The notes below the pieces were generated by a model, which saw nothing but the letters and a program-made list of their open reading frames with translations, had not been told where the DNA came from and searched no databases. Shown here one piece after another: positions 1 to 64,000 of a stretch of DNA of 64,000 nt. A program made the translations under genes and the position numbers. Location of the stretch: positions 868,001 through 932,000 of the forward strand of contig AP025582.1 of NCBI GenBank assembly GCA_022846075.1, in the 5' to 3' direction. This stretch comes from Oscillospiraceae bacterium. GTDB taxonomy: Bacteria > Bacillota > Clostridia > Oscillospirales > Oscillospiraceae. The first letter of the stretch is position 1. Every line of letters begins with the position of its first letter.

Positions 1-804
1 TGCGGCCAGGGGGATGGAAATATTCTGGGCGATGACGGCGAAGAGGTCCGGGTTCAAGGGCTGGGTGGGCTCCTCGTAATAGAAGCAGTTGAGGGGCTCC
101 AGCCGCTTGCCCAGCTGGATGGCGGAGTTGGTGTCGGTGAGGGCGTGGAGCTCGATGATGATGCCCAGGTCGGGCCCGCCGGCCTCCCGGATGGCGGCCA
201 CCCGCTGGTAGGCCACGTCCAGCATCTCGTCGGTGAGGAGGCCACGGGTATTCCAGCCCTTTTCCATCCACACGGCGTTTTTGTTGAAGCCCACGGGGTC
301 CACCTTCACGCAGTCGTAGCCGTCGGCCATGGCGTCCCGGGCGGCCTGGGCGTAGTCGGCGGGGTCGGCCAGGGAGACGGCCTCGGGGCCCCAGCCGGTC
401 TGGATCTGGCTGGCGTAGGCCCGCAGCCTGGTGTTCATTTTGCCGCCCAGCAGCTCGTGGACGGGGGCGTTCAGCTTCTTGCCCTTGATGTCCCAGCAGG
501 CGATGTCGATGGCGCTGATGGCGGACATGACGATGGTGCCGCCGCCCATGCCCCAGAAGGTGTCCCGGTGGAGCCGGTTCCAGATCTCCTCGGTGTGGGT
601 GGGGTCCATGCCGATGATGTACTTGGCGAAGTCTGCGATCATGCCGGCGGCGGCGTCGGGGCCGGAGCTGTAAGCCACGCCGGCCTCGCCGTAGCCGCAG
701 ATGCCCGCGTCGGTGTTGATGCGGACAAAGACGGGGGACCAGGCGACCACGATGCCTTCGGCGGGGGGATTGGTGCGGATCACGTCAACGCTGGTGATTT
801 TCAT
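1..804 (-). CDS. Enolase-superfamily dehydratase-like protein, partial (mandelate racemase subgroup)
   Basis: The N-terminal 268 codons are present and the C-terminus runs off the left edge, so the fifth-strand Glu ligand and the catalytic His are not visible. The start ATG at 804 gives MKITS, the same N-terminus as the paralogues downstream in coordinates, and follows an AGGAGG-like site. The capping domain contains GYGEAGVAYSSG and WDIKGK. The barrel begins with a VKVD strand (about residue 167), then an E-L-H motif (Glu218, His220) and the YYEEP strand (Glu244). These are the expected positions of the first metal ligand, an acid/base His and the second metal ligand in acid-sugar dehydratases. 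It lies 58 bp after the 863-2053 gene on the same strand, so the two probably share a transcript. The substrate is not identifiable from sequence. Confidence 0.88.
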   Translation of the reverse strand, partial: MKITSVDVIRTNPPAEGIVVAWSPVFVRINTDAGICGYGEAGVAYSSGPDAAAGMIADFAKYIIGMDPTHTEEIWNRLHRDTFWGMGGGTIVMSAISAIDIACWDIKGKKLNAPVHELLGGKMNTRLRAYASQIQTGWGPEAVSLADPADYAQAARDAMADGYDCVKVDPVGFNKNAVWMEKGWNTRGLLTDEMLDVAYQRVAAIREAGGPDLGIIIELHALTDTNSAIQLGKRLEPLNCFYYEEPTQPLNPDLFAVIAQNISIPLAA

Positions 805-862
805 AGTGTTCCTCCTTTTCACTGGGCGGGTATATGGACCTGGGCAAGGCCGGGGAAATGGA

Positions 863-2053
863 TCACTCGATGACCTGATAGAGGAGGGCCCTGTCGATGG
901 CCTCCTGAAGGAACTCATTGCCGATGCCGGGGAGGTCGGGGACGGTGAAGAAGCCGCCCTCAGGCTGGAGGTTATATTTGGTCAGCCCCAGGCAGGTATC
1001 CATGCGGTTGCAGGTGTGGTGCTCATGGATGATGAAGTTGGGGATGGTGCACTCCACATGGAGGGCCGCGTTGGTGGCCAGGGGGCTGCCCGCCACGTGG
1101 ACCTGGACGCCCGCGTCGAAGGCGTGGGCCATGTCGCAGATTTTCTTCACCTCGCTGATGCCGCCGCAGTTGCCAATGTCCGGCTGGGCCAGCTGGAGGA
1201 GGTTCTTTTTGAAATAGTCGGCGTACTGCCAGCGGGAGTAGAGCCGCTCGCCGTTGGCGATGGGGATGCTGGTGTATTTGGCGATGTACTCCATGGTCTG
1301 GGTGGATGGGGTGTTGGGCTCCTCAAAGGCCAGGACATGGTACTTCTCCGCCAGATTGGCCAGTTGGACGGCGCCCAGGGCGTCGGGGTAGGAGTGGTTC
1401 TCCATGATGATGTCCACCTCGTCCCCGGCGGCCTCCCGGGCGGCTTTCATGCGCCCTTCCACCATCTTGAGCTGTCTGGGGGTGAGGAAGCCGGTGGTGT
1501 CCAGGAAGTCCAGGGGCTTGCCCTCCTCGTCCCGGTCGAAGAAGTCGATCTTCACGGCGTCAAAGCCCTCGGCCACAGCCAGCCGCACATTGTTGGCGTA
1601 GTCCTCGTCGGTGACCGCCCACACATGGTTGCTGACCCCCACCTGGCCCCAGCCGAACTGGAGCTGGCTGGCATAGGTGCGCAGCTTGTCGCGGACCTTG
1701 CCGCCCAAAAGCTGATAGCAGGGCACACCGAAGTGCTTGCCCTTGATGTCCCAGAGGGCCACGTCGATGGCGGCGATGCCTGAGAAGACCACCGGGCCGC
1801 CGTTCTGGCCCCAGAATGTCTTTTTGTACATGGTCTCCCAAATAAGCTCGGTCTGGAGGGGGTCCATGCCGATGATGAGCCCGGCCAGGTCGCAGACCAT
1901 GCCGAAGGCGGCGGTGCCGCCCACGCCGTAGGCCATCCCGGCCTCGCCGTCCCCCCGAAGGCCGCTGTCGGTGTAGATGCGGCAGCCGATGGGGCTGTTT
2001 TGCTTGTTGTTGGCGGTGGGCAGGCGGAATACCTCTACTTTGGTGATCTTCAT
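863..2053 (-). CDS. Enolase-superfamily acid-sugar dehydratase-like protein
   Basis: This 396-residue protein is close to full length for the mandelate racemase subgroup. Probable Mg ligands are Glu218 (E-N-H motif), Glu244 (FEEP) and Glu269 (GERLYSRW). Asp292 and His319 (HVAGSP) form the expected His-Asp dyad, and Lys168-x-Asp170 lies on the second strand. The family abstracts a proton next to a carboxylate, most often to dehydrate a sugar acid. The ATG at 2053 is preferred over a GTG at 2062 because AGGAG at 2064-2068 is 10 nt upstream of it and all paralogues start MKIT. A strong promoter lies upstream. It resembles the 9806-11029 paralogue (HSYPDA/HSFPDA, PNTP) more than the pair at 5841-8288. 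Substrate unknown. Confidence 0.92.
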   Translation of the reverse strand: MKITKVEVFRLPTANNKQNSPIGCRIYTDSGLRGDGEAGMAYGVGGTAAFGMVCDLAGLIIGMDPLQTELIWETMYKKTFWGQNGGPVVFSGIAAIDVALWDIKGKHFGVPCYQLLGGKVRDKLRTYASQLQFGWGQVGVSNHVWAVTDEDYANNVRLAVAEGFDAVKIDFFDRDEEGKPLDFLDTTGFLTPRQLKMVEGRMKAAREAAGDEVDIIMENHSYPDALGAVQLANLAEKYHVLAFEEPNTPSTQTMEYIAKYTSIPIANGERLYSRWQYADYFKKNLLQLAQPDIGNCGGISEVKKICDMAHAFDAGVQVHVAGSPLATNAALHVECTIPNFIIHEHHTCNRMDTCLGLTKYNLQPEGGFFTVPDLPGIGNEFLQEAIDRALLYQVIE

Positions 2054-2110
2054 ACGCACCACGCTCCTGACTATTATTAAACGAGTTGATTAGTTGTTCG
2101 CTATGTAGAT

Positions 2111-2139
2111 ATTGTACGAGTGCGGGAGGGAAAAGTCAA
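2111..2139 (-). promoter_or_regulatory. Sigma-A promoter for the 2053 enolase-superfamily gene
   Basis: On the minus strand TTGACT (2134-2139) and TACAAT (2111-2116) are separated by exactly 17 bp. Transcription would start near 2104, leaving a leader of about 50 nt that carries a short direct repeat (AGTTG-ATT-AGTTG). Confidence 0.8.
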
Positions 2140-2263
2140 CGCATTTCCGCAAGTTTGGAGAAAGCGGAAAAACGGGTGGGCCCATTTTGTGAAAAAAGTC
2201 AATGGGACGGGGAAAGGGCCGGGAACAGACGGGAAAACCGGCCTTTTCTTTTTCGGGGACGTA

Positions 2264-2272
2264 TGGTATAAT
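2264..2272 (+). promoter_or_regulatory. Extended -10 promoter of queT
   Basis: TGGTATAAT is a perfect extended -10 element. No good -35 box is seen 17 bp upstream. The predicted transcript would start near 2279, exactly where the structured leader begins. Confidence 0.7.
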
Positions 2273-2277
2273 TCCTT

Positions 2278-2365
2278 CGACTGGTTCCCCACCCAGTCCA
2301 ACCGGTAGGGAGAATGCCGTCCGGGGGCGCTTGCGCCATGCCCCCGGGGAAAGGGACCCCTGCCG
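2278..2365 (+). ncRNA. Candidate preQ1 riboswitch (class III-like) ahead of queT
   Basis: The leader folds by eye into a hairpin GACTGG/CCAGTC (2279-2284 with 2293-2298), a long-range 7-bp helix 2304-2310 with 2358-2364 (one G-T pair), and an enclosed 8-bp hairpin 2321-2328 with 2340-2347. The C-rich loop at 2285-2290 (TTCCCC) can also pair with GGGGAA at 2346-2351, a pseudoknot typical of HLout riboswitches. The downstream gene is queT, the queuosine-precursor transporter that preQ1 riboswitches commonly control. Class III is known from Ruminococcaceae-type bacteria ahead of queT. The class assignment is inferred from gene, taxon and fold; no consensus alignment was made. The queT ribosome binding site (GGAGG, 2399-2403) lies about 35 nt beyond the fold. 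Confidence 0.55.
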
Positions 2366-2412
2366 CTGTGCGCGGCGCGCGTACTCTAAACAAAAAATGG
2401 AGGTATTTTTTC

Positions 2413-2940
2413 ATGCGCAGATTTTCCGTCAAAGACCTGACCCTGGCGGCCATGGTGGCCGCCCTCTACGCCGTGATGGGCTACTTCGGCAACATCTTCG
2501 GCCTCACCTTCAACGTGGTGCAGATCCGCTTCGCGGAGGCTCTCACCGTCCTGCCCTTCCTCTTCCCGGCCACGGCGCCGGGGCTGGCGGTGGGCTGTCT
2601 CATCACCAACCTGCTCTCCCCCTATGGCCCGGTGGATATTGTCTTCGGCACCCTGGCCACCGCCGTGGCGGCCTGGCTGACCATGAAGATGCCCAAGTGG
2701 TATCTGGCGGCGGTGCCCCCCATCCTGGTGAACATGGTGGTGCTGTGTCCCATGTGGGCCTGGGCCGAGACGGGGACAATCAACGCCGCCTTTTGGGCGG
2801 CCTGCGGCTTCAACGCCGTCACCTTTGTCATTGGGGAGGCCCTGGCCTGCTACGTGCTGGGGACCATCCTGCTCAAGCTTCTGCCCCGGGTGAAATTCCT
2901 GCGGGGCGCTATCCCGGAACGGCGGCTGCCCGCCGTGTAA
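2413..2940 (+). CDS. queT: QueT family queuosine-precursor transporter
   Basis: This 175-residue integral membrane protein has about five or six hydrophobic segments. It shows the family pattern R-x-AEALTVLPFLFP, then PGLAVGCLITNLLSP and DIVFGTLAT. QueT is the substrate-binding (S) component that salvages preQ1 or preQ0 for queuosine tRNA modification, normally using shared ECF energy-coupling subunits, none of which are in this window. The ATG at 2413 follows GGAGG by 9 nt; the upstream extension of the open frame is the structured leader and is not expected to be coding. galU follows after 31 bp and may be co-transcribed. Confidence 0.88.
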   Translation: MRRFSVKDLTLAAMVAALYAVMGYFGNIFGLTFNVVQIRFAEALTVLPFLFPATAPGLAVGCLITNLLSPYGPVDIVFGTLATAVAAWLTMKMPKWYLAAVPPILVNMVVLCPMWAWAETGTINAAFWAACGFNAVTFVIGEALACYVLGTILLKLLPRVKFLRGAIPERRLPAV

Positions 2941-2971
2941 GTTTGTTTCGACCGTAAGGAGGCTGACACCC

Positions 2972-3841
2972 ATGAAAGTGCGCAAGGCCGTCATCCCCGC
3001 CGCCGGGCTGGGGACCCGGATGCTTCCCGCCACCAAGACCGTGCCCAAGGAGATGCTCCCCCTGGTGGACAAGCCCGTGCTCCAGTACATCGTGGAGGAG
3101 GCGGTGGCCGCGGGGATCGAGGACATCCTCATCGTCACCAACCGGGCCAAGTCGGCCATGGACGACTACTTCGACTACTACCCCGAGCTGGAGCGCCGGC
3201 TGGAGGAGGGGGGCAAGGAGAAGGAGCTGGAGGAGGTCAAACGGGCCGCCGATCTGGCCAACGTCTTCTACGTCCGCCAGAAGGAGACCAAGGGCCTGGG
3301 CCACGCCATCTGGCGGGCCAAGCGCTTCGTGGGGGACGAGCCCTTCGCCGTACTGCTGGGGGACGACATCATGCGGGCCAAGACCCCGGTCATCGGCCAG
3401 CTCATCGCCGCCGCCGAGAAGTACGACGCCTCCGCCGTAGGCGTGCAGCAGGTGGCCACCGAGGCCATCTCCAAGTATTCCTCCGTGAAGATTTCCCCTC
3501 TTGAGGAGCGGGTCTTCGCCGTCTCCGACATGAACGAGAAGCCCACGGTGGAGGAGATGTTCTCCAACTACGCCATCCTGGGCCGCTACGTGCTGAAATC
3601 CGGCATTTTCGACATTCTGGAGCACCAGGCCCCCGGTTACGGCGGGGAGATCCAGCTCACCGACGGCCTCAAGACCCTGTGCGGCCTGGACAAGATGGTG
3701 GCGGTGGATTTTGAGGGCCGCCGCTACGACACCGGCAATCTGAAGGGCTTCCTGGAGGCCACCCTGGACTTTGCCCTGGACCACCCGGAGACGGGGGCGT
3801 GGCTGAAGCAGTTCATCCTGGACAAGGCCGGGTCACTGTGA
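2972..3841 (+). CDS. galU: UTP--glucose-1-phosphate uridylyltransferase
   Basis: This 289-residue enzyme makes UDP-glucose from UTP and glucose 1-phosphate for glycolipids and envelope polysaccharides. The N-terminal nucleotide-binding signature IPAAGLGTRMLPATK is at residues 8-22, followed by PKEMLPLVDKPVLQYIVEEA. LLGDD near residue 128 and GGEIQLTDG near residue 225 are further family motifs. The length is normal. AAGGAGG sits upstream with good spacing. It follows queT by 31 bp and its TGA overlaps a GTG start of the next lipoprotein gene. The link to queuosine salvage is probably only co-transcription. Confidence 0.95.
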   Translation: MKVRKAVIPAAGLGTRMLPATKTVPKEMLPLVDKPVLQYIVEEAVAAGIEDILIVTNRAKSAMDDYFDYYPELERRLEEGGKEKELEEVKRAADLANVFYVRQKETKGLGHAIWRAKRFVGDEPFAVLLGDDIMRAKTPVIGQLIAAAEKYDASAVGVQQVATEAISKYSSVKISPLEERVFAVSDMNEKPTVEEMFSNYAILGRYVLKSGIFDILEHQAPGYGGEIQLTDGLKTLCGLDKMVAVDFEGRRYDTGNLKGFLEATLDFALDHPETGAWLKQFILDKAGSL

Positions 3842-4314
3842 GCGGGGGCGTGAAAAGGCGCGTTTTGCCCCTCTTGTGCGCCGGGGCTCTGTGCCTCACC
3901 CTGGCCGGGTGCGACCAAGACGACCGCTACGACGACGTATCCGCCCTGGGCGGTTCGGCCAACAGCTATTCCGCCGTCAGCTTTGTCCAGACTACCGTCA
4001 ACGGCGTCCGCTCCGGCAGCGTGGGCAAGCTCTCCGGGACCTACGAGCTGTGGAACTGCCGTTCCCAGAACCACGACCAGGCCACTCTGACCTACACCTT
4101 TGAGGTGACGAACGGAAAGGCCAAGCTGGTCTTCGCCGACCCGGACGGGAACGTGGAGACCCTGGTGGAGTGCTCCGCCGGGGACGACCCGGCCCAGGGC
4201 ACCCTGACCCTGGACCTGTCCGTAGGGACGAGCCGGATCAAGCTGGCGGGGGCGGAGGACGCCGCCGCCTCCTGGACCCTGGAGATCGACCGGGGCACCT
4301 GGAGCGATTCCTGA
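3838..4314 (+). CDS. Small putative lipoprotein of unknown function
   Basis: About 158 residues. An N-terminal basic and hydrophobic stretch ends in LTLAGC, a good lipobox, so the protein is probably lipid-anchored on the outer face of the membrane. The mature part is rich in Thr, Gly and Asp and looks like a small beta-rich domain. I do not recognise a family. The GTG at 3838 overlaps the galU TGA (GTGA) and suggests translational coupling. A second GTG at 3850 would give a more compact signal peptide starting with Lys-Arg-Arg. A strong terminator follows directly, making this the last gene of the unit. Confidence 0.72.
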   Translation: MSGGVKRRVLPLLCAGALCLTLAGCDQDDRYDDVSALGGSANSYSAVSFVQTTVNGVRSGSVGKLSGTYELWNCRSQNHDQATLTYTFEVTNGKAKLVFADPDGNVETLVECSAGDDPAQGTLTLDLSVGTSRIKLAGAEDAAASWTLEIDRGTWSDS

Positions 4315-4322
4315 ACATTGAA

Positions 4323-4361
4323 AAAGCCCCCTGATGTAGGAAATCTACATCAGGGGGCTTT
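4323..4361. terminator. Bidirectional intrinsic terminator
   Basis: A 17-bp perfect stem (4323-4339 with 4345-4361) has a 5-nt loop and A/T tracts on both sides. It ends the queT-galU-lipoprotein unit and the convergent permease gene. Confidence 0.93.
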
Positions 4362-4384
4362 CTTTGTATTGTGAGGTCCGCGGG

Positions 4385-5605
4385 TCACAGCCCAAAGAGG
4401 GAGAGCAGGCCATAGTAACCGAAGGCGACCAGGCAGAAGGAGAGGACCATGGGAAGGGTCTTGCGGATGAGGGCGCCCAGGGAAATGCCGTAGTCCTCGG
4501 CGCACACCGCCAGGCATACGTGGACGGGTGAGACCTGCATGGCGGCGTAGGTCATGCACATCAGCAGGACGAAGAGGGGCAGGCCGCCGGGGCCCAGGGG
4601 CAGGGTGGCCATGGCCATGGGCATGCACAGCACGATGATGGCCTGGGAGCCGCTGACGATGCTGCCGAAGAAGAAAATGAGGGCGAACACCAGGAAGGTG
4701 GGGATGGGCAGGGAGGAGAAGAAGCCGGGCAGGGCGGCGATGACCCCCGTGGCGGCCAGCACCTCCTTGAAAACCATGATGAGGAGGGTGGAGACCATCA
4801 GCTTGCCCTCGAAGGCGGAGGCGAAGAAGGGCTTCAGCTCGGCCCACTTGAACCTCCCCACCAGGGCGTTGAGGACGATGCAGATGAGGACGGAGATGTA
4901 GACCGGGATGTTGAAGGCCACGATGAGGACCACCGTAAAGGCGATGGTCCACAGGGATTTGCCGAAGAGCTTCCAATAGAAGGATTTGGATTCCCTGGCG
5001 ATAAAGCCGGCGTCCTTGGGCAGCTTCCGCAGATAGAAGACCCAGCCCATGGCCATCAAGGCGGCCATCATGGGGAGCATGGCCAGGGTGAAGGCGGGCA
5101 CGGAGACCCGGCCCTCGGACAGGCCGATGGCGATGAGGATGGAGGTGTAGGTGGGGAAGAAGAGCTCGGAGACGTGGCGGTAGTAGGAGGTGACGCAGGC
5201 CTGCTCCTCCACCTTGAGATAGCCGTCGGTACTCTCCCGCACGATGTCGCCGCAGATGAGCACGGTGCCCACCGCGGGCAGCATCCCCAGCAGAGTGGGG
5301 GCCACCGACGCGTCGACGCGTCGGCTGTTGAAGAGGCCGTCCAGGGCGTCCTTGGCGTCGGAGAGGCAGTGGCGCTTTTCCAGCATCCGCTGGAGGAAGG
5401 TGATGAGGTAGAGCACCAGCAGCAGTTGGATGGTGTCCCAGCTGAGGGCGCCCACCACCACCGCCCGGCCCACCGTCTGGGCGGGCATCCAGTAGAGGAG
5501 CCACGTGGCCAGAGTGGCGGCGATCACCGCCACGGACAGGGGTTTTTTCAGCCACATCACTGCGATGATGACGAGAAATACCGCGAGCAATTTCAAAAGA
5601 TCCAT
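4385..5605 (-). CDS. DUF401 family membrane permease
   Basis: 406 residues with about ten hydrophobic segments. It matches my recollection of DUF401 proteins, a poorly characterised ion-transporter-like family: an N-terminal LAVFLVIIAVMWLKKPLSVAV and a reentrant-looking APTLLGMLPAVGTVLICGDIV near residue 105. The start at 5605 (MDLLKLL) is chosen because GGAG at 5615-5618 is 9 nt upstream; an ATG at 5611 would be only 3 nt away. It has its own promoter with an operator-like palindrome at the transcription start, separate from the dehydratase operon. Its position among dehydratase genes suggests import of the same or a related carboxylate, but this is inference. Confidence 0.8.
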   Translation of the reverse strand: MDLLKLLAVFLVIIAVMWLKKPLSVAVIAATLATWLLYWMPAQTVGRAVVVGALSWDTIQLLLVLYLITFLQRMLEKRHCLSDAKDALDGLFNSRRVDASVAPTLLGMLPAVGTVLICGDIVRESTDGYLKVEEQACVTSYYRHVSELFFPTYTSILIAIGLSEGRVSVPAFTLAMLPMMAALMAMGWVFYLRKLPKDAGFIARESKSFYWKLFGKSLWTIAFTVVLIVAFNIPVYISVLICIVLNALVGRFKWAELKPFFASAFEGKLMVSTLLIMVFKEVLAATGVIAALPGFFSSLPIPTFLVFALIFFFGSIVSGSQAIIVLCMPMAMATLPLGPGGLPLFVLLMCMTYAAMQVSPVHVCLAVCAEDYGISLGALIRKTLPMVLSFCLVAFGYYGLLSLFGL

Positions 5606-5642
5606 ATTCATCCACTCCGTATCAAGGTGTGCCAGACCGCCG

Positions 5643-5665
5643 GACAATTAAGATACTTAATTGTC
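5643..5665. promoter_or_regulatory. Operator-like perfect palindrome at the permease transcription start
   Basis: GACAATTAAG and CTTAATTGTC are perfect 10-bp arms around ATA. The palindrome abuts the -10 box and covers the predicted +1, a classic repressor position. The cognate regulator is not in the window. Confidence 0.7.
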
Positions 5666-5694
5666 ATTGTACCAAAAATGGCGCATTGTGTAAA
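5666..5694 (-). promoter_or_regulatory. Sigma-A promoter of the DUF401 permease
   Basis: Minus-strand TTTACA (5689-5694) and TACAAT (5666-5671) have a 17-bp spacer, and the -10 is extended by TGG. Confidence 0.8.
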
Positions 5695-5752
5695 TATACC
5701 AATGAAAAAATGAGCAACTTATTTTTTCCAGAGTAAGCGCCGCGGGAAAGAA

Positions 5753-5792
5753 AAGACAGCCTCTCCCAGCCCGAGGCGGGGAGAGGCTGTCT
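5753..5792 (-). terminator. Terminator of the dehydratase/APC permease operon
   Basis: A 15-bp stem (5753-5767 with 5778-5792) is followed on the minus strand by TTCTTT. It lies 48 bp after the stop codon of the 5841-7031 gene. Confidence 0.85.
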
Positions 5793-5840
5793 TGGGAGAA
5801 GATCGGAGAAAGGCGGGAGCGGGGATCGAAGAGGGGGAGG

Positions 5841-7031
5841 TTACTGGATGACGACCTTGCGGGCGGCGGCCATGGCCTCCTCGCTCATCTCCTGACCGAT
5901 GCCGGGCAGCTCGGGGACGGTGTAGAAGCCGTCCTTGGGCTCGTAGAAGTACTTCCCGGCCTTCCTGAACTTGGAGGTCAGGTTGGCGTTGTGCTCCTCA
6001 TGGATGACGAAGTTGGGGATGACGGTCTCCACCTGGAGGGCGGCGGCGGTGGCGATGGGGCCGCCGCAGACGTGGATCTGGACGCCCACGTCGTAGACCT
6101 GGGCCATGTCGCAGATCTTCTTGGTCTCGGTGATGCCGCCGGTGTTGCACAGGTCGGGCTGGATCACGTCCAGGGTCCGGTCCTCAAAGAACTGGCGGAA
6201 GCCCCAGCGGGTGTAGCTGCGCTCGCCGGTGGCCAGAGGCAGGGTGCAGCGCTGCTTGATATGCTTGAAGACGGAGGGGTTGCAGGGCATGGTGGGCTCC
6301 TCGTAGTACATGATGCGGTAGGGCTCCAGAGCCTTGCCCAGGATGGCGGCGGTGTTGGCGTCCAGCAGGGAGTGGATCTCCACGATGATGTCCAGGTCAT
6401 CCCCGCCCGCCTCCCGGGCGGCGGCGATGCGCTCCACCGAGCGCTTCAGGTCGTGCTCCCGGTAGCAGCCCCGGATCTGATTGCCCTGGGTGCCCATGAG
6501 CTGGGGGAAGGGCCTGGGCTCCAGGGGGGCGAAGACGGGATCGATCTTGACGGCGTCATAGCCCTCACCCATGGCTTCTTTCACCACGTCGTAATAATCC
6601 TGGGGATCATACAGCAGGTCCAGGGAGTCGTTTTTCTGGATCAGGTCCCGCCAGCCGAACTGGAGCTGGGAGGCGTAGGCCCGCAGCTTGTCGTTGGTCT
6701 TGCCGCCCAGCAGCTTGTAGACAGGCAGGCCCAGGGCCTTGCCCTTGATGTCCCAGCAGGCGGTGTCGATGGCGGCCATGGCGGAGGTGACCACCACACC
6801 CCCGCCCATGCCCCAGAAGGTGTGGCGGTGGAGATGCTCCCAGATCTCCTCGGTGTTGAAGGGGTCCATGCCAAGGATGAGCTTGGCGAAATCCTGGCAC
6901 TGGCCGAAGGCGGCCTCCCAGCAGTTGCCGTAGGCGAGGCCCGCCTCGCCGAAGCCGCTGATGCCCTCGTCGGTGTTGACCTTGACGGTGATAAAATCGC
7001 CCAGGTAACATTCCACACTGGTAATTTTCAT
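5841..7031 (-). CDS. Enolase-superfamily acid-sugar dehydratase-like protein (tandem copy A)
   Basis: 396 residues. Likely metal ligands are Glu218 (E-I-H), Glu244 (YYEEP) and Glu270 (ATGERSYTRW). Asp293 and His320 (HVCGGP) form the dyad, and VKIDP near residue 161 is the second-strand motif. Family members dehydrate or epimerise acid sugars with Mg. The ATG at 7031 (MKITS) is chosen over in-frame upstream codons because it matches the paralogues. It is the last gene of the unit 11029-9806, 9748-8327, 8288-7083, 7031-5841 and is very similar along its length to its neighbour at 7083-8288, so the two look like a fairly recent tandem duplication. The exact substrate is unknown. Confidence 0.92.
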   Translation of the reverse strand: MKITSVECYLGDFITVKVNTDEGISGFGEAGLAYGNCWEAAFGQCQDFAKLILGMDPFNTEEIWEHLHRHTFWGMGGGVVVTSAMAAIDTACWDIKGKALGLPVYKLLGGKTNDKLRAYASQLQFGWRDLIQKNDSLDLLYDPQDYYDVVKEAMGEGYDAVKIDPVFAPLEPRPFPQLMGTQGNQIRGCYREHDLKRSVERIAAAREAGGDDLDIIVEIHSLLDANTAAILGKALEPYRIMYYEEPTMPCNPSVFKHIKQRCTLPLATGERSYTRWGFRQFFEDRTLDVIQPDLCNTGGITETKKICDMAQVYDVGVQIHVCGGPIATAAALQVETVIPNFVIHEEHNANLTSKFRKAGKYFYEPKDGFYTVPELPGIGQEMSEEAMAAARKVVIQ

Positions 7032-7082
7032 ATACGCTCGCTTCCTTTCAAACCATAGCTCCGGCATCCGCCGGAGGACTTT

Positions 7083-8288
7083 TTACTGGATGACGACCTT
7101 CTTGGCGGTGGCCATGGCCTCCTCGCTCATCTCCTGGCCGATGCCGGGCAACTCGGGGACGGTGTAGAAGCCGTCCACCGGGTGGTGATAGTACTTGCCG
7201 GCCTTCTTGAACACTTCCAGCAGGTTGGCGTTGTGCTCCTCATGGATGACGAAGTTGGGGATGGCCGCCTCCACCTGGAGGGCGGCGGCGGTGGCGATGG
7301 GGCCGCCGCAGACGTGGATCTGGACGCCCACGTCATAGACCTGGGCCATGTCGCAGATCTTCTTGGTCTCGGTGATGCCGCCGGTGTTGGCCAGGTCGGG
7401 CTGGATCACGTCCAGGGTCCGGTCCTCGAAGAACTGCCGGAAGCCCCAGCGGGTATAGCTGCGCTCACCGGTGGCGAGAGGCAGGGAACAGCGGCTCTTG
7501 ATGTGGTTAAAGACGCCGGGGTTGCAGGGCATGGTGGGCTCCTCATAGTACATGATGCGGTAGGGTTCCAGGGCTTTGCCCAGGATGGCGGCGGTGTTGG
7601 CGTCCAGGAGGGAGTGAATCTCCACGATGATGTCCATGTCGTCCCCGCCCGCCTCCCGGGCGGCGGCGATGCGCTCCACCGAGCGCTTCAGATCGTGCTC
7701 CCGGTAGCAGCCCCGGACCTGGTTGCCCTGGGTGGCAAAGACCTCGGGCATGGGCCGGCGGTCCAGGGGGGCGAAGACGGGGTCGATCTTGACGGCGTCG
7801 TAGCCCTCGCTCACGGCGTCCTTCACCACGTCGTAGTACTCCTGGGGGTCGTACAGCAGGTCCAGCGCGTCATTTTTCTCGATGATCTTCCGCCAGCCGA
7901 ACTGGAGCTGGGAGGCATAGGCCCGCAGCTTCTTGTTGGTCTTGCCGCCGATGAGCTTGTAGACGGGCAGGTTCAGGGCCTTGCCCTTGATGTCCCAGCA
8001 GGCGGTGTCGATGGCCGCCATGGCCGAGGTGACCACCACGCCGCCGCCCATGCCCCAGAAGGTGTGGCGGTGGAGGTGCTCCCAGATTTTCTCGGTGTCG
8101 AAGGGGTCCATGCCGATGACCAGCTTGGCGAAGTCCTGGCACTGGCCCCAGGCCGCCTCGGAGCACTTGCCGTAGGCCAGGCCGGCCTCACCGAAGCCGC
8201 TGATGCCCTCGTCGGTGTTGACCTTGACGGTGACAAAGCCGCCCAGGCCGCCCGCGGCCAGATAACATTCTACACTGGTGATTTTCAT
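7083..8288 (-). CDS. Enolase-superfamily acid-sugar dehydratase-like protein (tandem copy B)
   Basis: 401 residues. It differs from copy A mainly by a five-residue Ala/Gly-rich insertion after MKITSVECYL, small changes near residues 125-190, and the C-terminal approach to KYYHHPVDGFYTVP. Catalytic positions are retained: Glu223 and His225, Glu249, Glu275, Asp298, His325. The ATG at 8288 is preceded by AAAGGAG at good spacing; upstream in-frame codons belong to the shadow of the permease gene. It lies 51 bp before copy A and 38 bp after the APC permease, consistent with one transcript. Keeping two near-duplicates suggests either substrate divergence or gene dosage. Confidence 0.92.
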   Translation of the reverse strand: MKITSVECYLAAGGLGGFVTVKVNTDEGISGFGEAGLAYGKCSEAAWGQCQDFAKLVIGMDPFDTEKIWEHLHRHTFWGMGGGVVVTSAMAAIDTACWDIKGKALNLPVYKLIGGKTNKKLRAYASQLQFGWRKIIEKNDALDLLYDPQEYYDVVKDAVSEGYDAVKIDPVFAPLDRRPMPEVFATQGNQVRGCYREHDLKRSVERIAAAREAGGDDMDIIVEIHSLLDANTAAILGKALEPYRIMYYEEPTMPCNPGVFNHIKSRCSLPLATGERSYTRWGFRQFFEDRTLDVIQPDLANTGGITETKKICDMAQVYDVGVQIHVCGGPIATAAALQVEAAIPNFVIHEEHNANLLEVFKKAGKYYHHPVDGFYTVPELPGIGQEMSEEAMATAKKVVIQ

Positions 8289-8326
8289 GTTTTCGCTCCT
8301 TTCGTTTTCAGGGGATGGATCGGGGG

Positions 8327-9748
8327 TCAGGGCTGAGTCTCGACGGGCTCCTCGTCCCCGGCCCAAATGGAGGTGTGGATGACGATGTTGCCCTTCTTGC
8401 CCCGGACGATGCCGATGACGGCCAGGATCACGATGGCGGCCACGTTGGCGGCGGCCAGACCCGGGTTCATGGACAGGCAGGACTTCCACAGGGTGATGAC
8501 GAAGCCGGCCATGGAGGCGCAGCAGATGAAGTAGTAAAGGCCGTTGGGGATGTGGAAGCGGGACTTCTGCCAGGCCTGGGGATACAGCTTGGGCAGCTTG
8601 ATGTACGCCATGAAGTTGAGGAAGGCGAAGCAGGCGCCGATGAGCTGTACCATGTTGGTGATGACGGTGATGGACAGCCCAAAGACGATGGGGATCAGGC
8701 CCACGAGGTACATGAAGGTGAGGATCCAGGTGCGGGCGCCCTTCTTGTTGCGCTTGCCGAAGGCCACGGGCAGCCAGCCGTCGTCGCAGGACTGGCCGAT
8801 GGTGATGGCGTTATAGGCGAAGGAGGAGTTCAGGGTGGACAGCAGGGCCATGATGGGGCCGCCGATGATAAAGACGTAGAACAGGGCGGTGGGGAAGATG
8901 CGCTGGGCGGCGAAGACCAGGGTGGTGGAGTTGCCGTACTCCTCCACGCTCATGACGCCCACGCCGGCCATGGCCACGCCCACGTAGAGGACGATGAGGG
9001 TGGGGACGGCCAGCAGCAGAACGATAGGGATGTCCCGGCGGGCGTTCTTGGAGTCGCCGCCGTAGGCGGTGGTCATGTAGTAGCCCTGGCAGGAGTACAC
9101 GAACAGCAGCACCGCGCCGGTGAAGCCGCCGGAGATCTGGTTGTTCTGGAAGGTGATGCCCCAGCCGTTGATGAGGAAGTTGGGGTCGGAGAAGTCAAAG
9201 ATGGGCAGTTTCATCTTGGCGATGCCGAAGACGGCGAAGAGGATCAGGGCGGCGATGAGCAGCCAGGTCATCAGCTTTTGGGCCTTGGCCATGATGTCGA
9301 TGCCCATGAGGTTGACCACGTAGAAGAAGGTCAGCAGGGCGGCGCCCACGATGACGCGGGGCACGTTGCCGCCCAGGGCGGGGATGACGTCGCCCAGATA
9401 GGCGGCGGCGGAGGCGCCGAACAGGGACAGGGACAGGCATTGGGTCAGATAGGAGAAGGCGTAGATGCCGGCGATGTTGGGCCCGGCCAGGCCGCAGAGC
9501 ATGGAGTAGTTGCCGCCGCCCATGCGCACGGTGGAGGAGACGAAGACGGTGGGCAGAACCATGATAAAGCCCATGATGATGGCGACGAAGTAGGCCAGCC
9601 ACGCGGAGTAGCCGGTCATCTTGATGGCGGGGACGATCAGGGTGATGACGCCGGCGCCGATGACCTGGCCGATGGCGAGGGCGTAGAGTTCGGGCTTGCC
9701 GAGGATGCCGGGCTTCGGCTCAGGTTCACGGATGACCTTGATTGCCAT
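8327..9748 (-). CDS. APC superfamily permease
   Basis: 473 residues with about twelve hydrophobic segments. The first helix region reads GKPELYALAIGQVIGAGVITL, the typical broken TM1 of amino acid-polyamine-organocation transporters (G-x-G-A-G). The family imports amino acids, amines or related organic cations by proton or sodium coupling or exchange. It sits between dehydratase genes, so it probably brings in their substrate. That hints at an amino or other nitrogen-containing acid rather than a plain aldonate, because plain sugar acids usually enter by MFS, TRAP or GntP carriers. The start at 9748 has AAGGAGG upstream. The C-terminal tail is short and acidic. Confidence 0.9.
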   Translation of the reverse strand: MAIKVIREPEPKPGILGKPELYALAIGQVIGAGVITLIVPAIKMTGYSAWLAYFVAIIMGFIMVLPTVFVSSTVRMGGGNYSMLCGLAGPNIAGIYAFSYLTQCLSLSLFGASAAAYLGDVIPALGGNVPRVIVGAALLTFFYVVNLMGIDIMAKAQKLMTWLLIAALILFAVFGIAKMKLPIFDFSDPNFLINGWGITFQNNQISGGFTGAVLLFVYSCQGYYMTTAYGGDSKNARRDIPIVLLLAVPTLIVLYVGVAMAGVGVMSVEEYGNSTTLVFAAQRIFPTALFYVFIIGGPIMALLSTLNSSFAYNAITIGQSCDDGWLPVAFGKRNKKGARTWILTFMYLVGLIPIVFGLSITVITNMVQLIGACFAFLNFMAYIKLPKLYPQAWQKSRFHIPNGLYYFICCASMAGFVITLWKSCLSMNPGLAAANVAAIVILAVIGIVRGKKGNIVIHTSIWAGDEEPVETQP

Positions 9749-9805
9749 GGGGAGACCTCCTTATGATCTCTTTTTATGGATGCTTTGCTCTCTCTGGTCC
9801 GGGTT

Positions 9806-11029
9806 TTATTCCACGGTGACCTTGATGTCGACGCCTTCGGTCATGGCGTATTCGGAGATCTCGCAGCCCAGGCCGGGCCCTTCGGGGACCTTGAACCTGC
9901 CGTTCACCGGCTGCCAGTCAACGGTGCACAGGCGCTTGTTGTACTCCTCCAGGTTGATCTGGTGATGCTCGTGGATGACGAAGTTGGGGATGACGGCCTC
10001 CAGTTGGAGGGCGGCGGAGGTGGACAGGGGAGAGGCGCAGACGTGGGCCTGGACGGAGACGTCATAGACATAGGCCATGTCGCAGATCTTCTTGCCCTCG
10101 GTCAGGCCGCCGCAGTTGCCCAGGTCGGGCTGGATGACCTGAATGGCCATCTCCTCGAAATAGGGGGCGTACTGCCAGCGGGAGTAGACCCGCTCACCGT
10201 GGGAGATGGGCATGTTGAGCTTGTCGGAAATGAACTTGGCCGTCTTGACGTTGGGGGTGTTGGGCTCCTCGAAGTAGAAGATGTTGTATTTCTCCAGGGC
10301 CCGGCCCAGCTGGACGGCGGATTGGGCGTCGGGGAAGGAGTGGTTCTCCATGATGATGTCCACGCCCGGGCCGATGGCCTCCCGGCAGGCGGCCACCCGA
10401 TCCTCCACCACCTTGACGTAGTAGGGGGAGAGCAGGCGGGTCTGAACCTCACCGGCCATGGGCTCGCCCTTTTCGGCGTTGCCGGGGCCGTTCCAGACCG
10501 TGCCGTCCACGTCGTAGTTGAAGAAGTCCAGCTTCACGCAGTCGTAGCCCTCGGCCACGGCGATGCGGCAGTTTTCGGCGTACTCCTCGGGCTTGCAGCA
10601 CTTGTGGTTGGTGCCGGGGCCCCAGCCGTAGGTGAGCTGGCTGGCGTAGGTGCGCAGGTTGTCCCGGCGCTTGCCGCCCAGCAGCTTGTAGATGGGTACG
10701 TTGAAGGCCTTGCCCTTGATGTCCCACAGGGCGATGTCCAGGGCGGAGATCCCGGCGAAGACCACCGGGCCGCCGTTCTGACCCCAGAAGGTGCACTTGT
10801 AGAGCTTATCCCAGATGACTTCGTTGTCCAGCGGGTCCATGCCGATGATGAGAGCGGCCAGGTCCTTGATCATGCCGAACGCCGCGGGGGCGGCCACGCC
10901 GTAGGCCAGAGCGGCCTCGCCGTCTCCGTAGAGCCCCTCGTCGGTGTAGACCCGGCAGAGGATGGGACGCCAGCCGGGCTTTTCCACGGGAGCTTTCTGC
11001 AGGAAAACGTCTACCTTCGTGATCTTCAT
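9806..11029 (-). CDS. Enolase-superfamily acid-sugar dehydratase-like protein, first gene of the operon
   Basis: 407 residues. Likely catalytic residues are Glu228 and His230 (E-N-H), Glu254 (YFEEP), Glu279 (GERVYSRW), Asp302 (QPDLGNCGG) and His329 (HVCASP), with VKLDF near residue 165. It belongs with the 863-2053 paralogue, sharing FWGQNGGPVVF, the Asn of E-N-H and the PNTP segment, rather than with the tandem pair. A longer loop at residues 170-200 replaces the R-E-H-containing loop of the tandem pair and may shape the active-site lid. AAGGAGG precedes the ATG. It is 57 bp upstream of the permease. No clear promoter was found in the 234 bp before it. Confidence 0.92.
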   Translation of the reverse strand: MKITKVDVFLQKAPVEKPGWRPILCRVYTDEGLYGDGEAALAYGVAAPAAFGMIKDLAALIIGMDPLDNEVIWDKLYKCTFWGQNGGPVVFAGISALDIALWDIKGKAFNVPIYKLLGGKRRDNLRTYASQLTYGWGPGTNHKCCKPEEYAENCRIAVAEGYDCVKLDFFNYDVDGTVWNGPGNAEKGEPMAGEVQTRLLSPYYVKVVEDRVAACREAIGPGVDIIMENHSFPDAQSAVQLGRALEKYNIFYFEEPNTPNVKTAKFISDKLNMPISHGERVYSRWQYAPYFEEMAIQVIQPDLGNCGGLTEGKKICDMAYVYDVSVQAHVCASPLSTSAALQLEAVIPNFVIHEHHQINLEEYNKRLCTVDWQPVNGRFKVPEGPGLGCEISEYAMTEGVDIKVTVE

Positions 11030-11263
11030 GCCAATTTCCTCCTTAATAATATGATGAATGGGTTTGGCCGCTGTTTTGATCCTCCCGCCGCCGGGACGGG
11101 GGGAGATGGGGAAGAGAGCTTGCCCCGCGCACCGGAGCCGGCGTGGTCTGCCTCAGGCGCGTATCAGAGGAGGGATAAGCTAGCGATTCATTTCTATGCG
11201 CGGTTTGTCCACAAAAGACCTGACTGGGGCGGCGGTCTTTTTTCTTTGGGGCCGGACCGGCGG
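11030..11263. other. Leader/intergenic region before the dehydratase operon
   Basis: 234 bp without a convincing gene. It contains a weak stem AAAAGACC/GGTCTTTT (11213-11220 with 11234-11241) that has a T run on the plus strand only. I see no clear -35/-10 pair for the 11029 gene, so it may be read from the promoter at 11493-11521 through the small gene. Confidence 0.4.
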
Positions 11264-11455
11264 CTATGTATCGCTGGAATGACCTGCCGCCGGTTTCCGC
11301 GGCGGCTCCGAAGGTGCTGGCGCGCATAGGGCGGTCTGGGCGAAGCTGAGGGAGCGCAGAAGCATGAGGGCGCTGTCCTGCGCGCGTTCATCCAAAATGG
11401 AGAAAAAGGCGCATAACGTATCGACTTTTCCCGGGTCACTTCCTTTTTGCGCCAT
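11264..11455 (-). CDS. Small protein of unknown function divergent from an XRE regulator
   Basis: 63 residues, soluble-looking, with an amphipathic middle (FFSILDERAQDSALMLLRSL) and a Pro-rich tail. I do not recognise a family. Support comes from context: a near-perfect promoter 38 bp upstream, AAGGA before the ATG at 11455, an operator overlapping the promoter and a divergent XRE regulator. A GTG at 11461 is less well placed. It could be a target or partner of the regulator. It could also be a leader peptide for the dehydratase operon, which begins 234 bp further on the same strand. Confidence 0.45.
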   Translation of the reverse strand: MAQKGSDPGKVDTLCAFFSILDERAQDSALMLLRSLSFAQTALCAPAPSEPPRKPAAGHSSDT

Positions 11456-11478
11456 AGCCACAATTTCCTTTCTTATAT

Positions 11479-11493
11479 TGTGTTATATACACA
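11479..11493. promoter_or_regulatory. Candidate XRE operator
   Basis: TGTGT-TATAT-ACACA is a perfect inverted repeat directly downstream of the minus-strand -10 box, in the shared region of the divergent small gene and XRE gene. Confidence 0.6.
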
Positions 11494-11521
11494 GTATAAT
11501 CCTTTGAAAATGAGTTGTCAA
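11493..11521 (-). promoter_or_regulatory. Strong sigma-A promoter for the small gene
   Basis: TTGACA (11516-11521 on the minus strand), a 17-bp spacer and TATACT (11493-11498). Transcription would start near 11486, within the operator. Confidence 0.85.
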
Positions 11522-11563
11522 CACTTTAATAGACAAAATAATGTGGTATCGGCGTTTTTGCTG

Positions 11564-11572
11564 TGCTATAAT
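11564..11572 (+). promoter_or_regulatory. Extended -10 promoter of the XRE regulator
   Basis: TGCTATAAT is a perfect extended -10; the -35 region is weak. The resulting leader is about 110 nt and GC-rich, with short hairpins. Confidence 0.6.
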
Positions 11573-11687
11573 AATCAAAAGAACCCTGCGCTGCCTTCGC
11601 GGCCTCCGGTCCATGCCCGAGATTTCGGGCGGCCGCCGGACGGCCCGCCGCGTTCAGGGGCAGTCCGGGGCAAAGGAGGTGATGGGG

Positions 11688-12017
11688 TTGGACGACCGAA
11701 TCAAGGCCGTGCGGGAGGCGCTCAAACTTTCACAGCGGGAGTTTGGGGAACGGCTGGGCGTCAGCCGTGATGTGATCAGCAACATCGAATACGGCCGGGT
11801 CCAGCCCAAGGAGCTTCTCCTGCGGCATATCCGCGAGCTGTACAAGGTCAACGAGCACTGGCTGAACACAGGCGAGGGAGAGATGTTTGACGCCGATCCG
11901 GAGAAAGACGGAAAGCTGAAGGAGGCCATCGGCATCTTTCAAACCCTGCGGCCTGAGTTTCAGGATTACGCGCTGGAGCAGATCAAACGGCTGGCGGAGC
12001 TGCAGGAGAAAAAGTGA
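11688..12017 (+). CDS. XRE-family transcriptional regulator
   Basis: 109 residues. The N-terminal HTH_3 domain (residues 2-62) has REALKLSQREFGERLGVSRD followed by VISNIEYGRVQPKELLL, the standard helix-turn-helix. The C-terminal part is helical and charged. The TTG at 11688 is preferred because GGAGG (11675-11679) lies 8 nt upstream; the ATG at 11682 would be only 2 nt from it. The protein probably binds the TGTGT/ACACA palindrome between the two divergent genes and represses one or both. A perfect terminator follows. XRE regulators of this size usually control a small local regulon. Confidence 0.86.
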   Translation: MDDRIKAVREALKLSQREFGERLGVSRDVISNIEYGRVQPKELLLRHIRELYKVNEHWLNTGEGEMFDADPEKDGKLKEAIGIFQTLRPEFQDYALEQIKRLAELQEKK

Positions 12018-12068
12018 CCTGCCCTGGTTCCGGACGGCGGGAGAAAATACGGCTTTATCAGAAAAAAT

Positions 12069-12110
12069 AAAAGAGGGCCGGAAGGGAAATTTCCCTTCCG
12101 GCCCTCTTTT
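12069..12110. terminator. Bidirectional terminator, 21-bp perfect arms
   Basis: A fully palindromic AAAAGAGGGCCGG... stem with no clear loop lies between the convergent XRE and hydrolase genes, giving U runs in both directions. Confidence 0.92.
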
Positions 12111-12121
12111 ACGGTATGTAG

Positions 12122-13462
12122 TTACAGTCCCTTTTCCTTCAGATCCTTGACCAGTTCCGTATAGAATTCCCGCACGTCGAAGCCCTCGATGTCCTCCCGC
12201 ATCAGGTCGATCACGTCCCCGTGGGAGATGCCCCGGCGGCCGGGGACCGTGAGGGTCCTCAAATAGTTCCCCCAGCGGGCGGAGCTCTCGGCCACCAGGC
12301 CGTCGTTGGCCTCCTTGTCGTATTTGTTCACCAGCCGCCAGGTGAAGTCCAGGGGGAAGGCGGCGCTGCGGGGGCTTTTCATGGTTGAGGTGACGCTCTG
12401 GTAGAGGACCCCTTCGACGTCGGGCACGCTCTCGTTGAAGCCCAGGCAGGCGTCGTGGGTCAGGTCGTTGACGCCCCCCAGGAAGTCGGGCTGAGCGTCC
12501 CCCAGAGCGTGGAAAAGGCCGTTGTAGCGCTTCTCCATCCATCCGATGAGCCACCGGGGCAGGGTCTCCAGCAAATGCTGGGCGAAGATACAGCCCCGGT
12601 GGGGGGTGTTGATGGTGGTGAGGGAGGCCACGCGGGGGCCCAGGCCCAGCTTGGAGATGGCATAACGGCTGTCCAGCCCGCCCTTGGAGTGGGCGATGAG
12701 GTTTACCTTTTCCGCCCCCGTCTCGGCCAGGACCGACTCCACCCGTTCCTTGAGCTCCTGGGCGCTCCGGGCCACCGGGGCGGAGGACTGCTGGGAGCCG
12801 TAATAGACCGTGGCCCCGCACTTCTGGAGGGCCTGGGGGATGCGGCCCCAGTAGTTGATATACTGCCAGTCCCGAAAGAAGATGCCGTGGACCAGCACCA
12901 GGGGATAGCGGGTGGCGCAGTCCTGGTTCTCGGCGTGGAGGGTCTCCAAGTGCTGGCGGGCCAGGGCGAAGCGGTATTCCGCCCGGGCCAGGGACAGGGC
13001 CTTGCCCAGGACGACCAGGTTCACCAGGGGCACCCACCACAAAAAGAGGAGAGCCAGCCGCCAGACGAGCCGCAGGCGGCCACAGGTGACGAGGACGCGG
13101 AAAAAGCCGTTCAAAAGCAGGATGGCGGCCATGGGGAGGAAGAGAAGAAGGCACACGGCGATGCTTGGGAAATCCATCCGCCCGGTGAGCCCCGCCCAAA
13201 TGAGGCCGGCGGTCTCCAAAAGCAGGACCCAGACGGCGCAGAGGAGGAGCTCATAACCCCCCAGCATGGAGCGCAGACGCAGGGAGAGGGAGGGGTCCCC
13301 CTTCCGGGGCCGGATATTGAAGCAGATGAAAAAGACCAGGAGTCCCGCGATGCATAAAAGCCCCCAGGGAAAGGGTAGGGGCCAGACCCGCCCGAAGAGG
13401 ATAAGGCTGTTGCCCAGCGCCAGCAGGGCTGCCACCCGTAAGACCCGTTTGAAAACTTCCAT
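12122..13462 (-). CDS. Membrane-anchored alpha/beta-hydrolase, lipase-like
   Basis: 446 residues. The first ~165 residues form about five hydrophobic segments. Residues ~190-446 are a lipase-like alpha/beta-hydrolase: LVLVHGIFFRDW (oxyanion region) near 190-201 and the nucleophile elbow LIAHSKGGLDSRY near 260. The catalytic Ser is in AHSKG, and THD or the late GISHGD supplies acid/His candidates. It resembles triacylglycerol lipases, but with an N-terminal membrane domain, so it probably acts on lipid or acyl esters at the membrane. The ATG at 13462 follows GGGAGG; an upstream in-frame start is less likely. It is monocistronic and convergent with the XRE regulator. Confidence 0.82.
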   Translation of the reverse strand: MEVFKRVLRVAALLALGNSLILFGRVWPLPFPWGLLCIAGLLVFFICFNIRPRKGDPSLSLRLRSMLGGYELLLCAVWVLLLETAGLIWAGLTGRMDFPSIAVCLLLFLPMAAILLLNGFFRVLVTCGRLRLVWRLALLFLWWVPLVNLVVLGKALSLARAEYRFALARQHLETLHAENQDCATRYPLVLVHGIFFRDWQYINYWGRIPQALQKCGATVYYGSQQSSAPVARSAQELKERVESVLAETGAEKVNLIAHSKGGLDSRYAISKLGLGPRVASLTTINTPHRGCIFAQHLLETLPRWLIGWMEKRYNGLFHALGDAQPDFLGGVNDLTHDACLGFNESVPDVEGVLYQSVTSTMKSPRSAAFPLDFTWRLVNKYDKEANDGLVAESSARWGNYLRTLTVPGRRGISHGDVIDLMREDIEGFDVREFYTELVKDLKEKGL

Positions 13463-13541
13463 TATGATCCCTCCCGTTTGGACCATTATAGCAGAAGCGG
13501 GGAGAAAAAGGTAGACACGGGACCATATCGGTATTTTTTCC

Positions 13542-13569
13542 TTGACAAAGGGTCAAAAACATATATAAT
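13542..13569 (+). promoter_or_regulatory. Sigma-A promoter of rpsF-ssb-rpsR
   Basis: Consensus TTGACA (13542-13547) and TATAAT (13564-13569) with a 16-bp spacer in an AT-rich pocket. Confidence 0.9.
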
Positions 13570-13577
13570 AATATAGC

Positions 13578-13650
13578 CTGTCTCAAGACAGAGCTCCTTG
13601 CTCCCGGCACGAGGCCGGGGGCCATACGTCCATAAGGAGGTGCAAGAAAA
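13578..13650 (+). promoter_or_regulatory. rpsF leader, possible S6:S18 autoregulatory RNA
   Basis: The ~75-nt leader has a hairpin CTGTC/GACAG (13578-13582 with 13587-13591) and CCCGGC-ACGAG-GCCGGG (13603-13619). Many bacteria carry an S6:S18-binding leader with a conserved CCG here. The gene order fits and a CCG is present, but I could not match the consensus. Confidence 0.35.
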
Positions 13651-13950
13651 ATGGCAAAACTGAGCGCGAATTACGAGGCACTGTATATCATCGATCCCCG
13701 CAAGAACGAGGAGGACACCGCCGCCCTGGTGGAGAAGTTCAAGGCCCTGGCCGAGAGCAACGCCACTCAGGTCGAGGTCGACGAGTGGGGCAAGCGTCAC
13801 CTGGCCTATCCCATCAACGACCAGACCGAGGGCTACTACGTGATGCTGACCTTTACGTCCGCCCCCGCTTTCCCCGCCGAGCTGGACCGTATCTTCCGGA
13901 TCACGGACGGCGTCATCCGCTCCATCATCGTCTGCAAGGACGAGGACTAA
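13651..13950 (+). CDS. rpsF: 30S ribosomal protein S6
   Basis: 99 residues, normal length. YEALYIIDP at the N-terminus, VDEWGKRHLAYPINDQTEGYYVMLTF in the middle and RITDGVIRSIIV near the end are typical of S6. It binds 16S rRNA as a heterodimer with S18 on the small-subunit platform. AAGGAGGTG precedes the ATG. It is the first gene of the conserved rpsF-ssb-rpsR operon, 14 bp before ssb. Confidence 0.98.
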   Translation: MAKLSANYEALYIIDPRKNEEDTAALVEKFKALAESNATQVEVDEWGKRHLAYPINDQTEGYYVMLTFTSAPAFPAELDRIFRITDGVIRSIIVCKDED

Positions 13951-13964
13951 GGGGGAGCTGAGAT

Positions 13965-14423
13965 ATGCTCAACCGCATTACCCTCATGGGACGGCTGGTG
14001 GCCGACCCTGAGCTGAGAACCACCCCCAGCGGCGTTACGGTGGCCACCCTTCGGCTGGCCTGTGACCGTGACTTCAAGAACAAGCAGACCGGCGAGAAGG
14101 AGACCGACTTCATCAGTGTGGTCGCCTGGCGTCAGACCGCGGAGTTCGTGAGCCGCTACTTCACCAAGGGCCGGATGGCCGTGGTGGAGGGCCGCCTCCA
14201 GATCCGCCCCTATACGGACCGGGACGGCAATAAGCGCACCGCCGCCGAGGTGGTGGCTGACAACGTCTATTTCGGCGATTCCAAGCCCGGCGGCGAGGGC
14301 GGCGGCTACGCCCCCTCCTCTTTCTCCGCCCCGGCTCAGCAGCCCTCCGGCGGCTATGCCGCTCCCTCCGGAGGCGACCAGTTCGCCGAGCTGGCCGACG
14401 ACGACGGCGACCTGCCGTTCTGA
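13965..14423 (+). CDS. ssb: Single-stranded DNA-binding protein
   Basis: 152 residues. The N-terminal OB fold (residues 1-105) begins MLNRITLMGRLVADPELR and includes DFISVVAWRQTAEFVSRYFTKGR. A flexible Gly/Ser/Pro linker leads to the acidic tip DDDGDLPF, which recruits replication and repair partners. SSB coats single-stranded DNA during replication, recombination and repair. Its place between rpsF and rpsR is the conserved Firmicute arrangement. Confidence 0.98.
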   Translation: MLNRITLMGRLVADPELRTTPSGVTVATLRLACDRDFKNKQTGEKETDFISVVAWRQTAEFVSRYFTKGRMAVVEGRLQIRPYTDRDGNKRTAAEVVADNVYFGDSKPGGEGGGYAPSSFSAPAQQPSGGYAAPSGGDQFAELADDDGDLPF

Positions 14424-14459
14424 GAACGGCCCCATTTGATTTGAAGGAGGTTACCTGTT

Positions 14460-14699
14460 ATGCCTATGGATAGAGAGCGCCCCCGCGGCCGTAAGCGCCG
14501 CAAGGTCTGCACCTTCTGTGTGGACAAGGTGGAGCACATCGATTATAAGGACGCGACCAAGCTGCGCCGCTTCCTCTCCGAGCGGAGCAAGATCCTGCCC
14601 CGCCGGACCACCGGCACCTGTGCCATGCACCAGCGCCAGCTGACCGACGCCGTCAAGCGCGCCCGTCAGATCGCCCTGCTGCCTTACGTGACGGACTGA
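14460..14699 (+). CDS. rpsR: 30S ribosomal protein S18
   Basis: 79 residues, normal size. [34 protein letters not shown] is the S18 core, followed by [26 protein letters not shown]. The N-terminal CxxC pair could bind zinc, as in some Firmicute S18 paralogues. It pairs with S6 in the 30S platform. GGAGG precedes the ATG. A terminator follows immediately. Confidence 0.98.
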
Positions 14700-14717
14700 T
14701 CAGACCCGCCGCAAACC

Positions 14718-14749
14718 AAAACGCCTTGGACGAAAGTCCAAGGCGTTTT
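14718..14749 (+). terminator. Terminator of rpsF-ssb-rpsR
   Basis: A 14-bp stem (14718-14731 with 14736-14749) has a GAAA loop and runs into TTTTTTT. Confidence 0.95.
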
Positions 14750-14791
14750 TTTGCTTGCCGGCGGGCTGGTGAGGCCGGGATATGTAGGGGG

Positions 14792-16114
14792 TCATTTCTC
14801 CTCAACCGCCGCGGCCTTCCTCCGGCGGAAGGGGGTGGGCAGGTAGTCGTCCGGGTCCTCGGTGCCGGTCATGGCCCGCATCCGGGCCCGGACCTGGAAG
14901 ATGCAGTCGGAGGCGTCCGCCCGGCCCAGCACCACGTCCTCGGCGAAGGCGTGGCAGGAGGGGGCGCCGCAGGAGCCGCACAGCAGCCCGGGGAGCTGGC
15001 GCTCCAACTCATGGATGGCGGCCATCTTCTCCATGGCGGCCGTCCGGTCCTCGTCCAGGAGAAAGACGGGGGCGAATTCCAGCTCCTTGTCCGCCTGGAT
15101 GAGAGTGGGGTCCGCCACCTCGGCGTCGAAGTCGCTGCGGATGTCGGGCAGGTCCCGCATGAGATGGCGGATCCGCATGGTGGCCACGAAGGGGTCCTCC
15201 ACGGTGAGGCAGCCCCCCACGCAGCCCTGGGTGCAGGCGCACAGCTCCACAAAATCCACGTCGGGGATGCGGTTGTCCTCCACAGCCTCCAAAACCCGGA
15301 TGACGCTGTCCATGCCGTCCACGGCCAGGAAGCGCTCCCCGGAGCCCCGGGCCACGGCCTCCCCGCCGCAGAAGGCCCAGCGGGTCCCCGCCTTGCCGGC
15401 GGTGGAGAGGTTCCTGGGGGAGCCGATCTGCTTCATGGGGGTCAACAGACGCAGGTACAGGTCCCGGATGGAGAAGGCCCCGTCCAGCACCGGCTGCTGC
15501 AGATCGTCCGGGGTGTGGGCGGCGGTGACCTGGGCGGAACAGGGGGAGATGGCGAAAATGCCGATCTCCTCGGGGAAGAGGCCGGTCTTTTCCACCGCCT
15601 CCCGCCGGGCCAGAATGGCGGCCAGCTCCACGGGGGTGATGGTGGAGGTGATATGCTCCAGCAGGCGGGGGAAGCGGATGCGGATGAGCCGCAGCACCGC
15701 CGGACAGGCCGAGGAGATCACGGGCCTGGGCGTCCCGGCGTCGTCTGGGTGCTTGCGGGCGTAATCGGAGAGGAGCCCGGCCCCTTTGGCGGTCTCAAAA
15801 ACGGCGTCGAAGCCCAGCCGTGTCAAGCCCTCCAGCACCAGGTTGAGGTCGTCCAGGTGTTGAAACTGGCCGTAGAGGGCAGGGTCGGGCAGGGCCACGT
15901 TATAGCGGAACTGCTCCAGACAGGACAGAGGATCGCTCACCGCCTTGATGGCCTTGTGAGGGCAGGCCCGGATGCAGGAGCCGCAGTCCACACACCGCTC
16001 CTGGAGAATGGTGGCCTTGCCCCGCCGGACCCGGATGGCCTCGGTGGGACAGCTTTTCATGCAGGTGGTACAGCCCCGGCAGCGGGCGTATTCGATGGTG
16101 ACCGAGTGTTCCAA
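14792..16114 (-). CDS. [FeFe]-hydrogenase-like iron-sulfur protein (HsfB-type sensor candidate)
   Basis: 440 residues. An N-terminal bacterial ferredoxin domain (CRGCTTCMKSCP and CVDCGSCIRACP, residues ~11-55) is followed by an [FeFe]-hydrogenase large-subunit fold with altered H-cluster signatures: SSACPAV in place of TSCCPAW, SPCSAQ in place of MPCxxK, and CACTQGCVGGC for the third motif. The C-terminus has a four-Cys cluster domain (CGSCGAPSCHAF, then a fourth Cys in ADASDC). Hydrogenases of this degenerate kind are thought to sense redox or H2 rather than catalyse at high rate. The TTG start at 16114 follows GGGAGGTG. The upstream genes on the same strand (HATPase and DRTGG proteins) form a recurrent clostridial cluster. 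Confidence 0.86.
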   Translation of the reverse strand: MEHSVTIEYARCRGCTTCMKSCPTEAIRVRRGKATILQERCVDCGSCIRACPHKAIKAVSDPLSCLEQFRYNVALPDPALYGQFQHLDDLNLVLEGLTRLGFDAVFETAKGAGLLSDYARKHPDDAGTPRPVISSACPAVLRLIRIRFPRLLEHITSTITPVELAAILARREAVEKTGLFPEEIGIFAISPCSAQVTAAHTPDDLQQPVLDGAFSIRDLYLRLLTPMKQIGSPRNLSTAGKAGTRWAFCGGEAVARGSGERFLAVDGMDSVIRVLEAVEDNRIPDVDFVELCACTQGCVGGCLTVEDPFVATMRIRHLMRDLPDIRSDFDAEVADPTLIQADKELEFAPVFLLDEDRTAAMEKMAAIHELERQLPGLLCGSCGAPSCHAFAEDVVLGRADASDCIFQVRARMRAMTGTEDPDDYLPTPFRRRKAAAVEEK

Positions 16115-16184
16115 GGGAAGACACCTCCCGGAGAATTGGAATAGGGGGGCGGCTGTGCCGCCCCCCTGCGCGGGGTGAGAAGGG

Positions 16185-16604
16185 TCAGATCTTGATCTGG
16201 ATGGTGACGGTGGTGCCCTTGCCCACCTCGGTGTCTATGGTCATCTCGTCGGAGTAGCGCTTCATGTTGGGCAGGCCCATGCCCGCGCCGAATCCCAGGT
16301 CCCGGGCCATGTCGCCGGCGGTGGAGTAGCCCTCCTCCATGGCCTTGTTCACGTCTGGGATGCCGGGGCCCTGGTCGATCATGCGGATGACGATCTCGTC
16401 CATCCCCACGTCCACCTCGGCCCGGCCGCCGTCGGCGTGGATGACCATGTTGATCTCGCCCTCGTACATGCAGATGGAGGCCCGGCGGATCACGTCGGGG
16501 GGAAGCCCCAGTTTTTTAAGGGTCAGCTTCATCTTGCTGGAGGCCTCGCCCGCCTCGATAAGGTCGCCGCCCTCCACGGGGTAGACCAGTTTCACAGGCT
16601 CCAT
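16185..16604 (-). CDS. HATPase-domain protein, RsbW/anti-sigma-like
   Basis: 139 residues. It is a single GHKL ATPase domain: EGEINMVIHA resembles the N-box, IRMIDQGPGIPD the G1 box and GFGAGMGLPNMKRYSDEM the G2 box. Such stand-alone domains act as serine kinases or anti-sigma-type switch proteins. There is no phosphoacceptor domain. The ATG at 16604 follows GGGAGG; the in-frame region upstream overlaps the DRTGG gene and is not expected to be translated. It sits 2 bp after the DRTGG stop codon and 70 bp before the hydrogenase-like gene, so the three products probably act together in redox signalling. Confidence 0.88.
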   Translation of the reverse strand: MEPVKLVYPVEGGDLIEAGEASSKMKLTLKKLGLPPDVIRRASICMYEGEINMVIHADGGRAEVDVGMDEIVIRMIDQGPGIPDVNKAMEEGYSTAGDMARDLGFGAGMGLPNMKRYSDEMTIDTEVGKGTTVTIQIKI

Positions 16605-16606
16605 GG

Positions 16607-16951
16607 TTATTCCTCCCCTCCCAGACCCTTGGCGTACAGCTTGCCGCAGGCGTCGTACATGCGCATGGGGGTGGACATGACCACCATGTCCCGCTCCTTG
16701 GCCAGTTCCAGCACGTTCTCGTCGGGGTGCTTGCCCCGGACGAAGGCGATGCACTTCATATCCATCATGTCGGCGGTGCGCACCACCTGGGGGTTGACCA
16801 GGCCCGTCAGCAAAAGGGCCTGGTTCTTCACGTAGGCCAACACGTCGCTCATAAAATCACTGCCGCAGGCGGAAGTGACCTCCCGGTCCAGCTTATCCTC
16901 GCCAAACAGCACCTCGGCCTTCAGGATGTCTCTGACTTCAGAAAGTTTCAT
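16607..16951 (-). CDS. DRTGG-domain protein
   Basis: 114 residues. MKLSEVRDILKAEVLFGEDKL plus VTSACGSDFMSDVLAY and TPMRMYDACGKLY match short DRTGG-type proteins that accompany HATPase and Fe-only hydrogenase-like genes in clostridia. Their biochemical role is not established. The DRTGG fold is also found fused to CBS and phosphotransacetylase domains, where it is thought to bind ligands. The ATG at 16951 has GGAGG 7 nt upstream; a TTG at 16957 is too close to it. It is first in a three-gene unit with a clear promoter. Confidence 0.82.
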   Translation of the reverse strand: MKLSEVRDILKAEVLFGEDKLDREVTSACGSDFMSDVLAYVKNQALLLTGLVNPQVVRTADMMDMKCIAFVRGKHPDENVLELAKERDMVVMSTPMRMYDACGKLYAKGLGGEE

Positions 16952-16992
16952 ACCCAAGCCTCCAAAACTAAACTCTGTGGTTTTGCAACTCT

Positions 16993-17021
16993 ATTGTACC
17001 ACACCGGCGGGGGGATGTAAA
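16993..17021 (-). promoter_or_regulatory. Promoter of the DRTGG/HATPase/hydrogenase-like unit
   Basis: Minus-strand TTTACA (17016-17021), 17-bp spacer, TACAAT (16993-16998) with TGG extension. Confidence 0.8.
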
Positions 17022-17085
17022 GGAAATTGTTCTATTTTTCACAAAGTTTTTTCCCTGGAGGCGTCGGTTTTTGACGTCTCCCGCA

Positions 17086-17115
17086 TTGACAGACTGGCAG
17101 GCGGACGGATATAAT
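17086..17115 (+). promoter_or_regulatory. Promoter of serC-serA
   Basis: TTGACA (17086-17091) and TATAAT (17110-17115) with an 18-bp spacer. The ~50-nt leader contains a 9-bp hairpin (arms AAGCTAAAG and CTTTGGCTT, loop AGA), without a T run. Confidence 0.85.
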
Positions 17116-17169
17116 AAACTTTAACAAGCTAAAGAGACTTTGGCTTGAATCGATTAGGAGGTCATTACT

Positions 17170-18255
17170 ATGGAAAACCAGCGGGTCTTCAATTTCTCCG
17201 CGGGGCCGTCCATGCTTCCTTTGGAAGTATTGCAGCGGGCCGGCGCCGAGATCACCAACTACCAGGGCTCCGGTATGTCAGTGATGGAGATGAGCCATCG
17301 ATCTAAGGTCTTCCAGAAGATCTTCGACGATACTCAGGCCAAATTCCGCGCGGCCCTCAACATCCCCGAGGGCTACAAGGTCCTCTTCCTCCAGGGCGGC
17401 GCCTCCACCCAGTTCTCCGCTGTGCCCCTGAACCTGATCGGGACCACCGGGAAGGCGGACTACGCCGTCACCGGCAACTTCTCCAAACTGGCCTGCAAGG
17501 AGGCCCAGAAGTACGGTGCCATCTCGGTGGCCGCCACCAGCGAGGACAAGAACCACACCTACATCCCCGCCCAGGAGCAGCTCAAGCTGGACCCCGAGGC
17601 GGCCTACTTCTATTTCTGCGCCAACAATACTATCTACGGCACCGAGTGGCAGTACGTTCCCGAGACGGGAAGCGTGCCCCTGGTGTGCGACATGTCCTCC
17701 AACATCCTCTCCCGGCCGGTGGACGTGTCCAAATACGGCGTGATCTTCGCCGGGGCCCAGAAGAACATGGCCCCCGCGGGGCTCACCGTGGTCATCGTCA
17801 AGGAGGAGCTGGCGGGGAAGGAGCTGCCCTACACGCCGCAGATGTTGGGGTACAAGCTCATGATCGACAAGGACTCCATGAACAACACCCCCCCCTGCTG
17901 GTGCATTTATATCCTGGGCCTGGTGCTGGACTGGCTGGAGAGCCAGGGCGGCGTGGCCGGGATGGAGAAGATCAAGCACGGCAAGGCCAAGCTGCTCTAC
18001 GACGCCATTGACGCCTCCCGGCTCTTCACCTGCGCCGTGGAGCCCGGCTCCCGCTCCGACATGAACGTGGTGTTCCGCACGGGGGACGAGGCCCTGGACG
18101 CCAAATTCGTGGCCGAGGCCACTGCCGCCGGGTTTACCAATCTGAAGGGCCACCGCAACGTGGGCGGCATGCGGGCGTCCATCTACAACGCCATGCCCGT
18201 GGAGGGCGTGGAGAAGCTGGTGGACTTCATCCAGGCCTTTGACAAGGCCAACTGA
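17170..18255 (+). CDS. serC: Phosphoserine aminotransferase
   Basis: 361 residues, normal for SerC. It opens NQRVFNFSAGPSMLP, the family start, and contains MEMSHRSKVF, FLQGGASTQFSAVP and AGAQKNMAPAGLTVV, where the Lys of AQKN should hold PLP. The C-terminus GHRNVGGMRASIYNAMP is diagnostic. It converts 3-phosphohydroxypyruvate and glutamate to O-phosphoserine for serine synthesis. TAGGAGG precedes the ATG. serA follows after 14 bp, so steps one and two of the pathway are one operon; no serB is visible nearby. Confidence 0.97.
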   Translation: MENQRVFNFSAGPSMLPLEVLQRAGAEITNYQGSGMSVMEMSHRSKVFQKIFDDTQAKFRAALNIPEGYKVLFLQGGASTQFSAVPLNLIGTTGKADYAVTGNFSKLACKEAQKYGAISVAATSEDKNHTYIPAQEQLKLDPEAAYFYFCANNTIYGTEWQYVPETGSVPLVCDMSSNILSRPVDVSKYGVIFAGAQKNMAPAGLTVVIVKEELAGKELPYTPQMLGYKLMIDKDSMNNTPPCWCIYILGLVLDWLESQGGVAGMEKIKHGKAKLLYDAIDASRLFTCAVEPGSRSDMNVVFRTGDEALDAKFVAEATAAGFTNLKGHRNVGGMRASIYNAMPVEGVEKLVDFIQAFDKAN

Positions 18256-18269
18256 GAGAGGAGAGGACC

Positions 18270-19439
18270 ATGTTTCATATCAAGACCATGAATAAGATCT
18301 CCGCCCTGGGCCTTGCCGAACTGCCCCGGGACCGGTTCGCCGTGGCGGACGACTTTGACGACGAGGACGGCATCCTGGTCCGCTCCGCCAAGCTCCACGA
18401 CTATGAGTTCCCCCCCGAGCTCCGGGCCATCGCCCGGGCGGGGGCGGGCACCAACAATATCCCCATCGGCCGCTGCTCGGAGGCGGGCATCGTGGTGTTC
18501 AACACCCCCGGCGCCAACGCCAACGCGGTGAAGGAGCTGGTGCTGTGCGCCATGCTGATCGCCTCCCGGGACATCGCCGGGGGCCTTCAGTGGGTGAAGG
18601 ACCAGGCGGCCTCTGGCGTGGAGGTGTCCGAGGTGGTGGAGAAGGGGAAGGCCGCCTTCGTGGGCCCCGAGATCTATAAAAAGACCCTGGGCATCATCGG
18701 CCTGGGGGCCATCGGGGCCCTGGTGGGCAACGTGGCCCTGTCCATGGGGATGGAGGTCTACGGCTACGATCCCTACCTGTCGGTGGCCAACGCCCTGCGG
18801 CTGGACCGGCATATCCACGTGGTGAAGTCCGCCCAGGAGGTCTACCAGCACGCCGATTACCTCACCATCCACGTGCCCTACAACGACGCCACCAAGGACA
18901 CCATCGACACCGCCGCCCTGGCCCAGATGAAGGACGGGGTGCGGATCATCAACCTGGCCCGGGGAGAGCTGGTGAACGACGACGCCATCCTGGCCGCCAT
19001 CGCCGGCGGCAAGGTGGCCCGGTATGTCACCGACTTCCCCACCAACCGCCTGGTCCAGGCCGAGGGCGTGGTCTGCCTGCCCCACCTGGGGGCCTCCACC
19101 CCCGAGAGCGAGGACAACTGCGCCGTCATGGCGGCCCAGGAGCTTCAGGATTACCTGGAAAACGGCAACATCATGAACTCGGTGAACCTGCCCACCCTGG
19201 TCCAGGAGTGGAGCGGCACCGCCCGCATCTGCGTCATCCACCGCAATATCCCCGGTACCATCGCCAGCATCACCAAGGTGCTCTCCGACCAGAAGGTGAA
19301 CGTGGAGAACATGACCAATAAGTCCAAGGGCGAGTACGCCTATACCGTGGTGGATATCGCCACCCAGGTCTCCGACGCGGAGCTGGACGCCATTCGCGGC
19401 ATCGAGGGCGTGCTGCGGGTACGCTATCTGACCCACTGA
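18270..19439 (+). CDS. serA: D-3-phosphoglycerate dehydrogenase with C-terminal ACT domain
   Basis: 389 residues. The 2-hydroxyacid dehydrogenase part has RAGAGTNNIPI near residue 51, the NAD site LGIIGLGAIGALVGNVA near 145, the catalytic Arg in NLARGELVND and the Glu-His region HLGASTPESEDNC. A C-terminal ACT domain (residues ~315-389, VIHRNIPGTIASITKVL) probably senses serine. It oxidises 3-phosphoglycerate to 3-phosphohydroxypyruvate. It lacks the extra ASB domain of longer SerA forms. GAGAGGAG precedes the ATG. It is the second gene after serC, followed by a terminator. Confidence 0.95.
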   Translation: MFHIKTMNKISALGLAELPRDRFAVADDFDDEDGILVRSAKLHDYEFPPELRAIARAGAGTNNIPIGRCSEAGIVVFNTPGANANAVKELVLCAMLIASRDIAGGLQWVKDQAASGVEVSEVVEKGKAAFVGPEIYKKTLGIIGLGAIGALVGNVALSMGMEVYGYDPYLSVANALRLDRHIHVVKSAQEVYQHADYLTIHVPYNDATKDTIDTAALAQMKDGVRIINLARGELVNDDAILAAIAGGKVARYVTDFPTNRLVQAEGVVCLPHLGASTPESEDNCAVMAAQELQDYLENGNIMNSVNLPTLVQEWSGTARICVIHRNIPGTIASITKVLSDQKVNVENMTNKSKGEYAYTVVDIATQVSDAELDAIRGIEGVLRVRYLTH

Positions 19440-19458
19440 TCCAATGGAATCGTAAAAG

Positions 19459-19496
19459 ACCGGGCGGACCTGGAAAGGTCCGCCCGGTTCTTTTTT
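19459..19496 (+). terminator. Terminator of serC-serA
   Basis: A 12-bp GC-rich stem (19459-19470 with 19477-19488) ends in TTCTTTTTT. Confidence 0.93.
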
Positions 19497-19509
19497 GTGC
19501 CGGGAAAGG

Positions 19510-19806
19510 TCAGCCGGGGAGCTCCACGTCGGCGCACACCCGGTCCCGCAGCTGATAGGAGATCTCCGCCCGCAGGGAGAGATGCCTGGGGTTGAACTGA
19601 TAGGCGTCCAGGGCCGCCCGGTCGGAAAAGGTGCACAGCAGGGCGATATCGTGGGTGCTGCCCGGCAGGGTCGGTTCCACCTGGACCTCCAGCAGGCCGG
19701 GACAGGCGGCTTTCAATTCCTGGAAGCGAAACCGCAGCGTCTCCACCAGGTTGTTTTTGTCGGAGACGGCGGGGCCGTATTTCCAGAACAGGATGCGTCG
19801 GATCAT
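19510..19806 (-). CDS. Dabb-family (stress-responsive alpha/beta-barrel) protein
   Basis: 98 residues. The MIRRILFWKY start, the long Glu/Leu-rich helix in the middle and DIALLCTFSDRAALDAYQFNPRH match the ferredoxin-like Dabb domain, which forms dimeric barrels. Functions of these proteins are mostly unknown; some act in small-molecule modification or stress response. The ATG at 19806 follows GGAGG at rather long spacing. It is a single gene, convergent with serA and divergent from the GntR-ABC operon. Confidence 0.82.
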   Translation of the reverse strand: MIRRILFWKYGPAVSDKNNLVETLRFRFQELKAACPGLLEVQVEPTLPGSTHDIALLCTFSDRAALDAYQFNPRHLSLRAEISYQLRDRVCADVELPG

Positions 19807-19991
19807 GTCGAGGGGGCCTCCTAAGGGTCAAAGCAATGGGAACGGATTCGTTTGACCGGGTAATAAATGTATTATACATGGAAACGTGTCGAAAGAACAG
19901 GGGAAATAAAAATAAAGCGTCCGATTTGGCCGGACTGGGACGGGGGCGGCGGAGAGCGCTCCATTTTTTTGAGAAATTTTTTGAAATCCTC

Positions 19992-20020
19992 TTGACAGGT
20001 GCGTATCATGTGATTATACT
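19992..20020 (+). promoter_or_regulatory. Promoter of the GntR-ABC operon
   Basis: TTGACA (19992-19997), a 17-bp spacer and TATACT (20015-20020). Confidence 0.88.
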
Positions 20021-20041
20021 GTATATATCTGATAGATACAG
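20019..20041. promoter_or_regulatory. Candidate YtrA/GntR operator
   Basis: CTGTATATATC and GATAGATACAG form a 23-bp palindrome with one mismatched pair. It overlaps the -10 box and +1, and lies just before the gene for a GntR regulator, so autorepression is likely. Confidence 0.65.
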
Positions 20042-20059
20042 ACAACACGGAGGTGGGAC

Positions 20060-20434
20060 ATGGACATCATCATTCGAAACACCGGCGAGGCTCCCATCTA
20101 TGACCAGATCACCCAGCAGGTGAAGGGCCTGATCCTCAGCGGGGCCCTGTCGGAGGGAGAGGCACTGCCCTCCATGCGGGCGCTGGCCAAGGACCTGCGC
20201 ATCTCGGTCATCACCACCAAGCGGGCCTATGAGGAGTTGGAGCGGGAAGGCTTCATCACCAGTGTGCCGGGGAAGGGCTGCTTTGTGGCTCCCCGGAACC
20301 TGGAGCTGGTGCGGGAGAACGCCCTGCGGCAGGTGGAGGAGTATCTCATGAAAGCGGTGGAGGCGGCCAAAGCGGGGGGGATTTCCCAGACTGAGGTGGC
20401 CCAAACCCTGGACATCATCTATACGGAGGAGTGA
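20060..20434 (+). CDS. GntR-family regulator, YtrA subfamily
   Basis: 124 residues. The winged-helix domain (residues ~5-75) shows APIYDQITQQVKGLILSG, LPSMRALAKDLRISVITTKRAYEELEREGFI and the wing VPGKGCFV. A short C-terminal helix (~40 residues) instead of a large ligand domain is typical of YtrA-type repressors, which control adjacent ABC transporters and often respond to cell-wall stress. It is first in a three-gene operon; its TGA overlaps a GTG, and the ABC ATPase ATG begins 6 nt after the stop. It probably binds the palindrome at 20019-20041. Confidence 0.93.
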   Translation: MDIIIRNTGEAPIYDQITQQVKGLILSGALSEGEALPSMRALAKDLRISVITTKRAYEELEREGFITSVPGKGCFVAPRNLELVRENALRQVEEYLMKAVEAAKAGGISQTEVAQTLDIIYTEE

Positions 20435-20439
20435 CAGAT

Positions 20440-21279
20440 ATGGAATACGCTGTGAAGATCGACCATCTCACCAAGGATTTCGGTTCCTTTGCCTTGGAGG
20501 ACGTGTCCTTCGCCATTCCCGGAGGCACCATTTTGGGGCTGATCGGGGAGAACGGGGCGGGCAAGTCCACCGCCATCAAATGTCTGCTGGGGGTGTTGTC
20601 CCACGACGCCGGGGAGGTCCAAGTGCTTGAGGGCGAGGGGCTCACCGAGGTGGGTTATGTCCCCGACGAGTGCCCCTTCGCCGACACACTGAAGGTCAAG
20701 CAGGTGGGGAGCTTCCTCAGCGGGGTGTTCGCCAAGTGGGACGGGGCGCTCTTTACCCACTATCTGGAGAAATTTGAGCTGCCCGCGGATAAGAAGGTCA
20801 AAGAGCTGTCCAGGGGCATGAAGATGAAGCTCTCCATCGCCGCCGCCCTGTCCCACCGGCCCAAGCTGCTGGTGCTGGACGAGGCCACCTCCGGACTGGA
20901 CCCGGTGGTCCGGGATGAGATTTTGGACGAGTTCATGGCCTTCCTCTCCGACGAGGACCACGCCATCCTCCTGTCCAGCCACATCACCAGTGATCTGGAG
21001 AAGATCTGCGACTACGTGGTCTACCTCCACAAGGGGAAGGTGACCATCTCGGGGGCCAAGGACGAGCTGCTGGCCAGCTACGGCAAGCTCTCCTGTGCCC
21101 GGGCCGACCTGGAACGGGTGGACGGCAGGTTCCTGGTGGGGAGCCGGACGGGGGAGTTTGGCTGTCAAGCGCTGGTGAAGGACCGGCCCGCCTTCCAGCG
21201 GGCGTACCCGGACCTGGCGCTGGACGCACCCAGCCTGGAGGATTTGATGATCTTTACTACGAGGGGGGACCGGACGTGA
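20440..21279 (+). CDS. ABC transporter ATP-binding protein
   Basis: About 279 residues. Walker A is GENGAGKST (residues ~34-42), the Q-loop region is shortened, the signature reads LSRGMKMKLSIAAAL and Walker B is LLVLDEATSGLDP. This is an ABC-2/YtrB-like exporter ATPase with a C-terminal extension after the H-loop (LLSSHITSDLEKI). The ATG at 20440 has GGAGG 10 nt upstream; the GTG at 20431 overlaps the regulator stop and is less likely. It drives the membrane protein encoded next, with which it overlaps by 4 bp (GTGA). Confidence 0.93.
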   Translation: MEYAVKIDHLTKDFGSFALEDVSFAIPGGTILGLIGENGAGKSTAIKCLLGVLSHDAGEVQVLEGEGLTEVGYVPDECPFADTLKVKQVGSFLSGVFAKWDGALFTHYLEKFELPADKKVKELSRGMKMKLSIAAALSHRPKLLVLDEATSGLDPVVRDEILDEFMAFLSDEDHAILLSSHITSDLEKICDYVVYLHKGKVTISGAKDELLASYGKLSCARADLERVDGRFLVGSRTGEFGCQALVKDRPAFQRAYPDLALDAPSLEDLMIFTTRGDRT

Positions 21280-21890
21280 AGGGATTTATGAAGCGGGACT
21301 TTTATCTCATGGTGCCCAACCTGAAGTTTTTCGGCGTCGTTTTGGCCGCCTTTGCCATCCTGGTGGTGTTCACCGATTTCCAGGTCACTTTCCTGGCCCT
21401 GTACGCCACGATTTTCTGCATGTCCGCCTTTGTCGGGCTGTTCAACTACGACGAGGTCAACCACTGGCAGGCCTATGCCGCCGCGACCCCCAACGGCCGC
21501 CGGGAGCAGGTGGACGGGCGGTACGCCCTGGCCTTGCTGATGTGCGGCGCCATCACGCTGTTTATGCTGGCGGCGTCCCTGCTGTCGGGGGAGAAGGAGA
21601 GCATTGAGCTGTGCCTGATTTACGGGGGCGGCGCCCTCCTCTACATCGACGTGCTGATGCCGGTGTCCTACCGGTTCGGAGGGAACAAGAGCCGGACCGT
21701 CATCCTGGTGATCGTAGTGGCGTGCAGCGCCGCCATTGGGGCCGGTGGGGCCATCGTCGGGATGTCCTCTTACGGGAGCGGCGGGTTCAGTCTGAGGTGG
21801 CTGGTTCTGCCTATGCTGGGGGTGGGGCTCCTGGGGATGTGGGTCTCCCGGATGATTTCCATCAAGGTCATGGAGAACAAGGAACTGTAA
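21276..21890 (+). CDS. ABC-2-type membrane subunit
   Basis: 204 residues with about six hydrophobic segments. The start MKGFMKRDFYLMVPNLKFF and the D-E-V-N-H-W-Q segment before the second half are typical of ABC-2 permease partners of YtrB-like ATPases. The GTG at 21276 overlaps the ATPase TGA and is preceded by a G-rich site; an ATG at 21288 is a less coupled alternative. The substrate is not evident. With the YtrA-like repressor, the system may respond to cell-envelope antibiotics. Confidence 0.85.
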   Translation: MKGFMKRDFYLMVPNLKFFGVVLAAFAILVVFTDFQVTFLALYATIFCMSAFVGLFNYDEVNHWQAYAAATPNGRREQVDGRYALALLMCGAITLFMLAASLLSGEKESIELCLIYGGGALLYIDVLMPVSYRFGGNKSRTVILVIVVACSAAIGAGGAIVGMSSYGSGGFSLRWLVLPMLGVGLLGMWVSRMISIKVMENKEL

Positions 21891-21895
21891 GGGGC

Positions 21896-21935
21896 GGGGG
21901 CCTTTCCCGGAGCGGGGAAGGGCCCCTGCTTTTTT
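21896..21935 (+). terminator. Terminator of the GntR-ABC operon
   Basis: GGGGGCCTTTCCC pairs with GGGGAAGGGCCCC (21914-21926) and is followed by TTTTTT at about 21930. Confidence 0.9.
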
Positions 21936-22030
21936 GTGGGGGGCGCCTATGGGGGAATAGGAAGGGAGGCCGACGCGGAGTAGTGGTGTATAGAAAGCCT
22001 TTGCGCCGGGCGGTGGCCGTTTGGCGATTA

Positions 22031-22477
22031 GGCTTCCCCTGGGGGAAACTGTCTGCGAAGCAGACTGATGAGGGGAGCCTATTATTTCGTAAAGCCTTTT
22101 CCATGTCCGCAGTTCCCCTCATCCGTCAGCCCTTCGGGCTGCCACCTTCCCCCAGGGGGAAGGCCAAGACCAACCCTCTGTCAAGCACACATCAGCGGCC
22201 GAGCGGCGCAAGGGGGACCACGTGTCGCACAGACGCTCCTGTGCTTTTCCCCCAAACAACGGGCCGTAAACCTGCTGCTGAAAAGGGAATCTGCGACCAG
22301 GTCAGCACCAAAAGACTTTTCTTGGAGAGGCTGAGAGGCCATTCTTTTCTATTTAGAACCCCTTAGCGATTGCGAAGCATGAGCCTAGGGGTCCTTAATG
22401 CCGAAACCGCTTACGGTTTCGACGGAAAAGAATAACCTCTCAGAACCACGCACGTCCCGATGTGCAATCAGTGAACG
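22031..22477. repeat. Dispersed two-part intergenic repeat, copy 1
   Basis: Module A (22031-22168) is an inverted repeat: GGCTTCCCCTGGGGGAA at one end, CCTTCCCCCAGGGGGAAGG at the other, and GACTGATGAGGGGA facing TTCCCCTCATCCGTC inside. Module B (~22170-22477) begins near CTGTCAAGCACAC and ends GTCCCGATGTGCAATCAGTG; it is shared with copies at 37793 and 44142. Near its right end arms CTGAGAGG..ATTCTTTTC (22331-22349) and GAAAAGAAT..CCTCTCAG (22425-22443) enclose about 75 nt of copy-specific sequence. No frame is conserved among copies. The rest of the 21936-22553 gap holds nothing I recognise. Confidence 0.85.
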
Positions 22478-22553
22478 CTAAAACGAAACGCCGCCCCCAA
22501 GAACACAGCCCCGCCCGGCACAGCCGCCACACGATCCCCTAACAGACAGACAA

Positions 22554-22587
22554 AGAACGCCCCGGCGGTGATCCGCCGGGGCGTTCT
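22554..22587 (-). terminator. Terminator of the XpaC-like gene
   Basis: A 15-bp stem AGAACGCCCCGGCGG/CCGCCGGGGCGTTCT with a TGAT loop, followed by TTTG on the minus strand. Confidence 0.85.
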
Positions 22588-22597
22588 GCGCACTCAT

Positions 22598-23830
22598 TTA
22601 CATGGTCATGCCGGTCCCCAGCCCATCCTTGTCCAGCATCCGCTCCAGCACCGCCACGTCGGTGGCAATGTCCATGGCATCGGACTGGAAGAGCTGGTCG
22701 AGCTGCTTTTCGAAGCCTTCCACGACTTTATCCATCATGTTTTCGATGCGGGCCTTGGCGGCGGTGATGTTCTCGCCCTCCACCCCCTGGGCGTCCAGCT
22801 GGGCGTAAGTCTTAAGGAGCTTGAGGGTGGTGGGAAGATAGTAGTTCAAAAACTGCCGCAGCTGGCCGGCCTTGGCGGGGTTCTGACGCTGATAGTCCAG
22901 GATCTTACCGGTGATCTCCCCAACCCGGTCGATCTTCCGGCTCATCTCCTCGCCGGGGATGGCGTCGTTAATCTCCTTGATCTGGCGGAGAATGTCGTCG
23001 TCGCTGTCCGCGGGCCTCTCCGGTTCCGGCTCCGGCTGGGGGGCGGCGGGCCGCTCGTAGCCCTGGTCGGTGAGGACCAGCCGGCCGGTGGCCCGGTCGA
23101 TATAGCCCATGGGGAGGATGCCGTCGGAGAGCATCTTTTGAAGGTCGGAGATACATTTGCGCTCCGAGACCCCGGCGGCACCCGCCAGGTCGGAGATGAA
23201 GATGGAGGTGCGCTGGCCGATGGCCCCCAGGTAGAGCCGCTGGCGGCGGGCCCGGCGGGTCATGGAGATGCCGGTGCCCGTCATGAAGAGGCTGGCGCAG
23301 AGGAAGCCGAACACGGTGAAAAAGCCCACGATGGCCCCGCCGCTCACGAAGCCGGTGCCGAAGGCCACCCCCATGGCGGCGATAAAAAAGGACAGGGAAC
23401 AAATGGCGCCGAAAATGGTGAGTAAGGTGCCCCCCATAGGCTTTTTGCCCCGGTGGACGGGACGGGGGGCCTGCTGATAGACCCGGCCCGGATCCCTGGC
23501 CTGCCGCTGCTGGCCGGTCCCCTGGCCCTGGCGGGGCTGGGCGGTGCCGGTGCCCGAGCGGACGTCCCCCGGGGGAACGGCCCCCGCCTGAAAGGAGGAG
23601 GCGGTGGGCGGGGTCTGCCGCCGCTGCTGCTGGCCCGCGGAGCCACTGGGGGCGTATGGACCGGCGCCGGTGGAGGTCCGGCCGCTCTGGAAATCCTGTT
23701 TGATCTTATCCGTGGGGATCTGGACGCCCCCCAGGTTCATGAAAAGAAGGACCATGCCGATGGGCCAAAAGAAGATGAAGCCCAGCACAATGACCCACCA
23801 GGGGATGTTGGAATTTTGCTTATTTGACAT
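22598..23830 (-). CDS. XpaC-like (5-bromo-4-chloroindolyl phosphate hydrolysis family) membrane protein
   Basis: 410 residues. One hydrophobic segment near residues 10-30, a Gln/Pro/Gly-rich linker to about residue 128, two more membrane segments (~132-190), then a soluble helical domain rich in Asp, Arg and Leu ending in AVLERMLDKDGLGTGMTM. The C-terminal part matches XpaC-type proteins, which often sit beside TelA-like toxic-anion resistance genes; no telA is visible here. The biochemical role is unclear despite the old assay-based name. The ATG follows GGGAGG. It is monocistronic with a good promoter. Confidence 0.82.
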   Translation of the reverse strand: MSNKQNSNIPWWVIVLGFIFFWPIGMVLLFMNLGGVQIPTDKIKQDFQSGRTSTGAGPYAPSGSAGQQQRRQTPPTASSFQAGAVPPGDVRSGTGTAQPRQGQGTGQQRQARDPGRVYQQAPRPVHRGKKPMGGTLLTIFGAICSLSFFIAAMGVAFGTGFVSGGAIVGFFTVFGFLCASLFMTGTGISMTRRARRQRLYLGAIGQRTSIFISDLAGAAGVSERKCISDLQKMLSDGILPMGYIDRATGRLVLTDQGYERPAAPQPEPEPERPADSDDDILRQIKEINDAIPGEEMSRKIDRVGEITGKILDYQRQNPAKAGQLRQFLNYYLPTTLKLLKTYAQLDAQGVEGENITAAKARIENMMDKVVEGFEKQLDQLFQSDAMDIATDVAVLERMLDKDGLGTGMTM

Positions 23831-23871
23831 GCTGCGCCTCCCAAAACATCATACTTTCACATTTACTACAT

Positions 23872-23900
23872 ATCATACAACGATTTCAAGCCTTTGTAAA
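23872..23900 (-). promoter_or_regulatory. Promoter of the XpaC-like gene
   Basis: Minus-strand TTTACA (23895-23900), 17-bp spacer, TATGAT (23872-23877). Confidence 0.75.
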
Positions 23901-23942
23901 GCGGAAACAGGAGAGGCAGAGGCCGTATGTAACCGTTCTGTT

Positions 23943-23972
23943 ATTGCTTTTTGAGTAAAAAACACATATAAT
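23943..23972 (+). promoter_or_regulatory. Possible promoter of the VanW gene
   Basis: TTGCTT (23943-23948) and TATAAT (23967-23972) with an 18-bp spacer. The -35 is weak. A short CACCT/AGGTG hairpin lies in the leader. Confidence 0.5.
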
Positions 23973-24029
23973 CAAACCATATATTGTGTGTCGCACCTTA
24001 CAGGTGTGTAGTTATGGAGTGATGTTGGA

Positions 24030-25952
24030 ATGGGAGAGAAAGAGACAGGCAAGCGGGTGGCCCCCGGTTCCGCCGGGGGGAAAAAGCTGGCCCTTGTGAT
24101 CGCCGCCTTTGCGGTGGGCGTCCTGGCCGTGGCCTATGTCGGCCTGTGCGCCTTCGCCAGCGGGGCCAAGCTGTGGCCCCATACCTCCGTGCTGGGGGTG
24201 GACGTGTCCGGGCTGACCTACGCCCAGGCGGAGGAGAAGCTGACCGCGGAGCTTCCGCTGAAGTGGGTGGGCAAGACCGTGGAGCTCTATGAGCCCCAGA
24301 GCGGGACGCGGCTGGAGCTGGACGCGGAAGGGCTGATGGAGCCCAGCGACCTGGCCGAGTCGCTGACCCACGTCAACGACAGGGGGAATTTTCTCACCAA
24401 CGGCGGACGCTATGTGGCGGCGCTGTTTTCCCGGGGGAACGCGGACTTTGGACCCTCCCTGCGGTATACCGAGGCGGGCCAGAAGCGGATGGACGACACC
24501 CTGGCGGAGCTGACAAGGGAGCTGGGCATCGACGGGAACGAGACCACCTATGAGGTCACCGATGAGGCCATCCTATTTGAAAAGGGCGTCACCGGGACCG
24601 CGGTGGACGCCGACGCCGTCCGCACCGGGGTCACAGCCGCCCTTATCGGCACGGGGCCGGAAACGGTGAACATCTCCCTGGTCCAGGCGCCCCCCGCCGA
24701 GCCCGACTTCGAGGCCATCCACCGGGAGGTGTACGCCGAGGCCGCCGACGCTTATCTGGACAAGGACAGCGGGGAGATCGTCCCCTCGGTCACCGGGGCG
24801 GACTTTGACGTAGAGGCCGCCCGGGCCGCCCTGGATCAGGCCGCCGAGGGGAGCAAGTGCCGGATCCCGCTCACCCTGACCGAGCCCGGCCTCTCCACCG
24901 AGGCGCTGACCGCCAGCCTTTTCCGGGACACCTTGGGGGCCGCCGCCACCAAGTTTACCGGCACCGCGGACCGGAAGAAGAATATCGCCCTGGCCTGTTC
25001 TTTCCTCAACGGCCAGGTGGTTTTCCCCGGGGATACCTTCTCCTTCAACGCCGTGTGCAGCCCCTATTCCACCTCCAACGGCTACGGAAAGGCGGGGGCC
25101 TATGTCAACGGCAAGACGGTGGATACCACCGCGGGCGGCATCTGCCAGGCCTCCTCTACCCTCTACTGGTCCACCCTGAAGGCCAATCTGGAGACTGTGG
25201 AGCGCCACGCCCACCGCTACGAGCCCAATTATATCAAGGGCGGCCTGGACGCCACGGTCTACGGTGACGCCGGCACCTCCGGCAGCCTGGATTTCCAGTT
25301 CAAGAACAACACCGACTACCCGGTGAAGATCGAGGCCTACGTGGACAGCGACAACTATGTCCGGGTGGCCGTCTACGGCACCGACGCCACCGGCATCCAC
25401 GGGGAGCCCTACTCCACCAACCGGGTGGTCACCCAGTACGCCCAGACCACCTACGAGGCCAACCCCGCCGTCGCCCAGGGCACCACGCAGAAGGACCCCG
25501 AGCGCACCGCCTACAACGCCGTGTCCATCGAGACCTATCAGCAGTTGGTGGACGCCTCGGGGAACGTGATCTCCACCAACTATCTCTACAAGACCAACTA
25601 TAAGCTGCGTGACGCCGTCATCTTCTACAACCCCGCCGACGCGGCCCTGTGGGGGATCGACCCGGCCACGGGCCTCAAGACCCTGACGCCGGTGACACCC
25701 ACTCCGGACGTGGCGGACCCCGCCGAAAATACTGCCCCCACGGAGAGCGGTGCCCCTGTGGTGGGCGGGGACCCGGCGCAGACAAGCTCCCCGGCGGAGA
25801 CCGGAGCGGTGACGCCCCCGGTGGTGGAGAGCCGTCCCCCCGAGGAGACGGCGCAGCCGCCCGTGGAGAGCCAGGCCCCGGCGGCGGAGCCCTCCGCGGC
25901 CCCCACGCCCACCCCGGACCCGGACGCCCCCCTGCCCCCGCCGGGCGTGTGA
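24030..25952 (+). CDS. VanW-family cell-envelope protein with peptidoglycan-binding-like repeats
   Basis: 640 residues. One N-terminal transmembrane segment (~residues 20-45) anchors an extracellular protein. Two YoaR-like (PG_binding_4) modules span roughly residues 55-300, one beginning GVDVSGLTYAQAEEKL. The VanW domain (~310-470) contains FSFNAVCSPYSTSNGYGKAG and GGICQASSTLYWSTLKANL. The C-terminal ~90 residues are Pro/Thr/Glu-rich and probably thread through the wall. VanW proteins accompany wall remodelling and vancomycin clusters, but this form is a common housekeeping envelope protein, not evidence of resistance. The next gene is 27 bp downstream. Confidence 0.9.
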   Translation: MGEKETGKRVAPGSAGGKKLALVIAAFAVGVLAVAYVGLCAFASGAKLWPHTSVLGVDVSGLTYAQAEEKLTAELPLKWVGKTVELYEPQSGTRLELDAEGLMEPSDLAESLTHVNDRGNFLTNGGRYVAALFSRGNADFGPSLRYTEAGQKRMDDTLAELTRELGIDGNETTYEVTDEAILFEKGVTGTAVDADAVRTGVTAALIGTGPETVNISLVQAPPAEPDFEAIHREVYAEAADAYLDKDSGEIVPSVTGADFDVEAARAALDQAAEGSKCRIPLTLTEPGLSTEALTASLFRDTLGAAATKFTGTADRKKNIALACSFLNGQVVFPGDTFSFNAVCSPYSTSNGYGKAGAYVNGKTVDTTAGGICQASSTLYWSTLKANLETVERHAHRYEPNYIKGGLDATVYGDAGTSGSLDFQFKNNTDYPVKIEAYVDSDNYVRVAVYGTDATGIHGEPYSTNRVVTQYAQTTYEANPAVAQGTTQKDPERTAYNAVSIETYQQLVDASGNVISTNYLYKTNYKLRDAVIFYNPADAALWGIDPATGLKTLTPVTPTPDVADPAENTAPTESGAPVVGGDPAQTSSPAETGAVTPPVVESRPPEETAQPPVESQAPAAEPSAAPTPTPDPDAPLPPPGV

Positions 25953-25979
25953 GCCAGCCGCAAAAGGAGAGAGATCACC

Positions 25980-26660
25980 ATGTTTCAAGGCTTTACAAAA
26001 GAGACGGTCGACTTCATGTGGGGCATCCGCTTCAATAACGAGCGCAGCTGGTTCGAGGCCCACAAGGAGGAGTATCTCACCACGTTTTACGAGCCCATGA
26101 AGGCGCTGGCCCGGGATCTCTACGAGGGCTTTGCCGAACCCCACGAGGAGCTGGGGCTGATGTGCCGGGTCTCCCGTATCTACCGGGACGCCCGGAGGCT
26201 CCATGGACGGGGGCCTTATAAGGATCACCTCTGGCTCTCCCTGGAGCAGCCCGCGGAGGAGTGGTCCCTCCAGCCCGTGTTCTGGTTTGAGCTGGGCCCG
26301 GAGGAGTACAGCTTCGGCCTGGGCTACTGGATGGCCCGGGCGGCCACGATGGCCAAATTCCGGGCCCGGATGGACAAGGACCCCAAGACCATGGAGAAGT
26401 TCGCCCGCCAGCTCAAAAAACAGGATACATTTACCCTCAACGGGGAGGATTTCAAACGCCGGAAGGAGGCCCCCAGCGCCCTGCTGGACCCCTGGTACAA
26501 CAAAAAGGGAGGCTTCTCTCTGAGCTGTGACCGGCCCCACGACGAGCTTCTGTTTTCGCCCCAGCTTCCGGCGCATATCATTGGGGAGTGGGAGAAGCTG
26601 CTGCCCCTGTTCCGCTATATCTCCACCCTGGACGGAGACCCGGACCCCCGGCAGGCTTGA
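25980..26660 (+). CDS. DUF2461 family protein
   Basis: 226 residues. FTKETVDFMWGIRFNNERSWFEAHKEEYLTT at the N-terminus and the RIYRDARRLHGRGPYKDHLW segment near residues 65-85 are hallmarks of the DUF2461/TIGR02453 family, which has no assigned function. The protein looks soluble and has no signal peptide. AGGAGAG precedes the ATG. It may be co-transcribed with the VanW gene, 27 bp upstream. Confidence 0.85.
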   Translation: MFQGFTKETVDFMWGIRFNNERSWFEAHKEEYLTTFYEPMKALARDLYEGFAEPHEELGLMCRVSRIYRDARRLHGRGPYKDHLWLSLEQPAEEWSLQPVFWFELGPEEYSFGLGYWMARAATMAKFRARMDKDPKTMEKFARQLKKQDTFTLNGEDFKRRKEAPSALLDPWYNKKGGFSLSCDRPHDELLFSPQLPAHIIGEWEKLLPLFRYISTLDGDPDPRQA

Positions 26661-26741
26661 ACAACATTTTTTGACAGAGGAAAAGCCCGTCCCACTGCGC
26701 ATACTGTTCTTATCAATGGACAGAAAGGCGGTGGGGCGGGC

Positions 26742-27479
26742 TTGTGTTTTGACTGGAAAAAACAAGCGGTGGCGCTCCTGCTGGCCCTGACGCTCCCCTG
26801 GGCGGGGCTGGGGATGGAGCGCTGCTTTTCGCTGGATACGGTGCGGGCGGACGGGCTGGCGGAGGGGGTGGAGGAGCCCAAGCTCATCGCCCTGACCTTT
26901 GACGACGGCCCCCGGCGCTCCACCACCACAGACCTGTTGGACGGACTGGCCCGGCGGGGGGTCCACGCTACCTTTTTTCTCATCGGGGAGTTGGTTCCCG
27001 GTAATGAGGACGTGGTGCAGCGGATGGATCGAGAGGGGCACCAGATCGGCATCCATACCTACGACCACGTGAAGCTCACCGGCCTCAACGCCGCCGATTT
27101 TTCCGCCCAGGTGGACCGGACGAGGAATCTTTTGAAGGAGACCCTGGGCCACAACGACTTTATCCTCCGCCCCCCTTACGGCATGACGGACAACGGAGTG
27201 ATCAAGCGGGCGGGAAGCCCCATCATCCTGTGGTCCATCGACCCGGAGGACTGGAACGATAAAAACGTGGACCGCATTGTGGAGCACGTGGTCTCCCGGG
27301 CCTCCGACGGGGACATCATCCTGCTCCACGATATCTACCCCACCTCGGTGGAGGCCGCCCTGCGCATCGTGGACGCCCTGCACGAGAAGGGGTTTCTCTT
27401 TCTCACCATAGACGAGCTGTGTGAGGAGCGGAAGGTGACGCCCTCCTCCGGGGAGATCTGCCGGCACTTTTATCCGTGA
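26742..27479 (+). CDS. Polysaccharide deacetylase, NodB-type, secreted
   Basis: 245 residues with an N-terminal signal peptide or anchor (QAVALLLALTLPWAGLG). The NodB domain holds ALTFDDGPRRS (catalytic Asp and metal Asp), GIHTYDH (metal His pair), LRPPYG, ILWSIDPEDW and DIILLHD. These enzymes remove N-acetyl groups from peptidoglycan or chitin-like polymers outside the membrane. The TTG at 26742 is the only start that keeps the full signal; its ribosome binding site is G-rich and imperfect. It is close to other envelope genes (VanW upstream, Ig-like protein downstream). Confidence 0.88.
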   Translation: MCFDWKKQAVALLLALTLPWAGLGMERCFSLDTVRADGLAEGVEEPKLIALTFDDGPRRSTTTDLLDGLARRGVHATFFLIGELVPGNEDVVQRMDREGHQIGIHTYDHVKLTGLNAADFSAQVDRTRNLLKETLGHNDFILRPPYGMTDNGVIKRAGSPIILWSIDPEDWNDKNVDRIVEHVVSRASDGDIILLHDIYPTSVEAALRIVDALHEKGFLFLTIDELCEERKVTPSSGEICRHFYP

Positions 27480-27609
27480 GCCGCGGAGTGCCTCTGAAGG
27501 CCCCTGGCCCCGCCTTTTTGACAGGATTTTTGTAGAAAGGTGCGGATATCCCGGCTTTTCGGATGTGCCCGCGCGCAATTACAAAATAGTGACAGTTGCC
27601 CTGGGGCCG

Positions 27610-27638
27610 TTGACGATTTTCCTCCCAGCGTGTACAAT
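27610..27638 (+). promoter_or_regulatory. Promoter of the anchored Ig-like protein gene
   Basis: TTGACG (27610-27615), 17-bp spacer, TACAAT (27633-27638). Confidence 0.8.
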
Positions 27639-27671
27639 AATAGGGAAAAACGCGGAAACGGGGGGAAGGAC

Positions 27672-28709
27672 ATGGCAAGGCAGGCCGGTTCGAAAAATGA
27701 GCTGATCAAATGTGAGTATTGCGGAGAGATGTACTCCGTCACCTATAAACATTGTCCCTTCTGCAACGAGGACGGCACCGGGCGCTGGGACGATCCCGAC
27801 AGCGACTACGACGAGGATTACGAAGAGGCCCCGCGGGCCAAGGGGGGAAAACGATTGGCTGGAGGAAGCAGGCGCGGCGGCGGGGGCGGCGGATACGGCG
27901 GTCCCTCCATCGGGCGGATCATCGGCACCATCATCTCCCTGGCCCTGATCGTGGCGGCGGTATGCATCGTCATCTCCATCGTCAAATCCATGCTGGACAA
28001 AAATCCGGCCGGGCCGGAGAACTCACCCAACCCGGGGGTGACCCAGAGCGTCCCGCCCCAGGACAGCCAGCCCCCGGAGGAGAGCCAGACCGTTGAGACC
28101 AGTCCGGTGGAGAGCCTTCCCCCGGAGACCCTTCCCGCCGTGACCCCTCAGGTCACTCCGGCGGCGGGCAGCCCCACCGGCTTCACCCTCAACCGGGAGG
28201 ACTTCACCTTTGACGCGGTGGGACAGGTTTTCCAGATGAAGGCTACATATACTCCGGCGGGGACCAGCGGGGACATTACGTGGAAGTCCAGCGATCCCAA
28301 CGTGGCCTCGGTCTCCTGGAACGGCGTGGTCACCGCCGTGTCCGAGGGAACCGTCACCCTTACCGCTACGCTGGACGGCGTGGGGGAGCAGAAGTGCATT
28401 GTCCGGTGCAACTTCAAGAAGACCGGAGACACCCCGGCCAGCGCCGCGCCCAGCGCCTCCACCGCCCCCTCCGGCGGCGGGACCGCCTCCTTTACCCTGA
28501 ACCGGGAGGACTTCACCCTGAAGGTCGGGGAGACCTTCCGGCTGATCCCCCAGGGGACCAGCGCGGCGGCCTCCTGGAGCTCCAGCAACCCCAACGTGGC
28601 CTCCGTCTCCTCTGACGGCACGGTCACCGGCGTGGGAAAGGGCACCTGCAGCGTCACCGCCACCATCGACGGAGTGAGCGTCAAGTGCATCGTGCGCTGT
28701 TCCGGCTGA
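27672..28709 (+). CDS. Zinc-ribbon, membrane-anchored protein with two Big_2 (Ig-like) domains
   Basis: 345 residues. The N-terminus has CEYCGEMY and CPFCNEDG, a two-CxxC zinc ribbon that should be cytoplasmic. A Gly-rich spacer leads to one transmembrane helix (~residues 85-107). Outside, a Pro/Ser/Glu-rich stalk is followed by two bacterial Ig-like group 2 domains, each starting FTLNREDFT and each with the SSxPNVASVS-x-x-G pattern. The layout suggests a surface or wall-binding protein with an inside zinc module. I know of no defined function. GGAAGGA precedes the ATG; the frame is open upstream but lies before the promoter start. Confidence 0.83.
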   Translation: MARQAGSKNELIKCEYCGEMYSVTYKHCPFCNEDGTGRWDDPDSDYDEDYEEAPRAKGGKRLAGGSRRGGGGGGYGGPSIGRIIGTIISLALIVAAVCIVISIVKSMLDKNPAGPENSPNPGVTQSVPPQDSQPPEESQTVETSPVESLPPETLPAVTPQVTPAAGSPTGFTLNREDFTFDAVGQVFQMKATYTPAGTSGDITWKSSDPNVASVSWNGVVTAVSEGTVTLTATLDGVGEQKCIVRCNFKKTGDTPASAAPSASTAPSGGGTASFTLNREDFTLKVGETFRLIPQGTSAAASWSSSNPNVASVSSDGTVTGVGKGTCSVTATIDGVSVKCIVRCSG

Positions 28710-28726
28710 GCTGAATAGACAAACAA

Positions 28727-28760
28727 AAGGGCCCCGCGTCATGAGACGCGGGGCCCTTTT
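28727..28760. terminator. Bidirectional terminator
   Basis: A 15-bp stem (28727-28741 with 28746-28760) with an ATGA loop lies between the Ig-like gene and the convergent rpiB. Confidence 0.93.
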
Positions 28761-28782
28761 TAGACCGGTTTGGGGATAAGGT

Positions 28783-29217
28783 TTATTTTTCCAGCCCGGA
28801 GATCTTATCCACCCGCCGCTGATGGCGGCCGCCCTCAAAGGCGGTGTTCAGAAAGACCTCCACGATGCGCTCGGCCAGGTTGGGGCCGATCATGCCGCCC
28901 CCCAGGGCCAGCATATTGGCGTCGTTGTGGCGGCGGGTCATCTCGGCGGAGAGGGGCTCGGAGCACAGGGCGCAGCGGATGCCCTTGACCTTGTTGGCAG
29001 CGATGGAGATGCCGATGCCGGTGGTGCAGATGACGATGCCCTTCTCGCACGCGCCGGAGGCCACCGCCTGGGCGGCGGCGGCGCCGAAGTCGGGGTAGTC
29101 GCAGGAGTCGGTGTTGTCACAGCCGAAGTCCTTGTAGGGGATGTTGTTGGCCTCCAGATAACCGATGATATGCTGCTTGAGGGCGAAGCCTCCGTGGTCG
29201 GAACCCAGTGCGATCAT
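28783..29217 (-). CDS. rpiB: Ribose 5-phosphate isomerase B
   Basis: 144 residues. It begins MIALGSDHGGFALKQHI, and the active-site region ICTTGIGISIAANKVKGIRCALC and RRHNDANMLALGG are typical. The enzyme interconverts ribose 5-phosphate and ribulose 5-phosphate in the pentose phosphate pathway; close RpiB/LacAB relatives act on other sugars. GGAGGACATC lies before the ATG. It is 25 bp after the PHP phosphatase gene on the same strand and is the last gene of the unit. Confidence 0.95.
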   Translation of the reverse strand: MIALGSDHGGFALKQHIIGYLEANNIPYKDFGCDNTDSCDYPDFGAAAAQAVASGACEKGIVICTTGIGISIAANKVKGIRCALCSEPLSAEMTRRHNDANMLALGGGMIGPNLAERIVEVFLNTAFEGGRHQRRVDKISGLEK

Positions 29218-29242
29218 GATGATGTCCTCCTTCTATCGTTTC

Positions 29243-30046
29243 TTATAGTTTGACCAGTTTGGGCCGGCGGCGTTCGTAGACGGCGATGGAATCAAAACCC
29301 ATCTCCCCCAGGAGCCGGGCGGCGGCGGGAAGGCCCTTGGCCACGTCCCCGGGGCTGTGGGCGTCGCTGCCCAGGGTGACGAGGGTGCCTCCGCAGGAGC
29401 GGTAGAGGGCCAGGATGCTCCGCCAGTCCTCCACGCTCCGGCCCCGGCAGGTGTTGACCTCGATACCCTTGCCCTTTGCGATGACCGTGCGGAAGATGGA
29501 GCGGATGCGCTCGGTGTACCGGTCCAGGGTCACGTGGTTGCCGTCCCGGCCGTTCATGTACCGGAGCGGGTAGATAACGTGGCCCAGTACGTCCCAGCAG
29601 TCCAGGGCGGCCAGGGCCTCCATACAGGAGAAGTAGTCGTCCAGGGCGGTGTGGCAGGCCTCCTCACCGCGGTAATCGATATAGTAAAAGTCCACGCCTC
29701 CGGCGGCCCGCCCCTGATTGTGCACCGAGCCGATGACAAAGTCCAGCTCTGGGTGGCTGACGATCCGGGCGGCCTCCTGGGGGGCCTCCCAGGGCTCACC
29801 CAGCTCCAGGCCCATTCGGATGGGAAGCCGTCCGGCAAATTGGGCCCGTGCCTGGGCCAGCTGTTCCTCGACCCCCTCCCAGCGGAAGGAGAGGTCCAGC
29901 TTGCCGTCGGCGCTGAGCAGGTCGCAGTGGTCGGTGAGGCACAGCTCGTCCATTCCGGCGTCCAGAGCCGCCTGGGCCATCTGGACCAGGGGGGCGGAGC
30001 TGTCGGGGGAGCAGAGGGAGTGGGTGTGGTAGTCGGCTAAAAACAT
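29243..30046 (-). CDS. PHP-domain histidinol-phosphatase family protein
   Basis: 267 residues. It opens MFLADYHTHSLCSPDS (metal-binding HxH), then LCLTDHCD, GSVHNQG and GSDAHSPGDV, the full set of PHP metal ligands. It resembles HisJ/HisK histidinol-phosphatases that give L-histidinol, but no other histidine genes are near, so a different phosphoester is possible. The ATG at 30046 with GGAGG 9 nt upstream replaces a longer frame that would add an unlikely Pro/Arg-rich extension. Paired with rpiB by a 25-bp gap. Confidence 0.88.
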   Translation of the reverse strand: MFLADYHTHSLCSPDSSAPLVQMAQAALDAGMDELCLTDHCDLLSADGKLDLSFRWEGVEEQLAQARAQFAGRLPIRMGLELGEPWEAPQEAARIVSHPELDFVIGSVHNQGRAAGGVDFYYIDYRGEEACHTALDDYFSCMEALAALDCWDVLGHVIYPLRYMNGRDGNHVTLDRYTERIRSIFRTVIAKGKGIEVNTCRGRSVEDWRSILALYRSCGGTLVTLGSDAHSPGDVAKGLPAAARLLGEMGFDSIAVYERRRPKLVKL

Positions 30047-30180
30047 GGTATAGGACCTCCTGAAGTCGTCCAATCTTTCCTCCGCCCCGCAGGGTGGAGG
30101 GGGTATCCGGGGGGACTCGTTCGGCGCAGCCGATGCCGGAGGGCATCCCGCGACCAAAGGGAGCCCCCCGGAAGGCGCGG

Positions 30181-30248
30181 CTGTGGAGCGAAGCGACGCA
30201 TTTTCCACAGACCGGCTGTCCGTTGGCGGCTGCGCCGCCTACGGACAG
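30181..30248. other. Stacked intergenic hairpins between the PMT and PHP genes
   Basis: CTGTGGA/TCCACAG (30181-30187 with 30204-30210) and a stem CTGTCCGT..GGCGGC/GCCGCC..ACGGACAG (30216-30248). The 231-bp gap holds no gene I can support; it may carry a repeat or terminator. Confidence 0.5.
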
Positions 30249-30277
30249 CTCATACCCTGCGGGTAAAATGTCCGCGC

Positions 30278-32533
30278 CTAGAAGGGCCAGCTCTCGATCC
30301 ACTTGACTAAGGGCTCATACCAGGTGGGGATGGTCAGGCCGATGAGGACAGGGTAGAAGAGGGCGTACAGGCCTGCCGAAAGCCCCGTGAGGCCGTAGAC
30401 CGGCTTTTTCCAGTCCCCGCCCCGCTCCATCAGCCCGTTGAAGAGGTAGGAGATGGCGAAGGTGAGGAAGAGAATGGAGGGGAAATAGTGGTACTCGAAG
30501 GTGGTGCGGCCGATGAGCCACCAGGGGGCCAGCTGGGAGAGGAAGGCCACCAGGATGAAGGCGGCCTTCCCGGAATGGCCCGGGGCGGCGTACAGCAGGA
30601 GGCCGGCCAGAGCCAGATAGGCCAGGAGGCAGGCGGCCAGGATGATCCAGTTGCGGATGAGAACCTCGGGGGGCAGCTCGGCGTAGAAGACCCCGTTCTC
30701 CCCCTGCTCGGAGCGGTAGGTGAGGAGGGTGGCCGCCCCGCTCAGGGCGGCCAGGAAGGCGGCCTTGGACCACAGGCGGCGGAAGGAGTGGGCGGCGCAG
30801 ACCAGGATGGCCCCCAGCCCCGCCCAGCAGACCACGGGATTGCCGAAGGCGGCGAAGCGGGTGGTGAAGCCGGGGACAGAGTTGTCCATATAGTAGAGGA
30901 TGGGCCGGGCGTCCACGATCCACTGGAACCACCGGGAGGAATAGGGATGGGCCTGGGAGACCCCCTCGTGATAGGTGAGCATATACCACTGGTTATTGGC
31001 CATGATGCCGGTGAGGCTGTCGGTGGGGATGACGGCGGCCTTGAATTCCTCTCCCCCGGTGAGGTGGCCCCAGACGTTCTGGAAGAGAACCGGCAGGCTC
31101 TCCTTCGCCCCGGCTAGGGTGTTGGCCAGGGACAGGTCCACCCCCTTGGCCTGGGCGTAGGGGAGGTAGGAGGCGGTATAGATGGCGAAGGGGATGATGA
31201 TAAAGCACAAGACGGAGAACAGCAGGGTCTTGACGCACCAGGCGGCCAGCTCGCCCTTTTGTTCCGGGGGCCAGTCCCGGAGCTTCTGGTAAAAGCCCAT
31301 GAAGTAGACCACGGCCAGCCCCAGGGCGGCGTAGATCACCGTCCACTTGGCCGAGGCCCCCAGGCCCCACATGAGCCCGGAGAGGAAGAGGGGCAGGGCC
31401 CCCTTCTTGAAAGAAGTCCCGGCGGGGAGGGTGAGGTAGCGGTACATGAAAAAGTACATGCACAGGATGAAAAAGACCCCATAGGTGTCGATGGTGGCGA
31501 TGCGGGTCTGGGTCAGGTGCATGAAGTCGAAGGCGAAGAGGGCGGTGCCGCAGGCGGCCACCGGGGTCTTGCCGAAGAGGTTTTTCAGGAACAGGTAGAG
31601 GATGGGGAGCATCAACACCCCGAAGAGGGTGCCCATGAACCGCCAGCCGAAGGGGGTCATGCCGAAGAGGCGGATACCCAGGCCCAAAATCAGCTTGCCC
31701 AGGGGCGGGTGGGTCACCTCGTAGGGGTAGACCCCGTCGATGTGCTCCTTGGCGGTGCGGGCGTGGTAGATCTCGTCAAAGTAGGTGGAGTTGTGCCACG
31801 TGGACTTGGCGGGCACCGTGGCGTCCACCGAGAAGAGGTCCCGGACCTCCGGAGCGGCGGCGGAGCCGTCGGCCAGGGCCCAGTTGAAGGGGACCGGGCG
31901 GCCGCTTTGGTCCAAAAGGCAGAATTTGGACAGCTGGAGGTTGGCCTTCTCCGCCTTTCCGGTGATTCGAATAAAGCGGACGTTTTGGGGATTTTCTACG
32001 GTGACGTCAATCCACTTGTACAGCTGGTTGTACTTCTGGGTCAGGGCGTAGCTGGGGTCATAGCCCTCGGCGTTGGCCCAGTACCAGCCGGTGACCTTGT
32101 CCGGGTCGGCCCCATCCTCCCTGCGCTGCCACAGGGTGGACCAGTGGCCGCCGTCGGCGGAGATCTCCACGTTGTAGGCCCCCGTGCCCAGGCCGGAGTA
32201 ATAGCGGATGCCGGCGGCGTACACCGGGTCGCCCATGATCTCGATGGTGAGGGGGGCACCCCCAGCGAACTCATAGACGCTCTGGGGGGCGGTGGTGTCC
32301 CCCAGTTGGAAGAAGGCGGTGGCGGCGTAGGCCAGGGTGATGAGCAGGAGGGGCAGCCGGTCCTTCCGCTCCATGGGGTGGCACCTTCCGGCAAAGGTGA
32401 GCCGGCAGGGCTGGGCGGCCTTCTCCGCCGGGGCCAGGCCGCCCCGGACCCCCCGGACGTAACGCAGGAGGAAGAGAAAGACGCAGCCCAGGACGGCCAG
32501 GGCAAACAGGATGGAGGGGGTGATGTATCTCAT
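30278..32533 (-). CDS. PMT-family membrane glycosyltransferase
   Basis: 751 residues with about a dozen hydrophobic segments. The first large loop contains DEIYHARTAKEHIDG and THPPLGK, where the DE pair is the catalytic acid site of dolichyl-phosphate-mannose protein mannosyltransferases. Such enzymes transfer sugar from a polyprenyl-phosphate carrier to proteins or glycans outside the membrane. Unusually, an extra ~130-residue soluble insertion (about residues 70-200) before that loop carries a beta-sandwich-like, carbohydrate-binding-looking segment. The ATG at 32533 starts MRYITPS. The gene downstream (PHP) is 231 bp away. Confidence 0.87.
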   Translation of the reverse strand: MRYITPSILFALAVLGCVFLFLLRYVRGVRGGLAPAEKAAQPCRLTFAGRCHPMERKDRLPLLLITLAYAATAFFQLGDTTAPQSVYEFAGGAPLTIEIMGDPVYAAGIRYYSGLGTGAYNVEISADGGHWSTLWQRREDGADPDKVTGWYWANAEGYDPSYALTQKYNQLYKWIDVTVENPQNVRFIRITGKAEKANLQLSKFCLLDQSGRPVPFNWALADGSAAAPEVRDLFSVDATVPAKSTWHNSTYFDEIYHARTAKEHIDGVYPYEVTHPPLGKLILGLGIRLFGMTPFGWRFMGTLFGVLMLPILYLFLKNLFGKTPVAACGTALFAFDFMHLTQTRIATIDTYGVFFILCMYFFMYRYLTLPAGTSFKKGALPLFLSGLMWGLGASAKWTVIYAALGLAVVYFMGFYQKLRDWPPEQKGELAAWCVKTLLFSVLCFIIIPFAIYTASYLPYAQAKGVDLSLANTLAGAKESLPVLFQNVWGHLTGGEEFKAAVIPTDSLTGIMANNQWYMLTYHEGVSQAHPYSSRWFQWIVDARPILYYMDNSVPGFTTRFAAFGNPVVCWAGLGAILVCAAHSFRRLWSKAAFLAALSGAATLLTYRSEQGENGVFYAELPPEVLIRNWIILAACLLAYLALAGLLLYAAPGHSGKAAFILVAFLSQLAPWWLIGRTTFEYHYFPSILFLTFAISYLFNGLMERGGDWKKPVYGLTGLSAGLYALFYPVLIGLTIPTWYEPLVKWIESWPF

Positions 32534-32553
32534 AGGCGTGAACTCCCGGAAAG

Positions 32554-32596
32554 ATAAAATAAGAGCGACCCCGGAAAGGGCCGCCCTCTATTTTAT
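32554..32596 (-). terminator. Terminator of dnaJ
   Basis: Arms ATAAAAT..AGAG and CTCT..ATTTTAT (32554-32565 with 32586-32596, one bulged A) overlap the dnaJ stop codon; TTTCC follows on the minus strand. Confidence 0.7.
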
Positions 32597-33753
32597 TTCT
32601 TTTTCTTGCGTTTGTCAAAAAATCCTTTGCCCCCGGCGGCCTCGGCCTCCCCCATGGCGGCGGCGTAGGCCTTCAGGGCCTCCTTCTGCTCATGGCTGAG
32701 GGAGGTGGGGACCCGGACCCGGACGGTGACGAACTGGTCGCCCCGGCCCCGGCCGTTGACGGAGGGGATGCCCTTGCCCCGCAGCCGGAAGGTGGTGCCG
32801 GGCTGAGTGCCCTCGGGCATGGTGTACTCCACGTCCCCGTCGATGGTGGGGATGGTGAGCTTGGCCCCCAGGGCCGCCTGGGCGAAGGTGACGTTCTGCT
32901 CCAGGTAGACCGCCGTGCCGTCCCGGCGGAACTTGTCGCTGGGCTTGACGGTGACCGAGATCAGCAGATCCCCCGCCGGGCCGCCGTTCTTTCCGGCCCC
33001 GCCCTGGCCCCGCAGGGAGATGGCCTGGCCGTTGTCGATGCCCGCGGGGATGGAGACGGTGATCTTCCGCTGCTTGCGCACTTGGCCGGAGCCGTGGCAG
33101 TCGTGGCAGGGCTGGTGGATGATCTTGCCGCTGCCCTGGCAGCGGGAGCAGGGGGCGGAGGTGGCGAAGGTGAAGGCCCCGCCTCCCCGCTGGATGCGGA
33201 TGGTGCCAGTGCCGTGGCAGTCGGGACAGACCTCCGCCGTGGTGCCCGCGGCGCAGCCGGAGCCCTTGCAGGTGTCGCAGGTCTCCGAGCGGGTGAGGAC
33301 GATCTCCTTCTCGCAGCCGAAGGCCGCCTCCTCAAAGGTGATGGTGACGGCGGCCCGGAGGGTGTCCCCCTTCTTGGGGGCGTTGGGGTTGGCCCGCTGG
33401 GCCCCGCCGCCGAAGCCCCCGCCGAAGAAGGAGCCGAAGATATCGCCCAGGTCGATGTCCCCCATGTCGAAGCCGCCGAAGCCCCCGCCGTAGCCGCCGG
33501 GGCCCCCCGCGCCGAAGTTGGGGTCCACCCCCGCGTGGCCGAACTGGTCGTAGCGGGAGCGCTTATCCTTGTCGGACAGGACCTCGTAGGCCTCGTTGAT
33601 CTCCTTGAACTTGGCCTCGGCCACCTTGTCGTCGGGGTTCAGGTCAGGGTGGTACTGCTTGGCCAGCTTCCGGTAGGCCTTCTTCAGCTCGTCGTCGGAA
33701 GCCCCGCGGGAGACGCCCAGGACTTCGTAATAATCTCTTTTCTGTTCAGGCAT
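32593..33753 (-). CDS. dnaJ: Chaperone protein DnaJ
   Basis: 386 residues. J domain (residues 1-70) with [16 protein letters not shown] carrying the HPD tripeptide, a Gly/Phe-rich linker ([16 protein letters not shown]), four CxxCxGxG zinc-finger repeats ([33 protein letters not shown]; residues ~145-215) and two C-terminal substrate-binding domains. It is the class I Hsp40 that delivers substrates to DnaK and stimulates its ATPase. It follows dnaK in the HrcA-controlled operon. A hairpin between them may tune the dnaJ level. Confidence 0.97.
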
Positions 33754-33778
33754 GTATGCTCACCTCTTTACGGGAGAA

Positions 33779-33803
33779 ACGGGCGGGTCCGGGACCCGCC
33801 CGT
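33779..33803 (-). terminator. Hairpin between dnaK and dnaJ
   Basis: ACGGGCGGG/CCCGCCCGT with a 7-nt loop lies between dnaK and dnaJ. The longer T tract is on the plus strand, so in the minus direction this is at most an attenuator or processing site. Confidence 0.45.
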
Positions 33804-33818
33804 TTTTTCCTCACGGGA

Positions 33819-35684
<1,866 letters not shown>

Positions 35685-35744
35685 ATAAATTCCTCCAATA
35701 ACAAAGTAAATTGTTTTATACAAAAGTAAATGGAAATCGAAAGG

Positions 35745-35880
35745 TTCCCCTCATCCGTCACAGCTTCGCTGTGCCACCTTCCCCTGGGGTCCGGCGGGCC
35801 TTAGCGATCGCTCAGGGCTGTTTGACGCACACCAAAGTCGTTGAAGCTGTCAGCCGCGGGCTGACTGATGAGGGGAGCCT
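35745..35880. repeat. Rearranged partial copy of repeat module A inside the heat-shock operon
   Basis: The ends AGGTTCCCCTCATCCGTCA (35742-35760) and TGACTGATGAGGGGAGCCT (35862-35880) are inverted and match at 17 of 19 positions. They equal the inner arms of module A in the three full copies, here turned outward. TGCCACCTTCCCCTGGGG lies inside. It fills most of the grpE-dnaK spacer. Confidence 0.75.
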
Positions 35881-35892
35881 TCCGGCGGGAGA

Positions 35893-36459
35893 TCAGTTGG
35901 CCACCTTCACCATGGCGAAGCGGATCACCTTTTCGCCCAGGGTGAACCCGGCCTGAAAGACGTCCACGATCACGTTTTCGCCGTACTCCTCATCCTCCAC
36001 GTGCATCACGGCGTTGTGGAAGGTGGGGTCGAAGCTCTGTCCCAGGGCGGGGATCTCCTGGACCCCCAGGGACTCCAGCGCCTTTTTCAGGCCGGTCATG
36101 GTCATCTCCACGCCCTTGGCGTAGGCCTCGTCACGGGTGTCCTGCTTCAATGCCCGCTCCAGATTGTCGTAGACGGGGAGGAGGGCCTTCACCGCGTCGG
36201 CCTTGGCGTCCGAGTAGATGGCCTCTTTTTCCTTCTGGCTGCGTCGGCGGAAGTTGTCGTACTCGGCGGCCAGCCGGAGAAATTTGTCCTCCTGGTCGGC
36301 CAGATTGGCTTTCAGGGTCTCCAGCTCCTCCAGCAGGGGATCGGGCCCTTCGGCGCCGGGGGTATCGGCCTGGATCTCGGCCTCAGGAGTCTGGACGGCC
36401 TCGTCCACGGTCTGGTCCCCGGCCTCGGGGGCCTGCTTTTTGTTCTCTTTCTTACTCAA
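35893..36459 (-). CDS. grpE: Nucleotide exchange factor GrpE
   Basis: 188 residues. An acidic, Gln/Ala-rich N-terminus is followed by a coiled coil (LLEELETLKANLADQEDKFLRLAAEYDNFRRR) and the beta domain with LESLGVQEIPALGQSFDPTFHNAVMHVEDEE. GrpE releases ADP from DnaK and serves as a thermosensor in some bacteria. It follows hrcA by 37 bp. GGAGGG precedes the ATG. Confidence 0.96.
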   Translation of the reverse strand: MSKKENKKQAPEAGDQTVDEAVQTPEAEIQADTPGAEGPDPLLEELETLKANLADQEDKFLRLAAEYDNFRRRSQKEKEAIYSDAKADAVKALLPVYDNLERALKQDTRDEAYAKGVEMTMTGLKKALESLGVQEIPALGQSFDPTFHNAVMHVEDEEYGENVIVDVFQAGFTLGEKVIRFAMVKVAN

Positions 36460-36496
36460 GAGATTCCCTCCTTGGTATTTTCGTAATCAAGCGGCG

Positions 36497-37558
36497 TCAC
36501 TGTTCCGGGTCGCCGGGGGGAAGCCCGCCCTGGCCAATGAGCCAGGTCAGCCCTCTGGCGAAATAGGACAGCCGCGCGGAGATTTTGGCGTAATCCATCC
36601 GGGTGGGGCCCACCACGCCGATCAGGCCCTTCATCCCGTCGCCCAGGTCATAGCTTGCCATGACCACGCTGGAATCTTTCAGCGCCTCGGCCACGTTCTC
36701 CGGGCCGATGACGATATCGGTGGGGCTGCCAGGGTCGACCCGGATGGGGAAGGGGCCGAACTCCTCGTCGGAAAGGAAACTCATCAAGGGCTGGGCCTTT
36801 TCCAGGCTTTGGTACTCCGGGTGCTCCAGCAGGTTGGCGATGCCCGCGGTGTGGACCGGCCGCTTGGTCAGCTCGTCCAGGACCTCGGCTCCAAAGCGGA
36901 CCACCAGCTCGATGAGGTCGTAGGCCTCACGCGTGGCGTGGCGGGCCACCCGGGCCAGCTCGGGGGTGAGCTCGGAGAGGGTCAGGCCGGTGAAACCGGT
37001 GTTCAGAAGGGTGCCCAGCATTTGGAGCTGGGATTCGCTCAGGTCCTCCGAGAGCCGGAAGAGCTTGTTGCGCACCACGTTGGAATCGGTCATCACCACC
37101 GCGATGAAAGCGTTTTGCTCCACCAGCAGCAGATCGAAGCGCCGGATGGTCATTTTCTCCGGCCCGGTAGCCAGGGCGAAAGCGGGGTACTGGGTGAGCT
37201 TGGCCACCACCCGGCCCGCCTCGTCGATGACCCGGTCCAGGGCCTTCATTTTCAGGTGGAGGGCCTCGTTGATCCGCTGGGTCTCCTGGATGGAGAGCTT
37301 ATAGTCTCCCATCAACTCATTGACGTAGAGCCGGTAGCCCTTGGGGGAGGGCACCCGTCCGGCGGAGGTGTGGGGCTGCTCCAGGTAGCCCTGCTCCTCC
37401 AGATCGGCCATCTCATTGCGGATGGTGGCCGAGGACACGTCCAGCCGGGCCCATTCGGCCACCGCCTTGGAGCCCACCGGCTCGGCGTTCTGGACGTAGC
37501 TTTCGATGACGGCCCGGAGGATTTTCTTTTTTCGTTCACTTAAGTCCAAGCCGCTCAC
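36497..37558 (-). CDS. hrcA: Heat-inducible transcription repressor HrcA
   Basis: 353 residues. A winged-helix N-terminus (SERKKKILRAVIESYVQNAEPVGS, then SSATIRNEMADLEEQGYLEQPHTSAGRVPSPKGYRLYV) precedes a GAF-like domain. HrcA binds CIRCE and represses chaperone genes until GroEL becomes limiting. The start is uncertain: the GTG at 37558 has no ribosome binding site; a TTG at 37549 has GGGGTGA about 5 nt upstream and may be the true start. It is the first gene of hrcA-grpE-dnaK-dnaJ. Confidence 0.95.
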   Translation of the reverse strand: MSGLDLSERKKKILRAVIESYVQNAEPVGSKAVAEWARLDVSSATIRNEMADLEEQGYLEQPHTSAGRVPSPKGYRLYVNELMGDYKLSIQETQRINEALHLKMKALDRVIDEAGRVVAKLTQYPAFALATGPEKMTIRRFDLLLVEQNAFIAVVMTDSNVVRNKLFRLSEDLSESQLQMLGTLLNTGFTGLTLSELTPELARVARHATREAYDLIELVVRFGAEVLDELTKRPVHTAGIANLLEHPEYQSLEKAQPLMSFLSDEEFGPFPIRVDPGSPTDIVIGPENVAEALKDSSVVMASYDLGDGMKGLIGVVGPTRMDYAKISARLSYFARGLTWLIGQGGLPPGDPEQ

Positions 37559-37573
37559 CCCACAAAAAAGATT

Positions 37574-37600
37574 TTAGCACTCTATTCTCCTGAGTGCTAA
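37574..37600. promoter_or_regulatory. CIRCE operator
   Basis: TTAGCACTC-N9-GAGTGCTAA, an exact consensus CIRCE element, 16 bp upstream of the hrcA start and overlapping the transcription start. HrcA is the known binding protein. Confidence 0.97.
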
Positions 37601-37604
37601 AGAT

Positions 37605-37633
37605 AATGTACCACCATGGGCCGGGAAAGTCAA
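37605..37633 (-). promoter_or_regulatory. Promoter of hrcA-grpE-dnaK-dnaJ
   Basis: Minus-strand TTGACT (37628-37633), 17-bp spacer, TACATT (37605-37610), directly upstream of CIRCE. Confidence 0.87.
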
Positions 37634-37681
37634 TAGTTGGGGTTGTAAATAAAATGTGAATGATTTCAGGAAAATACGGCA

Positions 37682-37718
37682 AAAAAACCGCCCCTTTCCG
37701 TGACAAGGAAAGGGGCGG
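37682..37718 (-). terminator. Terminator in the MATE-hrcA gap
   Basis: CCGCCCCTTTCC/GGAAAGGGGCGG (37688-37699 with 37707-37718) is followed on the minus strand by seven T residues. It ends transcription coming from the MATE gene beyond repeat copy 2. Confidence 0.85.
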
Positions 37719-37792
37719 GGGTTAGCGGTGGGGCGGTGGGATTGCCAACGGCGATAGTGGACGCCCGTGGCCGGGCGAAGGCCTAGCAATTG

Positions 37793-38240
37793 GGCTTCCC
37801 CTGGGGGAAGCTGTCGAGCGCAGCGAGACTGATGAGGGGAACTTGTCGTTTAGCAGGGCCTTTCCCATGTCCGCAGTTCCCCTCATCCGTCAGCCCTCCG
37901 GGCTGCCACCTTCCCCCGAGGGGAAGGCCAAGGACCAACCATCTGTCAAGCACACGTCAGCGGCCGAGCGGCGCGAGAGGGACCGCGTGTCGCACAGACG
38001 CTCCCGTGCGTATACCCCTATCAACGGGCAGTAGACCTTCTACGAAAAAGGGAGTCTGCGAGCAGGTTTGCACTAAAAGACTTTTCTTTGGGGGTCTGGG
38101 GCCGCAGCGTTAAGAAAATGTGCCTGTGGCACATTTTTAGCGAAGGCTGGCCGGCTATGCCGGCCAGGTCACCCTTTCCTGAGACCGAAAAGAAATGTCC
38201 CTCAGATTTCCCCACATCCCGACGTGCAGTCAGCCAAAAA
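37793..38240. repeat. Dispersed two-part intergenic repeat, copy 2
   Basis: It has the same modules as copies 1 and 3: GGCTTCCCCTGGGGGAAGC ... GACTGATGAGGGGAAC ... TTCCCCTCATCCGTC ... CCTTCCCC-C-GAGGGGAAGG, then GTCAAGCACACGTCAGCGGC and the end GACGTGCAGTCAGCCAAAA. The right arm GAAAAGAAATGTCCCTCAG (38187-38205) is kept, but the matching left arm is replaced by unrelated sequence containing smaller hairpins (GTGCCTGTGGCAC; GGCTGGCCGGC..GCCGGCC). It lies between the MATE stop codon and its terminator, so it should be transcribed. Confidence 0.85.
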
Positions 38241-38270
38241 TCGACCGGGCTTTTCCCGAAAAAACGGTCC

Positions 38271-39647
38271 TCACGCCGCGGTTACATCCCGGATCCACGC
38301 TCCCGACTTCAGCCGGGCCATCCCGAAGAAAAACTTCACCACGTTCTCCAGAGAGATGCACAGGTACACCACCAGGATGCCCCAGTGGAACACCAGCCCG
38401 GCCAGGGCGGCCAAGGGGATGGACACGAACCACAGGGGGCTCAGGTCGATGATGGAGGCGGTGCGCACGTCCCCGCCGCCCCGGAGCACCCCCACCGTGT
38501 TGGTGGAGTTAAAGGAGCGCAGAGACAGGAAGGAGAAGGTGACCACCGACATCATGGTGGCGATGGAGGAGGCCTCCGGCGACAGGTGGAACATGGGGTA
38601 GAGCACCGGACTGAAGAAGGTGAAGGTCAGGGCAATCAATACCAGTCCCACGATCAGCCCGGCAAGAAAGGCCAGGGTGTCCAAGGTGAGGCCTACCTCA
38701 TACACCGTGTCCCGCCGCCCCGCGCCGATCTCCCGGCCCACGATGATGGCGGCGGTGCCGGCAATGGCAAAGACCACCACCGTGGCCACCTTCTCAATGT
38801 TGCCCGAGATGCCGAAGGCCGCCAGGATGGCTTGTGAGCCCTCCATGTGGCCCATGATGGTGGGGTAGATGGCAGTGCCCAGGCCCCAGAGGGTCTCGTT
38901 GAGCACCACGGGGGTGGCGTAGCGGAAGTACCGGGAGAGCATCTCCCCGCCGGGGCGGAAAAGCTGGCTGGGCTTGACCCGGAAGCTCTTGTTGAGGCAG
39001 ATATGGCCCACGGCGATGGCGCACTCCAGCATCCGGGAAATGAGGGTAGCCAGGGCGGCCCCCTGTACCCCCATGGCGGGGGCCCCCAGCTTGCCGAAGA
39101 TGAACACCCAGTTGAGGAAGGTGTTGCTCACCATGGACACCACCAGGATGTACAGACCCAGCTTGGGGTTGGCCATGCTGCGGTGGGCGGCGATGTACAC
39201 CTGGGCCAGGCCGTCGAAGAAGAAGGAGAAGGCCACCATCCGGGCGTACTCGGCGGCCAGGGCGATGACCCCGGCGTCGCTGCCGAAGAGGCCCATGAAC
39301 TGGACCGGGAAGAAGCACATAATACAGCCGAAAATCAGGTTCACGGCGCCGGAGACGTAAAAGCCGATGCCCATGACCCGGCTGATGGCGTCGTAGTCCC
39401 CCTTGCCGTAAAACTGGCTGATGAGCACCGACGCCCCCGACTGCATCCCAAAGACCATCAGCAGCACCACGAAAATGGGGATGTTGGCCAGGGTGACAGC
39501 GGCCATGGGGGCCTCCCCCAGCATACCCACCATGAAGGTGTCCAGCAGGCCCAGGGAGTTGGTGATCAGATTTTGCAGGATGATGGGGATGGCCAGGGTC
39601 ACGACGTCCTTGTAAAAGGCCTTGCCCCTCCTCATGTAAGAAAACAA
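38271..39647 (-). CDS. MATE-family efflux transporter
   Basis: 458 residues, about twelve membrane segments. VTLAIPIILQNLITNSLGLLDTFMVG at the start and the PMAAVTLAN and second-half ATPVVLNETLWGLG repeats are typical of MATE exporters (NorM/DinF types), which expel organic cations and drugs in exchange for Na or H. The TTG at 39647 is preferred, with AGGAGG 7 nt upstream; an ATG at 39635 is 19 nt from it. It follows the cysteine desulfurase gene by 36 bp and probably shares its promoter. Confidence 0.92.
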   Translation of the reverse strand: MFSYMRRGKAFYKDVVTLAIPIILQNLITNSLGLLDTFMVGMLGEAPMAAVTLANIPIFVVLLMVFGMQSGASVLISQFYGKGDYDAISRVMGIGFYVSGAVNLIFGCIMCFFPVQFMGLFGSDAGVIALAAEYARMVAFSFFFDGLAQVYIAAHRSMANPKLGLYILVVSMVSNTFLNWVFIFGKLGAPAMGVQGAALATLISRMLECAIAVGHICLNKSFRVKPSQLFRPGGEMLSRYFRYATPVVLNETLWGLGTAIYPTIMGHMEGSQAILAAFGISGNIEKVATVVVFAIAGTAAIIVGREIGAGRRDTVYEVGLTLDTLAFLAGLIVGLVLIALTFTFFSPVLYPMFHLSPEASSIATMMSVVTFSFLSLRSFNSTNTVGVLRGGGDVRTASIIDLSPLWFVSIPLAALAGLVFHWGILVVYLCISLENVVKFFFGMARLKSGAWIRDVTAA

Positions 39648-39683
39648 CCAATTACCTCCTTACCTCGTGCGGTGTCCCGCCCG

Positions 39684-40814
39684 TCAAAAAAGCAGCGTCT
39701 TGTTTTTACAGATATGCTCCAGCAGCCCCGCCAGGGTGTCCACCTCTTCCCGGGTGGACTCCGGCCCGAAGGAGACCCGCAGGGCCCCCAGCTTTACCTT
39801 GGGGTTCAGCGGCATGGCGGCGAACACGTGGCTGGGCTTGCCCCGGTGGCAGGCCGAGCCGGAGGAGACGTACACCCCCTGGCTCCCCAGGGCCTCCACC
39901 AGGGATTGGCCGGAGAAGGCGGGCAGGGAGATGGGCAGGATGTGGGGGGCGTCCCCCTTGTCGATGAGCTCTACGCCGTCGATGGCGGAGAACCTTTCCG
40001 CGGCGTAGTCCTTCACACCCCGGATGGCCTCGGAGGTGCCGGGGGTCCATGCCGCCACGGCGGCGGCGAAGGCGGCGATCTGGGCGGTGGGCTCGGTGCC
40101 GGGCCGCAGGCCTCGCTCTTGGCCGCCCCCCAGCAGGAGGGGCTTCACCTTGGGAATGAGCTCCTTTTTGATGAAAAGCCCGCCGATGCCCTTGGGGGCC
40201 CGGACCTTGTGGCCGCAGATGGTGACGAGGTCCGCCCCCAGCTCCCTGGGGGTGAAGGGCACCTTCAAAAAGCCCTGGACGGCGTCGGTGTGCAGAAGGG
40301 CGGGGGAGCCCGCGGCCCGGATGGCGTCCGCGGCGGCCCGGACGGGCAGGAGGGAGCCCACCTCGTTATTGACCAGCATCATGGACACCAGGATGGTGTC
40401 GGGCCGGACAGCCTCCGCCACGGCCTGGGGGTCGATGCGGCCGGTCTTGTCCGGCTTTAGAAAGGTGACCTCGAAGCCCTTGGCCTGGAGGGCCTTCATG
40501 GGCTCCAGCACGGCGGAGTGCTCGATGGCGGTGGTGACCACGTGGTTCCCCTTCCGCCGGTTCAGCTCCACGGCGGCGGAGATGGCCCAGTTGTCCCCCT
40601 CGGTGCCGCAGGAGGTGAAGAAGAGCTCCTCCGGCAGACACCCCAGGGCCCCGGCCACCACGGCCCGGTCGGCCTCCCGCCGCTGGGCGGCGGCCTTCCC
40701 CAGGGGATAGACCGAGGAGGGGTTGCCCCAGCCCTCCGTCATGGCCTCCACCGCGGCCTGGGCGGCGGCGGCGCACACGGGGGTGGTGGCGGCGTGATCC
40801 AGATAGACGGCCAT
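39684..40814 (-). CDS. Cysteine desulfurase, NifS/IscS-like
   Basis: 376 residues. It opens VYLDHAATTPV, the family hallmark. Further motifs are FTSCGTEGDNWAI, VTTAIEHSAVLEP, HTDAVQGFLKVP, the PLP-lysine segment TICGHKVRAPKG and SSGSACHRGKPSHV with the active Cys. It takes sulfur from cysteine for Fe-S clusters, tRNA thiolation or cofactors. No IscU or ThiI gene is adjacent, so a tRNA or special role is possible. The ATG at 40814 follows AAGGAG; a nearby out-of-frame ATG is ignored. Confidence 0.93.
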   Translation of the reverse strand: MAVYLDHAATTPVCAAAAQAAVEAMTEGWGNPSSVYPLGKAAAQRREADRAVVAGALGCLPEELFFTSCGTEGDNWAISAAVELNRRKGNHVVTTAIEHSAVLEPMKALQAKGFEVTFLKPDKTGRIDPQAVAEAVRPDTILVSMMLVNNEVGSLLPVRAAADAIRAAGSPALLHTDAVQGFLKVPFTPRELGADLVTICGHKVRAPKGIGGLFIKKELIPKVKPLLLGGGQERGLRPGTEPTAQIAAFAAAVAAWTPGTSEAIRGVKDYAAERFSAIDGVELIDKGDAPHILPISLPAFSGQSLVEALGSQGVYVSSGSACHRGKPSHVFAAMPLNPKVKLGALRVSFGPESTREEVDTLAGLLEHICKNKTLLF

Positions 40815-40867
40815 GGGAGCATCTCCTTTACCTTGAAGCATCTTTAATATTATGAAGCAGCTTAACC

Positions 40868-40896
40868 ATTTTAAGGCGAAGATTGGGGAAAGTCAA
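40868..40896 (-). promoter_or_regulatory. Promoter of the cysteine desulfurase-MATE unit
   Basis: Minus-strand TTGACT (40891-40896), 17-bp spacer, TAAAAT (40868-40873). Confidence 0.8.
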
Positions 40897-40912
40897 GAGG
40901 CGGAAGGGCCGT

Positions 40913-40941
40913 TTGCCAAATGCCCGCCCAGCGGTTATAAT
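40913..40941 (+). promoter_or_regulatory. Promoter of the AAA+ ATPase gene
   Basis: TTGCCA (40913-40918), 17-bp spacer, TATAAT (40936-40941). Confidence 0.83.
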
Positions 40942-40971
40942 GGAACTACTTTGAATCAGAGGTGACCACCC

Positions 40972-42441
40972 ATGAAAACACCCCTCTCCCCGATGGAGGT
41001 CCACAAGCAGTATGAGGAGGGCGTCTCTACCTTCGTCCATACCGTGCCCGACGCCGCCCTCCGGGTCCGGCTCACCCATGAGCTGGACGCCTTCTTCCAA
41101 TCCTGCGCCCTGGGGACCTGGAAGGCCGACGGGGCCGCCCTGACCCCCGGCTACGTGGAGTACTACAACGCCATTTACCTGCGGGGCAACCCGGCGCCCT
41201 CCATCCTCTATTGGGAGCTGAATACCAGCGTGGCGGCCTATCCCGGCTTCAAGACCCCGGACTTTTTCGGCCGGATGCGGGCCTGGGACAAGGTGGCGGG
41301 CACCGGCCTGGCCCGGCGGTTCGTGGACCTCTTCACCCTGATGGCCCTCCTCTTCGCCGCCGTGGACGGGGTGGTCAGCGAGGGGGAGGCCGGCTTCGTC
41401 AACCGCTGTGCCGACGCCCTGTCCGCCCTGTGCGATAAGGACGGCCTGGAGGGGGGCAAGGCCCCCCTGGACGCCAAGGACTTCGTCACCTCTCGCCCCG
41501 CCCCCGCGGCCCCCGCCCCGGCGGAGGAGGCCCAGGAGGAAGCGGAGAAAAAGGAGCCGGAGCCCACCCTGGAGGAGCTGATGGCCCAGCTGGACGAGCT
41601 GTGCGGGCTGGACAAGGTGAAGGCCGACGTGAAGAGCCTCGTCAACCTGGTGAAGGTACGCCGCCTGCGGGAGGGGGAGGGCCTTCCCGTGCCGCCCCTG
41701 TCCCTCCACCTGGTGTTCCTGGGCAACCCCGGCACCGGCAAGACCACTGTGGCCCGTCTGCTGGCCAAGCTCTACCACGCCATCGGCGTTTTGTCCAAGG
41801 GCCAGCTGGTGGAGGTGGACCGCTCCGGGCTGGTGGCGGGCTTCGTGGGCCAGACCGCCCTCAAGACCCAGGAGGTGGTCACCAAGGCCATCGGCGGCGT
41901 GCTCTTCATCGACGAGGCCTACGCCCTCACCAGCCACACCGGTCAGAACGACTTCGGCCAGGAGGCGGTGGAGGTGCTGCTGAAGAACATGGAGGACCAC
42001 CGGGACGACCTCATCGTTATCGTGGCGGGCTACACAGACCTGATGGGGGAGTTCATCCACTCCAACCCCGGCCTGGAGAGCCGCTTCAACAAATACTTCT
42101 ATTTCGACGACTACGACGGCGGCCAGCTGTATCAAATTTTCCAGTCCATGTGCGAAAAGAACGGCTACACCCTGGACGAGGCCGCCGGGGCCTACGCCAA
42201 GGACTTTCTGGACGAGATGTACGAAAACCGGGACGAGAACTTCGGCAACGCCCGGGACGTGCGCAACTTCTTCGAGCGGGCGGTCTCCTGCCAGTCCGAC
42301 CGGGTGGCGGGGCTGGAGACGGTGGACAAGGCCGCCCTCATGGCCCTCACCCAGGCCGACCTGAAGCGGGCCGCGGGGGACGAGGAGGAGCCGGAATCCC
42401 CTGCGGCCCAGGAGGGGCAACCCCCGGTTGACAAGGTGTAA
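40972..42441 (+). CDS. CbbX/SpoVK-like AAA+ ATPase with a TerB-like N-terminal domain
   Basis: 489 residues. The N-terminal ~150 residues include LFTLMALLFAAVDGVVSEGE, which resembles the acidic-helix pattern of TerB-like domains. After an Ala/Pro/Glu-rich linker (~170-195) comes an AAA+ module: GLDKVKADVKSLVNLVKVRRLR, Walker A GNPGTGKTT (~residue 252), pore loop GFVGQT, Walker B VLFIDEAYAL and sensor/Arg-finger region LESRFNKYFYFDDY. The closest relatives are hexameric remodellers such as CbbX and SpoVK. The client is unknown. GAGGTG precedes the ATG. Single gene, divergent from the desulfurase. Confidence 0.87.
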   Translation: MKTPLSPMEVHKQYEEGVSTFVHTVPDAALRVRLTHELDAFFQSCALGTWKADGAALTPGYVEYYNAIYLRGNPAPSILYWELNTSVAAYPGFKTPDFFGRMRAWDKVAGTGLARRFVDLFTLMALLFAAVDGVVSEGEAGFVNRCADALSALCDKDGLEGGKAPLDAKDFVTSRPAPAAPAPAEEAQEEAEKKEPEPTLEELMAQLDELCGLDKVKADVKSLVNLVKVRRLREGEGLPVPPLSLHLVFLGNPGTGKTTVARLLAKLYHAIGVLSKGQLVEVDRSGLVAGFVGQTALKTQEVVTKAIGGVLFIDEAYALTSHTGQNDFGQEAVEVLLKNMEDHRDDLIVIVAGYTDLMGEFIHSNPGLESRFNKYFYFDDYDGGQLYQIFQSMCEKNGYTLDEAAGAYAKDFLDEMYENRDENFGNARDVRNFFERAVSCQSDRVAGLETVDKAALMALTQADLKRAAGDEEEPESPAAQEGQPPVDKV

Positions 42442-42452
42442 GGCCCCAGGCG

Positions 42453-42482
42453 TTGACAATCCACCCGCCCTGCCGCTATGCT
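42453..42482 (+). promoter_or_regulatory. Promoter of the membrane-anchored XRE regulator
   Basis: TTGACA (42453-42458), 18-bp spacer, TATGCT (42477-42482), just after the ATPase stop codon. Confidence 0.72.
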
Positions 42483-42507
42483 GAAAGCGGAAAAGGAGGC
42501 GAAGACC

Positions 42508-43251
42508 ATGACGTTAGGACAGCGCATCCAGGCCCACCGCACGGCGCTGGATCTCTCCCAGGAGGCACTGGGGGAAAAGCTGGGGGTCTCCCGGCAGGCG
42601 GTCTCCAAGTGGGAGGCCGACGGGGCGGTGCCCGACACCGACAAATTGATCGCCCTATCCAAGCTCTTCGGCGTCAGCCTCAACGAGCTGCTCCAGGTGG
42701 AGGAGCCGCCCCGGACCGGGGAGGCGGACCCGGCGGAGCCGAAGAAAAAGCCGGGAAAGTCCCGGCTGCTCCCCGTCCTCGCCCTGCTGGCCCTCGTGCT
42801 GGGCTGCGGGGCCTACACCATCTCCATGGGGCGCAGCTACGGGCGGCTCCAGGGCGAGCTGACCCGGCTGGAAGGCCGGGTGGCCGAGCTGGAGCGCGGC
42901 GCCTCCGGCCTGGACCCCGCCGCGCCCCTGGTGGCCTCCTACGACTATGAGGTGTCCCGGCTGGGGGAGTATGTCACCTTTACCGTGGTCCTGACGGCCG
43001 CCCAGCAGGTGGAGGGAATGACCGTCTCCGTCCAGGGCTCGGGGACGGGCGGCCAGGCCAAGACGGTACAGGCCAAGCGCCAGGGGGAGGGGAGCGCCTA
43101 CTCCGCCACCCTGTCGGTCCCCTTCGGCTCCTCCGGGGCCACCCTCACCGCCGTTTTTGAGGCGGGCGGCCGGACCTATACCCAAGCCCTGGTTCGGGTG
43201 AGCAACGTGTGGGACAACAGCTGGAACTGGGAGGATCTGCTGGGGGCGTGA
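42508..43251 (+). CDS. Membrane-anchored XRE-family regulator
   Basis: 247 residues. The N-terminal HTH (residues 1-62: LDLSQEALGEKLGVSRQAV, then SKWEADGAVPDTDKLIALSKLFGVSLNELL) is followed by a Lys/Pro linker, one transmembrane helix (~residues 85-105), a short coiled coil (LQGELTRLEGRVAELE) and an extracellular beta-rich domain of about 120 residues. This topology suggests an outside signal acting directly on a DNA-binding domain. The ATG at 42508 follows AAAGGAGG; an upstream frame extension lies before the transcription start. It ends 2 bp from the convergent pentapeptide gene. Confidence 0.86.
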   Translation: MTLGQRIQAHRTALDLSQEALGEKLGVSRQAVSKWEADGAVPDTDKLIALSKLFGVSLNELLQVEEPPRTGEADPAEPKKKPGKSRLLPVLALLALVLGCGAYTISMGRSYGRLQGELTRLEGRVAELERGASGLDPAAPLVASYDYEVSRLGEYVTFTVVLTAAQQVEGMTVSVQGSGTGGQAKTVQAKRQGEGSAYSATLSVPFGSSGATLTAVFEAGGRTYTQALVRVSNVWDNSWNWEDLLGA

Positions 43252-43253
43252 GG

Positions 43254-43859
43254 TCACAGCGTGACCTTGACCCCCAGGAGCTTGATGAGGTCGATGGCCT
43301 GGTGGGCGCCGATGGTGAGCCCCCGCAGCTCGGAGAGGGATTCGGAGACCGTGAGCCCCTCGATGCCGCAGGTAGAGAAGTCCAGCCCGGACAGGGGCGT
43401 GTGGAAGAAGCTGACGCCAGAGAGGTCGACCCCCTCCGCCGTCAGCTTTTTCAGCTTGCAGCCCGTCCAGAAGGACTCCCGCAGCACGCAGTCCTTGAGG
43501 GCACAGCCGTCCCACATGGACTGGGCGCAGTTGGCGTAGCGCAGGGAGGTGTCCGCCAGGGCGCAGCCCCGCCAGTGGCTCTCCCGGAGGTCGGCCCCGT
43601 CCCCCTTGCAGCCGGTGAGGGCGCAGTCCTTCCAGCGGGTGCCCAGAAAGGAGCAGTTGGAGAAGTCGCAGTCCTCGAAGCGGACCTGATAAAAGGAGGA
43701 GCCGGCGAAGAGGCACTTGACGAACCGGCACTTTTGGAAGGTGACGGCGGTCCAGTCCAGGCCGGTCAGGTCGGCGTTTTCCAGGACCTCGTTTTGGAAG
43801 ATTTGATCGTCGATGCTGTCGTCCTCTTCCCGGGCGGCGGACAGGGCTTGGTGAAGCAT
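43254..43859 (-). CDS. Pentapeptide-repeat protein
   Basis: 201 residues. From about residue 28 to 165 it repeats with five-residue periodicity: ENADLTGLDW, FQKCRFVKCLF, FEDCDFSNCSF, CALTGCKGDGADLRES and similar, often with Phe or Leu at the centre and Cys at the edge. This predicts a right-handed quadrilateral beta helix. Such proteins include Qnr/MfpA DNA mimics that protect gyrase and many of unknown role. The Cys richness is notable. It has its own promoter and no obvious partner gene. Confidence 0.85.
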   Translation of the reverse strand: MLHQALSAAREEDDSIDDQIFQNEVLENADLTGLDWTAVTFQKCRFVKCLFAGSSFYQVRFEDCDFSNCSFLGTRWKDCALTGCKGDGADLRESHWRGCALADTSLRYANCAQSMWDGCALKDCVLRESFWTGCKLKKLTAEGVDLSGVSFFHTPLSGLDFSTCGIEGLTVSESLSELRGLTIGAHQAIDLIKLLGVKVTL

Positions 43860-43890
43860 GGTATCGTCTCCTTGGGTGGTTGTGGGGTCT

Positions 43891-43919
43891 AGTATAACAC
43901 AGGTTTGCCCGCCTTGGAA
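43891..43919 (-). promoter_or_regulatory. Promoter of the pentapeptide-repeat gene
   Basis: Minus-strand TTCCAA (43914-43919), 17-bp spacer, TATACT (43891-43896). Confidence 0.65.
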
Positions 43920-43920
43920 G

Positions 43921-44141
43921 ACGGTCCCCCTGGCTGTGCTCTACTGAAAGAGAGACCCGACCGGCATAGCCGGGCGGCCTATGCTACAGTTCCGATTCTC
44001 TCTCCCCAAAGACCCCCTCTCAACGACCAGCCAAGGGGGCTCCGGCCCCCTTGTTTGGATTCATCCCCCAAGCTGTCCACAGGAATACAGGAAAACCCCG
44101 TGGCCGCACTTTGTAGCAGCTACGGGGTTCGGTGGATCTTA
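43921..44141. other. Intergenic DNA without a supported gene
   Basis: 221 bp between the pentapeptide promoter and repeat copy 3. The only clear structure is a hairpin GGGGGC-TCCG-GCCCCC (44035-44050) followed by TTGTTTGG, which looks like a weak plus-strand terminator. No open frame has a ribosome binding site and plausible composition. Confidence 0.5.
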
Positions 44142-44521
44142 GGCTTCCCCTGGGGGAAGCTGTCGAGCGCAGCGAGACTGATGAGGGGAACTTATCGCTT
44201 TTGTAGAGCCTTTCCCGTTATCCCCAGTTCCCCTCATCCGTCAGCCCTCCGGGCTGCCACCTTCCCCCATGGGGAAGGCTAAAGACCACCTTCTGTCAAG
44301 CACACGCCAGCGGCCGAGCGGCGCAAGAGGGACCATGTGTCGCACAGATGCTCCCGTGCTTTTCCCCCAAACAACGAGCAGTAGACCTTCTACTAAAAAG
44401 GGAAACTGCGCCCAGGTTAGCACCAGAGACTTTTCTTTGGGGTTCTAAGGGACGTTTCTTTTCCTCGGGAAAAGAAACGTCCCTTAGAAAGACGCACGTC
44501 CCGACATGCAATCAGTCAAAA
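44142..44521. repeat. Dispersed two-part intergenic repeat, copy 3
   Basis: The cleanest copy. Module A (44142-44281) has both inverted arms and the GAGCGCAGCGA bulge. Module B (~44285-44521) has GTCAAGCACACGCCAGCGGC, GGACCATGTGTCGCACAGATG, CAGTAGACCTTCTACTAAAA, and ends ACGTCCCGACATGCAATCAG-TCAAAA. Its right part is a nearly perfect 19-bp hairpin CTAAGGGACGTTTCTTTTC / GAAAAGAAACGTCCCTTAG (44445-44487) with a tiny loop, the position at which copies 1 and 2 carry extra sequence. It lies downstream of gapA, just after its terminator. Confidence 0.87.
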
Positions 44522-44522
44522 G

Positions 44523-44565
44523 AAAAGGAGCACCCGCCGTCACTCGGACGACAGGTGCTCCTTTT
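44523..44565 (-). terminator. Terminator of gapA
   Basis: AAAAGGAGCACC/GGTGCTCCTTTT (44523-44534 with 44554-44565) with an inner CGTC..GACG stem; TCTTTTG follows on the minus strand. Confidence 0.9.
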
Positions 44566-44578
44566 GTCGAAGCAAATC

Positions 44579-45616
<1,038 letters not shown>

Positions 45617-45638
45617 TTAACGAACCTGCCAACTACAA

Positions 45639-45667
45639 ATTATAGACTACTTTACAGCAATTTGGAA
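45639..45667 (-). promoter_or_regulatory. Promoter of gapA
   Basis: Minus-strand TTCCAA (45662-45667), 17-bp spacer, TATAAT (45639-45644). Confidence 0.7.
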
Positions 45668-45703
45668 GTGGAAAAATGCTGTTTTGCGGAGAAAATTTCA
45701 GAG

Positions 45704-45720
45704 AATTTGTATCACAAATT
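45704..45720. promoter_or_regulatory. Palindrome in the gapA divergent region
   Basis: AATTTGT-ATC-ACAAATT, perfect 7-bp arms, lies about 40 bp upstream of the gapA -35 box and about 45 bp upstream of the opposite promoter. It may be an operator for a sugar-responsive regulator; none is adjacent. Confidence 0.4.
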
Positions 45721-45762
45721 TTATATATTCGACAACAAGCGACCCACTGCGACAAAAAGGCC

Positions 45763-45791
45763 TTGTTGGAGGGCCCAGATTTTGCTATACT
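45763..45791 (+). promoter_or_regulatory. Promoter of the kinase-like ATPase gene
   Basis: TTGTTG (45763-45768), 17-bp spacer, TATACT (45786-45791). Confidence 0.75.
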
Positions 45792-45838
45792 GCCAATAGT
45801 GAAATCAGTACAACCTAGGACGGACAGGGGGGTGCGCC

Positions 45839-46612
45839 ATGGAAGATCAAGCTGGCGATAAGCTGGTCCAGGAGCTGCGCGAGCAGGTGGGCAACCTGCT
45901 GGCCGCGTCTCAGCTGTTGACCCCGCTTGTCCGGGAGCAGGGCGGAAAGAAAGAGATGGACTATCTGGCCATGATGAACCAGAGCCTCTACCGCCTTCTG
46001 CGCACCATCGCCCACCTGGAGCTGACCCAGGAGAAGGCGCCCACCTTCCGGCCGGTGACCCTGGACCTGGCGGGACTGTGCCTGGAACTGGGCCGCAGGG
46101 TGGAGGCTTTGGCCGGGCAGGCCGGAGTGGAGTTCCGCTGCGAGCTGGGGGAGGAGACCCTCCTGACGGCGGCGGACGGCGGCTTGGTGGAGCTGGCACT
46201 GCTGAATCTGATCTCCAACGCCATTGAGGCGGCGGGGCCGGGCGGACACGTGGGGCTGAAGCTGAGCCGGAAGGGCACCCTGGCCATCCTGGCGGTGCGG
46301 GACGATGGCCCCGGCCTGAGCAAGCGGGAAGAGGCCGGGGAGGACCCCTATCTCAAAGAGGCGGGGGGCCTGGGCCTGGGGCTGGCCGCGGCCCGGCGGA
46401 CGGCGGCCCTTCACGGCGGCGCGCTGGTGCTGGAGAATCGGGAAGAGGGGGGCGTCCGGGCCGTGCTCTCCCTGCCCATCCGCAATCAAAAAGAGGACAT
46501 CGTCAGATCGCCCCGCATGGGCTACGATTTGACCGGCGGCTTTTCCACGGCGCTGGTGGAGCTTTCCAGGGTCCTGCCCTATACGGTATTTATGCCCGAA
46601 ACGTTGGATTAA
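45839..46612 (+). CDS. Histidine-kinase-like ATPase protein without membrane domain
   Basis: 257 residues. The first ~65 residues form two helices like a dimerisation domain (LVQELREQVGNLLAASQLL, MNQSLYRLLRTIAHLEL) but lack the conserved phosphoacceptor His context. The ATP-binding domain has NLISNAIEAAGPGG (N box), DDGPGLS (G1) and GLGLGLAAARRTAALHGG (G2). No receiver or DNA-binding gene is beside it. It could phosphorylate a distant regulator or act as a phosphatase or switch. A G-rich site precedes the ATG. A terminator follows. Confidence 0.83.
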   Translation: MEDQAGDKLVQELREQVGNLLAASQLLTPLVREQGGKKEMDYLAMMNQSLYRLLRTIAHLELTQEKAPTFRPVTLDLAGLCLELGRRVEALAGQAGVEFRCELGEETLLTAADGGLVELALLNLISNAIEAAGPGGHVGLKLSRKGTLAILAVRDDGPGLSKREEAGEDPYLKEAGGLGLGLAAARRTAALHGGALVLENREEGGVRAVLSLPIRNQKEDIVRSPRMGYDLTGGFSTALVELSRVLPYTVFMPETLD

Positions 46613-46620
46613 TTTCGCAA

Positions 46621-46646
46621 GGCCCGGCGGTTTCGCCGGGCCTTTT
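46621..46646 (+). terminator. Terminator after the kinase-like gene
   Basis: GGCCCGGCG-GTTT-CGCCGGGCC followed by TTTT. Confidence 0.9.
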
Positions 46647-46661
46647 CGCGGGCCGGACCAT

Positions 46662-46690
46662 TTGACGGCGGACCCCCGCCGTGCTACAAT
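46662..46690 (+). promoter_or_regulatory. Promoter of the MarR gene
   Basis: TTGACG (46662-46667), 17-bp spacer, TACAAT (46685-46690). The predicted start near 46697 rules out a GTG start at 46704 as well led. Confidence 0.85.
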
Positions 46691-46721
46691 CTGAAAAACA
46701 GCGGTGAGAGAGGGCGATGGT

Positions 46722-47177
46722 GTGGATCGGATTCAACTGGTGGAAGAGCTGCTGAGCGCCAGCCGAAGGTCGGCGATCGCACAGATGGGCTTCTGGGAGC
46801 GGCCCCGGGAGTACGCCCCCGGCGACACCCTGTACATGCGGGAGGCCCATTTTATCGTGGCGGTGGGGCTGGAGGGCTATCCCACCATGAGCGAGATGGC
46901 CCGGCGGCTCAACGTGACCCAGGGGGCGGTGACCCAGACGGCCACCCGGCTGGAGAAGAAGGGGTACGTGGTCCGGGCCAAGGACCCGAAGGACCGGCGG
47001 CAGACCACGGTGGCCCTCACGGAAAAGGGGAAGAAGCTCTGCGCGGAGCATGTGCGCTACGATCGGAGCCAGTACCGCCAGGTCAGCCAGTGGCTTGGGG
47101 ACTTCTCCGACGAAGATCTGGCCCTTTTCATCCGCTATGAGCAAAATAAGCGGGCGATGTTCACAACTCACGAATGA
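46722..47177 (+). CDS. MarR-family transcriptional regulator
   Basis: 151 residues. The winged helix spans about residues 55-110: TMSEMARRLNVTQGAVTQTATRLEKKGYVVRAKDPKDRRQTTVALTEKG, the MarR hallmark including DxRxxxxxLTxxG. The GTG at 46722 is chosen because AGAGAGGG is 7 nt upstream and the promoter start is only 7 nt before the GTG at 46704. The neighbouring MalY-type lyase and permease have two palindromes just upstream, which this protein probably binds. MarR proteins usually respond to small phenolic, lipid or redox ligands. Confidence 0.92.
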   Translation: MDRIQLVEELLSASRRSAIAQMGFWERPREYAPGDTLYMREAHFIVAVGLEGYPTMSEMARRLNVTQGAVTQTATRLEKKGYVVRAKDPKDRRQTTVALTEKGKKLCAEHVRYDRSQYRQVSQWLGDFSDEDLALFIRYEQNKRAMFTTHE

Positions 47178-47201
47178 GTTTTTTGTCAAAAAGAGAGAAA
47201 T

Positions 47202-47236
47202 GCCGGCCCCTGCCTTGACAAGGGCCGGTATTTTTT
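47202..47236 (+). terminator. Terminator of the MarR gene
   Basis: GCCGGCCC/GGGCCGGT (47202-47209 with 47222-47229) followed by ATTTTTT. Confidence 0.85.
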
Positions 47237-47245
47237 CTATATTCT

Positions 47246-47260
47246 CTTTAGTATCTAAAG
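47246..47260. promoter_or_regulatory. Putative MarR operator, distal site
   Basis: CTTTAG-TAT-CTAAAG, perfect arms, in the -35 region of the promoter in front of the lyase gene. Confidence 0.65.
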
Positions 47261-47280
47261 TAAATTTTTTTCTCAATATA

Positions 47281-47295
47281 CTTTAGAATCTAAAA
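47281..47295. promoter_or_regulatory. Putative MarR operator, proximal site
   Basis: CTTTAG-AAT-CTAAAA repeats the distal site with one arm mismatch; centres are 35 bp apart. It overlaps the end of the -10 box TATACT (47277-47282) and the +1. Confidence 0.62.
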
Positions 47296-47310
47296 TAAGT
47301 AGGAGAGAGC

Positions 47311-48480
47311 GTGACCTATGATTTTGACCGGCCCATAGACCGGCGGGGCACCAATGACCTGAAGTGGCGGCCGGAGGGGCTGAAGGGCTACCTGCCCATC
47401 CAGGTAAGCGGGGACATGATCCCCATGTGGATCGCCGACATGGATTTCCCCTGTCCGGCCGGCCTGGTGGAGGCCATCCGGCGTCGGGCGGAGGGAGAGA
47501 TCTTCGGCTACTGCGGGGCGAAGGCGGACTATTTTGAGGCCCTGGGCTGGTGGTACCGGACTCGGTTCGGCCTGGAGGTGCGGCCGGAGTGGGTCTCCAT
47601 CCTGCCCACGGTGGTGGCCGCCATCAACATGGGCATCCGGGCGTTCAGCGCCCCGGGGGACCAGGTCATCATCCAACAGCCGGTGTATGAGCCCTTCGCC
47701 GGGCTCATCGCCAAAACCGGCCGGGAGGTGGTGAACAACGCCCTGGTGTGCGAGGGGGGGCGGTACTCCATGGATTATGAACTCCTGGAGCGGCAGGCCG
47801 CCGAGCCCAGGGCCAAGGTGATGATCCTCTGCAGTCCCCACAACCCGGTGGGCCGGGTGTGGAAGGGGGAAGAGCTGGCCAGGCTGGGTGAGATCTGCAG
47901 GCGGAACGGAGTGGTGGTCATCGCCGACGAGATCCACAGCGACATCGTGTTCTCCGGCCATCAGCACACCCCCTTCCCCCTGGCCAGCGCCGCCCCTTGT
48001 ATGCTGTGCACCGCCCCCAGCAAGACCTTCAACGTGGCGGGGCTGCGGATCGCCAACATCATCCTTCCGGACCCGGAGATGAAGAAGCGCTATGACGAGA
48101 CGGCGGACAGCTTTTCCATGTCGGGCAGCAGCACCTTCGGCCTGGAGGCGGTGCGGGCCGCTTACTCCCCCGAGGGGGCTGAGTGGCTGGAGCAGGTGTT
48201 GGCCTACCTGGAGGGGAACGCCGGCGTGGTGGAGCGGTGGGCCGGGGCCCACGGCGTCGCCTTCACCCGCCCGGAGGGGACCTTCCTGTGCTGGCTGGAC
48301 CTGTCCTCCGCCGGGCTGGACGACGGGGCCATCCAGGAGAAGATCCTCATGGGCCAGGAGGTCATCTGCGTCCCCGGCCCCTGGTTCGGCCCCGGCGGAG
48401 AGGGGCACCTGCGGCTGAACATCGGCTGTACCCGGGCCACCCTGGAGGAGGCCCTTCGGCGGATCGAGACGGCCCTGTAA
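47311..48480 (+). CDS. MalY/PatB-family aminotransferase, probable C-S lyase
   Basis: 389 residues, PLP fold type I. MWIADMDFPCP and FGYCGAKADYFEA are MalY/PatB hallmarks, NPVGRVWKGEELARL precedes IADEIHSDIVFSGH, and the PLP lysine lies in TAPSKTFNVAGL. These enzymes cleave cystathionine or other cysteine S-conjugates, giving pyruvate, ammonia and a thiol; some act as regulators. The GTG at 47311 follows AGGAG. The APC permease gene 40 bp downstream may import the sulfur amino acid. The upstream MarR regulator and twin operators suggest substrate induction. Confidence 0.92.
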   Translation: MTYDFDRPIDRRGTNDLKWRPEGLKGYLPIQVSGDMIPMWIADMDFPCPAGLVEAIRRRAEGEIFGYCGAKADYFEALGWWYRTRFGLEVRPEWVSILPTVVAAINMGIRAFSAPGDQVIIQQPVYEPFAGLIAKTGREVVNNALVCEGGRYSMDYELLERQAAEPRAKVMILCSPHNPVGRVWKGEELARLGEICRRNGVVVIADEIHSDIVFSGHQHTPFPLASAAPCMLCTAPSKTFNVAGLRIANIILPDPEMKKRYDETADSFSMSGSSTFGLEAVRAAYSPEGAEWLEQVLAYLEGNAGVVERWAGAHGVAFTRPEGTFLCWLDLSSAGLDDGAIQEKILMGQEVICVPGPWFGPGGEGHLRLNIGCTRATLEEALRRIETAL

Positions 48481-48520
48481 ATCAGAAAAGAGAGAATGAG
48501 AGAAAAAGGAGGAACCCACT

Positions 48521-49849
48521 ATGACAGCGAAAACCAATGCTGATTCCCAGAAGCTCTCCCGCACGGATCTTTTCTCCATGGCCATCGGCCAGATCATCGG
48601 CGTGGGTATCATGACCATGACCGGCATCGCCATCGGCTTCACCGGTCGGAGCGTTCCCTTCGCCTATCTGCTGGCAGGTGTGCTCACCATCATCACCGCC
48701 TTTCCCCAGATCTTCATTGGCGGCACCGCCAACTTCCTGGGCGGCCAGTACTCCCAGATCGCCGTCCTCTCGGGCCAAAAGCTGGCGGGGGTGTACAACT
48801 ATGTGAACCTGTGCATGCTTTTCGGCATCTCCATGTATACGCTGTCCTTCGCGGATTACTTCCTCTCCCTGTTCCCGGGGGTCAGCGTCAAGCTCATCGG
48901 CCTTGTGGTGCTCACTGTCATCTTCGGGATGCACTTTGTGGGGGTTAAACAGGCCGCTCGGCTCCAGAACGTGATGAGCATTGTGCTGGCCTTGGGCATA
49001 GCCGCCTACGTGGCCTTCGGCGTGGGGGCGATCCAGCCCAACTACTTTGATGCTGAACAGTTCATGACCGGCGGGGTCTCTGGCTTCCTGCTGGCCAGCG
49101 TCTACCTCATCTTTGCCTCCGGCGGCGCCACCTTTGTGGTCAATTACAGCGCGCAGGCCAAGAACCCCACCAAGGACATTCCCATCGTCATCATCGTCTC
49201 TACCTCCGTCATCGTGGTCCTCTACGCCGTTATGTCGGCCATTGCCTCCGGGGTCCTGCCGGTGGACCAGGTGGCCAACCAGCCCCTCTCCGTTTCCGCG
49301 GTTGTGTTTATGCCCAGGGCGGTGTATACTTTCTTCGTGGTGGGGGGCGCCATGTTCGCCCTCCTCACCACCTTGAACTTCTCCATTGGCATGATGACCT
49401 ATCCCGCGCTCAAGGCCTGCGAGGACGGCTGGCTCCCCAAGGGGTTCGCCGCCTGCAACAAGCGGTTTGGCACGCCCCACTGGATCCTGCTGGCCTTCTT
49501 CCTGGTGGGGGTGGTGCCTATCCTGGTGGGCCTGGACCTGACCACCGTGGCCAACAGCACCCTGATCATCACCCAGGTCTGCAAGGCCATGGTGATCCTC
49601 TCCGCCATGCGGTTGCCCAAAAAGATGGGAGAGCTGTGGGGCCGTTCCCGCTTCCACGTCTCCAACGGGGCGCTGAACGCTGTGTGCGTGGGCAGCCTTG
49701 TCATTACGGTGCTGTCCGTTATCCTGCTGCTGGTTTCCTCCTCCCCCGTCCAGATCGCCGGCAACCTGATTATGCTGGGGGCGGCGGTAGTGCTGATGCT
49801 CCTGCGCCAGAAGCACGTGACTTTGAACCCCAGCTATACGGAAAACTAA
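48521..49849 (+). CDS. APC-family amino acid permease
   Basis: 442 residues, about twelve membrane segments. LSRTDLFSMAIGQIIGVGIMTMTGIAIG gives the broken first helix of APC transporters. FGMHFVGVKQAARLQNV and SAQAKNPTKDIPIVI (the loop before TM6-7) are typical. It probably imports the substrate of the lyase gene 40 bp upstream, a sulfur amino acid or conjugate; this is inferred from the operon. AAAGGAGG precedes the ATG. It is distinct from the permease at 8327-9748. Confidence 0.9.
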   Translation: MTAKTNADSQKLSRTDLFSMAIGQIIGVGIMTMTGIAIGFTGRSVPFAYLLAGVLTIITAFPQIFIGGTANFLGGQYSQIAVLSGQKLAGVYNYVNLCMLFGISMYTLSFADYFLSLFPGVSVKLIGLVVLTVIFGMHFVGVKQAARLQNVMSIVLALGIAAYVAFGVGAIQPNYFDAEQFMTGGVSGFLLASVYLIFASGGATFVVNYSAQAKNPTKDIPIVIIVSTSVIVVLYAVMSAIASGVLPVDQVANQPLSVSAVVFMPRAVYTFFVVGGAMFALLTTLNFSIGMMTYPALKACEDGWLPKGFAACNKRFGTPHWILLAFFLVGVVPILVGLDLTTVANSTLIITQVCKAMVILSAMRLPKKMGELWGRSRFHVSNGALNAVCVGSLVITVLSVILLLVSSSPVQIAGNLIMLGAAVVLMLLRQKHVTLNPSYTEN

Positions 49850-50034
49850 AACGGAGCTTCCGGGCGCCTGCATGCCCAGTGCCCGGCGCGCTTCCGGCCG
49901 CTTTCGTGTCCCCGATGCCGGGAAAAAGCGCGGGAGCTGAAAGAAAAATGCCTTTTCCCCTCCCGGGGAATGACCTGACTGATCCATCCATGCGCCGGGC
50001 GGTACCGGAAATATAGATAAAGGGAGCGATTCTC

Positions 50035-50799
50035 ATGAAGGTAAACCAGTGGATCAACGCCATATTCAGCCCCACCGGAGGCACCGCCAAGGTGGCCCGG
50101 TCCATCGCCAAGGGGAGCGGCCTGGAGGTCCGGGAGGTGGACCTGTCCGCCCCGGTGACGCCCGAGGACCTGCCCGAGGGGGCCGTGCTGGCGGCGGCTG
50201 TGCCGGTCTTTGGCGGGCGCGTCCCGGCGGCGGCCCTGGAGCGGCTGGCCGCGCTGAAGGGGAAGGGCAATCCCGCCGTGGCGGTGGCGGTCTACGGCAA
50301 CCGGGCCTATGAGGACGCTCTGCTGGAGCTGAAAAACGCCCTGGAACAGGGCGGCTTCCAGGTGGTGGCCGCCGGAGCCTTCATCGCGGAACACTCCATC
50401 GTCCGCTCCATCGCCGCCGGCCGGCCCGACGGGGAGGATACCCGCGCCGCCGAGGCCTTCGGGGCGTCTGTGGCGGCAAAGCTGGCCGCCGGGGACAGCT
50501 TTGCCCCTCTCCAGGTGCCCGGCAGCCCGGAGTACAAGGAGTACAAAGGCCTGCCTTTCCACCCCAAAGCGGGCCGGAGCTGTACCAAGTGCGGCACCTG
50601 CGCCGCCTCCTGTCCCGTGGGGGCCATCCCGGCGGAGGACCCCTCCGGGACCGACGAGGCCAGGTGTATCAGCTGTATGCGCTGTGTGGCGGTCTGCCCG
50701 GAGGGGGCCAGAGCCCTGCCGGCGGCGGCCCTGCTGGGGTCCAAGACCATGCTCATGGCCTGCGCCGGCAAGCCCAGGAAGCCCGAACAATTCCTGTGA
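50035..50799 (+). CDS. EFR1-type flavodoxin/ferredoxin fusion protein
   Basis: 254 residues. The N-terminal half is flavodoxin-like (NAIFSPTGGTAKVARSIAKG binds the FMN phosphate; VPVFGGRVPAAAL). The C-terminal half has two 4Fe-4S motifs, CTKCGTCAASCP and CISCMRCVAVCP (about residues 183-225). These EFR1 proteins are thought to shuttle electrons between ferredoxin pools in anaerobes. The 185-bp gap before it holds no clear promoter. A strong terminator follows. Confidence 0.9.
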   Translation: MKVNQWINAIFSPTGGTAKVARSIAKGSGLEVREVDLSAPVTPEDLPEGAVLAAAVPVFGGRVPAAALERLAALKGKGNPAVAVAVYGNRAYEDALLELKNALEQGGFQVVAAGAFIAEHSIVRSIAAGRPDGEDTRAAEAFGASVAAKLAAGDSFAPLQVPGSPEYKEYKGLPFHPKAGRSCTKCGTCAASCPVGAIPAEDPSGTDEARCISCMRCVAVCPEGARALPAAALLGSKTMLMACAGKPRKPEQFL

Positions 50800-50822
50800 G
50801 GGCTCCCGGTCCCTGACATGGA

Positions 50823-50862
50823 GAGAAAAAGCGGGCGGCCCACGGGCCGCCCGCTTTTTCTC
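50823..50862. terminator. Strong intrinsic terminator after the EFR1 gene
   Basis: An 18-bp stem (50823-50840 with 50845-50862) and CACG loop include A5 and T5 tracts in the arms. Confidence 0.92.
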
Positions 50863-50893
50863 ATGCCGCCGGAGGGCGGGCTGTCCGGTCCCC

Positions 50894-50922
50894 TTGACGG
50901 TGGGGGCCGGGTGTGGGATAAT
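50894..50922 (+). promoter_or_regulatory. Promoter of the CDF transporter gene
   Basis: TTGACG (50894-50899), 17-bp spacer, GATAAT (50917-50922). Confidence 0.72.
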
Positions 50923-50965
50923 ATAACATTAATATAGAATAAAATGATCGTCAGGAGGAAGTTTC

Positions 50966-52135
50966 TTGTTCGAGTTTTTGCTGAGACGGTTTGTGAAGGA
51001 CTACCAGAACGTAAAGGATCCCGCCGTGCGGGAGCGGTACGGCACCATGTCCGGGATTGTGGGCATCCTGCTGAACCTGCTGCTCTCCCTGGGGAAGTTT
51101 ATCGCCGGGGTCATCACCGCCTCGGTGTCGGTCACCGCCGACGCCTTCAACAACCTGTCCGACGCCGCCTCCTCTCTGGTTACTCTGGTGGGCTTCCGCC
51201 TGGCGGGACAGAAGGCGGACGACGACCACCCCTTCGGCCATGGACGCATCGAGTATCTGGCTGGGCTGGCGGTGTCCGTGGCCATTATGCTGGTGGGGGT
51301 GGAGCTGTTCAAGAGCGCCGTGGGAAAGATCCTCCACCCGGAGGAGGTGGCCTTTTCCGTCCTCTCCGCGGTGATCCTGGCCGCCTCCATCGGGGTGAAG
51401 CTGTGGATGTACTTTTTCAACAGGAATCTGGGCCGCCGCATCAACTCCTCCGCCATGGCGGCCACCGCCGCCGACGCCCTGTCCGACTGCGTAGCCACCG
51501 GCGCCGTGCTGCTGGGCCTGGTGGTGGGCCATTTCTCCGGCGTGTCCATCGACGGCTGGGTGGGGGTGCTGGTGGCCGCCTTCGTCCTGCGGGCGGGGTG
51601 GGAGTCGGCCAAGGACACTATCAGCCCCCTGCTTGGACAGCCCCCCGACCCGGAGCTGGTGCGGGGCATCCTGTCCACCGTCCTGGCCCACCGGGAGATC
51701 GCGGGGGTCCACGACCTGGTGGTCCACGACTACGGCCCCGGCAATATCATGGCCTCTCTCCACGCCGAGGTATCCATCGACGCCGACATGGGGGAGACCC
51801 ACGACGTCATCGACAACATTGAGCGGGAGCTGGCCAAGAAATACCGCATCCAGGCCACCATCCACATGGACCCCATCGTCACCAACGACGCCCGGGTCAA
51901 CGCCCGGAAAGAGGAAATGCTGGCCCTGGCCCAGGAGATCGACGGGGACATTACCCTCCATGATTTCCGCATGACCGAGGGCCCCACCCACACCAACCTT
52001 ATCTTCGACCTGGTGGTGCCCCGGTCCTGCCCCCTCTCCGACGAGGAGGTCCGCCGGGAGATGGCCCGGCTGGCCCAGGAGCGGGACCCCCGCTATCTCA
52101 CCGTGATCCAGGTGGACCACCCCTACATCGATTAA
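50966..52135 (+). CDS. Cation diffusion facilitator exporter
   Basis: 389 residues. Six membrane segments fall in the first ~210 residues. TADAFNNLSDAASSLVTL and HPFGHGRIEYLAGL hold the DxxxD and HxxxE-type metal sites of TM2 and its loop, and AADALSDCVATGAV the DxxxD of TM5. A cytoplasmic ferredoxin-like domain (~210-290) and a C-terminal extension to residue 389 follow, longer than in typical 300-residue CDF proteins. It should export Zn, Mn or Fe against protons. The TTG at 50966 follows AGGAGG. Confidence 0.92.
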   Translation: MFEFLLRRFVKDYQNVKDPAVRERYGTMSGIVGILLNLLLSLGKFIAGVITASVSVTADAFNNLSDAASSLVTLVGFRLAGQKADDDHPFGHGRIEYLAGLAVSVAIMLVGVELFKSAVGKILHPEEVAFSVLSAVILAASIGVKLWMYFFNRNLGRRINSSAMAATAADALSDCVATGAVLLGLVVGHFSGVSIDGWVGVLVAAFVLRAGWESAKDTISPLLGQPPDPELVRGILSTVLAHREIAGVHDLVVHDYGPGNIMASLHAEVSIDADMGETHDVIDNIERELAKKYRIQATIHMDPIVTNDARVNARKEEMLALAQEIDGDITLHDFRMTEGPTHTNLIFDLVVPRSCPLSDEEVRREMARLAQERDPRYLTVIQVDHPYID

Positions 52136-52213
52136 AATTCACAGTTCATTCACCGAAACAAGTTCGAATTCGATATAATAAAGCAGAATGACCCATACAA
52201 AGGGGGAAAAACC

Positions 52214-52906
52214 ATGCCACAAAAGATCTTGATCGTGGAAGACGAGGAGAACATCGCCGAGCTCCTGCACCTGTACCTGGAAAAAGAGGGCTACGAGACC
52301 CAGATCGCCCCGGACGGGGGGAAGGCGGTGGAGCTGTTCCGCTCCTTCGGCCCCGACCTTGTGCTGCTGGATATCATGCTGCCCGTGATGGACGGCTGGT
52401 CCGTGCTGAAAAAGATCCGGGCGGAGAGCAAGACCCCCGTCATCATGCTCACCGCCAAAGGGGAGACCGGGGACAAGGTGACGGGTCTGGAGCAGGGGGC
52501 GGACGACTATGTGGTCAAGCCCTTTGAGACCAAGGAGGTCCTGGCCCGCATCCACGCCGTCCTCCGCCGCACGGGCGGCGAGGAGGGGGGGAGCGGCGAG
52601 AAGAAGCTCACCTTCGACAAGCTGGTCATCAATCTGGACGCCTACGAGCTGCTGGTGGACGGCAAGCGGGTGGATACGCCCCCCAAGGAGCTGGAGCTCC
52701 TCTACCACCTGGCCTCCGCCCCCAACCGGGTGTTCACCCGCAACCAACTGCTGGACGAGGTGTGGGGCTTCGACTACTTCGGGGACTCCCGCACGGTGGA
52801 CGTGCACATCAAGCGCCTGCGGGAGAAGCTGGAGGACGTCAGCGACCAGTGGAGCCTGAAAACGGTCTGGGGTGTGGGCTATAAATTCGAGGTTGGGGCG
52901 CAATGA
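52214..52906 (+). CDS. OmpR/PhoB-type response regulator
   Basis: 230 residues. The receiver domain has ILIVEDEENIAELL (acidic pair), LVLLDIMLPVMDG with the phosphorylated Asp, and the Lys of DYVVKPFE. The C-terminal winged helix ends RTVDVHIKRLREKLED and GVGYKFE. It forms a pair with the kinase that starts within its stop codon (ATGA). GGGGGAAAAA precedes the ATG. A TATAAT box lies at 52174-52179, but its -35 is poor. Confidence 0.95.
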   Translation: MPQKILIVEDEENIAELLHLYLEKEGYETQIAPDGGKAVELFRSFGPDLVLLDIMLPVMDGWSVLKKIRAESKTPVIMLTAKGETGDKVTGLEQGADDYVVKPFETKEVLARIHAVLRRTGGEEGGSGEKKLTFDKLVINLDAYELLVDGKRVDTPPKELELLYHLASAPNRVFTRNQLLDEVWGFDYFGDSRTVDVHIKRLREKLEDVSDQWSLKTVWGVGYKFEVGAQ

Positions 52907-54351
52907 AAAGCGTCTACAGCCGCCAGTTCGCCATGATGGCGGGGGTCATCCTGCTGGCCTTCGCCCTGCTGGGCGGGGCCTTCACCGCCCTGAGCTACCA
53001 GTACACCATCGAGGACAAAAAGGACTCCATGGAGCGGAACGCCGACTACATCGCCTCCTTTACCAGCACCTTCCTCTCCTCCGGGATCAGCAGCAGCATC
53101 CAGGAGCCTGCCTATCAGATCTATATCTCCTCCCTGGCCAGGATCTCCGGCTCCACCGTGATCCTGGCCCAGAACAGCGGAGAGATCGTCTTTGCCGCCT
53201 CCGCGGGCAGCGGGAACGTGGGCAGCCTCCTGAGCGGCCATATCCCCTCCGATATTCTGGAGGAGATCGCCGGGCAGGGGCGGTTCGCCGGGCTGAGCAG
53301 CCTGGGCGGGCTGCTCTCCGACCGGTGCTATGTGGCGGCCAGCCCCATCCTGCAAAACTCCTATATCACCGGCCTGACCTTCCAGCAGGGGGTGGTGCTG
53401 GTGGCCAGCGACACCTCCAGCCTGACCCGGATGTGGAAGGATTTCTCCTCCATTTTCATCCTGTCGGCGGCGGTGGTTTTCCTGCTGGCCGCCATGGCCA
53501 GCTCCGTGACCTCCCTGCGGCAGACCAAGCCCCTCAAGGATATGGCCGACACCGTGCGCAAGTTCGGCCGGGGAGAGTTCGACGCCCGGGTGGAGGGCTG
53601 TGAGGACCGGAAGGACGAGGTGGGAGAGCTGGCGGAGGCCTTCAACGTCATGGCCGACTCCCTGGCCAAGAGCGAGGCCCAGCGCAGCGAGTTCATCGCC
53701 AACGTCTCCCATGAGCTGAAGACCCCCATGACCACCATCGCCGGCTTCGCCGACGGCATCCTGGACGGCACCATCCCCCGGGAGAAGGAGGCCGAGGCCC
53801 TCAAGACCATCTCCTCCGAGACCCGGAGGCTGTCCCGGCTGGTGCGGCGGATGCTGGACCTGTCCAAGCTTCAGTCCAGCGAGAACGTCACCGCCCAGGA
53901 GCGGTTCGACGTGGCCGAGGTCCTCATTCGGGTCCTGGTGAGCCTGGAGGGGAAGATCAACGGCCGGGGCCTGGATGTGGAGACCGCCCTGCCCGAGGGG
54001 CCGGTCATGGTGTGGGGCGATCCCGACGCCATCACCCAGGTGTGCTACAACCTGCTGGACAACGCCATCAAATTCGCCGCTCCCGGCACCGCCCTGGGCC
54101 TGGGCATCCAGGTCAAGGGGGAGAAGGCCTACGTCTCAGTGCGGGACAGGGGGGAGACCATCCCCCCCGACGAGCTGAACCAGGTCTTTGACCGGTTCCA
54201 CAAGACCGACCGCTCCCGCAGCGAGGACCGGGAGGGTGTGGGTCTGGGGCTCTATATCGTCAAGACCATTATCAATAACCACAAGGAAAACATCACCGTC
54301 ACCAGTGAAAACGGCGTGACGGAATTCACCTTCACGTTGACCATTGCCTAA
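52903..54351 (+). CDS. PhoR/ResE-type sensor histidine kinase
   Basis: 482 residues. TM1 (~residues 9-32) and TM2 (~183-205) flank an extracellular sensor. A HAMP domain (KPLKDMADTVRKFGRGEFDARVE) is followed by the phosphoacceptor site FIANVSHELKTPMTTIAGF (His ~270), then the ATP domain: NLLDNAIKFA, VSVRDRGETI and GVGLGLYIVKTIINNH. It phosphorylates the overlapping response regulator. The final 20 or so codons are repeated downstream at 54515-54580 after a 163-bp insert; the coding sequence itself looks intact. htrA follows in the same direction. Confidence 0.95.
   Translation: MKSVYSRQFAMMAGVILLAFALLGGAFTALSYQYTIEDKKDSMERNADYIASFTSTFLSSGISSSIQEPAYQIYISSLARISGSTVILAQNSGEIVFAASAGSGNVGSLLSGHIPSDILEEIAGQGRFAGLSSLGGLLSDRCYVAASPILQNSYITGLTFQQGVVLVASDTSSLTRMWKDFSSIFILSAAVVFLLAAMASSVTSLRQTKPLKDMADTVRKFGRGEFDARVEGCEDRKDEVGELAEAFNVMADSLAKSEAQRSEFIANVSHELKTPMTTIAGFADGILDGTIPREKEAEALKTISSETRRLSRLVRRMLDLSKLQSSENVTAQERFDVAEVLIRVLVSLEGKINGRGLDVETALPEGPVMVWGDPDAITQVCYNLLDNAIKFAAPGTALGLGIQVKGEKAYVSVRDRGETIPPDELNQVFDRFHKTDRSRSEDREGVGLGLYIVKTIINNHKENITVTSENGVTEFTFTLTIA
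54286..54351 (+). repeat. Duplicated kinase 3' end, first copy
   Basis: The last 66 bp of the kinase gene. It is matched by 54515-54580 with no gaps and about six differences. Confidence 0.95.
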
Positions 54352-54514
54352 CCTGCTTGAAACGGGGGTGATGTTTTCCGGGCCCCATCGGAGATGGGGC
54401 GGTGCGCAAGCACCGTGAAACGCGAAGCCGCAGGCGGAGCGTTCCCGCAGGGAGGCTTTGCCGACCGAGGATGTAAAAAGAAAAGGGCTCCCGCCCGGCG
54501 GGAGCCGGGTGGGA
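54352..54514. other. Insert between the two copies of the kinase 3' end
   Basis: 163 bp with hairpins GGCCCCATC-GGA-GATGGGGC-like and GGTGC-GCAA-GCACC, then GGCTCCCGCC/GGCGGGAGCC (~54487-54506). The last has its T-rich flank on the minus strand, so its terminator orientation is opposite to the surrounding genes. No gene. The composition suggests a piece of intergenic DNA brought from elsewhere in an inverted orientation. Confidence 0.7.
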
Positions 54515-54580
54515 AAAAACGTCACCGTCACCAGTGAAAACGGCGTGACGGAATTCACCTTCACACTGACCATCGCGTAA
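54515..54580 (+). repeat. Duplicated kinase 3' end, second copy (gene remnant)
   Basis: Still in frame and ending in TAA, it would encode the same C-terminal residues as the kinase with one Ile-to-Val change after the boundary. Differences ACG/ACA, TTG/CTG, ATT/ATC and GCC/GCG are synonymous. It has no start of its own and ends 30 bp before htrA. Confidence 0.92.
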
Positions 54581-54610
54581 GCCAGGGGGCCCGGCGAAAG
54601 GAGACTGCCC

Positions 54611-55933
54611 ATGCGCCACAATTATTATGAGCCCGCCGGATGGCCCCAGAGCCCGGAGGCGGGACGGGGCCGGTGGGAGCCGGGCGACGCCCCGGGACCC
54701 TATGGCGAGGTGCCGGGAGAGGTCCCGCCCGCCCCCCGGCCCGAACCGGGGCAGAGCGGGCCCCGGCAGACACCCTCCGCCTGGCGGAAGCCGCCCAGGC
54801 GGCCCCAACCGAAAAGACATATGGGGATCTTCGCCCTTTTCCTGGCCGGGATCCTCCTCCTGACCGGCGCCGCGGTGGCCCTGGAGCGGCTGGACTGGAC
54901 CCTGCCCGGCTGGGGATACAGTGAGCCGGGGGCCGAGGGGGAGGACTGGGGCGGAGAGCCCGCCCTGACCACCGTGGAGCGGGCCCCGGTGGGGGACGGC
55001 ACCGTCCTCGCCATTTCCGGCACGGCGGGGGAGATACTGTCCCCCCAGGCCGTCTATGAAAAGGTCAGCCCCAGCGTGGTGGGGGTCCGGGCCACGCTGA
55101 CCTCGGGCACCGCCCTGGGAACCGGCGTCATCATGTCCCCGGACGGATACATCATTACCAACGCCCACGTGGTGGAGGGCAGCAGCCGGGTGGACGTGGT
55201 CTTTTCGGACGACGCGCGGAGAAAGGCCCTTTTGGTGGGGATGGACGAGGACATGGACCTGGCGGTCCTCAAGGTGGAGGCCCGGGATCTCCCCGTGGCC
55301 GAGTTCGGGGATTCCGCCGCCCTGCGGGTGGGGGATACCGCCTACGCCATCGGCAACCCATTGGGGGAGGAGCTGCGGGGCACCATGACCGACGGCATCA
55401 TCTCGGCCATCGACCGCACCGTGACGGTAGACGGGAAGGATATGACCCTGGTCCAGACCACCGCAGCCCTCAACTCGGGCAACTCGGGCGGCGCCCTGGT
55501 GAACGCGGGGGGCCAGGTGGTGGGGATCACCAACATGAAGATGATGTCCTACTGGGACACCATCGAGGGGCTGGGCTTCGCCATCCCCACCGCCTCGGCC
55601 AAGCCGGTGGTGGACCAGATCATCGACAAGGGCTACTACCCCGGCCGCCCCGCCCTGGGGGTGACGGTGAGGAACCAGACGGCATACGAGGACCAGCCCG
55701 CCGGGGCCTATGTGGAAAACGTGGAGCGCAAGTCGGACGCCTATGCCCAGGGGATCCGCTCTGGCAACGTCATCGTCCGGGCCAATGGGGTGCTGGTCAG
55801 CACCATCGACGATCTGGAGAAAGCCAAGGAGGGCCTCCAGGTGGGGGACACCATGACTCTGGAAGTCTGGACCGGCCGGGGCACCCGGATGGTGGAGGTC
55901 AAGCTCATGGACCGGCACGCGTTTGAACAGTAA
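54611..55933 (+). CDS. HtrA/DegP-like serine protease with PDZ domain
   Basis: 440 residues. A Pro/Gly-rich cytoplasmic N-terminus (~75 residues) precedes one transmembrane helix (~77-97). The trypsin-like domain has TNAHVV (His ~185), DLAVLK (Asp ~217) and GNSGGAL (Ser ~294). A single PDZ domain follows (~330-435, ALGVTVRNQTA to MTLEVWTGRG). The protein degrades misfolded proteins outside the membrane. Location after a PhoR-like pair fits envelope-stress control of htrA. GAAAGGAG lies before the ATG at 54611. Confidence 0.94.
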   Translation: MRHNYYEPAGWPQSPEAGRGRWEPGDAPGPYGEVPGEVPPAPRPEPGQSGPRQTPSAWRKPPRRPQPKRHMGIFALFLAGILLLTGAAVALERLDWTLPGWGYSEPGAEGEDWGGEPALTTVERAPVGDGTVLAISGTAGEILSPQAVYEKVSPSVVGVRATLTSGTALGTGVIMSPDGYIITNAHVVEGSSRVDVVFSDDARRKALLVGMDEDMDLAVLKVEARDLPVAEFGDSAALRVGDTAYAIGNPLGEELRGTMTDGIISAIDRTVTVDGKDMTLVQTTAALNSGNSGGALVNAGGQVVGITNMKMMSYWDTIEGLGFAIPTASAKPVVDQIIDKGYYPGRPALGVTVRNQTAYEDQPAGAYVENVERKSDAYAQGIRSGNVIVRANGVLVSTIDDLEKAKEGLQVGDTMTLEVWTGRGTRMVEVKLMDRHAFEQ

Positions 55934-55944
55934 AGCGAAAAAAG

Positions 55945-55969
55945 GGGCGTCCCTCTGTGAGGGACGCCC
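55945..55969. other. Hairpin after htrA
   Basis: GGGCGTCCCTC-TGT-GAGGGACGCCC. A-rich DNA precedes it, so the T run is on the minus strand; it is not a canonical plus-strand terminator. Confidence 0.6.
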
Positions 55970-56119
55970 AACGCGATACGGGGAGAATGGAATGAACACG
56001 GATACTGACGGGCCGGAGCAGACGGCTGTCGGCCTACAATACTTTTTATAGCATATTTTCTAAAAATTGTCAAATTCTGTTTTTGTCGAAAATTGGCGTT
56101 TGACGGAGGGAGGCCCAGG

Positions 56120-56962
56120 ATGAGAGAGATCCATACCGATGAGATCACGGCGGCGGTGGCCCGGCTGTGCGTGGAGGCCAACACACGGCTCCCCGGTGAC
56201 CTGCGCTCCGCGCTGGAGCGGGCGGAGGGAACGGAGGCCTCCCCGGTGGGGCGGGGCATCCTGGAGGATATCGTGGAGAACTTCCGCTTCGCCGGGGAGA
56301 AGGGGCTTCCCATCTGCCAGGATACGGGCATGGCGGTGATCTTCGCCGAATTGGGACAGGACCTCCACATCGTGGGGGGGAGCCTGGAGGAGGCGGTCAA
56401 CACGGGGGTGGCCCGGGGATACACCGAGGGGCATCTGCGCTGCTCGGTGGTGGCCGACCCTCTGCGGCGGGAGAACACCGGTAACAATGCCCCCGCCATC
56501 CTCCACCTGCGGCTGGTGCCGGGGGAGGCATTGAAGCTCACCGTGGCCCCCAAGGGCTTCGGAAGCGAGAATATGACGGCCCTCAGAATGTTCAAACCCT
56601 CCGCCGGCCGGGAGGACATCCTCCGGTTCCTGGTGGACACGGTGGATGCCGCCGGGTCCAATCCCTGTCCCCCCATCATCGTGGGTGTGGGCCTGGGGGG
56701 GACCACCGAGAAGGCGGCGGAGCTGGCCAAGCGGGCCCTGCTCCTACCGGTGGACGCCGCCGGGGAGGACCCCTTTTACGCCGGGATGGAGCGGGAGGCG
56801 CTGGAGCGGATCAACGCCCTGGGCATCGGCCCCCAGGGGCTTGGGGGGAGCACCACGGCGTTGGCGGTCCACATCCTGTGCTATCCCACCCATATTGCCG
56901 GTCTGCCCTGCGCCGTCAGCCTGGGCTGCCACGTGACCCGCCATGCCGAGGCGGTGCTCTAG
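56120..56962 (+). CDS. Class I fumarate hydratase alpha-subunit-like protein
   Basis: 280 residues. ICQDTGMAVIF with a cluster Cys, CSVVADPLRRENTGNNAPA, APKGFGSENMTALRMFKP, and IIVGVGLGGTTEKAAELAKRAL are family motifs; GLGGSTTALAVHILCYPTHIAG and SLGCHVTRHAEA finish it with further Cys ligands. The oxygen-sensitive 4Fe-4S enzyme hydrates fumarate, or dehydrates tartrate in the TtdA branch. It normally needs a beta subunit (about 180 residues) encoded directly downstream; none is here, so the partner must be elsewhere or the gene is solitary. The ATG at 56120 follows GGAGGGAGG. Confidence 0.9.
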   Translation: MREIHTDEITAAVARLCVEANTRLPGDLRSALERAEGTEASPVGRGILEDIVENFRFAGEKGLPICQDTGMAVIFAELGQDLHIVGGSLEEAVNTGVARGYTEGHLRCSVVADPLRRENTGNNAPAILHLRLVPGEALKLTVAPKGFGSENMTALRMFKPSAGREDILRFLVDTVDAAGSNPCPPIIVGVGLGGTTEKAAELAKRALLLPVDAAGEDPFYAGMEREALERINALGIGPQGLGGSTTALAVHILCYPTHIAGLPCAVSLGCHVTRHAEAVL

Positions 56963-56963
56963 G

Positions 56964-57120
56964 CCTTGTTTGAACATTGTCGACATACCCAACCGGCGGG
57001 TCTTTTGGCCCCTGGACCGCGTGATTTTTCCTTGCGATCCGTCAGGGTTCCTGCGAAAAAACCGCTTGCCGGTGGCCAAAATCCCTCGCCGCTGGGCACA
57101 TCGCCAATATTCGAACAAAG
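56964..57120. repeat. 157-bp near-palindromic element
   Basis: CCTTGTTTGAACATTGTCGA on the left faces TCGCCAATATTCGAACAAAG on the right. Continuing inward, the left arm (TACCCAACCGGCGGGTCTTT, TGGCCCCTGG) and the reverse complement of the right arm (TGCCCAGCGGCGAGGGATTT, TGGCCACCGG) remain alignable for about 75 bp, with scattered changes. It begins 1 bp after the fumarase stop codon. Both strands are open but look non-coding. Confidence 0.8.
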
Positions 57121-57230
57121 ACTGGGCTCCGCTTGAAAAATGGAAAACACCACATGTTCATACACGACCTCCAGGATTTGCCCAAGCGCATAAAACCGCC
57201 GGAAAAAAGGGTGGATTTTTAGTGAACTTG

Positions 57231-57239
57231 TGGTATAAT
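57231..57239 (+). promoter_or_regulatory. Extended -10 promoter of hpf
   Basis: TGGTATAAT, with no good -35. The ~110-nt leader has two GC-rich hairpins (GAGCCGG/CCGGCTC near 57250-57272; GCCCGGC/GCCGGGG near 57300-57320). Confidence 0.65.
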
Positions 57240-57355
57240 CAAAACAAGAGGAGCCGGAGGTTTCCCGGCTCCCCCGGAAGAAGCCAGTGAGGGGCTGCCG
57301 CCCGGCGTTCTGCCGGGGGGAAGGTGGTCCCCCAGGCGAAAGGAGCTGACAGTGT

Positions 57356-57892
57356 ATGAAGTTCACGTTCACCGACAAGAAGGTCACTCTGCCCAAGAAG
57401 GTCCATGAGTATGCCGAAAAAAAGGTGGGCAAGCTGGATCGCTACTTCCAGACGGAGGCCGATACCTCCGTGGTGTTCAGCGTGGAGAAGGGGCGCAACA
57501 ACGCCGAGGTGACGGTGCGCTCCGGCGGCACCATCATCCGCGTCTCCGAGAGCACCGCTGATATGTTCGCGTCCATCGACGCCGCTGTGGCCGATATCGA
57601 GCGGCAGCTGCGGAAAAATAAAGCCAAGCTGGAAAAGCGCCTGAAGAAAGATGCCTTTGTCCGCACCGCCGACGAGACCTCCTTTGTCCCCGAGGAGCCG
57701 GAGGAGGTCTACGACGTGGTCCGCACCAAGCGCTTCCCCATCAAGCCCATGACGGTGGAAGAGGCCGTCCTCCAGATGAACCTGGTGGGGCACACCTTCT
57801 TCGCCTTCAAGAACGAGGACGCCGGCGGCGCCTTCTCCGTGGTCTACCGCAGAGAAAGCGGCGGCTACGGCCTCATCGAGGACGATACCTGA
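57356..57892 (+). CDS. hpf: Ribosome hibernation promoting factor, long form
   Basis: 178 residues. The N-terminal S30AE domain (MKFTFTDKKVTLPKKVHEYAEKKVGKLDRYF, then AEVTVRSGGTIIRVSE) binds the small subunit in the tRNA path. The C-terminal domain (VVRTKRFPIKPMTVEEAVLQMNLVGHTFFAF) dimerises to join ribosomes into 100S particles, the long form typical of Gram-positives. GAAAGGAGC precedes the ATG. The GC-rich structured leader may control translation. Confidence 0.96.
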   Translation: MKFTFTDKKVTLPKKVHEYAEKKVGKLDRYFQTEADTSVVFSVEKGRNNAEVTVRSGGTIIRVSESTADMFASIDAAVADIERQLRKNKAKLEKRLKKDAFVRTADETSFVPEEPEEVYDVVRTKRFPIKPMTVEEAVLQMNLVGHTFFAFKNEDAGGAFSVVYRRESGGYGLIEDDT

Positions 57893-57909
57893 ACCCAATG
57901 ATCCCGACA

Positions 57910-57950
57910 AAAAAGCGGGGGCATATCCAAAGGATATGCCCCCGCTTTTT
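57910..57950. terminator. Bidirectional terminator between hpf and the hybrid kinase
   Basis: A 19-bp stem (57910-57928 with 57932-57950) has A5 and T5 ends. Confidence 0.93.
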
Positions 57951-57960
57951 GATTTCCTCC

Positions 57961-60357
57961 TCAGAGCGTCCCCGCCACCGCCGCGGCTAGGGTCTGATAG
58001 AGAAGCTCCGGGTCGATGGGTTTTGCCAGGTGGGAGTTCATCCCGGCCTCGGAGGCCCGCACCACATCCTCGTGAAAGGCGTCGGCGGTCATGGCCACGA
58101 TGGGGACCGTCCGGGCTCCGGGGCGGCCGGAGGCCCGGATGGCCCGGGTGGCCTGATAGCCGTCCATCACGGGCATCTGCACGTCCATGAGGATCAGGTC
58201 GTAGCGCTCCCCCTGGGCCAGGAACAGGTCTAGGGCCTGCTGCCCGTCCCCGGCGCAGTCCACCGTGATCCCGGCCATCTGGAGCAGCTCCGTGGAGATC
58301 TCCCGGTTGAGATCGTTGTCCTCCACCAGCAGGACGTGACGCCCCACCAGATCCGGCCGTGCCGCCGCCGGGCCGGCAGAGGCGGTGTCCGCCCCCGCCA
58401 CGGAGAGCAGGGCGTTGTAGAGGGAGGAGGCAAAGATGGGCTTGGAGAGGAAGGCGTTGGCCCCGGCGGCCCGGGCCTTGGGCTCGATGGCGGTCCAGTC
58501 ATAGGCGGTGATAATAATGATGGTGGTGTCCGGCCCCACCAGCTCCCGGACGCGCCGGGTGACCTCCACACCGTCCAGATCCGGCATCCTCCAGTCAATG
58601 AGGCACACGTCATAGTCCTCCCCAGCCCGGTGGGCGGAGCGGACCTCCTCGACGCAGGCGGCTCCGGTGAGCACCCACTGGGCCAGGATCCCCATTTTTT
58701 GCAGCAGCAGGGAGGTGTGGACACAGCTGTCCTGGTCGTCGTCGGCGATCAGCACCTTCAGGGATTCCAACGCGGGCTGCCGCTTCTGCCGGGAGCCGGC
58801 CCCCTCCTCCTGCTGATCGAAATCCAGCTCCACCGTGAAGGTGCTGCCCCGGCCCGGCTCGCTTTTCACCGAGATGGCGCCTCCCATCAGGGTCACCAGG
58901 TTTTTGGTGATGGGCATGCCCAGGCCGGTGCCTCCGAAGGTCTGTCCGGCGGCCGTGCGCTCCTGCTCGAAGGGGGTGAACAGGCGGTCCATAAAGCTTT
59001 GCTCCATGCCCATCCCGGTATCGCTGACGGTGAAGCGCAGGCGCACCCGGCCGCGCCTCTGCCAGAGCTGGCGGATCTCCATCCGCACCGAGCCCCCCTC
59101 CGGGGTGAATTTGAAGGCGTTGGAGAGCAGGTTCAAGAGCACCTGGTTGAGCCGTAGGGCGTCCCCCACCAAAAGGGTGTCCGTGAGCTCCACCAGAGGC
59201 ACCGTGAAGGTGAGCCCCTTGGCCTGGGCCTGGGGGTAGAGGATGGAGGTGAGGGATTCCACCACGCTCTGCAGGTCAAAGGCCTCGTGGGCGATCTGCA
59301 TCTTTCCCGCGTCGATTTTGGACATGTCCAGCACGTCGTTGATGAGGGTCATCAGGTGCTTGGAGGCATAGCCGATCTTTTTCAGGCAGTCGGCCACCCT
59401 GGCCCGGTCGTCCAGATAGGCCGCGGCGATGGTGGTCATGCCGGTAATGGCGTTCATGGGGGTGCGGATCTCGTGGCTCATGCGGGAGAGGAAGTCGGAT
59501 TTGGCCCGGTTGGCCTGCTCGGCCACGGCCAGGGCGTCCTTGAGGGCCTCGGCCTGCTGGGTCAGCCGCTTCTGCATCTCCCGCAGCTCGGTGACATCGG
59601 TGATGTCGATGAAGATACACAGGTAGATGGGGCAGCCCTCCTGCCAGTCCACGCAGGAGGCGTTGACCTGGAGCCATAGGAGCTGGCCGGACCGGCTCTT
59701 GGCCTGCATGACGAAGTGGACGGGCTGGCCGGCGAGGATGGCCTCCCGCCGCTCCAAGAGAAATTCGCGGGTTTCCAGGATGTTTTCCCGGCGCGGATCT
59801 CCCTCCCCGCCGCCGTCGCCGAAATACTCCAGGAACCGGGCGTTGCCGTCCAGCAGGGTCATATTGAGGTCCCGGTCGATACGGTACTTGGCCACGAAGC
59901 CGGGTAGGCTTTCATATGTCACCGACTGCTCCCGCTGCATCCGCACCATGTCGTCGATGTTGGTAAGCGCCGTGTAGGCCACCTGGTAGCCGTCGATGTA
60001 CTCGTCGGCGAACTGGGTGGAGAACTGGACCCAGATGAAGTCGCCGTTCTTCCGCCGGAACCGGGAGAAGATCTTGTAGCCGCTTCTGCCCGCGGAGAGG
60101 GCCTGGGTGACGGCATCCGAGAGCTCCCGCCACCCCTTGGGGTCGTCCTTATAGTAGAGGTCCGGCCGGTTGTGGAACTTGGCCTCGTACGCCTCCTTGG
60201 TCCAGCCGGTAAACTCATAATAGTATTCGTTGGCCCAGACCAGGGTGAAATGCTCGTCCAGCAGATGCTTGCTCACGCTGACGCCCAGCAGGCGCATCAG
60301 CGTGGTGTATTCATAGTCGGCTGGAGTCATCCGGGGCGTGTTTTCCTGCTGTGTCAT
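57961..60357 (-). CDS. Cytosolic hybrid sensor histidine kinase with two PAS and two receiver domains
   Basis: 798 residues without membrane segments. Order: PAS (~25-130; FTLVWANEYYYEFTGWTKEAYEAKF), PAS (~150-265; GQPVHFVMQAKSRSG), HisKA with FLSRMSHEIRTPMNAITGM (His ~294), HATPase (NLLSNAFKFTPEGG, DTGMGM, GGTGLGMPITKNLVTLMGG), receiver 1 (~535-655; CLIDWRMPDLDG), receiver 2 (~675-795; LILMDVQMPVMDGYQ). It lacks an Hpt domain, so phosphate must pass to another protein. The ATG at 60357 follows GGGAG; an upstream ATG at 60459 is too near the transcription start. It is divergent from the dual winged-helix regulator. Confidence 0.93.
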   Translation of the reverse strand: MTQQENTPRMTPADYEYTTLMRLLGVSVSKHLLDEHFTLVWANEYYYEFTGWTKEAYEAKFHNRPDLYYKDDPKGWRELSDAVTQALSAGRSGYKIFSRFRRKNGDFIWVQFSTQFADEYIDGYQVAYTALTNIDDMVRMQREQSVTYESLPGFVAKYRIDRDLNMTLLDGNARFLEYFGDGGGEGDPRRENILETREFLLERREAILAGQPVHFVMQAKSRSGQLLWLQVNASCVDWQEGCPIYLCIFIDITDVTELREMQKRLTQQAEALKDALAVAEQANRAKSDFLSRMSHEIRTPMNAITGMTTIAAAYLDDRARVADCLKKIGYASKHLMTLINDVLDMSKIDAGKMQIAHEAFDLQSVVESLTSILYPQAQAKGLTFTVPLVELTDTLLVGDALRLNQVLLNLLSNAFKFTPEGGSVRMEIRQLWQRRGRVRLRFTVSDTGMGMEQSFMDRLFTPFEQERTAAGQTFGGTGLGMPITKNLVTLMGGAISVKSEPGRGSTFTVELDFDQQEEGAGSRQKRQPALESLKVLIADDDQDSCVHTSLLLQKMGILAQWVLTGAACVEEVRSAHRAGEDYDVCLIDWRMPDLDGVEVTRRVRELVGPDTTIIIITAYDWTAIEPKARAAGANAFLSKPIFASSLYNALLSVAGADTASAGPAAARPDLVGRHVLLVEDNDLNREISTELLQMAGITVDCAGDGQQALDLFLAQGERYDLILMDVQMPVMDGYQATRAIRASGRPGARTVPIVAMTADAFHEDVVRASEAGMNSHLAKPIDPELLYQTLAAAVAGTL

Positions 60358-60473
60358 GGTTCTCCCTCTCTTCCCGACGGGGGGCTCCGGGGCATCGGGC
60401 ATGGCGGTCTCCCACCCCATCCGTCGCCCGCGCCGTATCTCCTCCCGGACCTTGTTCATGTTAGTTTCTTTTG

Positions 60474-60502
60474 ATTATAGACCTGCCGGGCCGAAAACTC
60501 AA
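60474..60502 (-). promoter_or_regulatory. Promoter of the hybrid kinase gene
   Basis: Minus-strand TTGAGT (60497-60502), 17-bp spacer, TATAAT (60474-60479). Confidence 0.82.
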
Positions 60503-60563
60503 CGCGCATCTGGAATTTTCCAGGGCAAAATGATAAAATAAACAAAAAGGGGGTGGGGCCGCC

Positions 60564-62018
60564 GTGCGGAACGCGCCACAGTTTTCCAATCTGATCTACG
60601 ACTTTTTCTCGCTGCGGATCCAATTCGGCTATTACCGCCGGGGCGACACCCTGCCCACCATAGACACCCTCTGCCGCCAATTCAGCGTCTCGGCCCAGAC
60701 GGTAAAGACCGCCCTGCGCCGCCTGCGGGATGAGGGATACCTCTCCATGCGCAATGGGACGTCCATCAAAGTGACCTTCCAGCAGACGCCCCAGGGAGAG
60801 GCGGAGGCCTTGGGGCGGTTTTTTTCTCAGCGGCAGGCGGCCATGCCCGACCTGTGCGGGACCCTGGAGCTCATCCTGGTCCCTCTGCTGACGGAGGGGC
60901 TGCGCCGCACCTCCGGAGAGGATCTGGACCACCTGTCCCGCTATGTGGAGCGGGCCGGAGTGGACGACTTCATCTATTTTTTCTGTTATGTCCTGCAAAA
61001 GCTGGACAATCCCCTGGCCATGAACCTGTTTTGGGAGATCGCTCTGTTCATGGGCCTGCTGTCCATCGGGGAAAAGGGCATCCGCGACAGGGAGGCCATC
61101 CGAAAGCCCGTCGAGCGGGCCGTGGCCTGCCGGAGGGCGGAGGACTGGGCGGGGGTGCGCGATGCCCTGCTGGAGCACCAGCGGGAGTCGCTGGGGCAGG
61201 CGATGGCCTATGTGGGGCGGTACGTGGTGCCGTCCGCAGGCCAGGTGCCCTTTGTCTGGCGCATATACCGGGAGCGCCCCCAGATCTGTTACAGCCTTGC
61301 CTCCCGCCTATTGTATGATATCTATCTGGGAACGTACAGCGGGGAGGAGTTCCTGCCCTCCCTTGAAAAAATGGCCCGGGCCTACCGGGTGTCGGTGAGT
61401 ACCATGCGCCGCACCGTGGCCCTGCTGGAGCAGGTGGGCGCCGTCCGGCCCATCAACGGCCGGGGCATCCGGGCCTTCGGCGTCGGTCAGCGCTGCGACG
61501 CCCCCAACTTTGAGAGCCCCACCGTCCGGCGCAACCTGGCCTACTTCGTCCAGGCCTATGAGATCGCCGTCTACTCCTGCGAGGGGGTGACCCGGGCCCT
61601 GCTGGCGGGGCTCACGCCGGAGGCGCGGGCGGAGCTCATCGGCAGTCTGGAGGAGTGCCGGCGCGAGGGGCGCTGTGAGCTGTCCCCATGGCTCTACCTG
61701 ATCTGCGCCGCCACCCGCAGCCCGCTCCAGGGCGTACGGGAGATCTACGGCCGGATCTATGGCCTCTTCCTTTGGGGGTATCCCCTGAAGGCGAGCTCCG
61801 GCGGGTCGGAGGCACAGGACCGGGTGATGGAGCGCTTCACCCGGGATACCATTGACGCCCTGGGCCGGGGGGACGGGGACGGCTGGGCGGAGATCGTCAA
61901 GGCCCTGGCGGCCCGGCAGTTCCAGGCGGCGCACCGCCACCTGCTGCGGTGCGGCTTCCGGCCGGAGGAGCTGCGGCTCACGCCCTCGGTCCGCCTTGTG
62001 CTGGCGGAAGAGCTGTGA
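60564..62018 (+). CDS. Regulator with two GntR-type winged-helix domains
   Basis: 484 residues. The first GntR domain (~residues 8-75) has FGYYRRGDTLPTIDTLCRQF and SVSAQTVKTALRRLRDEGYLS. A helical segment follows (~85-245). A second GntR-type domain lies at about 247-308: YSGEEFLPSLEKMARAYRVSVST, then MRRTVALLEQVGAVRPINGRGIRAFG. The remaining ~175 residues are helical. Two DNA-reading heads in one chain is unusual for this superfamily. There is no known ligand domain. The GTG at 60564 follows GGGGGTGGGG. The gene is divergent from the hybrid kinase; the two may form one signalling unit, although no receiver domain is present. Confidence 0.83.
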   Translation: MRNAPQFSNLIYDFFSLRIQFGYYRRGDTLPTIDTLCRQFSVSAQTVKTALRRLRDEGYLSMRNGTSIKVTFQQTPQGEAEALGRFFSQRQAAMPDLCGTLELILVPLLTEGLRRTSGEDLDHLSRYVERAGVDDFIYFFCYVLQKLDNPLAMNLFWEIALFMGLLSIGEKGIRDREAIRKPVERAVACRRAEDWAGVRDALLEHQRESLGQAMAYVGRYVVPSAGQVPFVWRIYRERPQICYSLASRLLYDIYLGTYSGEEFLPSLEKMARAYRVSVSTMRRTVALLEQVGAVRPINGRGIRAFGVGQRCDAPNFESPTVRRNLAYFVQAYEIAVYSCEGVTRALLAGLTPEARAELIGSLEECRREGRCELSPWLYLICAATRSPLQGVREIYGRIYGLFLWGYPLKASSGGSEAQDRVMERFTRDTIDALGRGDGDGWAEIVKALAARQFQAAHRHLLRCGFRPEELRLTPSVRLVLAEEL

Positions 62019-62156
62019 AAAAAGGGCACACGCTGTGATTCGTGCCCTTTTCCCGCCACGGCCGGGCGTTTCTCGCCGGATTTCCGTTTGCAAACGTCCC
62101 GGCATGTGCTATACTAAAGCATCAGAACCAACATCGAAACAAAGGGGACATACCAC

Positions 62157-62909
62157 ATGAGTGAAGCGCTGAAAGCGGTTGTTCTGGCCGCGGGAAAAGG
62201 CACCCGTCTGCGGGCCGACGGAGTGGACCTGCCCAAGGTCCTGCGCCTGGCCAACGGGAAGCCTCTGCTGTCCTATGTGCTGGACGACATCTCTTTCCTG
62301 CCCAGGGAGGATACCATATTGGTGGTGGGATACGAGGGGGAGAAGGTCCTCTCCGCCTTTCCCGGCTATCCCCATGTCCACCAGTGCCCCCAGCTGGGGA
62401 CCGGGCACGCCGTCCAGTGCGCCCAGTGCGCCCTGGAGGGCTTCGAGGGCCACGTGCTGATCTGTTACGGGGATATGCCGCTTCTGGGCCGGAAGGCCTA
62501 CGAGAAGCTGCTGGCCGCCCACCTGGCCGAGGGCAACGCCTGCACGCTGATGGCGGGGGTGGCCGACCGGCCCCTGCCCTACGGCCGGATCATCCGGGAC
62601 GCCCAGGGGGGCTTTTCCCGCATCGTGGAGGACAAGGACTGCAGCGAGGAAGAGCGGCAGGTAAAGGAGCTCAACGCCGGGGTCTACGTCTTTAAATCCC
62701 AAGAGCTGTGGCGGGCCCTCACCACCCTGCGGCCCAACAACGCCCAGGGGGAATACTACCTGACGGACGCCCCCGTGTGGCTGCTCAAGGAGGGGGAGAA
62801 GGTGGGCGTCTGCGCCGCCTGCACCCCGGAGGAGATGCTGGGGGTCAACACCGTGGAGCAGCTCCAGCAGGTGGAGGAATTTTTGAAAAAGCGGGAGGAT
62901 AAGGCATGA
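62157..62909 (+). CDS. NTP-transferase-type nucleotidyltransferase, GlmU N-domain-like
   Basis: 250 residues. VVLAAGKGTRLRADG is the nucleotide-binding signature, DLPKVLRLANGKPLLSYVL the substrate part, and QLGTGHAVQCA, CYGDMPLL, YGRIIRD, ELNAGVYVF and EYYLTDAPVWL follow GlmU uridyltransferase order. The acetyltransferase beta-helix domain of GlmU is absent. It may make a UDP-sugar (GlcNAc-1-P or a relative), or a CDP-sugar. The start is preceded by an AAAGGGG-type site. It overlaps the next gene by 4 bp (ATGA). Confidence 0.88.
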   Translation: MSEALKAVVLAAGKGTRLRADGVDLPKVLRLANGKPLLSYVLDDISFLPREDTILVVGYEGEKVLSAFPGYPHVHQCPQLGTGHAVQCAQCALEGFEGHVLICYGDMPLLGRKAYEKLLAAHLAEGNACTLMAGVADRPLPYGRIIRDAQGGFSRIVEDKDCSEEERQVKELNAGVYVFKSQELWRALTTLRPNNAQGEYYLTDAPVWLLKEGEKVGVCAACTPEEMLGVNTVEQLQQVEEFLKKREDKA

Positions 62910-63712
62910 ACGTTTTTATCAGCGCCGATATCGAGGGCACCTGCGGCATCGCCGACTGGGCGGAGACCGAGCGCTCCACCCCCCGGGACTATACCCCCTT
63001 TCAAAAGCAGATGACCCGGGAGGTCCGGGCCGCCTGTGACGGGGCCGCAGCCGGGGGCGCGGGCCAGATCTTCGTCAAGGACGCCCACGACTCCGCCCGG
63101 AACATCGACCCCGTTGCCCTCCCCGAGTGCGCCCGGATGATGCGGGGGTGGACGGGGGACCCCCTCAGTATGATGAGCGGGCTGGACTGCGGGGACTACG
63201 GCGCGGTGCTGTTCACCGGCTACCACGCCTGGGCCTCCAGCGGGGGCAACCCCCTCAGCCATACCATGAACCTCAGAAACGAGTTCGTCACCCTCAACGG
63301 CATCCGCATGAGCGAGTTCATGATGAACGCCTACACCGCCGGCTACTACGGCGTGCCCGTTGTGTTCCTCTCCGGGGACAAGGCCCTGTGCGACTTCGCC
63401 GAGGAGTTCATCCCCGGCATCGTCACCGTGCCGGTGAACGAGGGGAGAGGGGGGGCGGTGGTCTCCATGCACCCCGACGCCGCCGTGAAGGCCATCAAGG
63501 AGGGGGCGAAGAAGGGCGTGAAGAACGCCAAGAACTGCCTGGTGACGCTGCCCGACTTCTTTGAGATGACCGTCCGCTTCAAGGAGCACACCACGGCCTA
63601 TTCCAAGAGCTTTTATCCCGGCGCCAGCCTGGAGGACGAGAAGAACGTGTGCTTCGCCTCCGACGACTGGTTCGAGATGCTCCGCTTCAGCCATTTTGTC
63701 CTCAGCGACTAA
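62906..63712 (+). CDS. M55-family D-aminopeptidase, DppA-like
   Basis: 268 residues. It begins NVFISADIEGTCGIADW, the DppA hallmark with metal Asp and Glu; KDAHDSARN, GYHAWASSGGNPLSHT and EFMMNAYTAGYYGVP complete the metal and catalytic set. These Zn enzymes form decamers and cleave D-Ala-D-Ala or similar D-peptides for recycling. The ATG overlaps the nucleotidyltransferase TGA, so the two may cooperate in wall recycling. A truncated NYN gene follows 13 bp later. Confidence 0.93.
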   Translation: MNVFISADIEGTCGIADWAETERSTPRDYTPFQKQMTREVRAACDGAAAGGAGQIFVKDAHDSARNIDPVALPECARMMRGWTGDPLSMMSGLDCGDYGAVLFTGYHAWASSGGNPLSHTMNLRNEFVTLNGIRMSEFMMNAYTAGYYGVPVVFLSGDKALCDFAEEFIPGIVTVPVNEGRGGAVVSMHPDAAVKAIKEGAKKGVKNAKNCLVTLPDFFEMTVRFKEHTTAYSKSFYPGASLEDEKNVCFASDDWFEMLRFSHFVLSD

Positions 63713-63725
63713 GAAAGGAAGGACT

Positions 63726-64000
63726 ATGGAGGCTAACGAACTGCGCCTGGCCGTCCTCATCGACGCCGACAATGCCCCCCGCACCGCCCTCAAAGAGATC
63801 CTGGGGGAGTGCGTCAAATATGGCACCCCCACCATCAAGCGCATCTACGGGGACTGGACCATGAACAACATGGACTCCTGGAAGCCCCTGCTGCTGGAGA
63901 ACGCCATCATCCCCATCCAGCAGTACGGCTACACCACCGGGAAGAACTCCACCGATTCGGCCATGATCATCGACGCCATGGACGTGCTGTACTCCGGGCG
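63726..64000 (+). CDS. NYN-domain (LabA/DUF88-like) protein, partial
   Basis: The first 91 codons are in the window. LAVLIDADNAPRTALKEIL gives the first acidic site of the PIN-like NYN nuclease fold, and NSTDSAMIIDAMDVL the next acidic cluster. RIYGDWTMNNMDSWKP lies between. The family is usually a predicted ribonuclease, sometimes with a C-terminal OST-HTH RNA-binding domain, which would lie beyond the window. GAAAGGAAGGA precedes the ATG. It is close to dppA and may share its transcript. Confidence 0.85.
   Translation, partial: MEANELRLAVLIDADNAPRTALKEILGECVKYGTPTIKRIYGDWTMNNMDSWKPLLLENAIIPIQQYGYTTGKNSTDSAMIIDAMDVLYSG

What the first reader, a model, noticed from the sequence alone, without database searches (positions are those of the whole stretch)
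22031..44521. Family of ~380-450 bp two-part intergenic repeats
Three full copies (22031-22477, 37793-38240, 44142-44521) all lie between genes. Each has an inverted-repeat module A and a longer, non-palindromic module B that keeps its order and end. No transposase or conserved frame is present. It could be a non-autonomous mobile element or a structured RNA spread by one.
Basis: seen in the sequence. Interest (0 to 1): 0.72.

Follow-up and report, generated by a model that had tools for sequence, protein, structure and literature searches.

The report
Replication-oriented mosaic hairpin intergenic repeats
A gut-type bacterium carries at least 45 copies of a hairpin-filled, non-coding mosaic repeat that sits between genes and mostly points in the direction of DNA replication, which suggests a selfish DNA element spread during copying of the chromosome.

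Summary
The repeat is real. The three window copies belong to a family of at least 45 in the 3.23 Mb genome; none lies inside a called gene. The "two-part" unit is the right part of a larger mosaic (about 600-700 nt when full) of exchangeable hairpin modules; 24 of 43 analysed copies carry a left arm P. Divergent versions sharing a short core occur in the genus (11 of 16 genomes match, this one included). The closest relative has no match: three of its corresponding intergenic regions are at most 29-93 nt against 613-718 nt, and hrcA-MatE about 213 against 713, so these look like insertions.

Unexpectedly, 35 of 45 copies point with replication (Fisher p=2.8e-4), while orientation to co-directional neighbouring genes is even (14 sense, 16 antisense); none lies in 0.95 Mb around the terminus. 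No Rfam family fits; IscB, TnpB and Y1 transposase models have no hit in this genome; no target duplication or terminal inverted repeat was found; mispairs show no RNA-strand bias.

Best reading: a non-autonomous DNA mosaic element of the BIME/BOX/REPIN kind, spread in step with replication forks, possibly as single strands, by an unidentified or lost enzyme. New variant of a known kind; a structured RNA is not shown.

The parts
22031..22477 (+). copy 1: module A (22031-22179), module B (22180-22477) with an enlarged hairpin loop of its own
   Evidence: between ABC2_membrane_5 (21276-21890 +) and Halogen_Hydrol (22598-23830 -)
37793..38240 (+). copy 2: A (37793-37944), B core (37945-38105), hairpin-loop insert C2 (38102-38183), end hairpin region (38186-38240)
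   Evidence: between hrcA (36497-37558 -) and a MatE gene (38271-39635 -); corresponding region in the closest relative about 213 nt against 713
44142..44294 (+). copy 3 module A, imperfect palindrome containing 46-nt units in inverted order
44295..44521 (+). copy 3 module B: core 44295-44432, long hairpin 44443-44489, end hairpin 44494-44509, tail to 44521
44523..44565 (-). terminator-like hairpin of the GAPDH gene (44579-45598 -), which the 3' end of copy 3 abuts
35744..35893 (.). lone A-type palindrome between dnaK and grpE with a hairpin insert at its centre

Best explanation
A family of non-autonomous mosaic DNA elements. Shown: repeats assembled from hairpin modules in a near-fixed order (left arm P or Q, palindrome A or A2, B core, long hairpin, end hairpin), placed between genes, absent at corresponding places in relatives, and pointing with replication irrespective of the genes. 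Inferred: modules accumulate because small hairpin elements insert into one another; the element was copied or moved at replication forks, most simply as single-stranded DNA of one template strand, by a trans-acting enzyme that is unidentified or lost; selection then removes copies from genes and promoters. Species-specific bursts would explain why copies within this genome are alike (median 82 %) while species share only a short core.
Against: No enzyme found: IscB RRXRR, TnpB C-terminal and Y1 models have no hit in G000; no element motif lies within 1.5 kb of its single reverse transcriptase hit. No shared target duplication and no terminal inverted repeat. Copies are 69-94 % alike, so no sign of recent movement. 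Copies avoid the terminus (0 of 45 in 1.14-2.09 Mb, p 2e-7 for an interval chosen after seeing the data), whereas IS608 and Tn7 favour termination sites (PMC5371812, passages). The same passages say that Tn7 and several other IS families show fork-related orientation through the sliding clamp, so polarity does not prove single-strand movement. The comparison sites come from another species: exact junctions are not visible and loss in the relative is possible at any one site.
Confidence: 0.6

Rival explanations
1. A family of structured non-coding RNA genes or cis-acting RNA elements kept for function at gene ends.
For: Strong folding; the long hairpin changes on both sides while staying paired, e.g. 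columns 164-190 with three Watson-Crick types in 29 copies, and G-U is common at two of its outer pairs (17 and 10 of 29); the relatives' version has a double change in 19 of 63 pairs in 24 sequences, under a structure predicted from the same alignment; core conserved across species.
Against: Sense/antisense to co-directional neighbours 14/16; G-U and A-C mispairs 10/8, 5/5 and 3/4 in three module alignments folded without G-U; both strands fold equally; no Rfam match at gathering score; no match in the closest relative.
Confidence: 0.15
2. Polar chromosomal sites kept for replication, segregation or supercoiling (a working analogue of gyrase- or partition-linked repeats).
For: Orientation with the fork 35 of 45 and none in 0.95 Mb around the terminus; enrichment beside genes read against the fork (54 of 89 flanking genes lagging against 68 of 180 in the sample).
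Against: No match in 5 of 16 congeneric genomes, G010 included (some assemblies are incomplete); clustered spacing; very variable modules; the origin-side clustering may reflect tolerance of those regions.
Confidence: 0.12
3. Retro-type spread: an RNA of the element copied into the chromosome by a reverse transcriptase primed at the fork (a bacterial SINE-like element).
For: Right end next to gene edges (33 of 44 within 60 nt) and a variable left part; fork orientation would suit priming on the lagging strand (inference from general knowledge).
Against: RVT_1 has a hit in only 7 of 16 congeneric genomes and none in G005 and G011, which carry many matches (both are incomplete assemblies); no copy near the RT hit of G000; left arms end in hairpins rather than ragged truncations (by eye).
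Confidence: 0.07
4. Assembly artefact.
For: None found.
Against: One contig of 3,230,334 bases; copies have their own flanking genes and differ from one another; related families in other assemblies.
Confidence: 0.01

Closest known systems
BOX elements of streptococci (boxA-boxB-boxC), with RUP and SPRITE
   Same: Modular composite repeats with variable inner modules, folded, mostly intergenic, inserting into one another, lineage-restricted (passages of PMC3049150).
   Different: Longer here; BOX, RUP and SPRITE mirror coding bias with 60.8-63.3 % on the leading strand, here 35 of 45 with the fork and not explained by genes; no terminal inverted repeats or IS partner found here. Sequence homology was not tested.
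BIMEs and other intergenic mosaic elements
   Same: Composite of palindromic units in extragenic space (BIME as described in PMC3049150 passages).
   Different: Here most hairpins differ in sequence from one another and follow a near-fixed order; the 46-nt unit of module A recurs in inverted order.
REPINs with RAYT transposases
   Same: Module A holds an inverted pair of short palindromic units; single-strand-like mobility proposed for REPINs (PMC3116915 passages).
   Different: No Y1 hit in G000; the composite is longer and half of it is not an inverted doublet.
IS200/IS605 elements and their palindrome-associated derivatives (name PATE recalled and seen in the listing)
   Same: Hairpins at the ends and orientation that follows replication (PMC5371812 passages).
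   Different: No TnpA or TnpB hit in G000; no constant junction sequence found; avoids instead of favouring the terminus.

Membership tests
MITE (IS-derived) | terminal inverted repeats | tested here: not met
   43 right and 17 left junctions listed; a right tail recurs (10 of 43 within 3 mismatches of CAATCAAACGGAA, 0.4 expected) but no consistent inverse at the left by eye
MITE (IS-derived) | target-site duplication | tested here: not met
   No shared flanking repeat of constant length in 17 copies; exact junctions unknown, so the test is weak
MITE (IS-derived) | non-coding, high copy, presence differs between genomes | tested here: met
REPIN/RAYT | RAYT (Y1) gene in the genome | tested here: not met
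   PF01797: 0 hits in G000; 8 of 16 congeneric genomes have some hit
IS200/IS605-derived | TnpA (PF01797) or TnpB (PF07282) partner in the genome | tested here: not met
   0 hits in G000
IS200/IS605-derived | orientation follows replication | tested here: met
   35 of 45; the feature is shared with Tn7 and other IS families
HEARO / IscB omegaRNA | match to an Rfam model; IscB gene | tested here: not met
   no such Rfam match at gathering score; RRXRR only in G010, which has no element match
BOX | modular order with optional inner modules | tested here: met
   (works like it)
BOX | boxA/boxB/boxC sequence homology | not tested
   BOX sequences were not fetched
Structured RNA family | strand-specific tolerance of G-U pairs | tested here: inconclusive
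   G-U and A-C equal in the G-U-free fold; that fold leaves out outer pairs of the long hairpin where G-U is common, which may be inherited from one source copy

The most novel reading that the evidence does not exclude
A new kind of replication-polar mobile mosaic: hairpin modules assemble on one template strand at the fork and spread with fixed polarity without any known single-strand transposase, leaving a map of fork direction and of head-on gene boundaries in the chromosome, and possibly acting as polar fork or topology sites.
Probability: 0.15. Interest if true: 0.75.

Novelty: new variant of a known kind. Interest (0 to 1): 0.5.

Why it matters
It adds a large, abundant mosaic repeat family in an Oscillospiraceae genus, with related families in sister species and species without a match, so gain and loss can be followed. 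The fork-aligned orientation, independent of gene direction and combined with avoidance of the terminus, makes the question of how partnerless palindromic repeats spread directly testable, and the terminus pattern differs from what is described for IS608 and Tn7.

Tried and rejected
Known RNA family: Rfam at gathering score gave nothing for the window and only an unrelated T-box for 12 loci of copies, relatives and neighbourhoods; permissive searches gave only matches below the families' gathering scores. RNA-guided nuclease transposons: IscB, TnpB and Y1 models have no hit in G000; the loose core search near the hits elsewhere gave no element, only partial look-alikes. Reverse transcriptase partner: no motif nearby. 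Phage origin: the exact core pattern gives 0 in viral contigs. Cis-regulatory leader: orientation to genes is even. Orthologous fixed sites: one search suggested several shared places; the nearest-neighbour test leaves 2 of 31 with both flanking genes shared, both in opposite orientation, and 6 with one flank only, two of them weak. RNA-strand test: symmetric. One genome-contig hit of 8, in Amnibacterium, I take as chance: nothing beyond the pattern aligns. A first gene finder trained on longest frames chose wrong strands and was replaced by one seeded with seven Pfam-matched genes and one gene taken as DnaJ, which Pfam later confirmed. Breadth: the motif before the long hairpin has 38 matches in G000 and one two-mismatch match in each of 5 of the other 294 genomes of the order searched.

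Limits: one search scored 40 of 114 candidates and one search scored 40 of 51, so 45 is a lower bound; 43 copies entered the module and junction counts and 45 the orientation counts; 3 own-genome segments of 34 were dropped for the co-location count. The P arm was probed in about 0.4 Mb of G010 (no hit), not in the whole of it. Intergenic lengths in G010 run between ends of protein matches, except hrcA-MatE, which uses a gene model. The table was typed.

Full report
OBSERVATION. The whole genome (G000, one contig, 3,230,334 bases) has 43 alignable copies of the B core and two more, one full and one truncated, found with a relative's element as query. Pairwise identity of B copies has a median of 82 % (69-94 %, 900 pairs). 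None of 45 lies inside a called gene; three ends overlap a gene model by 3 to 34 nt.

RELATIVES. A divergent version sharing a core of about 36 nt occurs in the genus: 11 of 16 genomes match at E of 0.001 or better, G000 included. Named records with the core pattern are metagenome assemblies labelled Oscillospiraceae, Pseudoflavonifractor and Eubacteriales (7 of 8 stretches); the eighth, in Amnibacterium, I take as chance. The motif before the long hairpin is essentially confined to G000 among 295 genomes of the order (38 matches; 5 other genomes with one two-mismatch match each).

REPLICATION POLARITY. The contig starts with dnaA, dnaN, a RecF-like gene and gyrB, and sampled GC skew is positive in 11 of 11 stretches to 1.6 Mb and mostly negative from 1.7 Mb (7 of 9; two stretches near the origin are close to zero). 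Taking 1.65 Mb as the terminus, 16 of 20 and 19 of 25 copies point with the fork: 35 of 45, Fisher p 2.8e-4. No copy lies between 1.14 and 2.09 Mb (p 2e-7, interval chosen afterwards). This is not gene orientation: in co-directional gene pairs the element is sense in 14 and antisense in 16, the antisense ones are 15 of 16 and the sense ones 9 of 14 with the fork, and flanking genes are 35 leading/54 lagging against 112/68 in the sample. The p-values treat copies as independent, which clustering may overstate.

MECHANISM. Orientation that follows replication is described for IS608-type elements, which move as single-stranded DNA, but also for Tn7 and other IS families through the sliding clamp (PMC5371812, passages). 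Hairpin arms favour the first, but its enzymes have no hit in G000 and the terminus is avoided rather than favoured, against both. The enzyme may have been lost, or be of another kind. An RNA role was tested and not supported: G-U and A-C mispairs are equal, although a fold that forbids G-U leaves out outer pairs of the long hairpin where G-U is frequent.

COMPARISON WITH KNOWN KINDS. It works like BOX, BIME and REPIN repeats; it is not shown to be a member of any. BOX, RUP and SPRITE insert into one another and mirror coding bias at 60.8-63.3 % leading strand (PMC3049150, passages). Literature: no paper of the library holds both 'interspersed repeat' and 'Pseudoflavonifractor'; a search with Oscillospiraceae, MITE and intergenic listed 15 of 420 papers, none of which holds 'Oscillospiraceae'. 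I saw listings only for these, in one open-licence library.

Noticed in passing
window 40-10952: Several diverged copies of an approximately 1.2 kb stretch of coding DNA in the same region, one pair 88-95 % identical; not identified.
   Followed up: no
window 54287-54351 and 54516-54580: The last 65 nt of a called gene (52903-54351) recur 92 % identical 229 nt further on, like a duplicated C-terminus.
   Followed up: no
G000 copies 182511, 767476, 1112647, 1140283: Frames ending in a helix-turn-helix-like YLLG motif lie within 1.5 kb of 4 of 43 copies, on the strand of the element; none in 160 kb of sampled background or in the window. A similar frame precedes the G012 site (by eye).
   Followed up: partly
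L036 1068-1289: A T-box leader lies just downstream of the copy at 30491.
   Followed up: no
G000 chromosome: Genes beside copies are read against the fork more often than the sampled background (54 of 89 against 68 of 180).
   Followed up: partly
L098, L100, L102: Some relatives' intergenic regions seem to hold two elements back to back: upstream sequence reads as the reverse of the G012 element (my reading).
   Followed up: no
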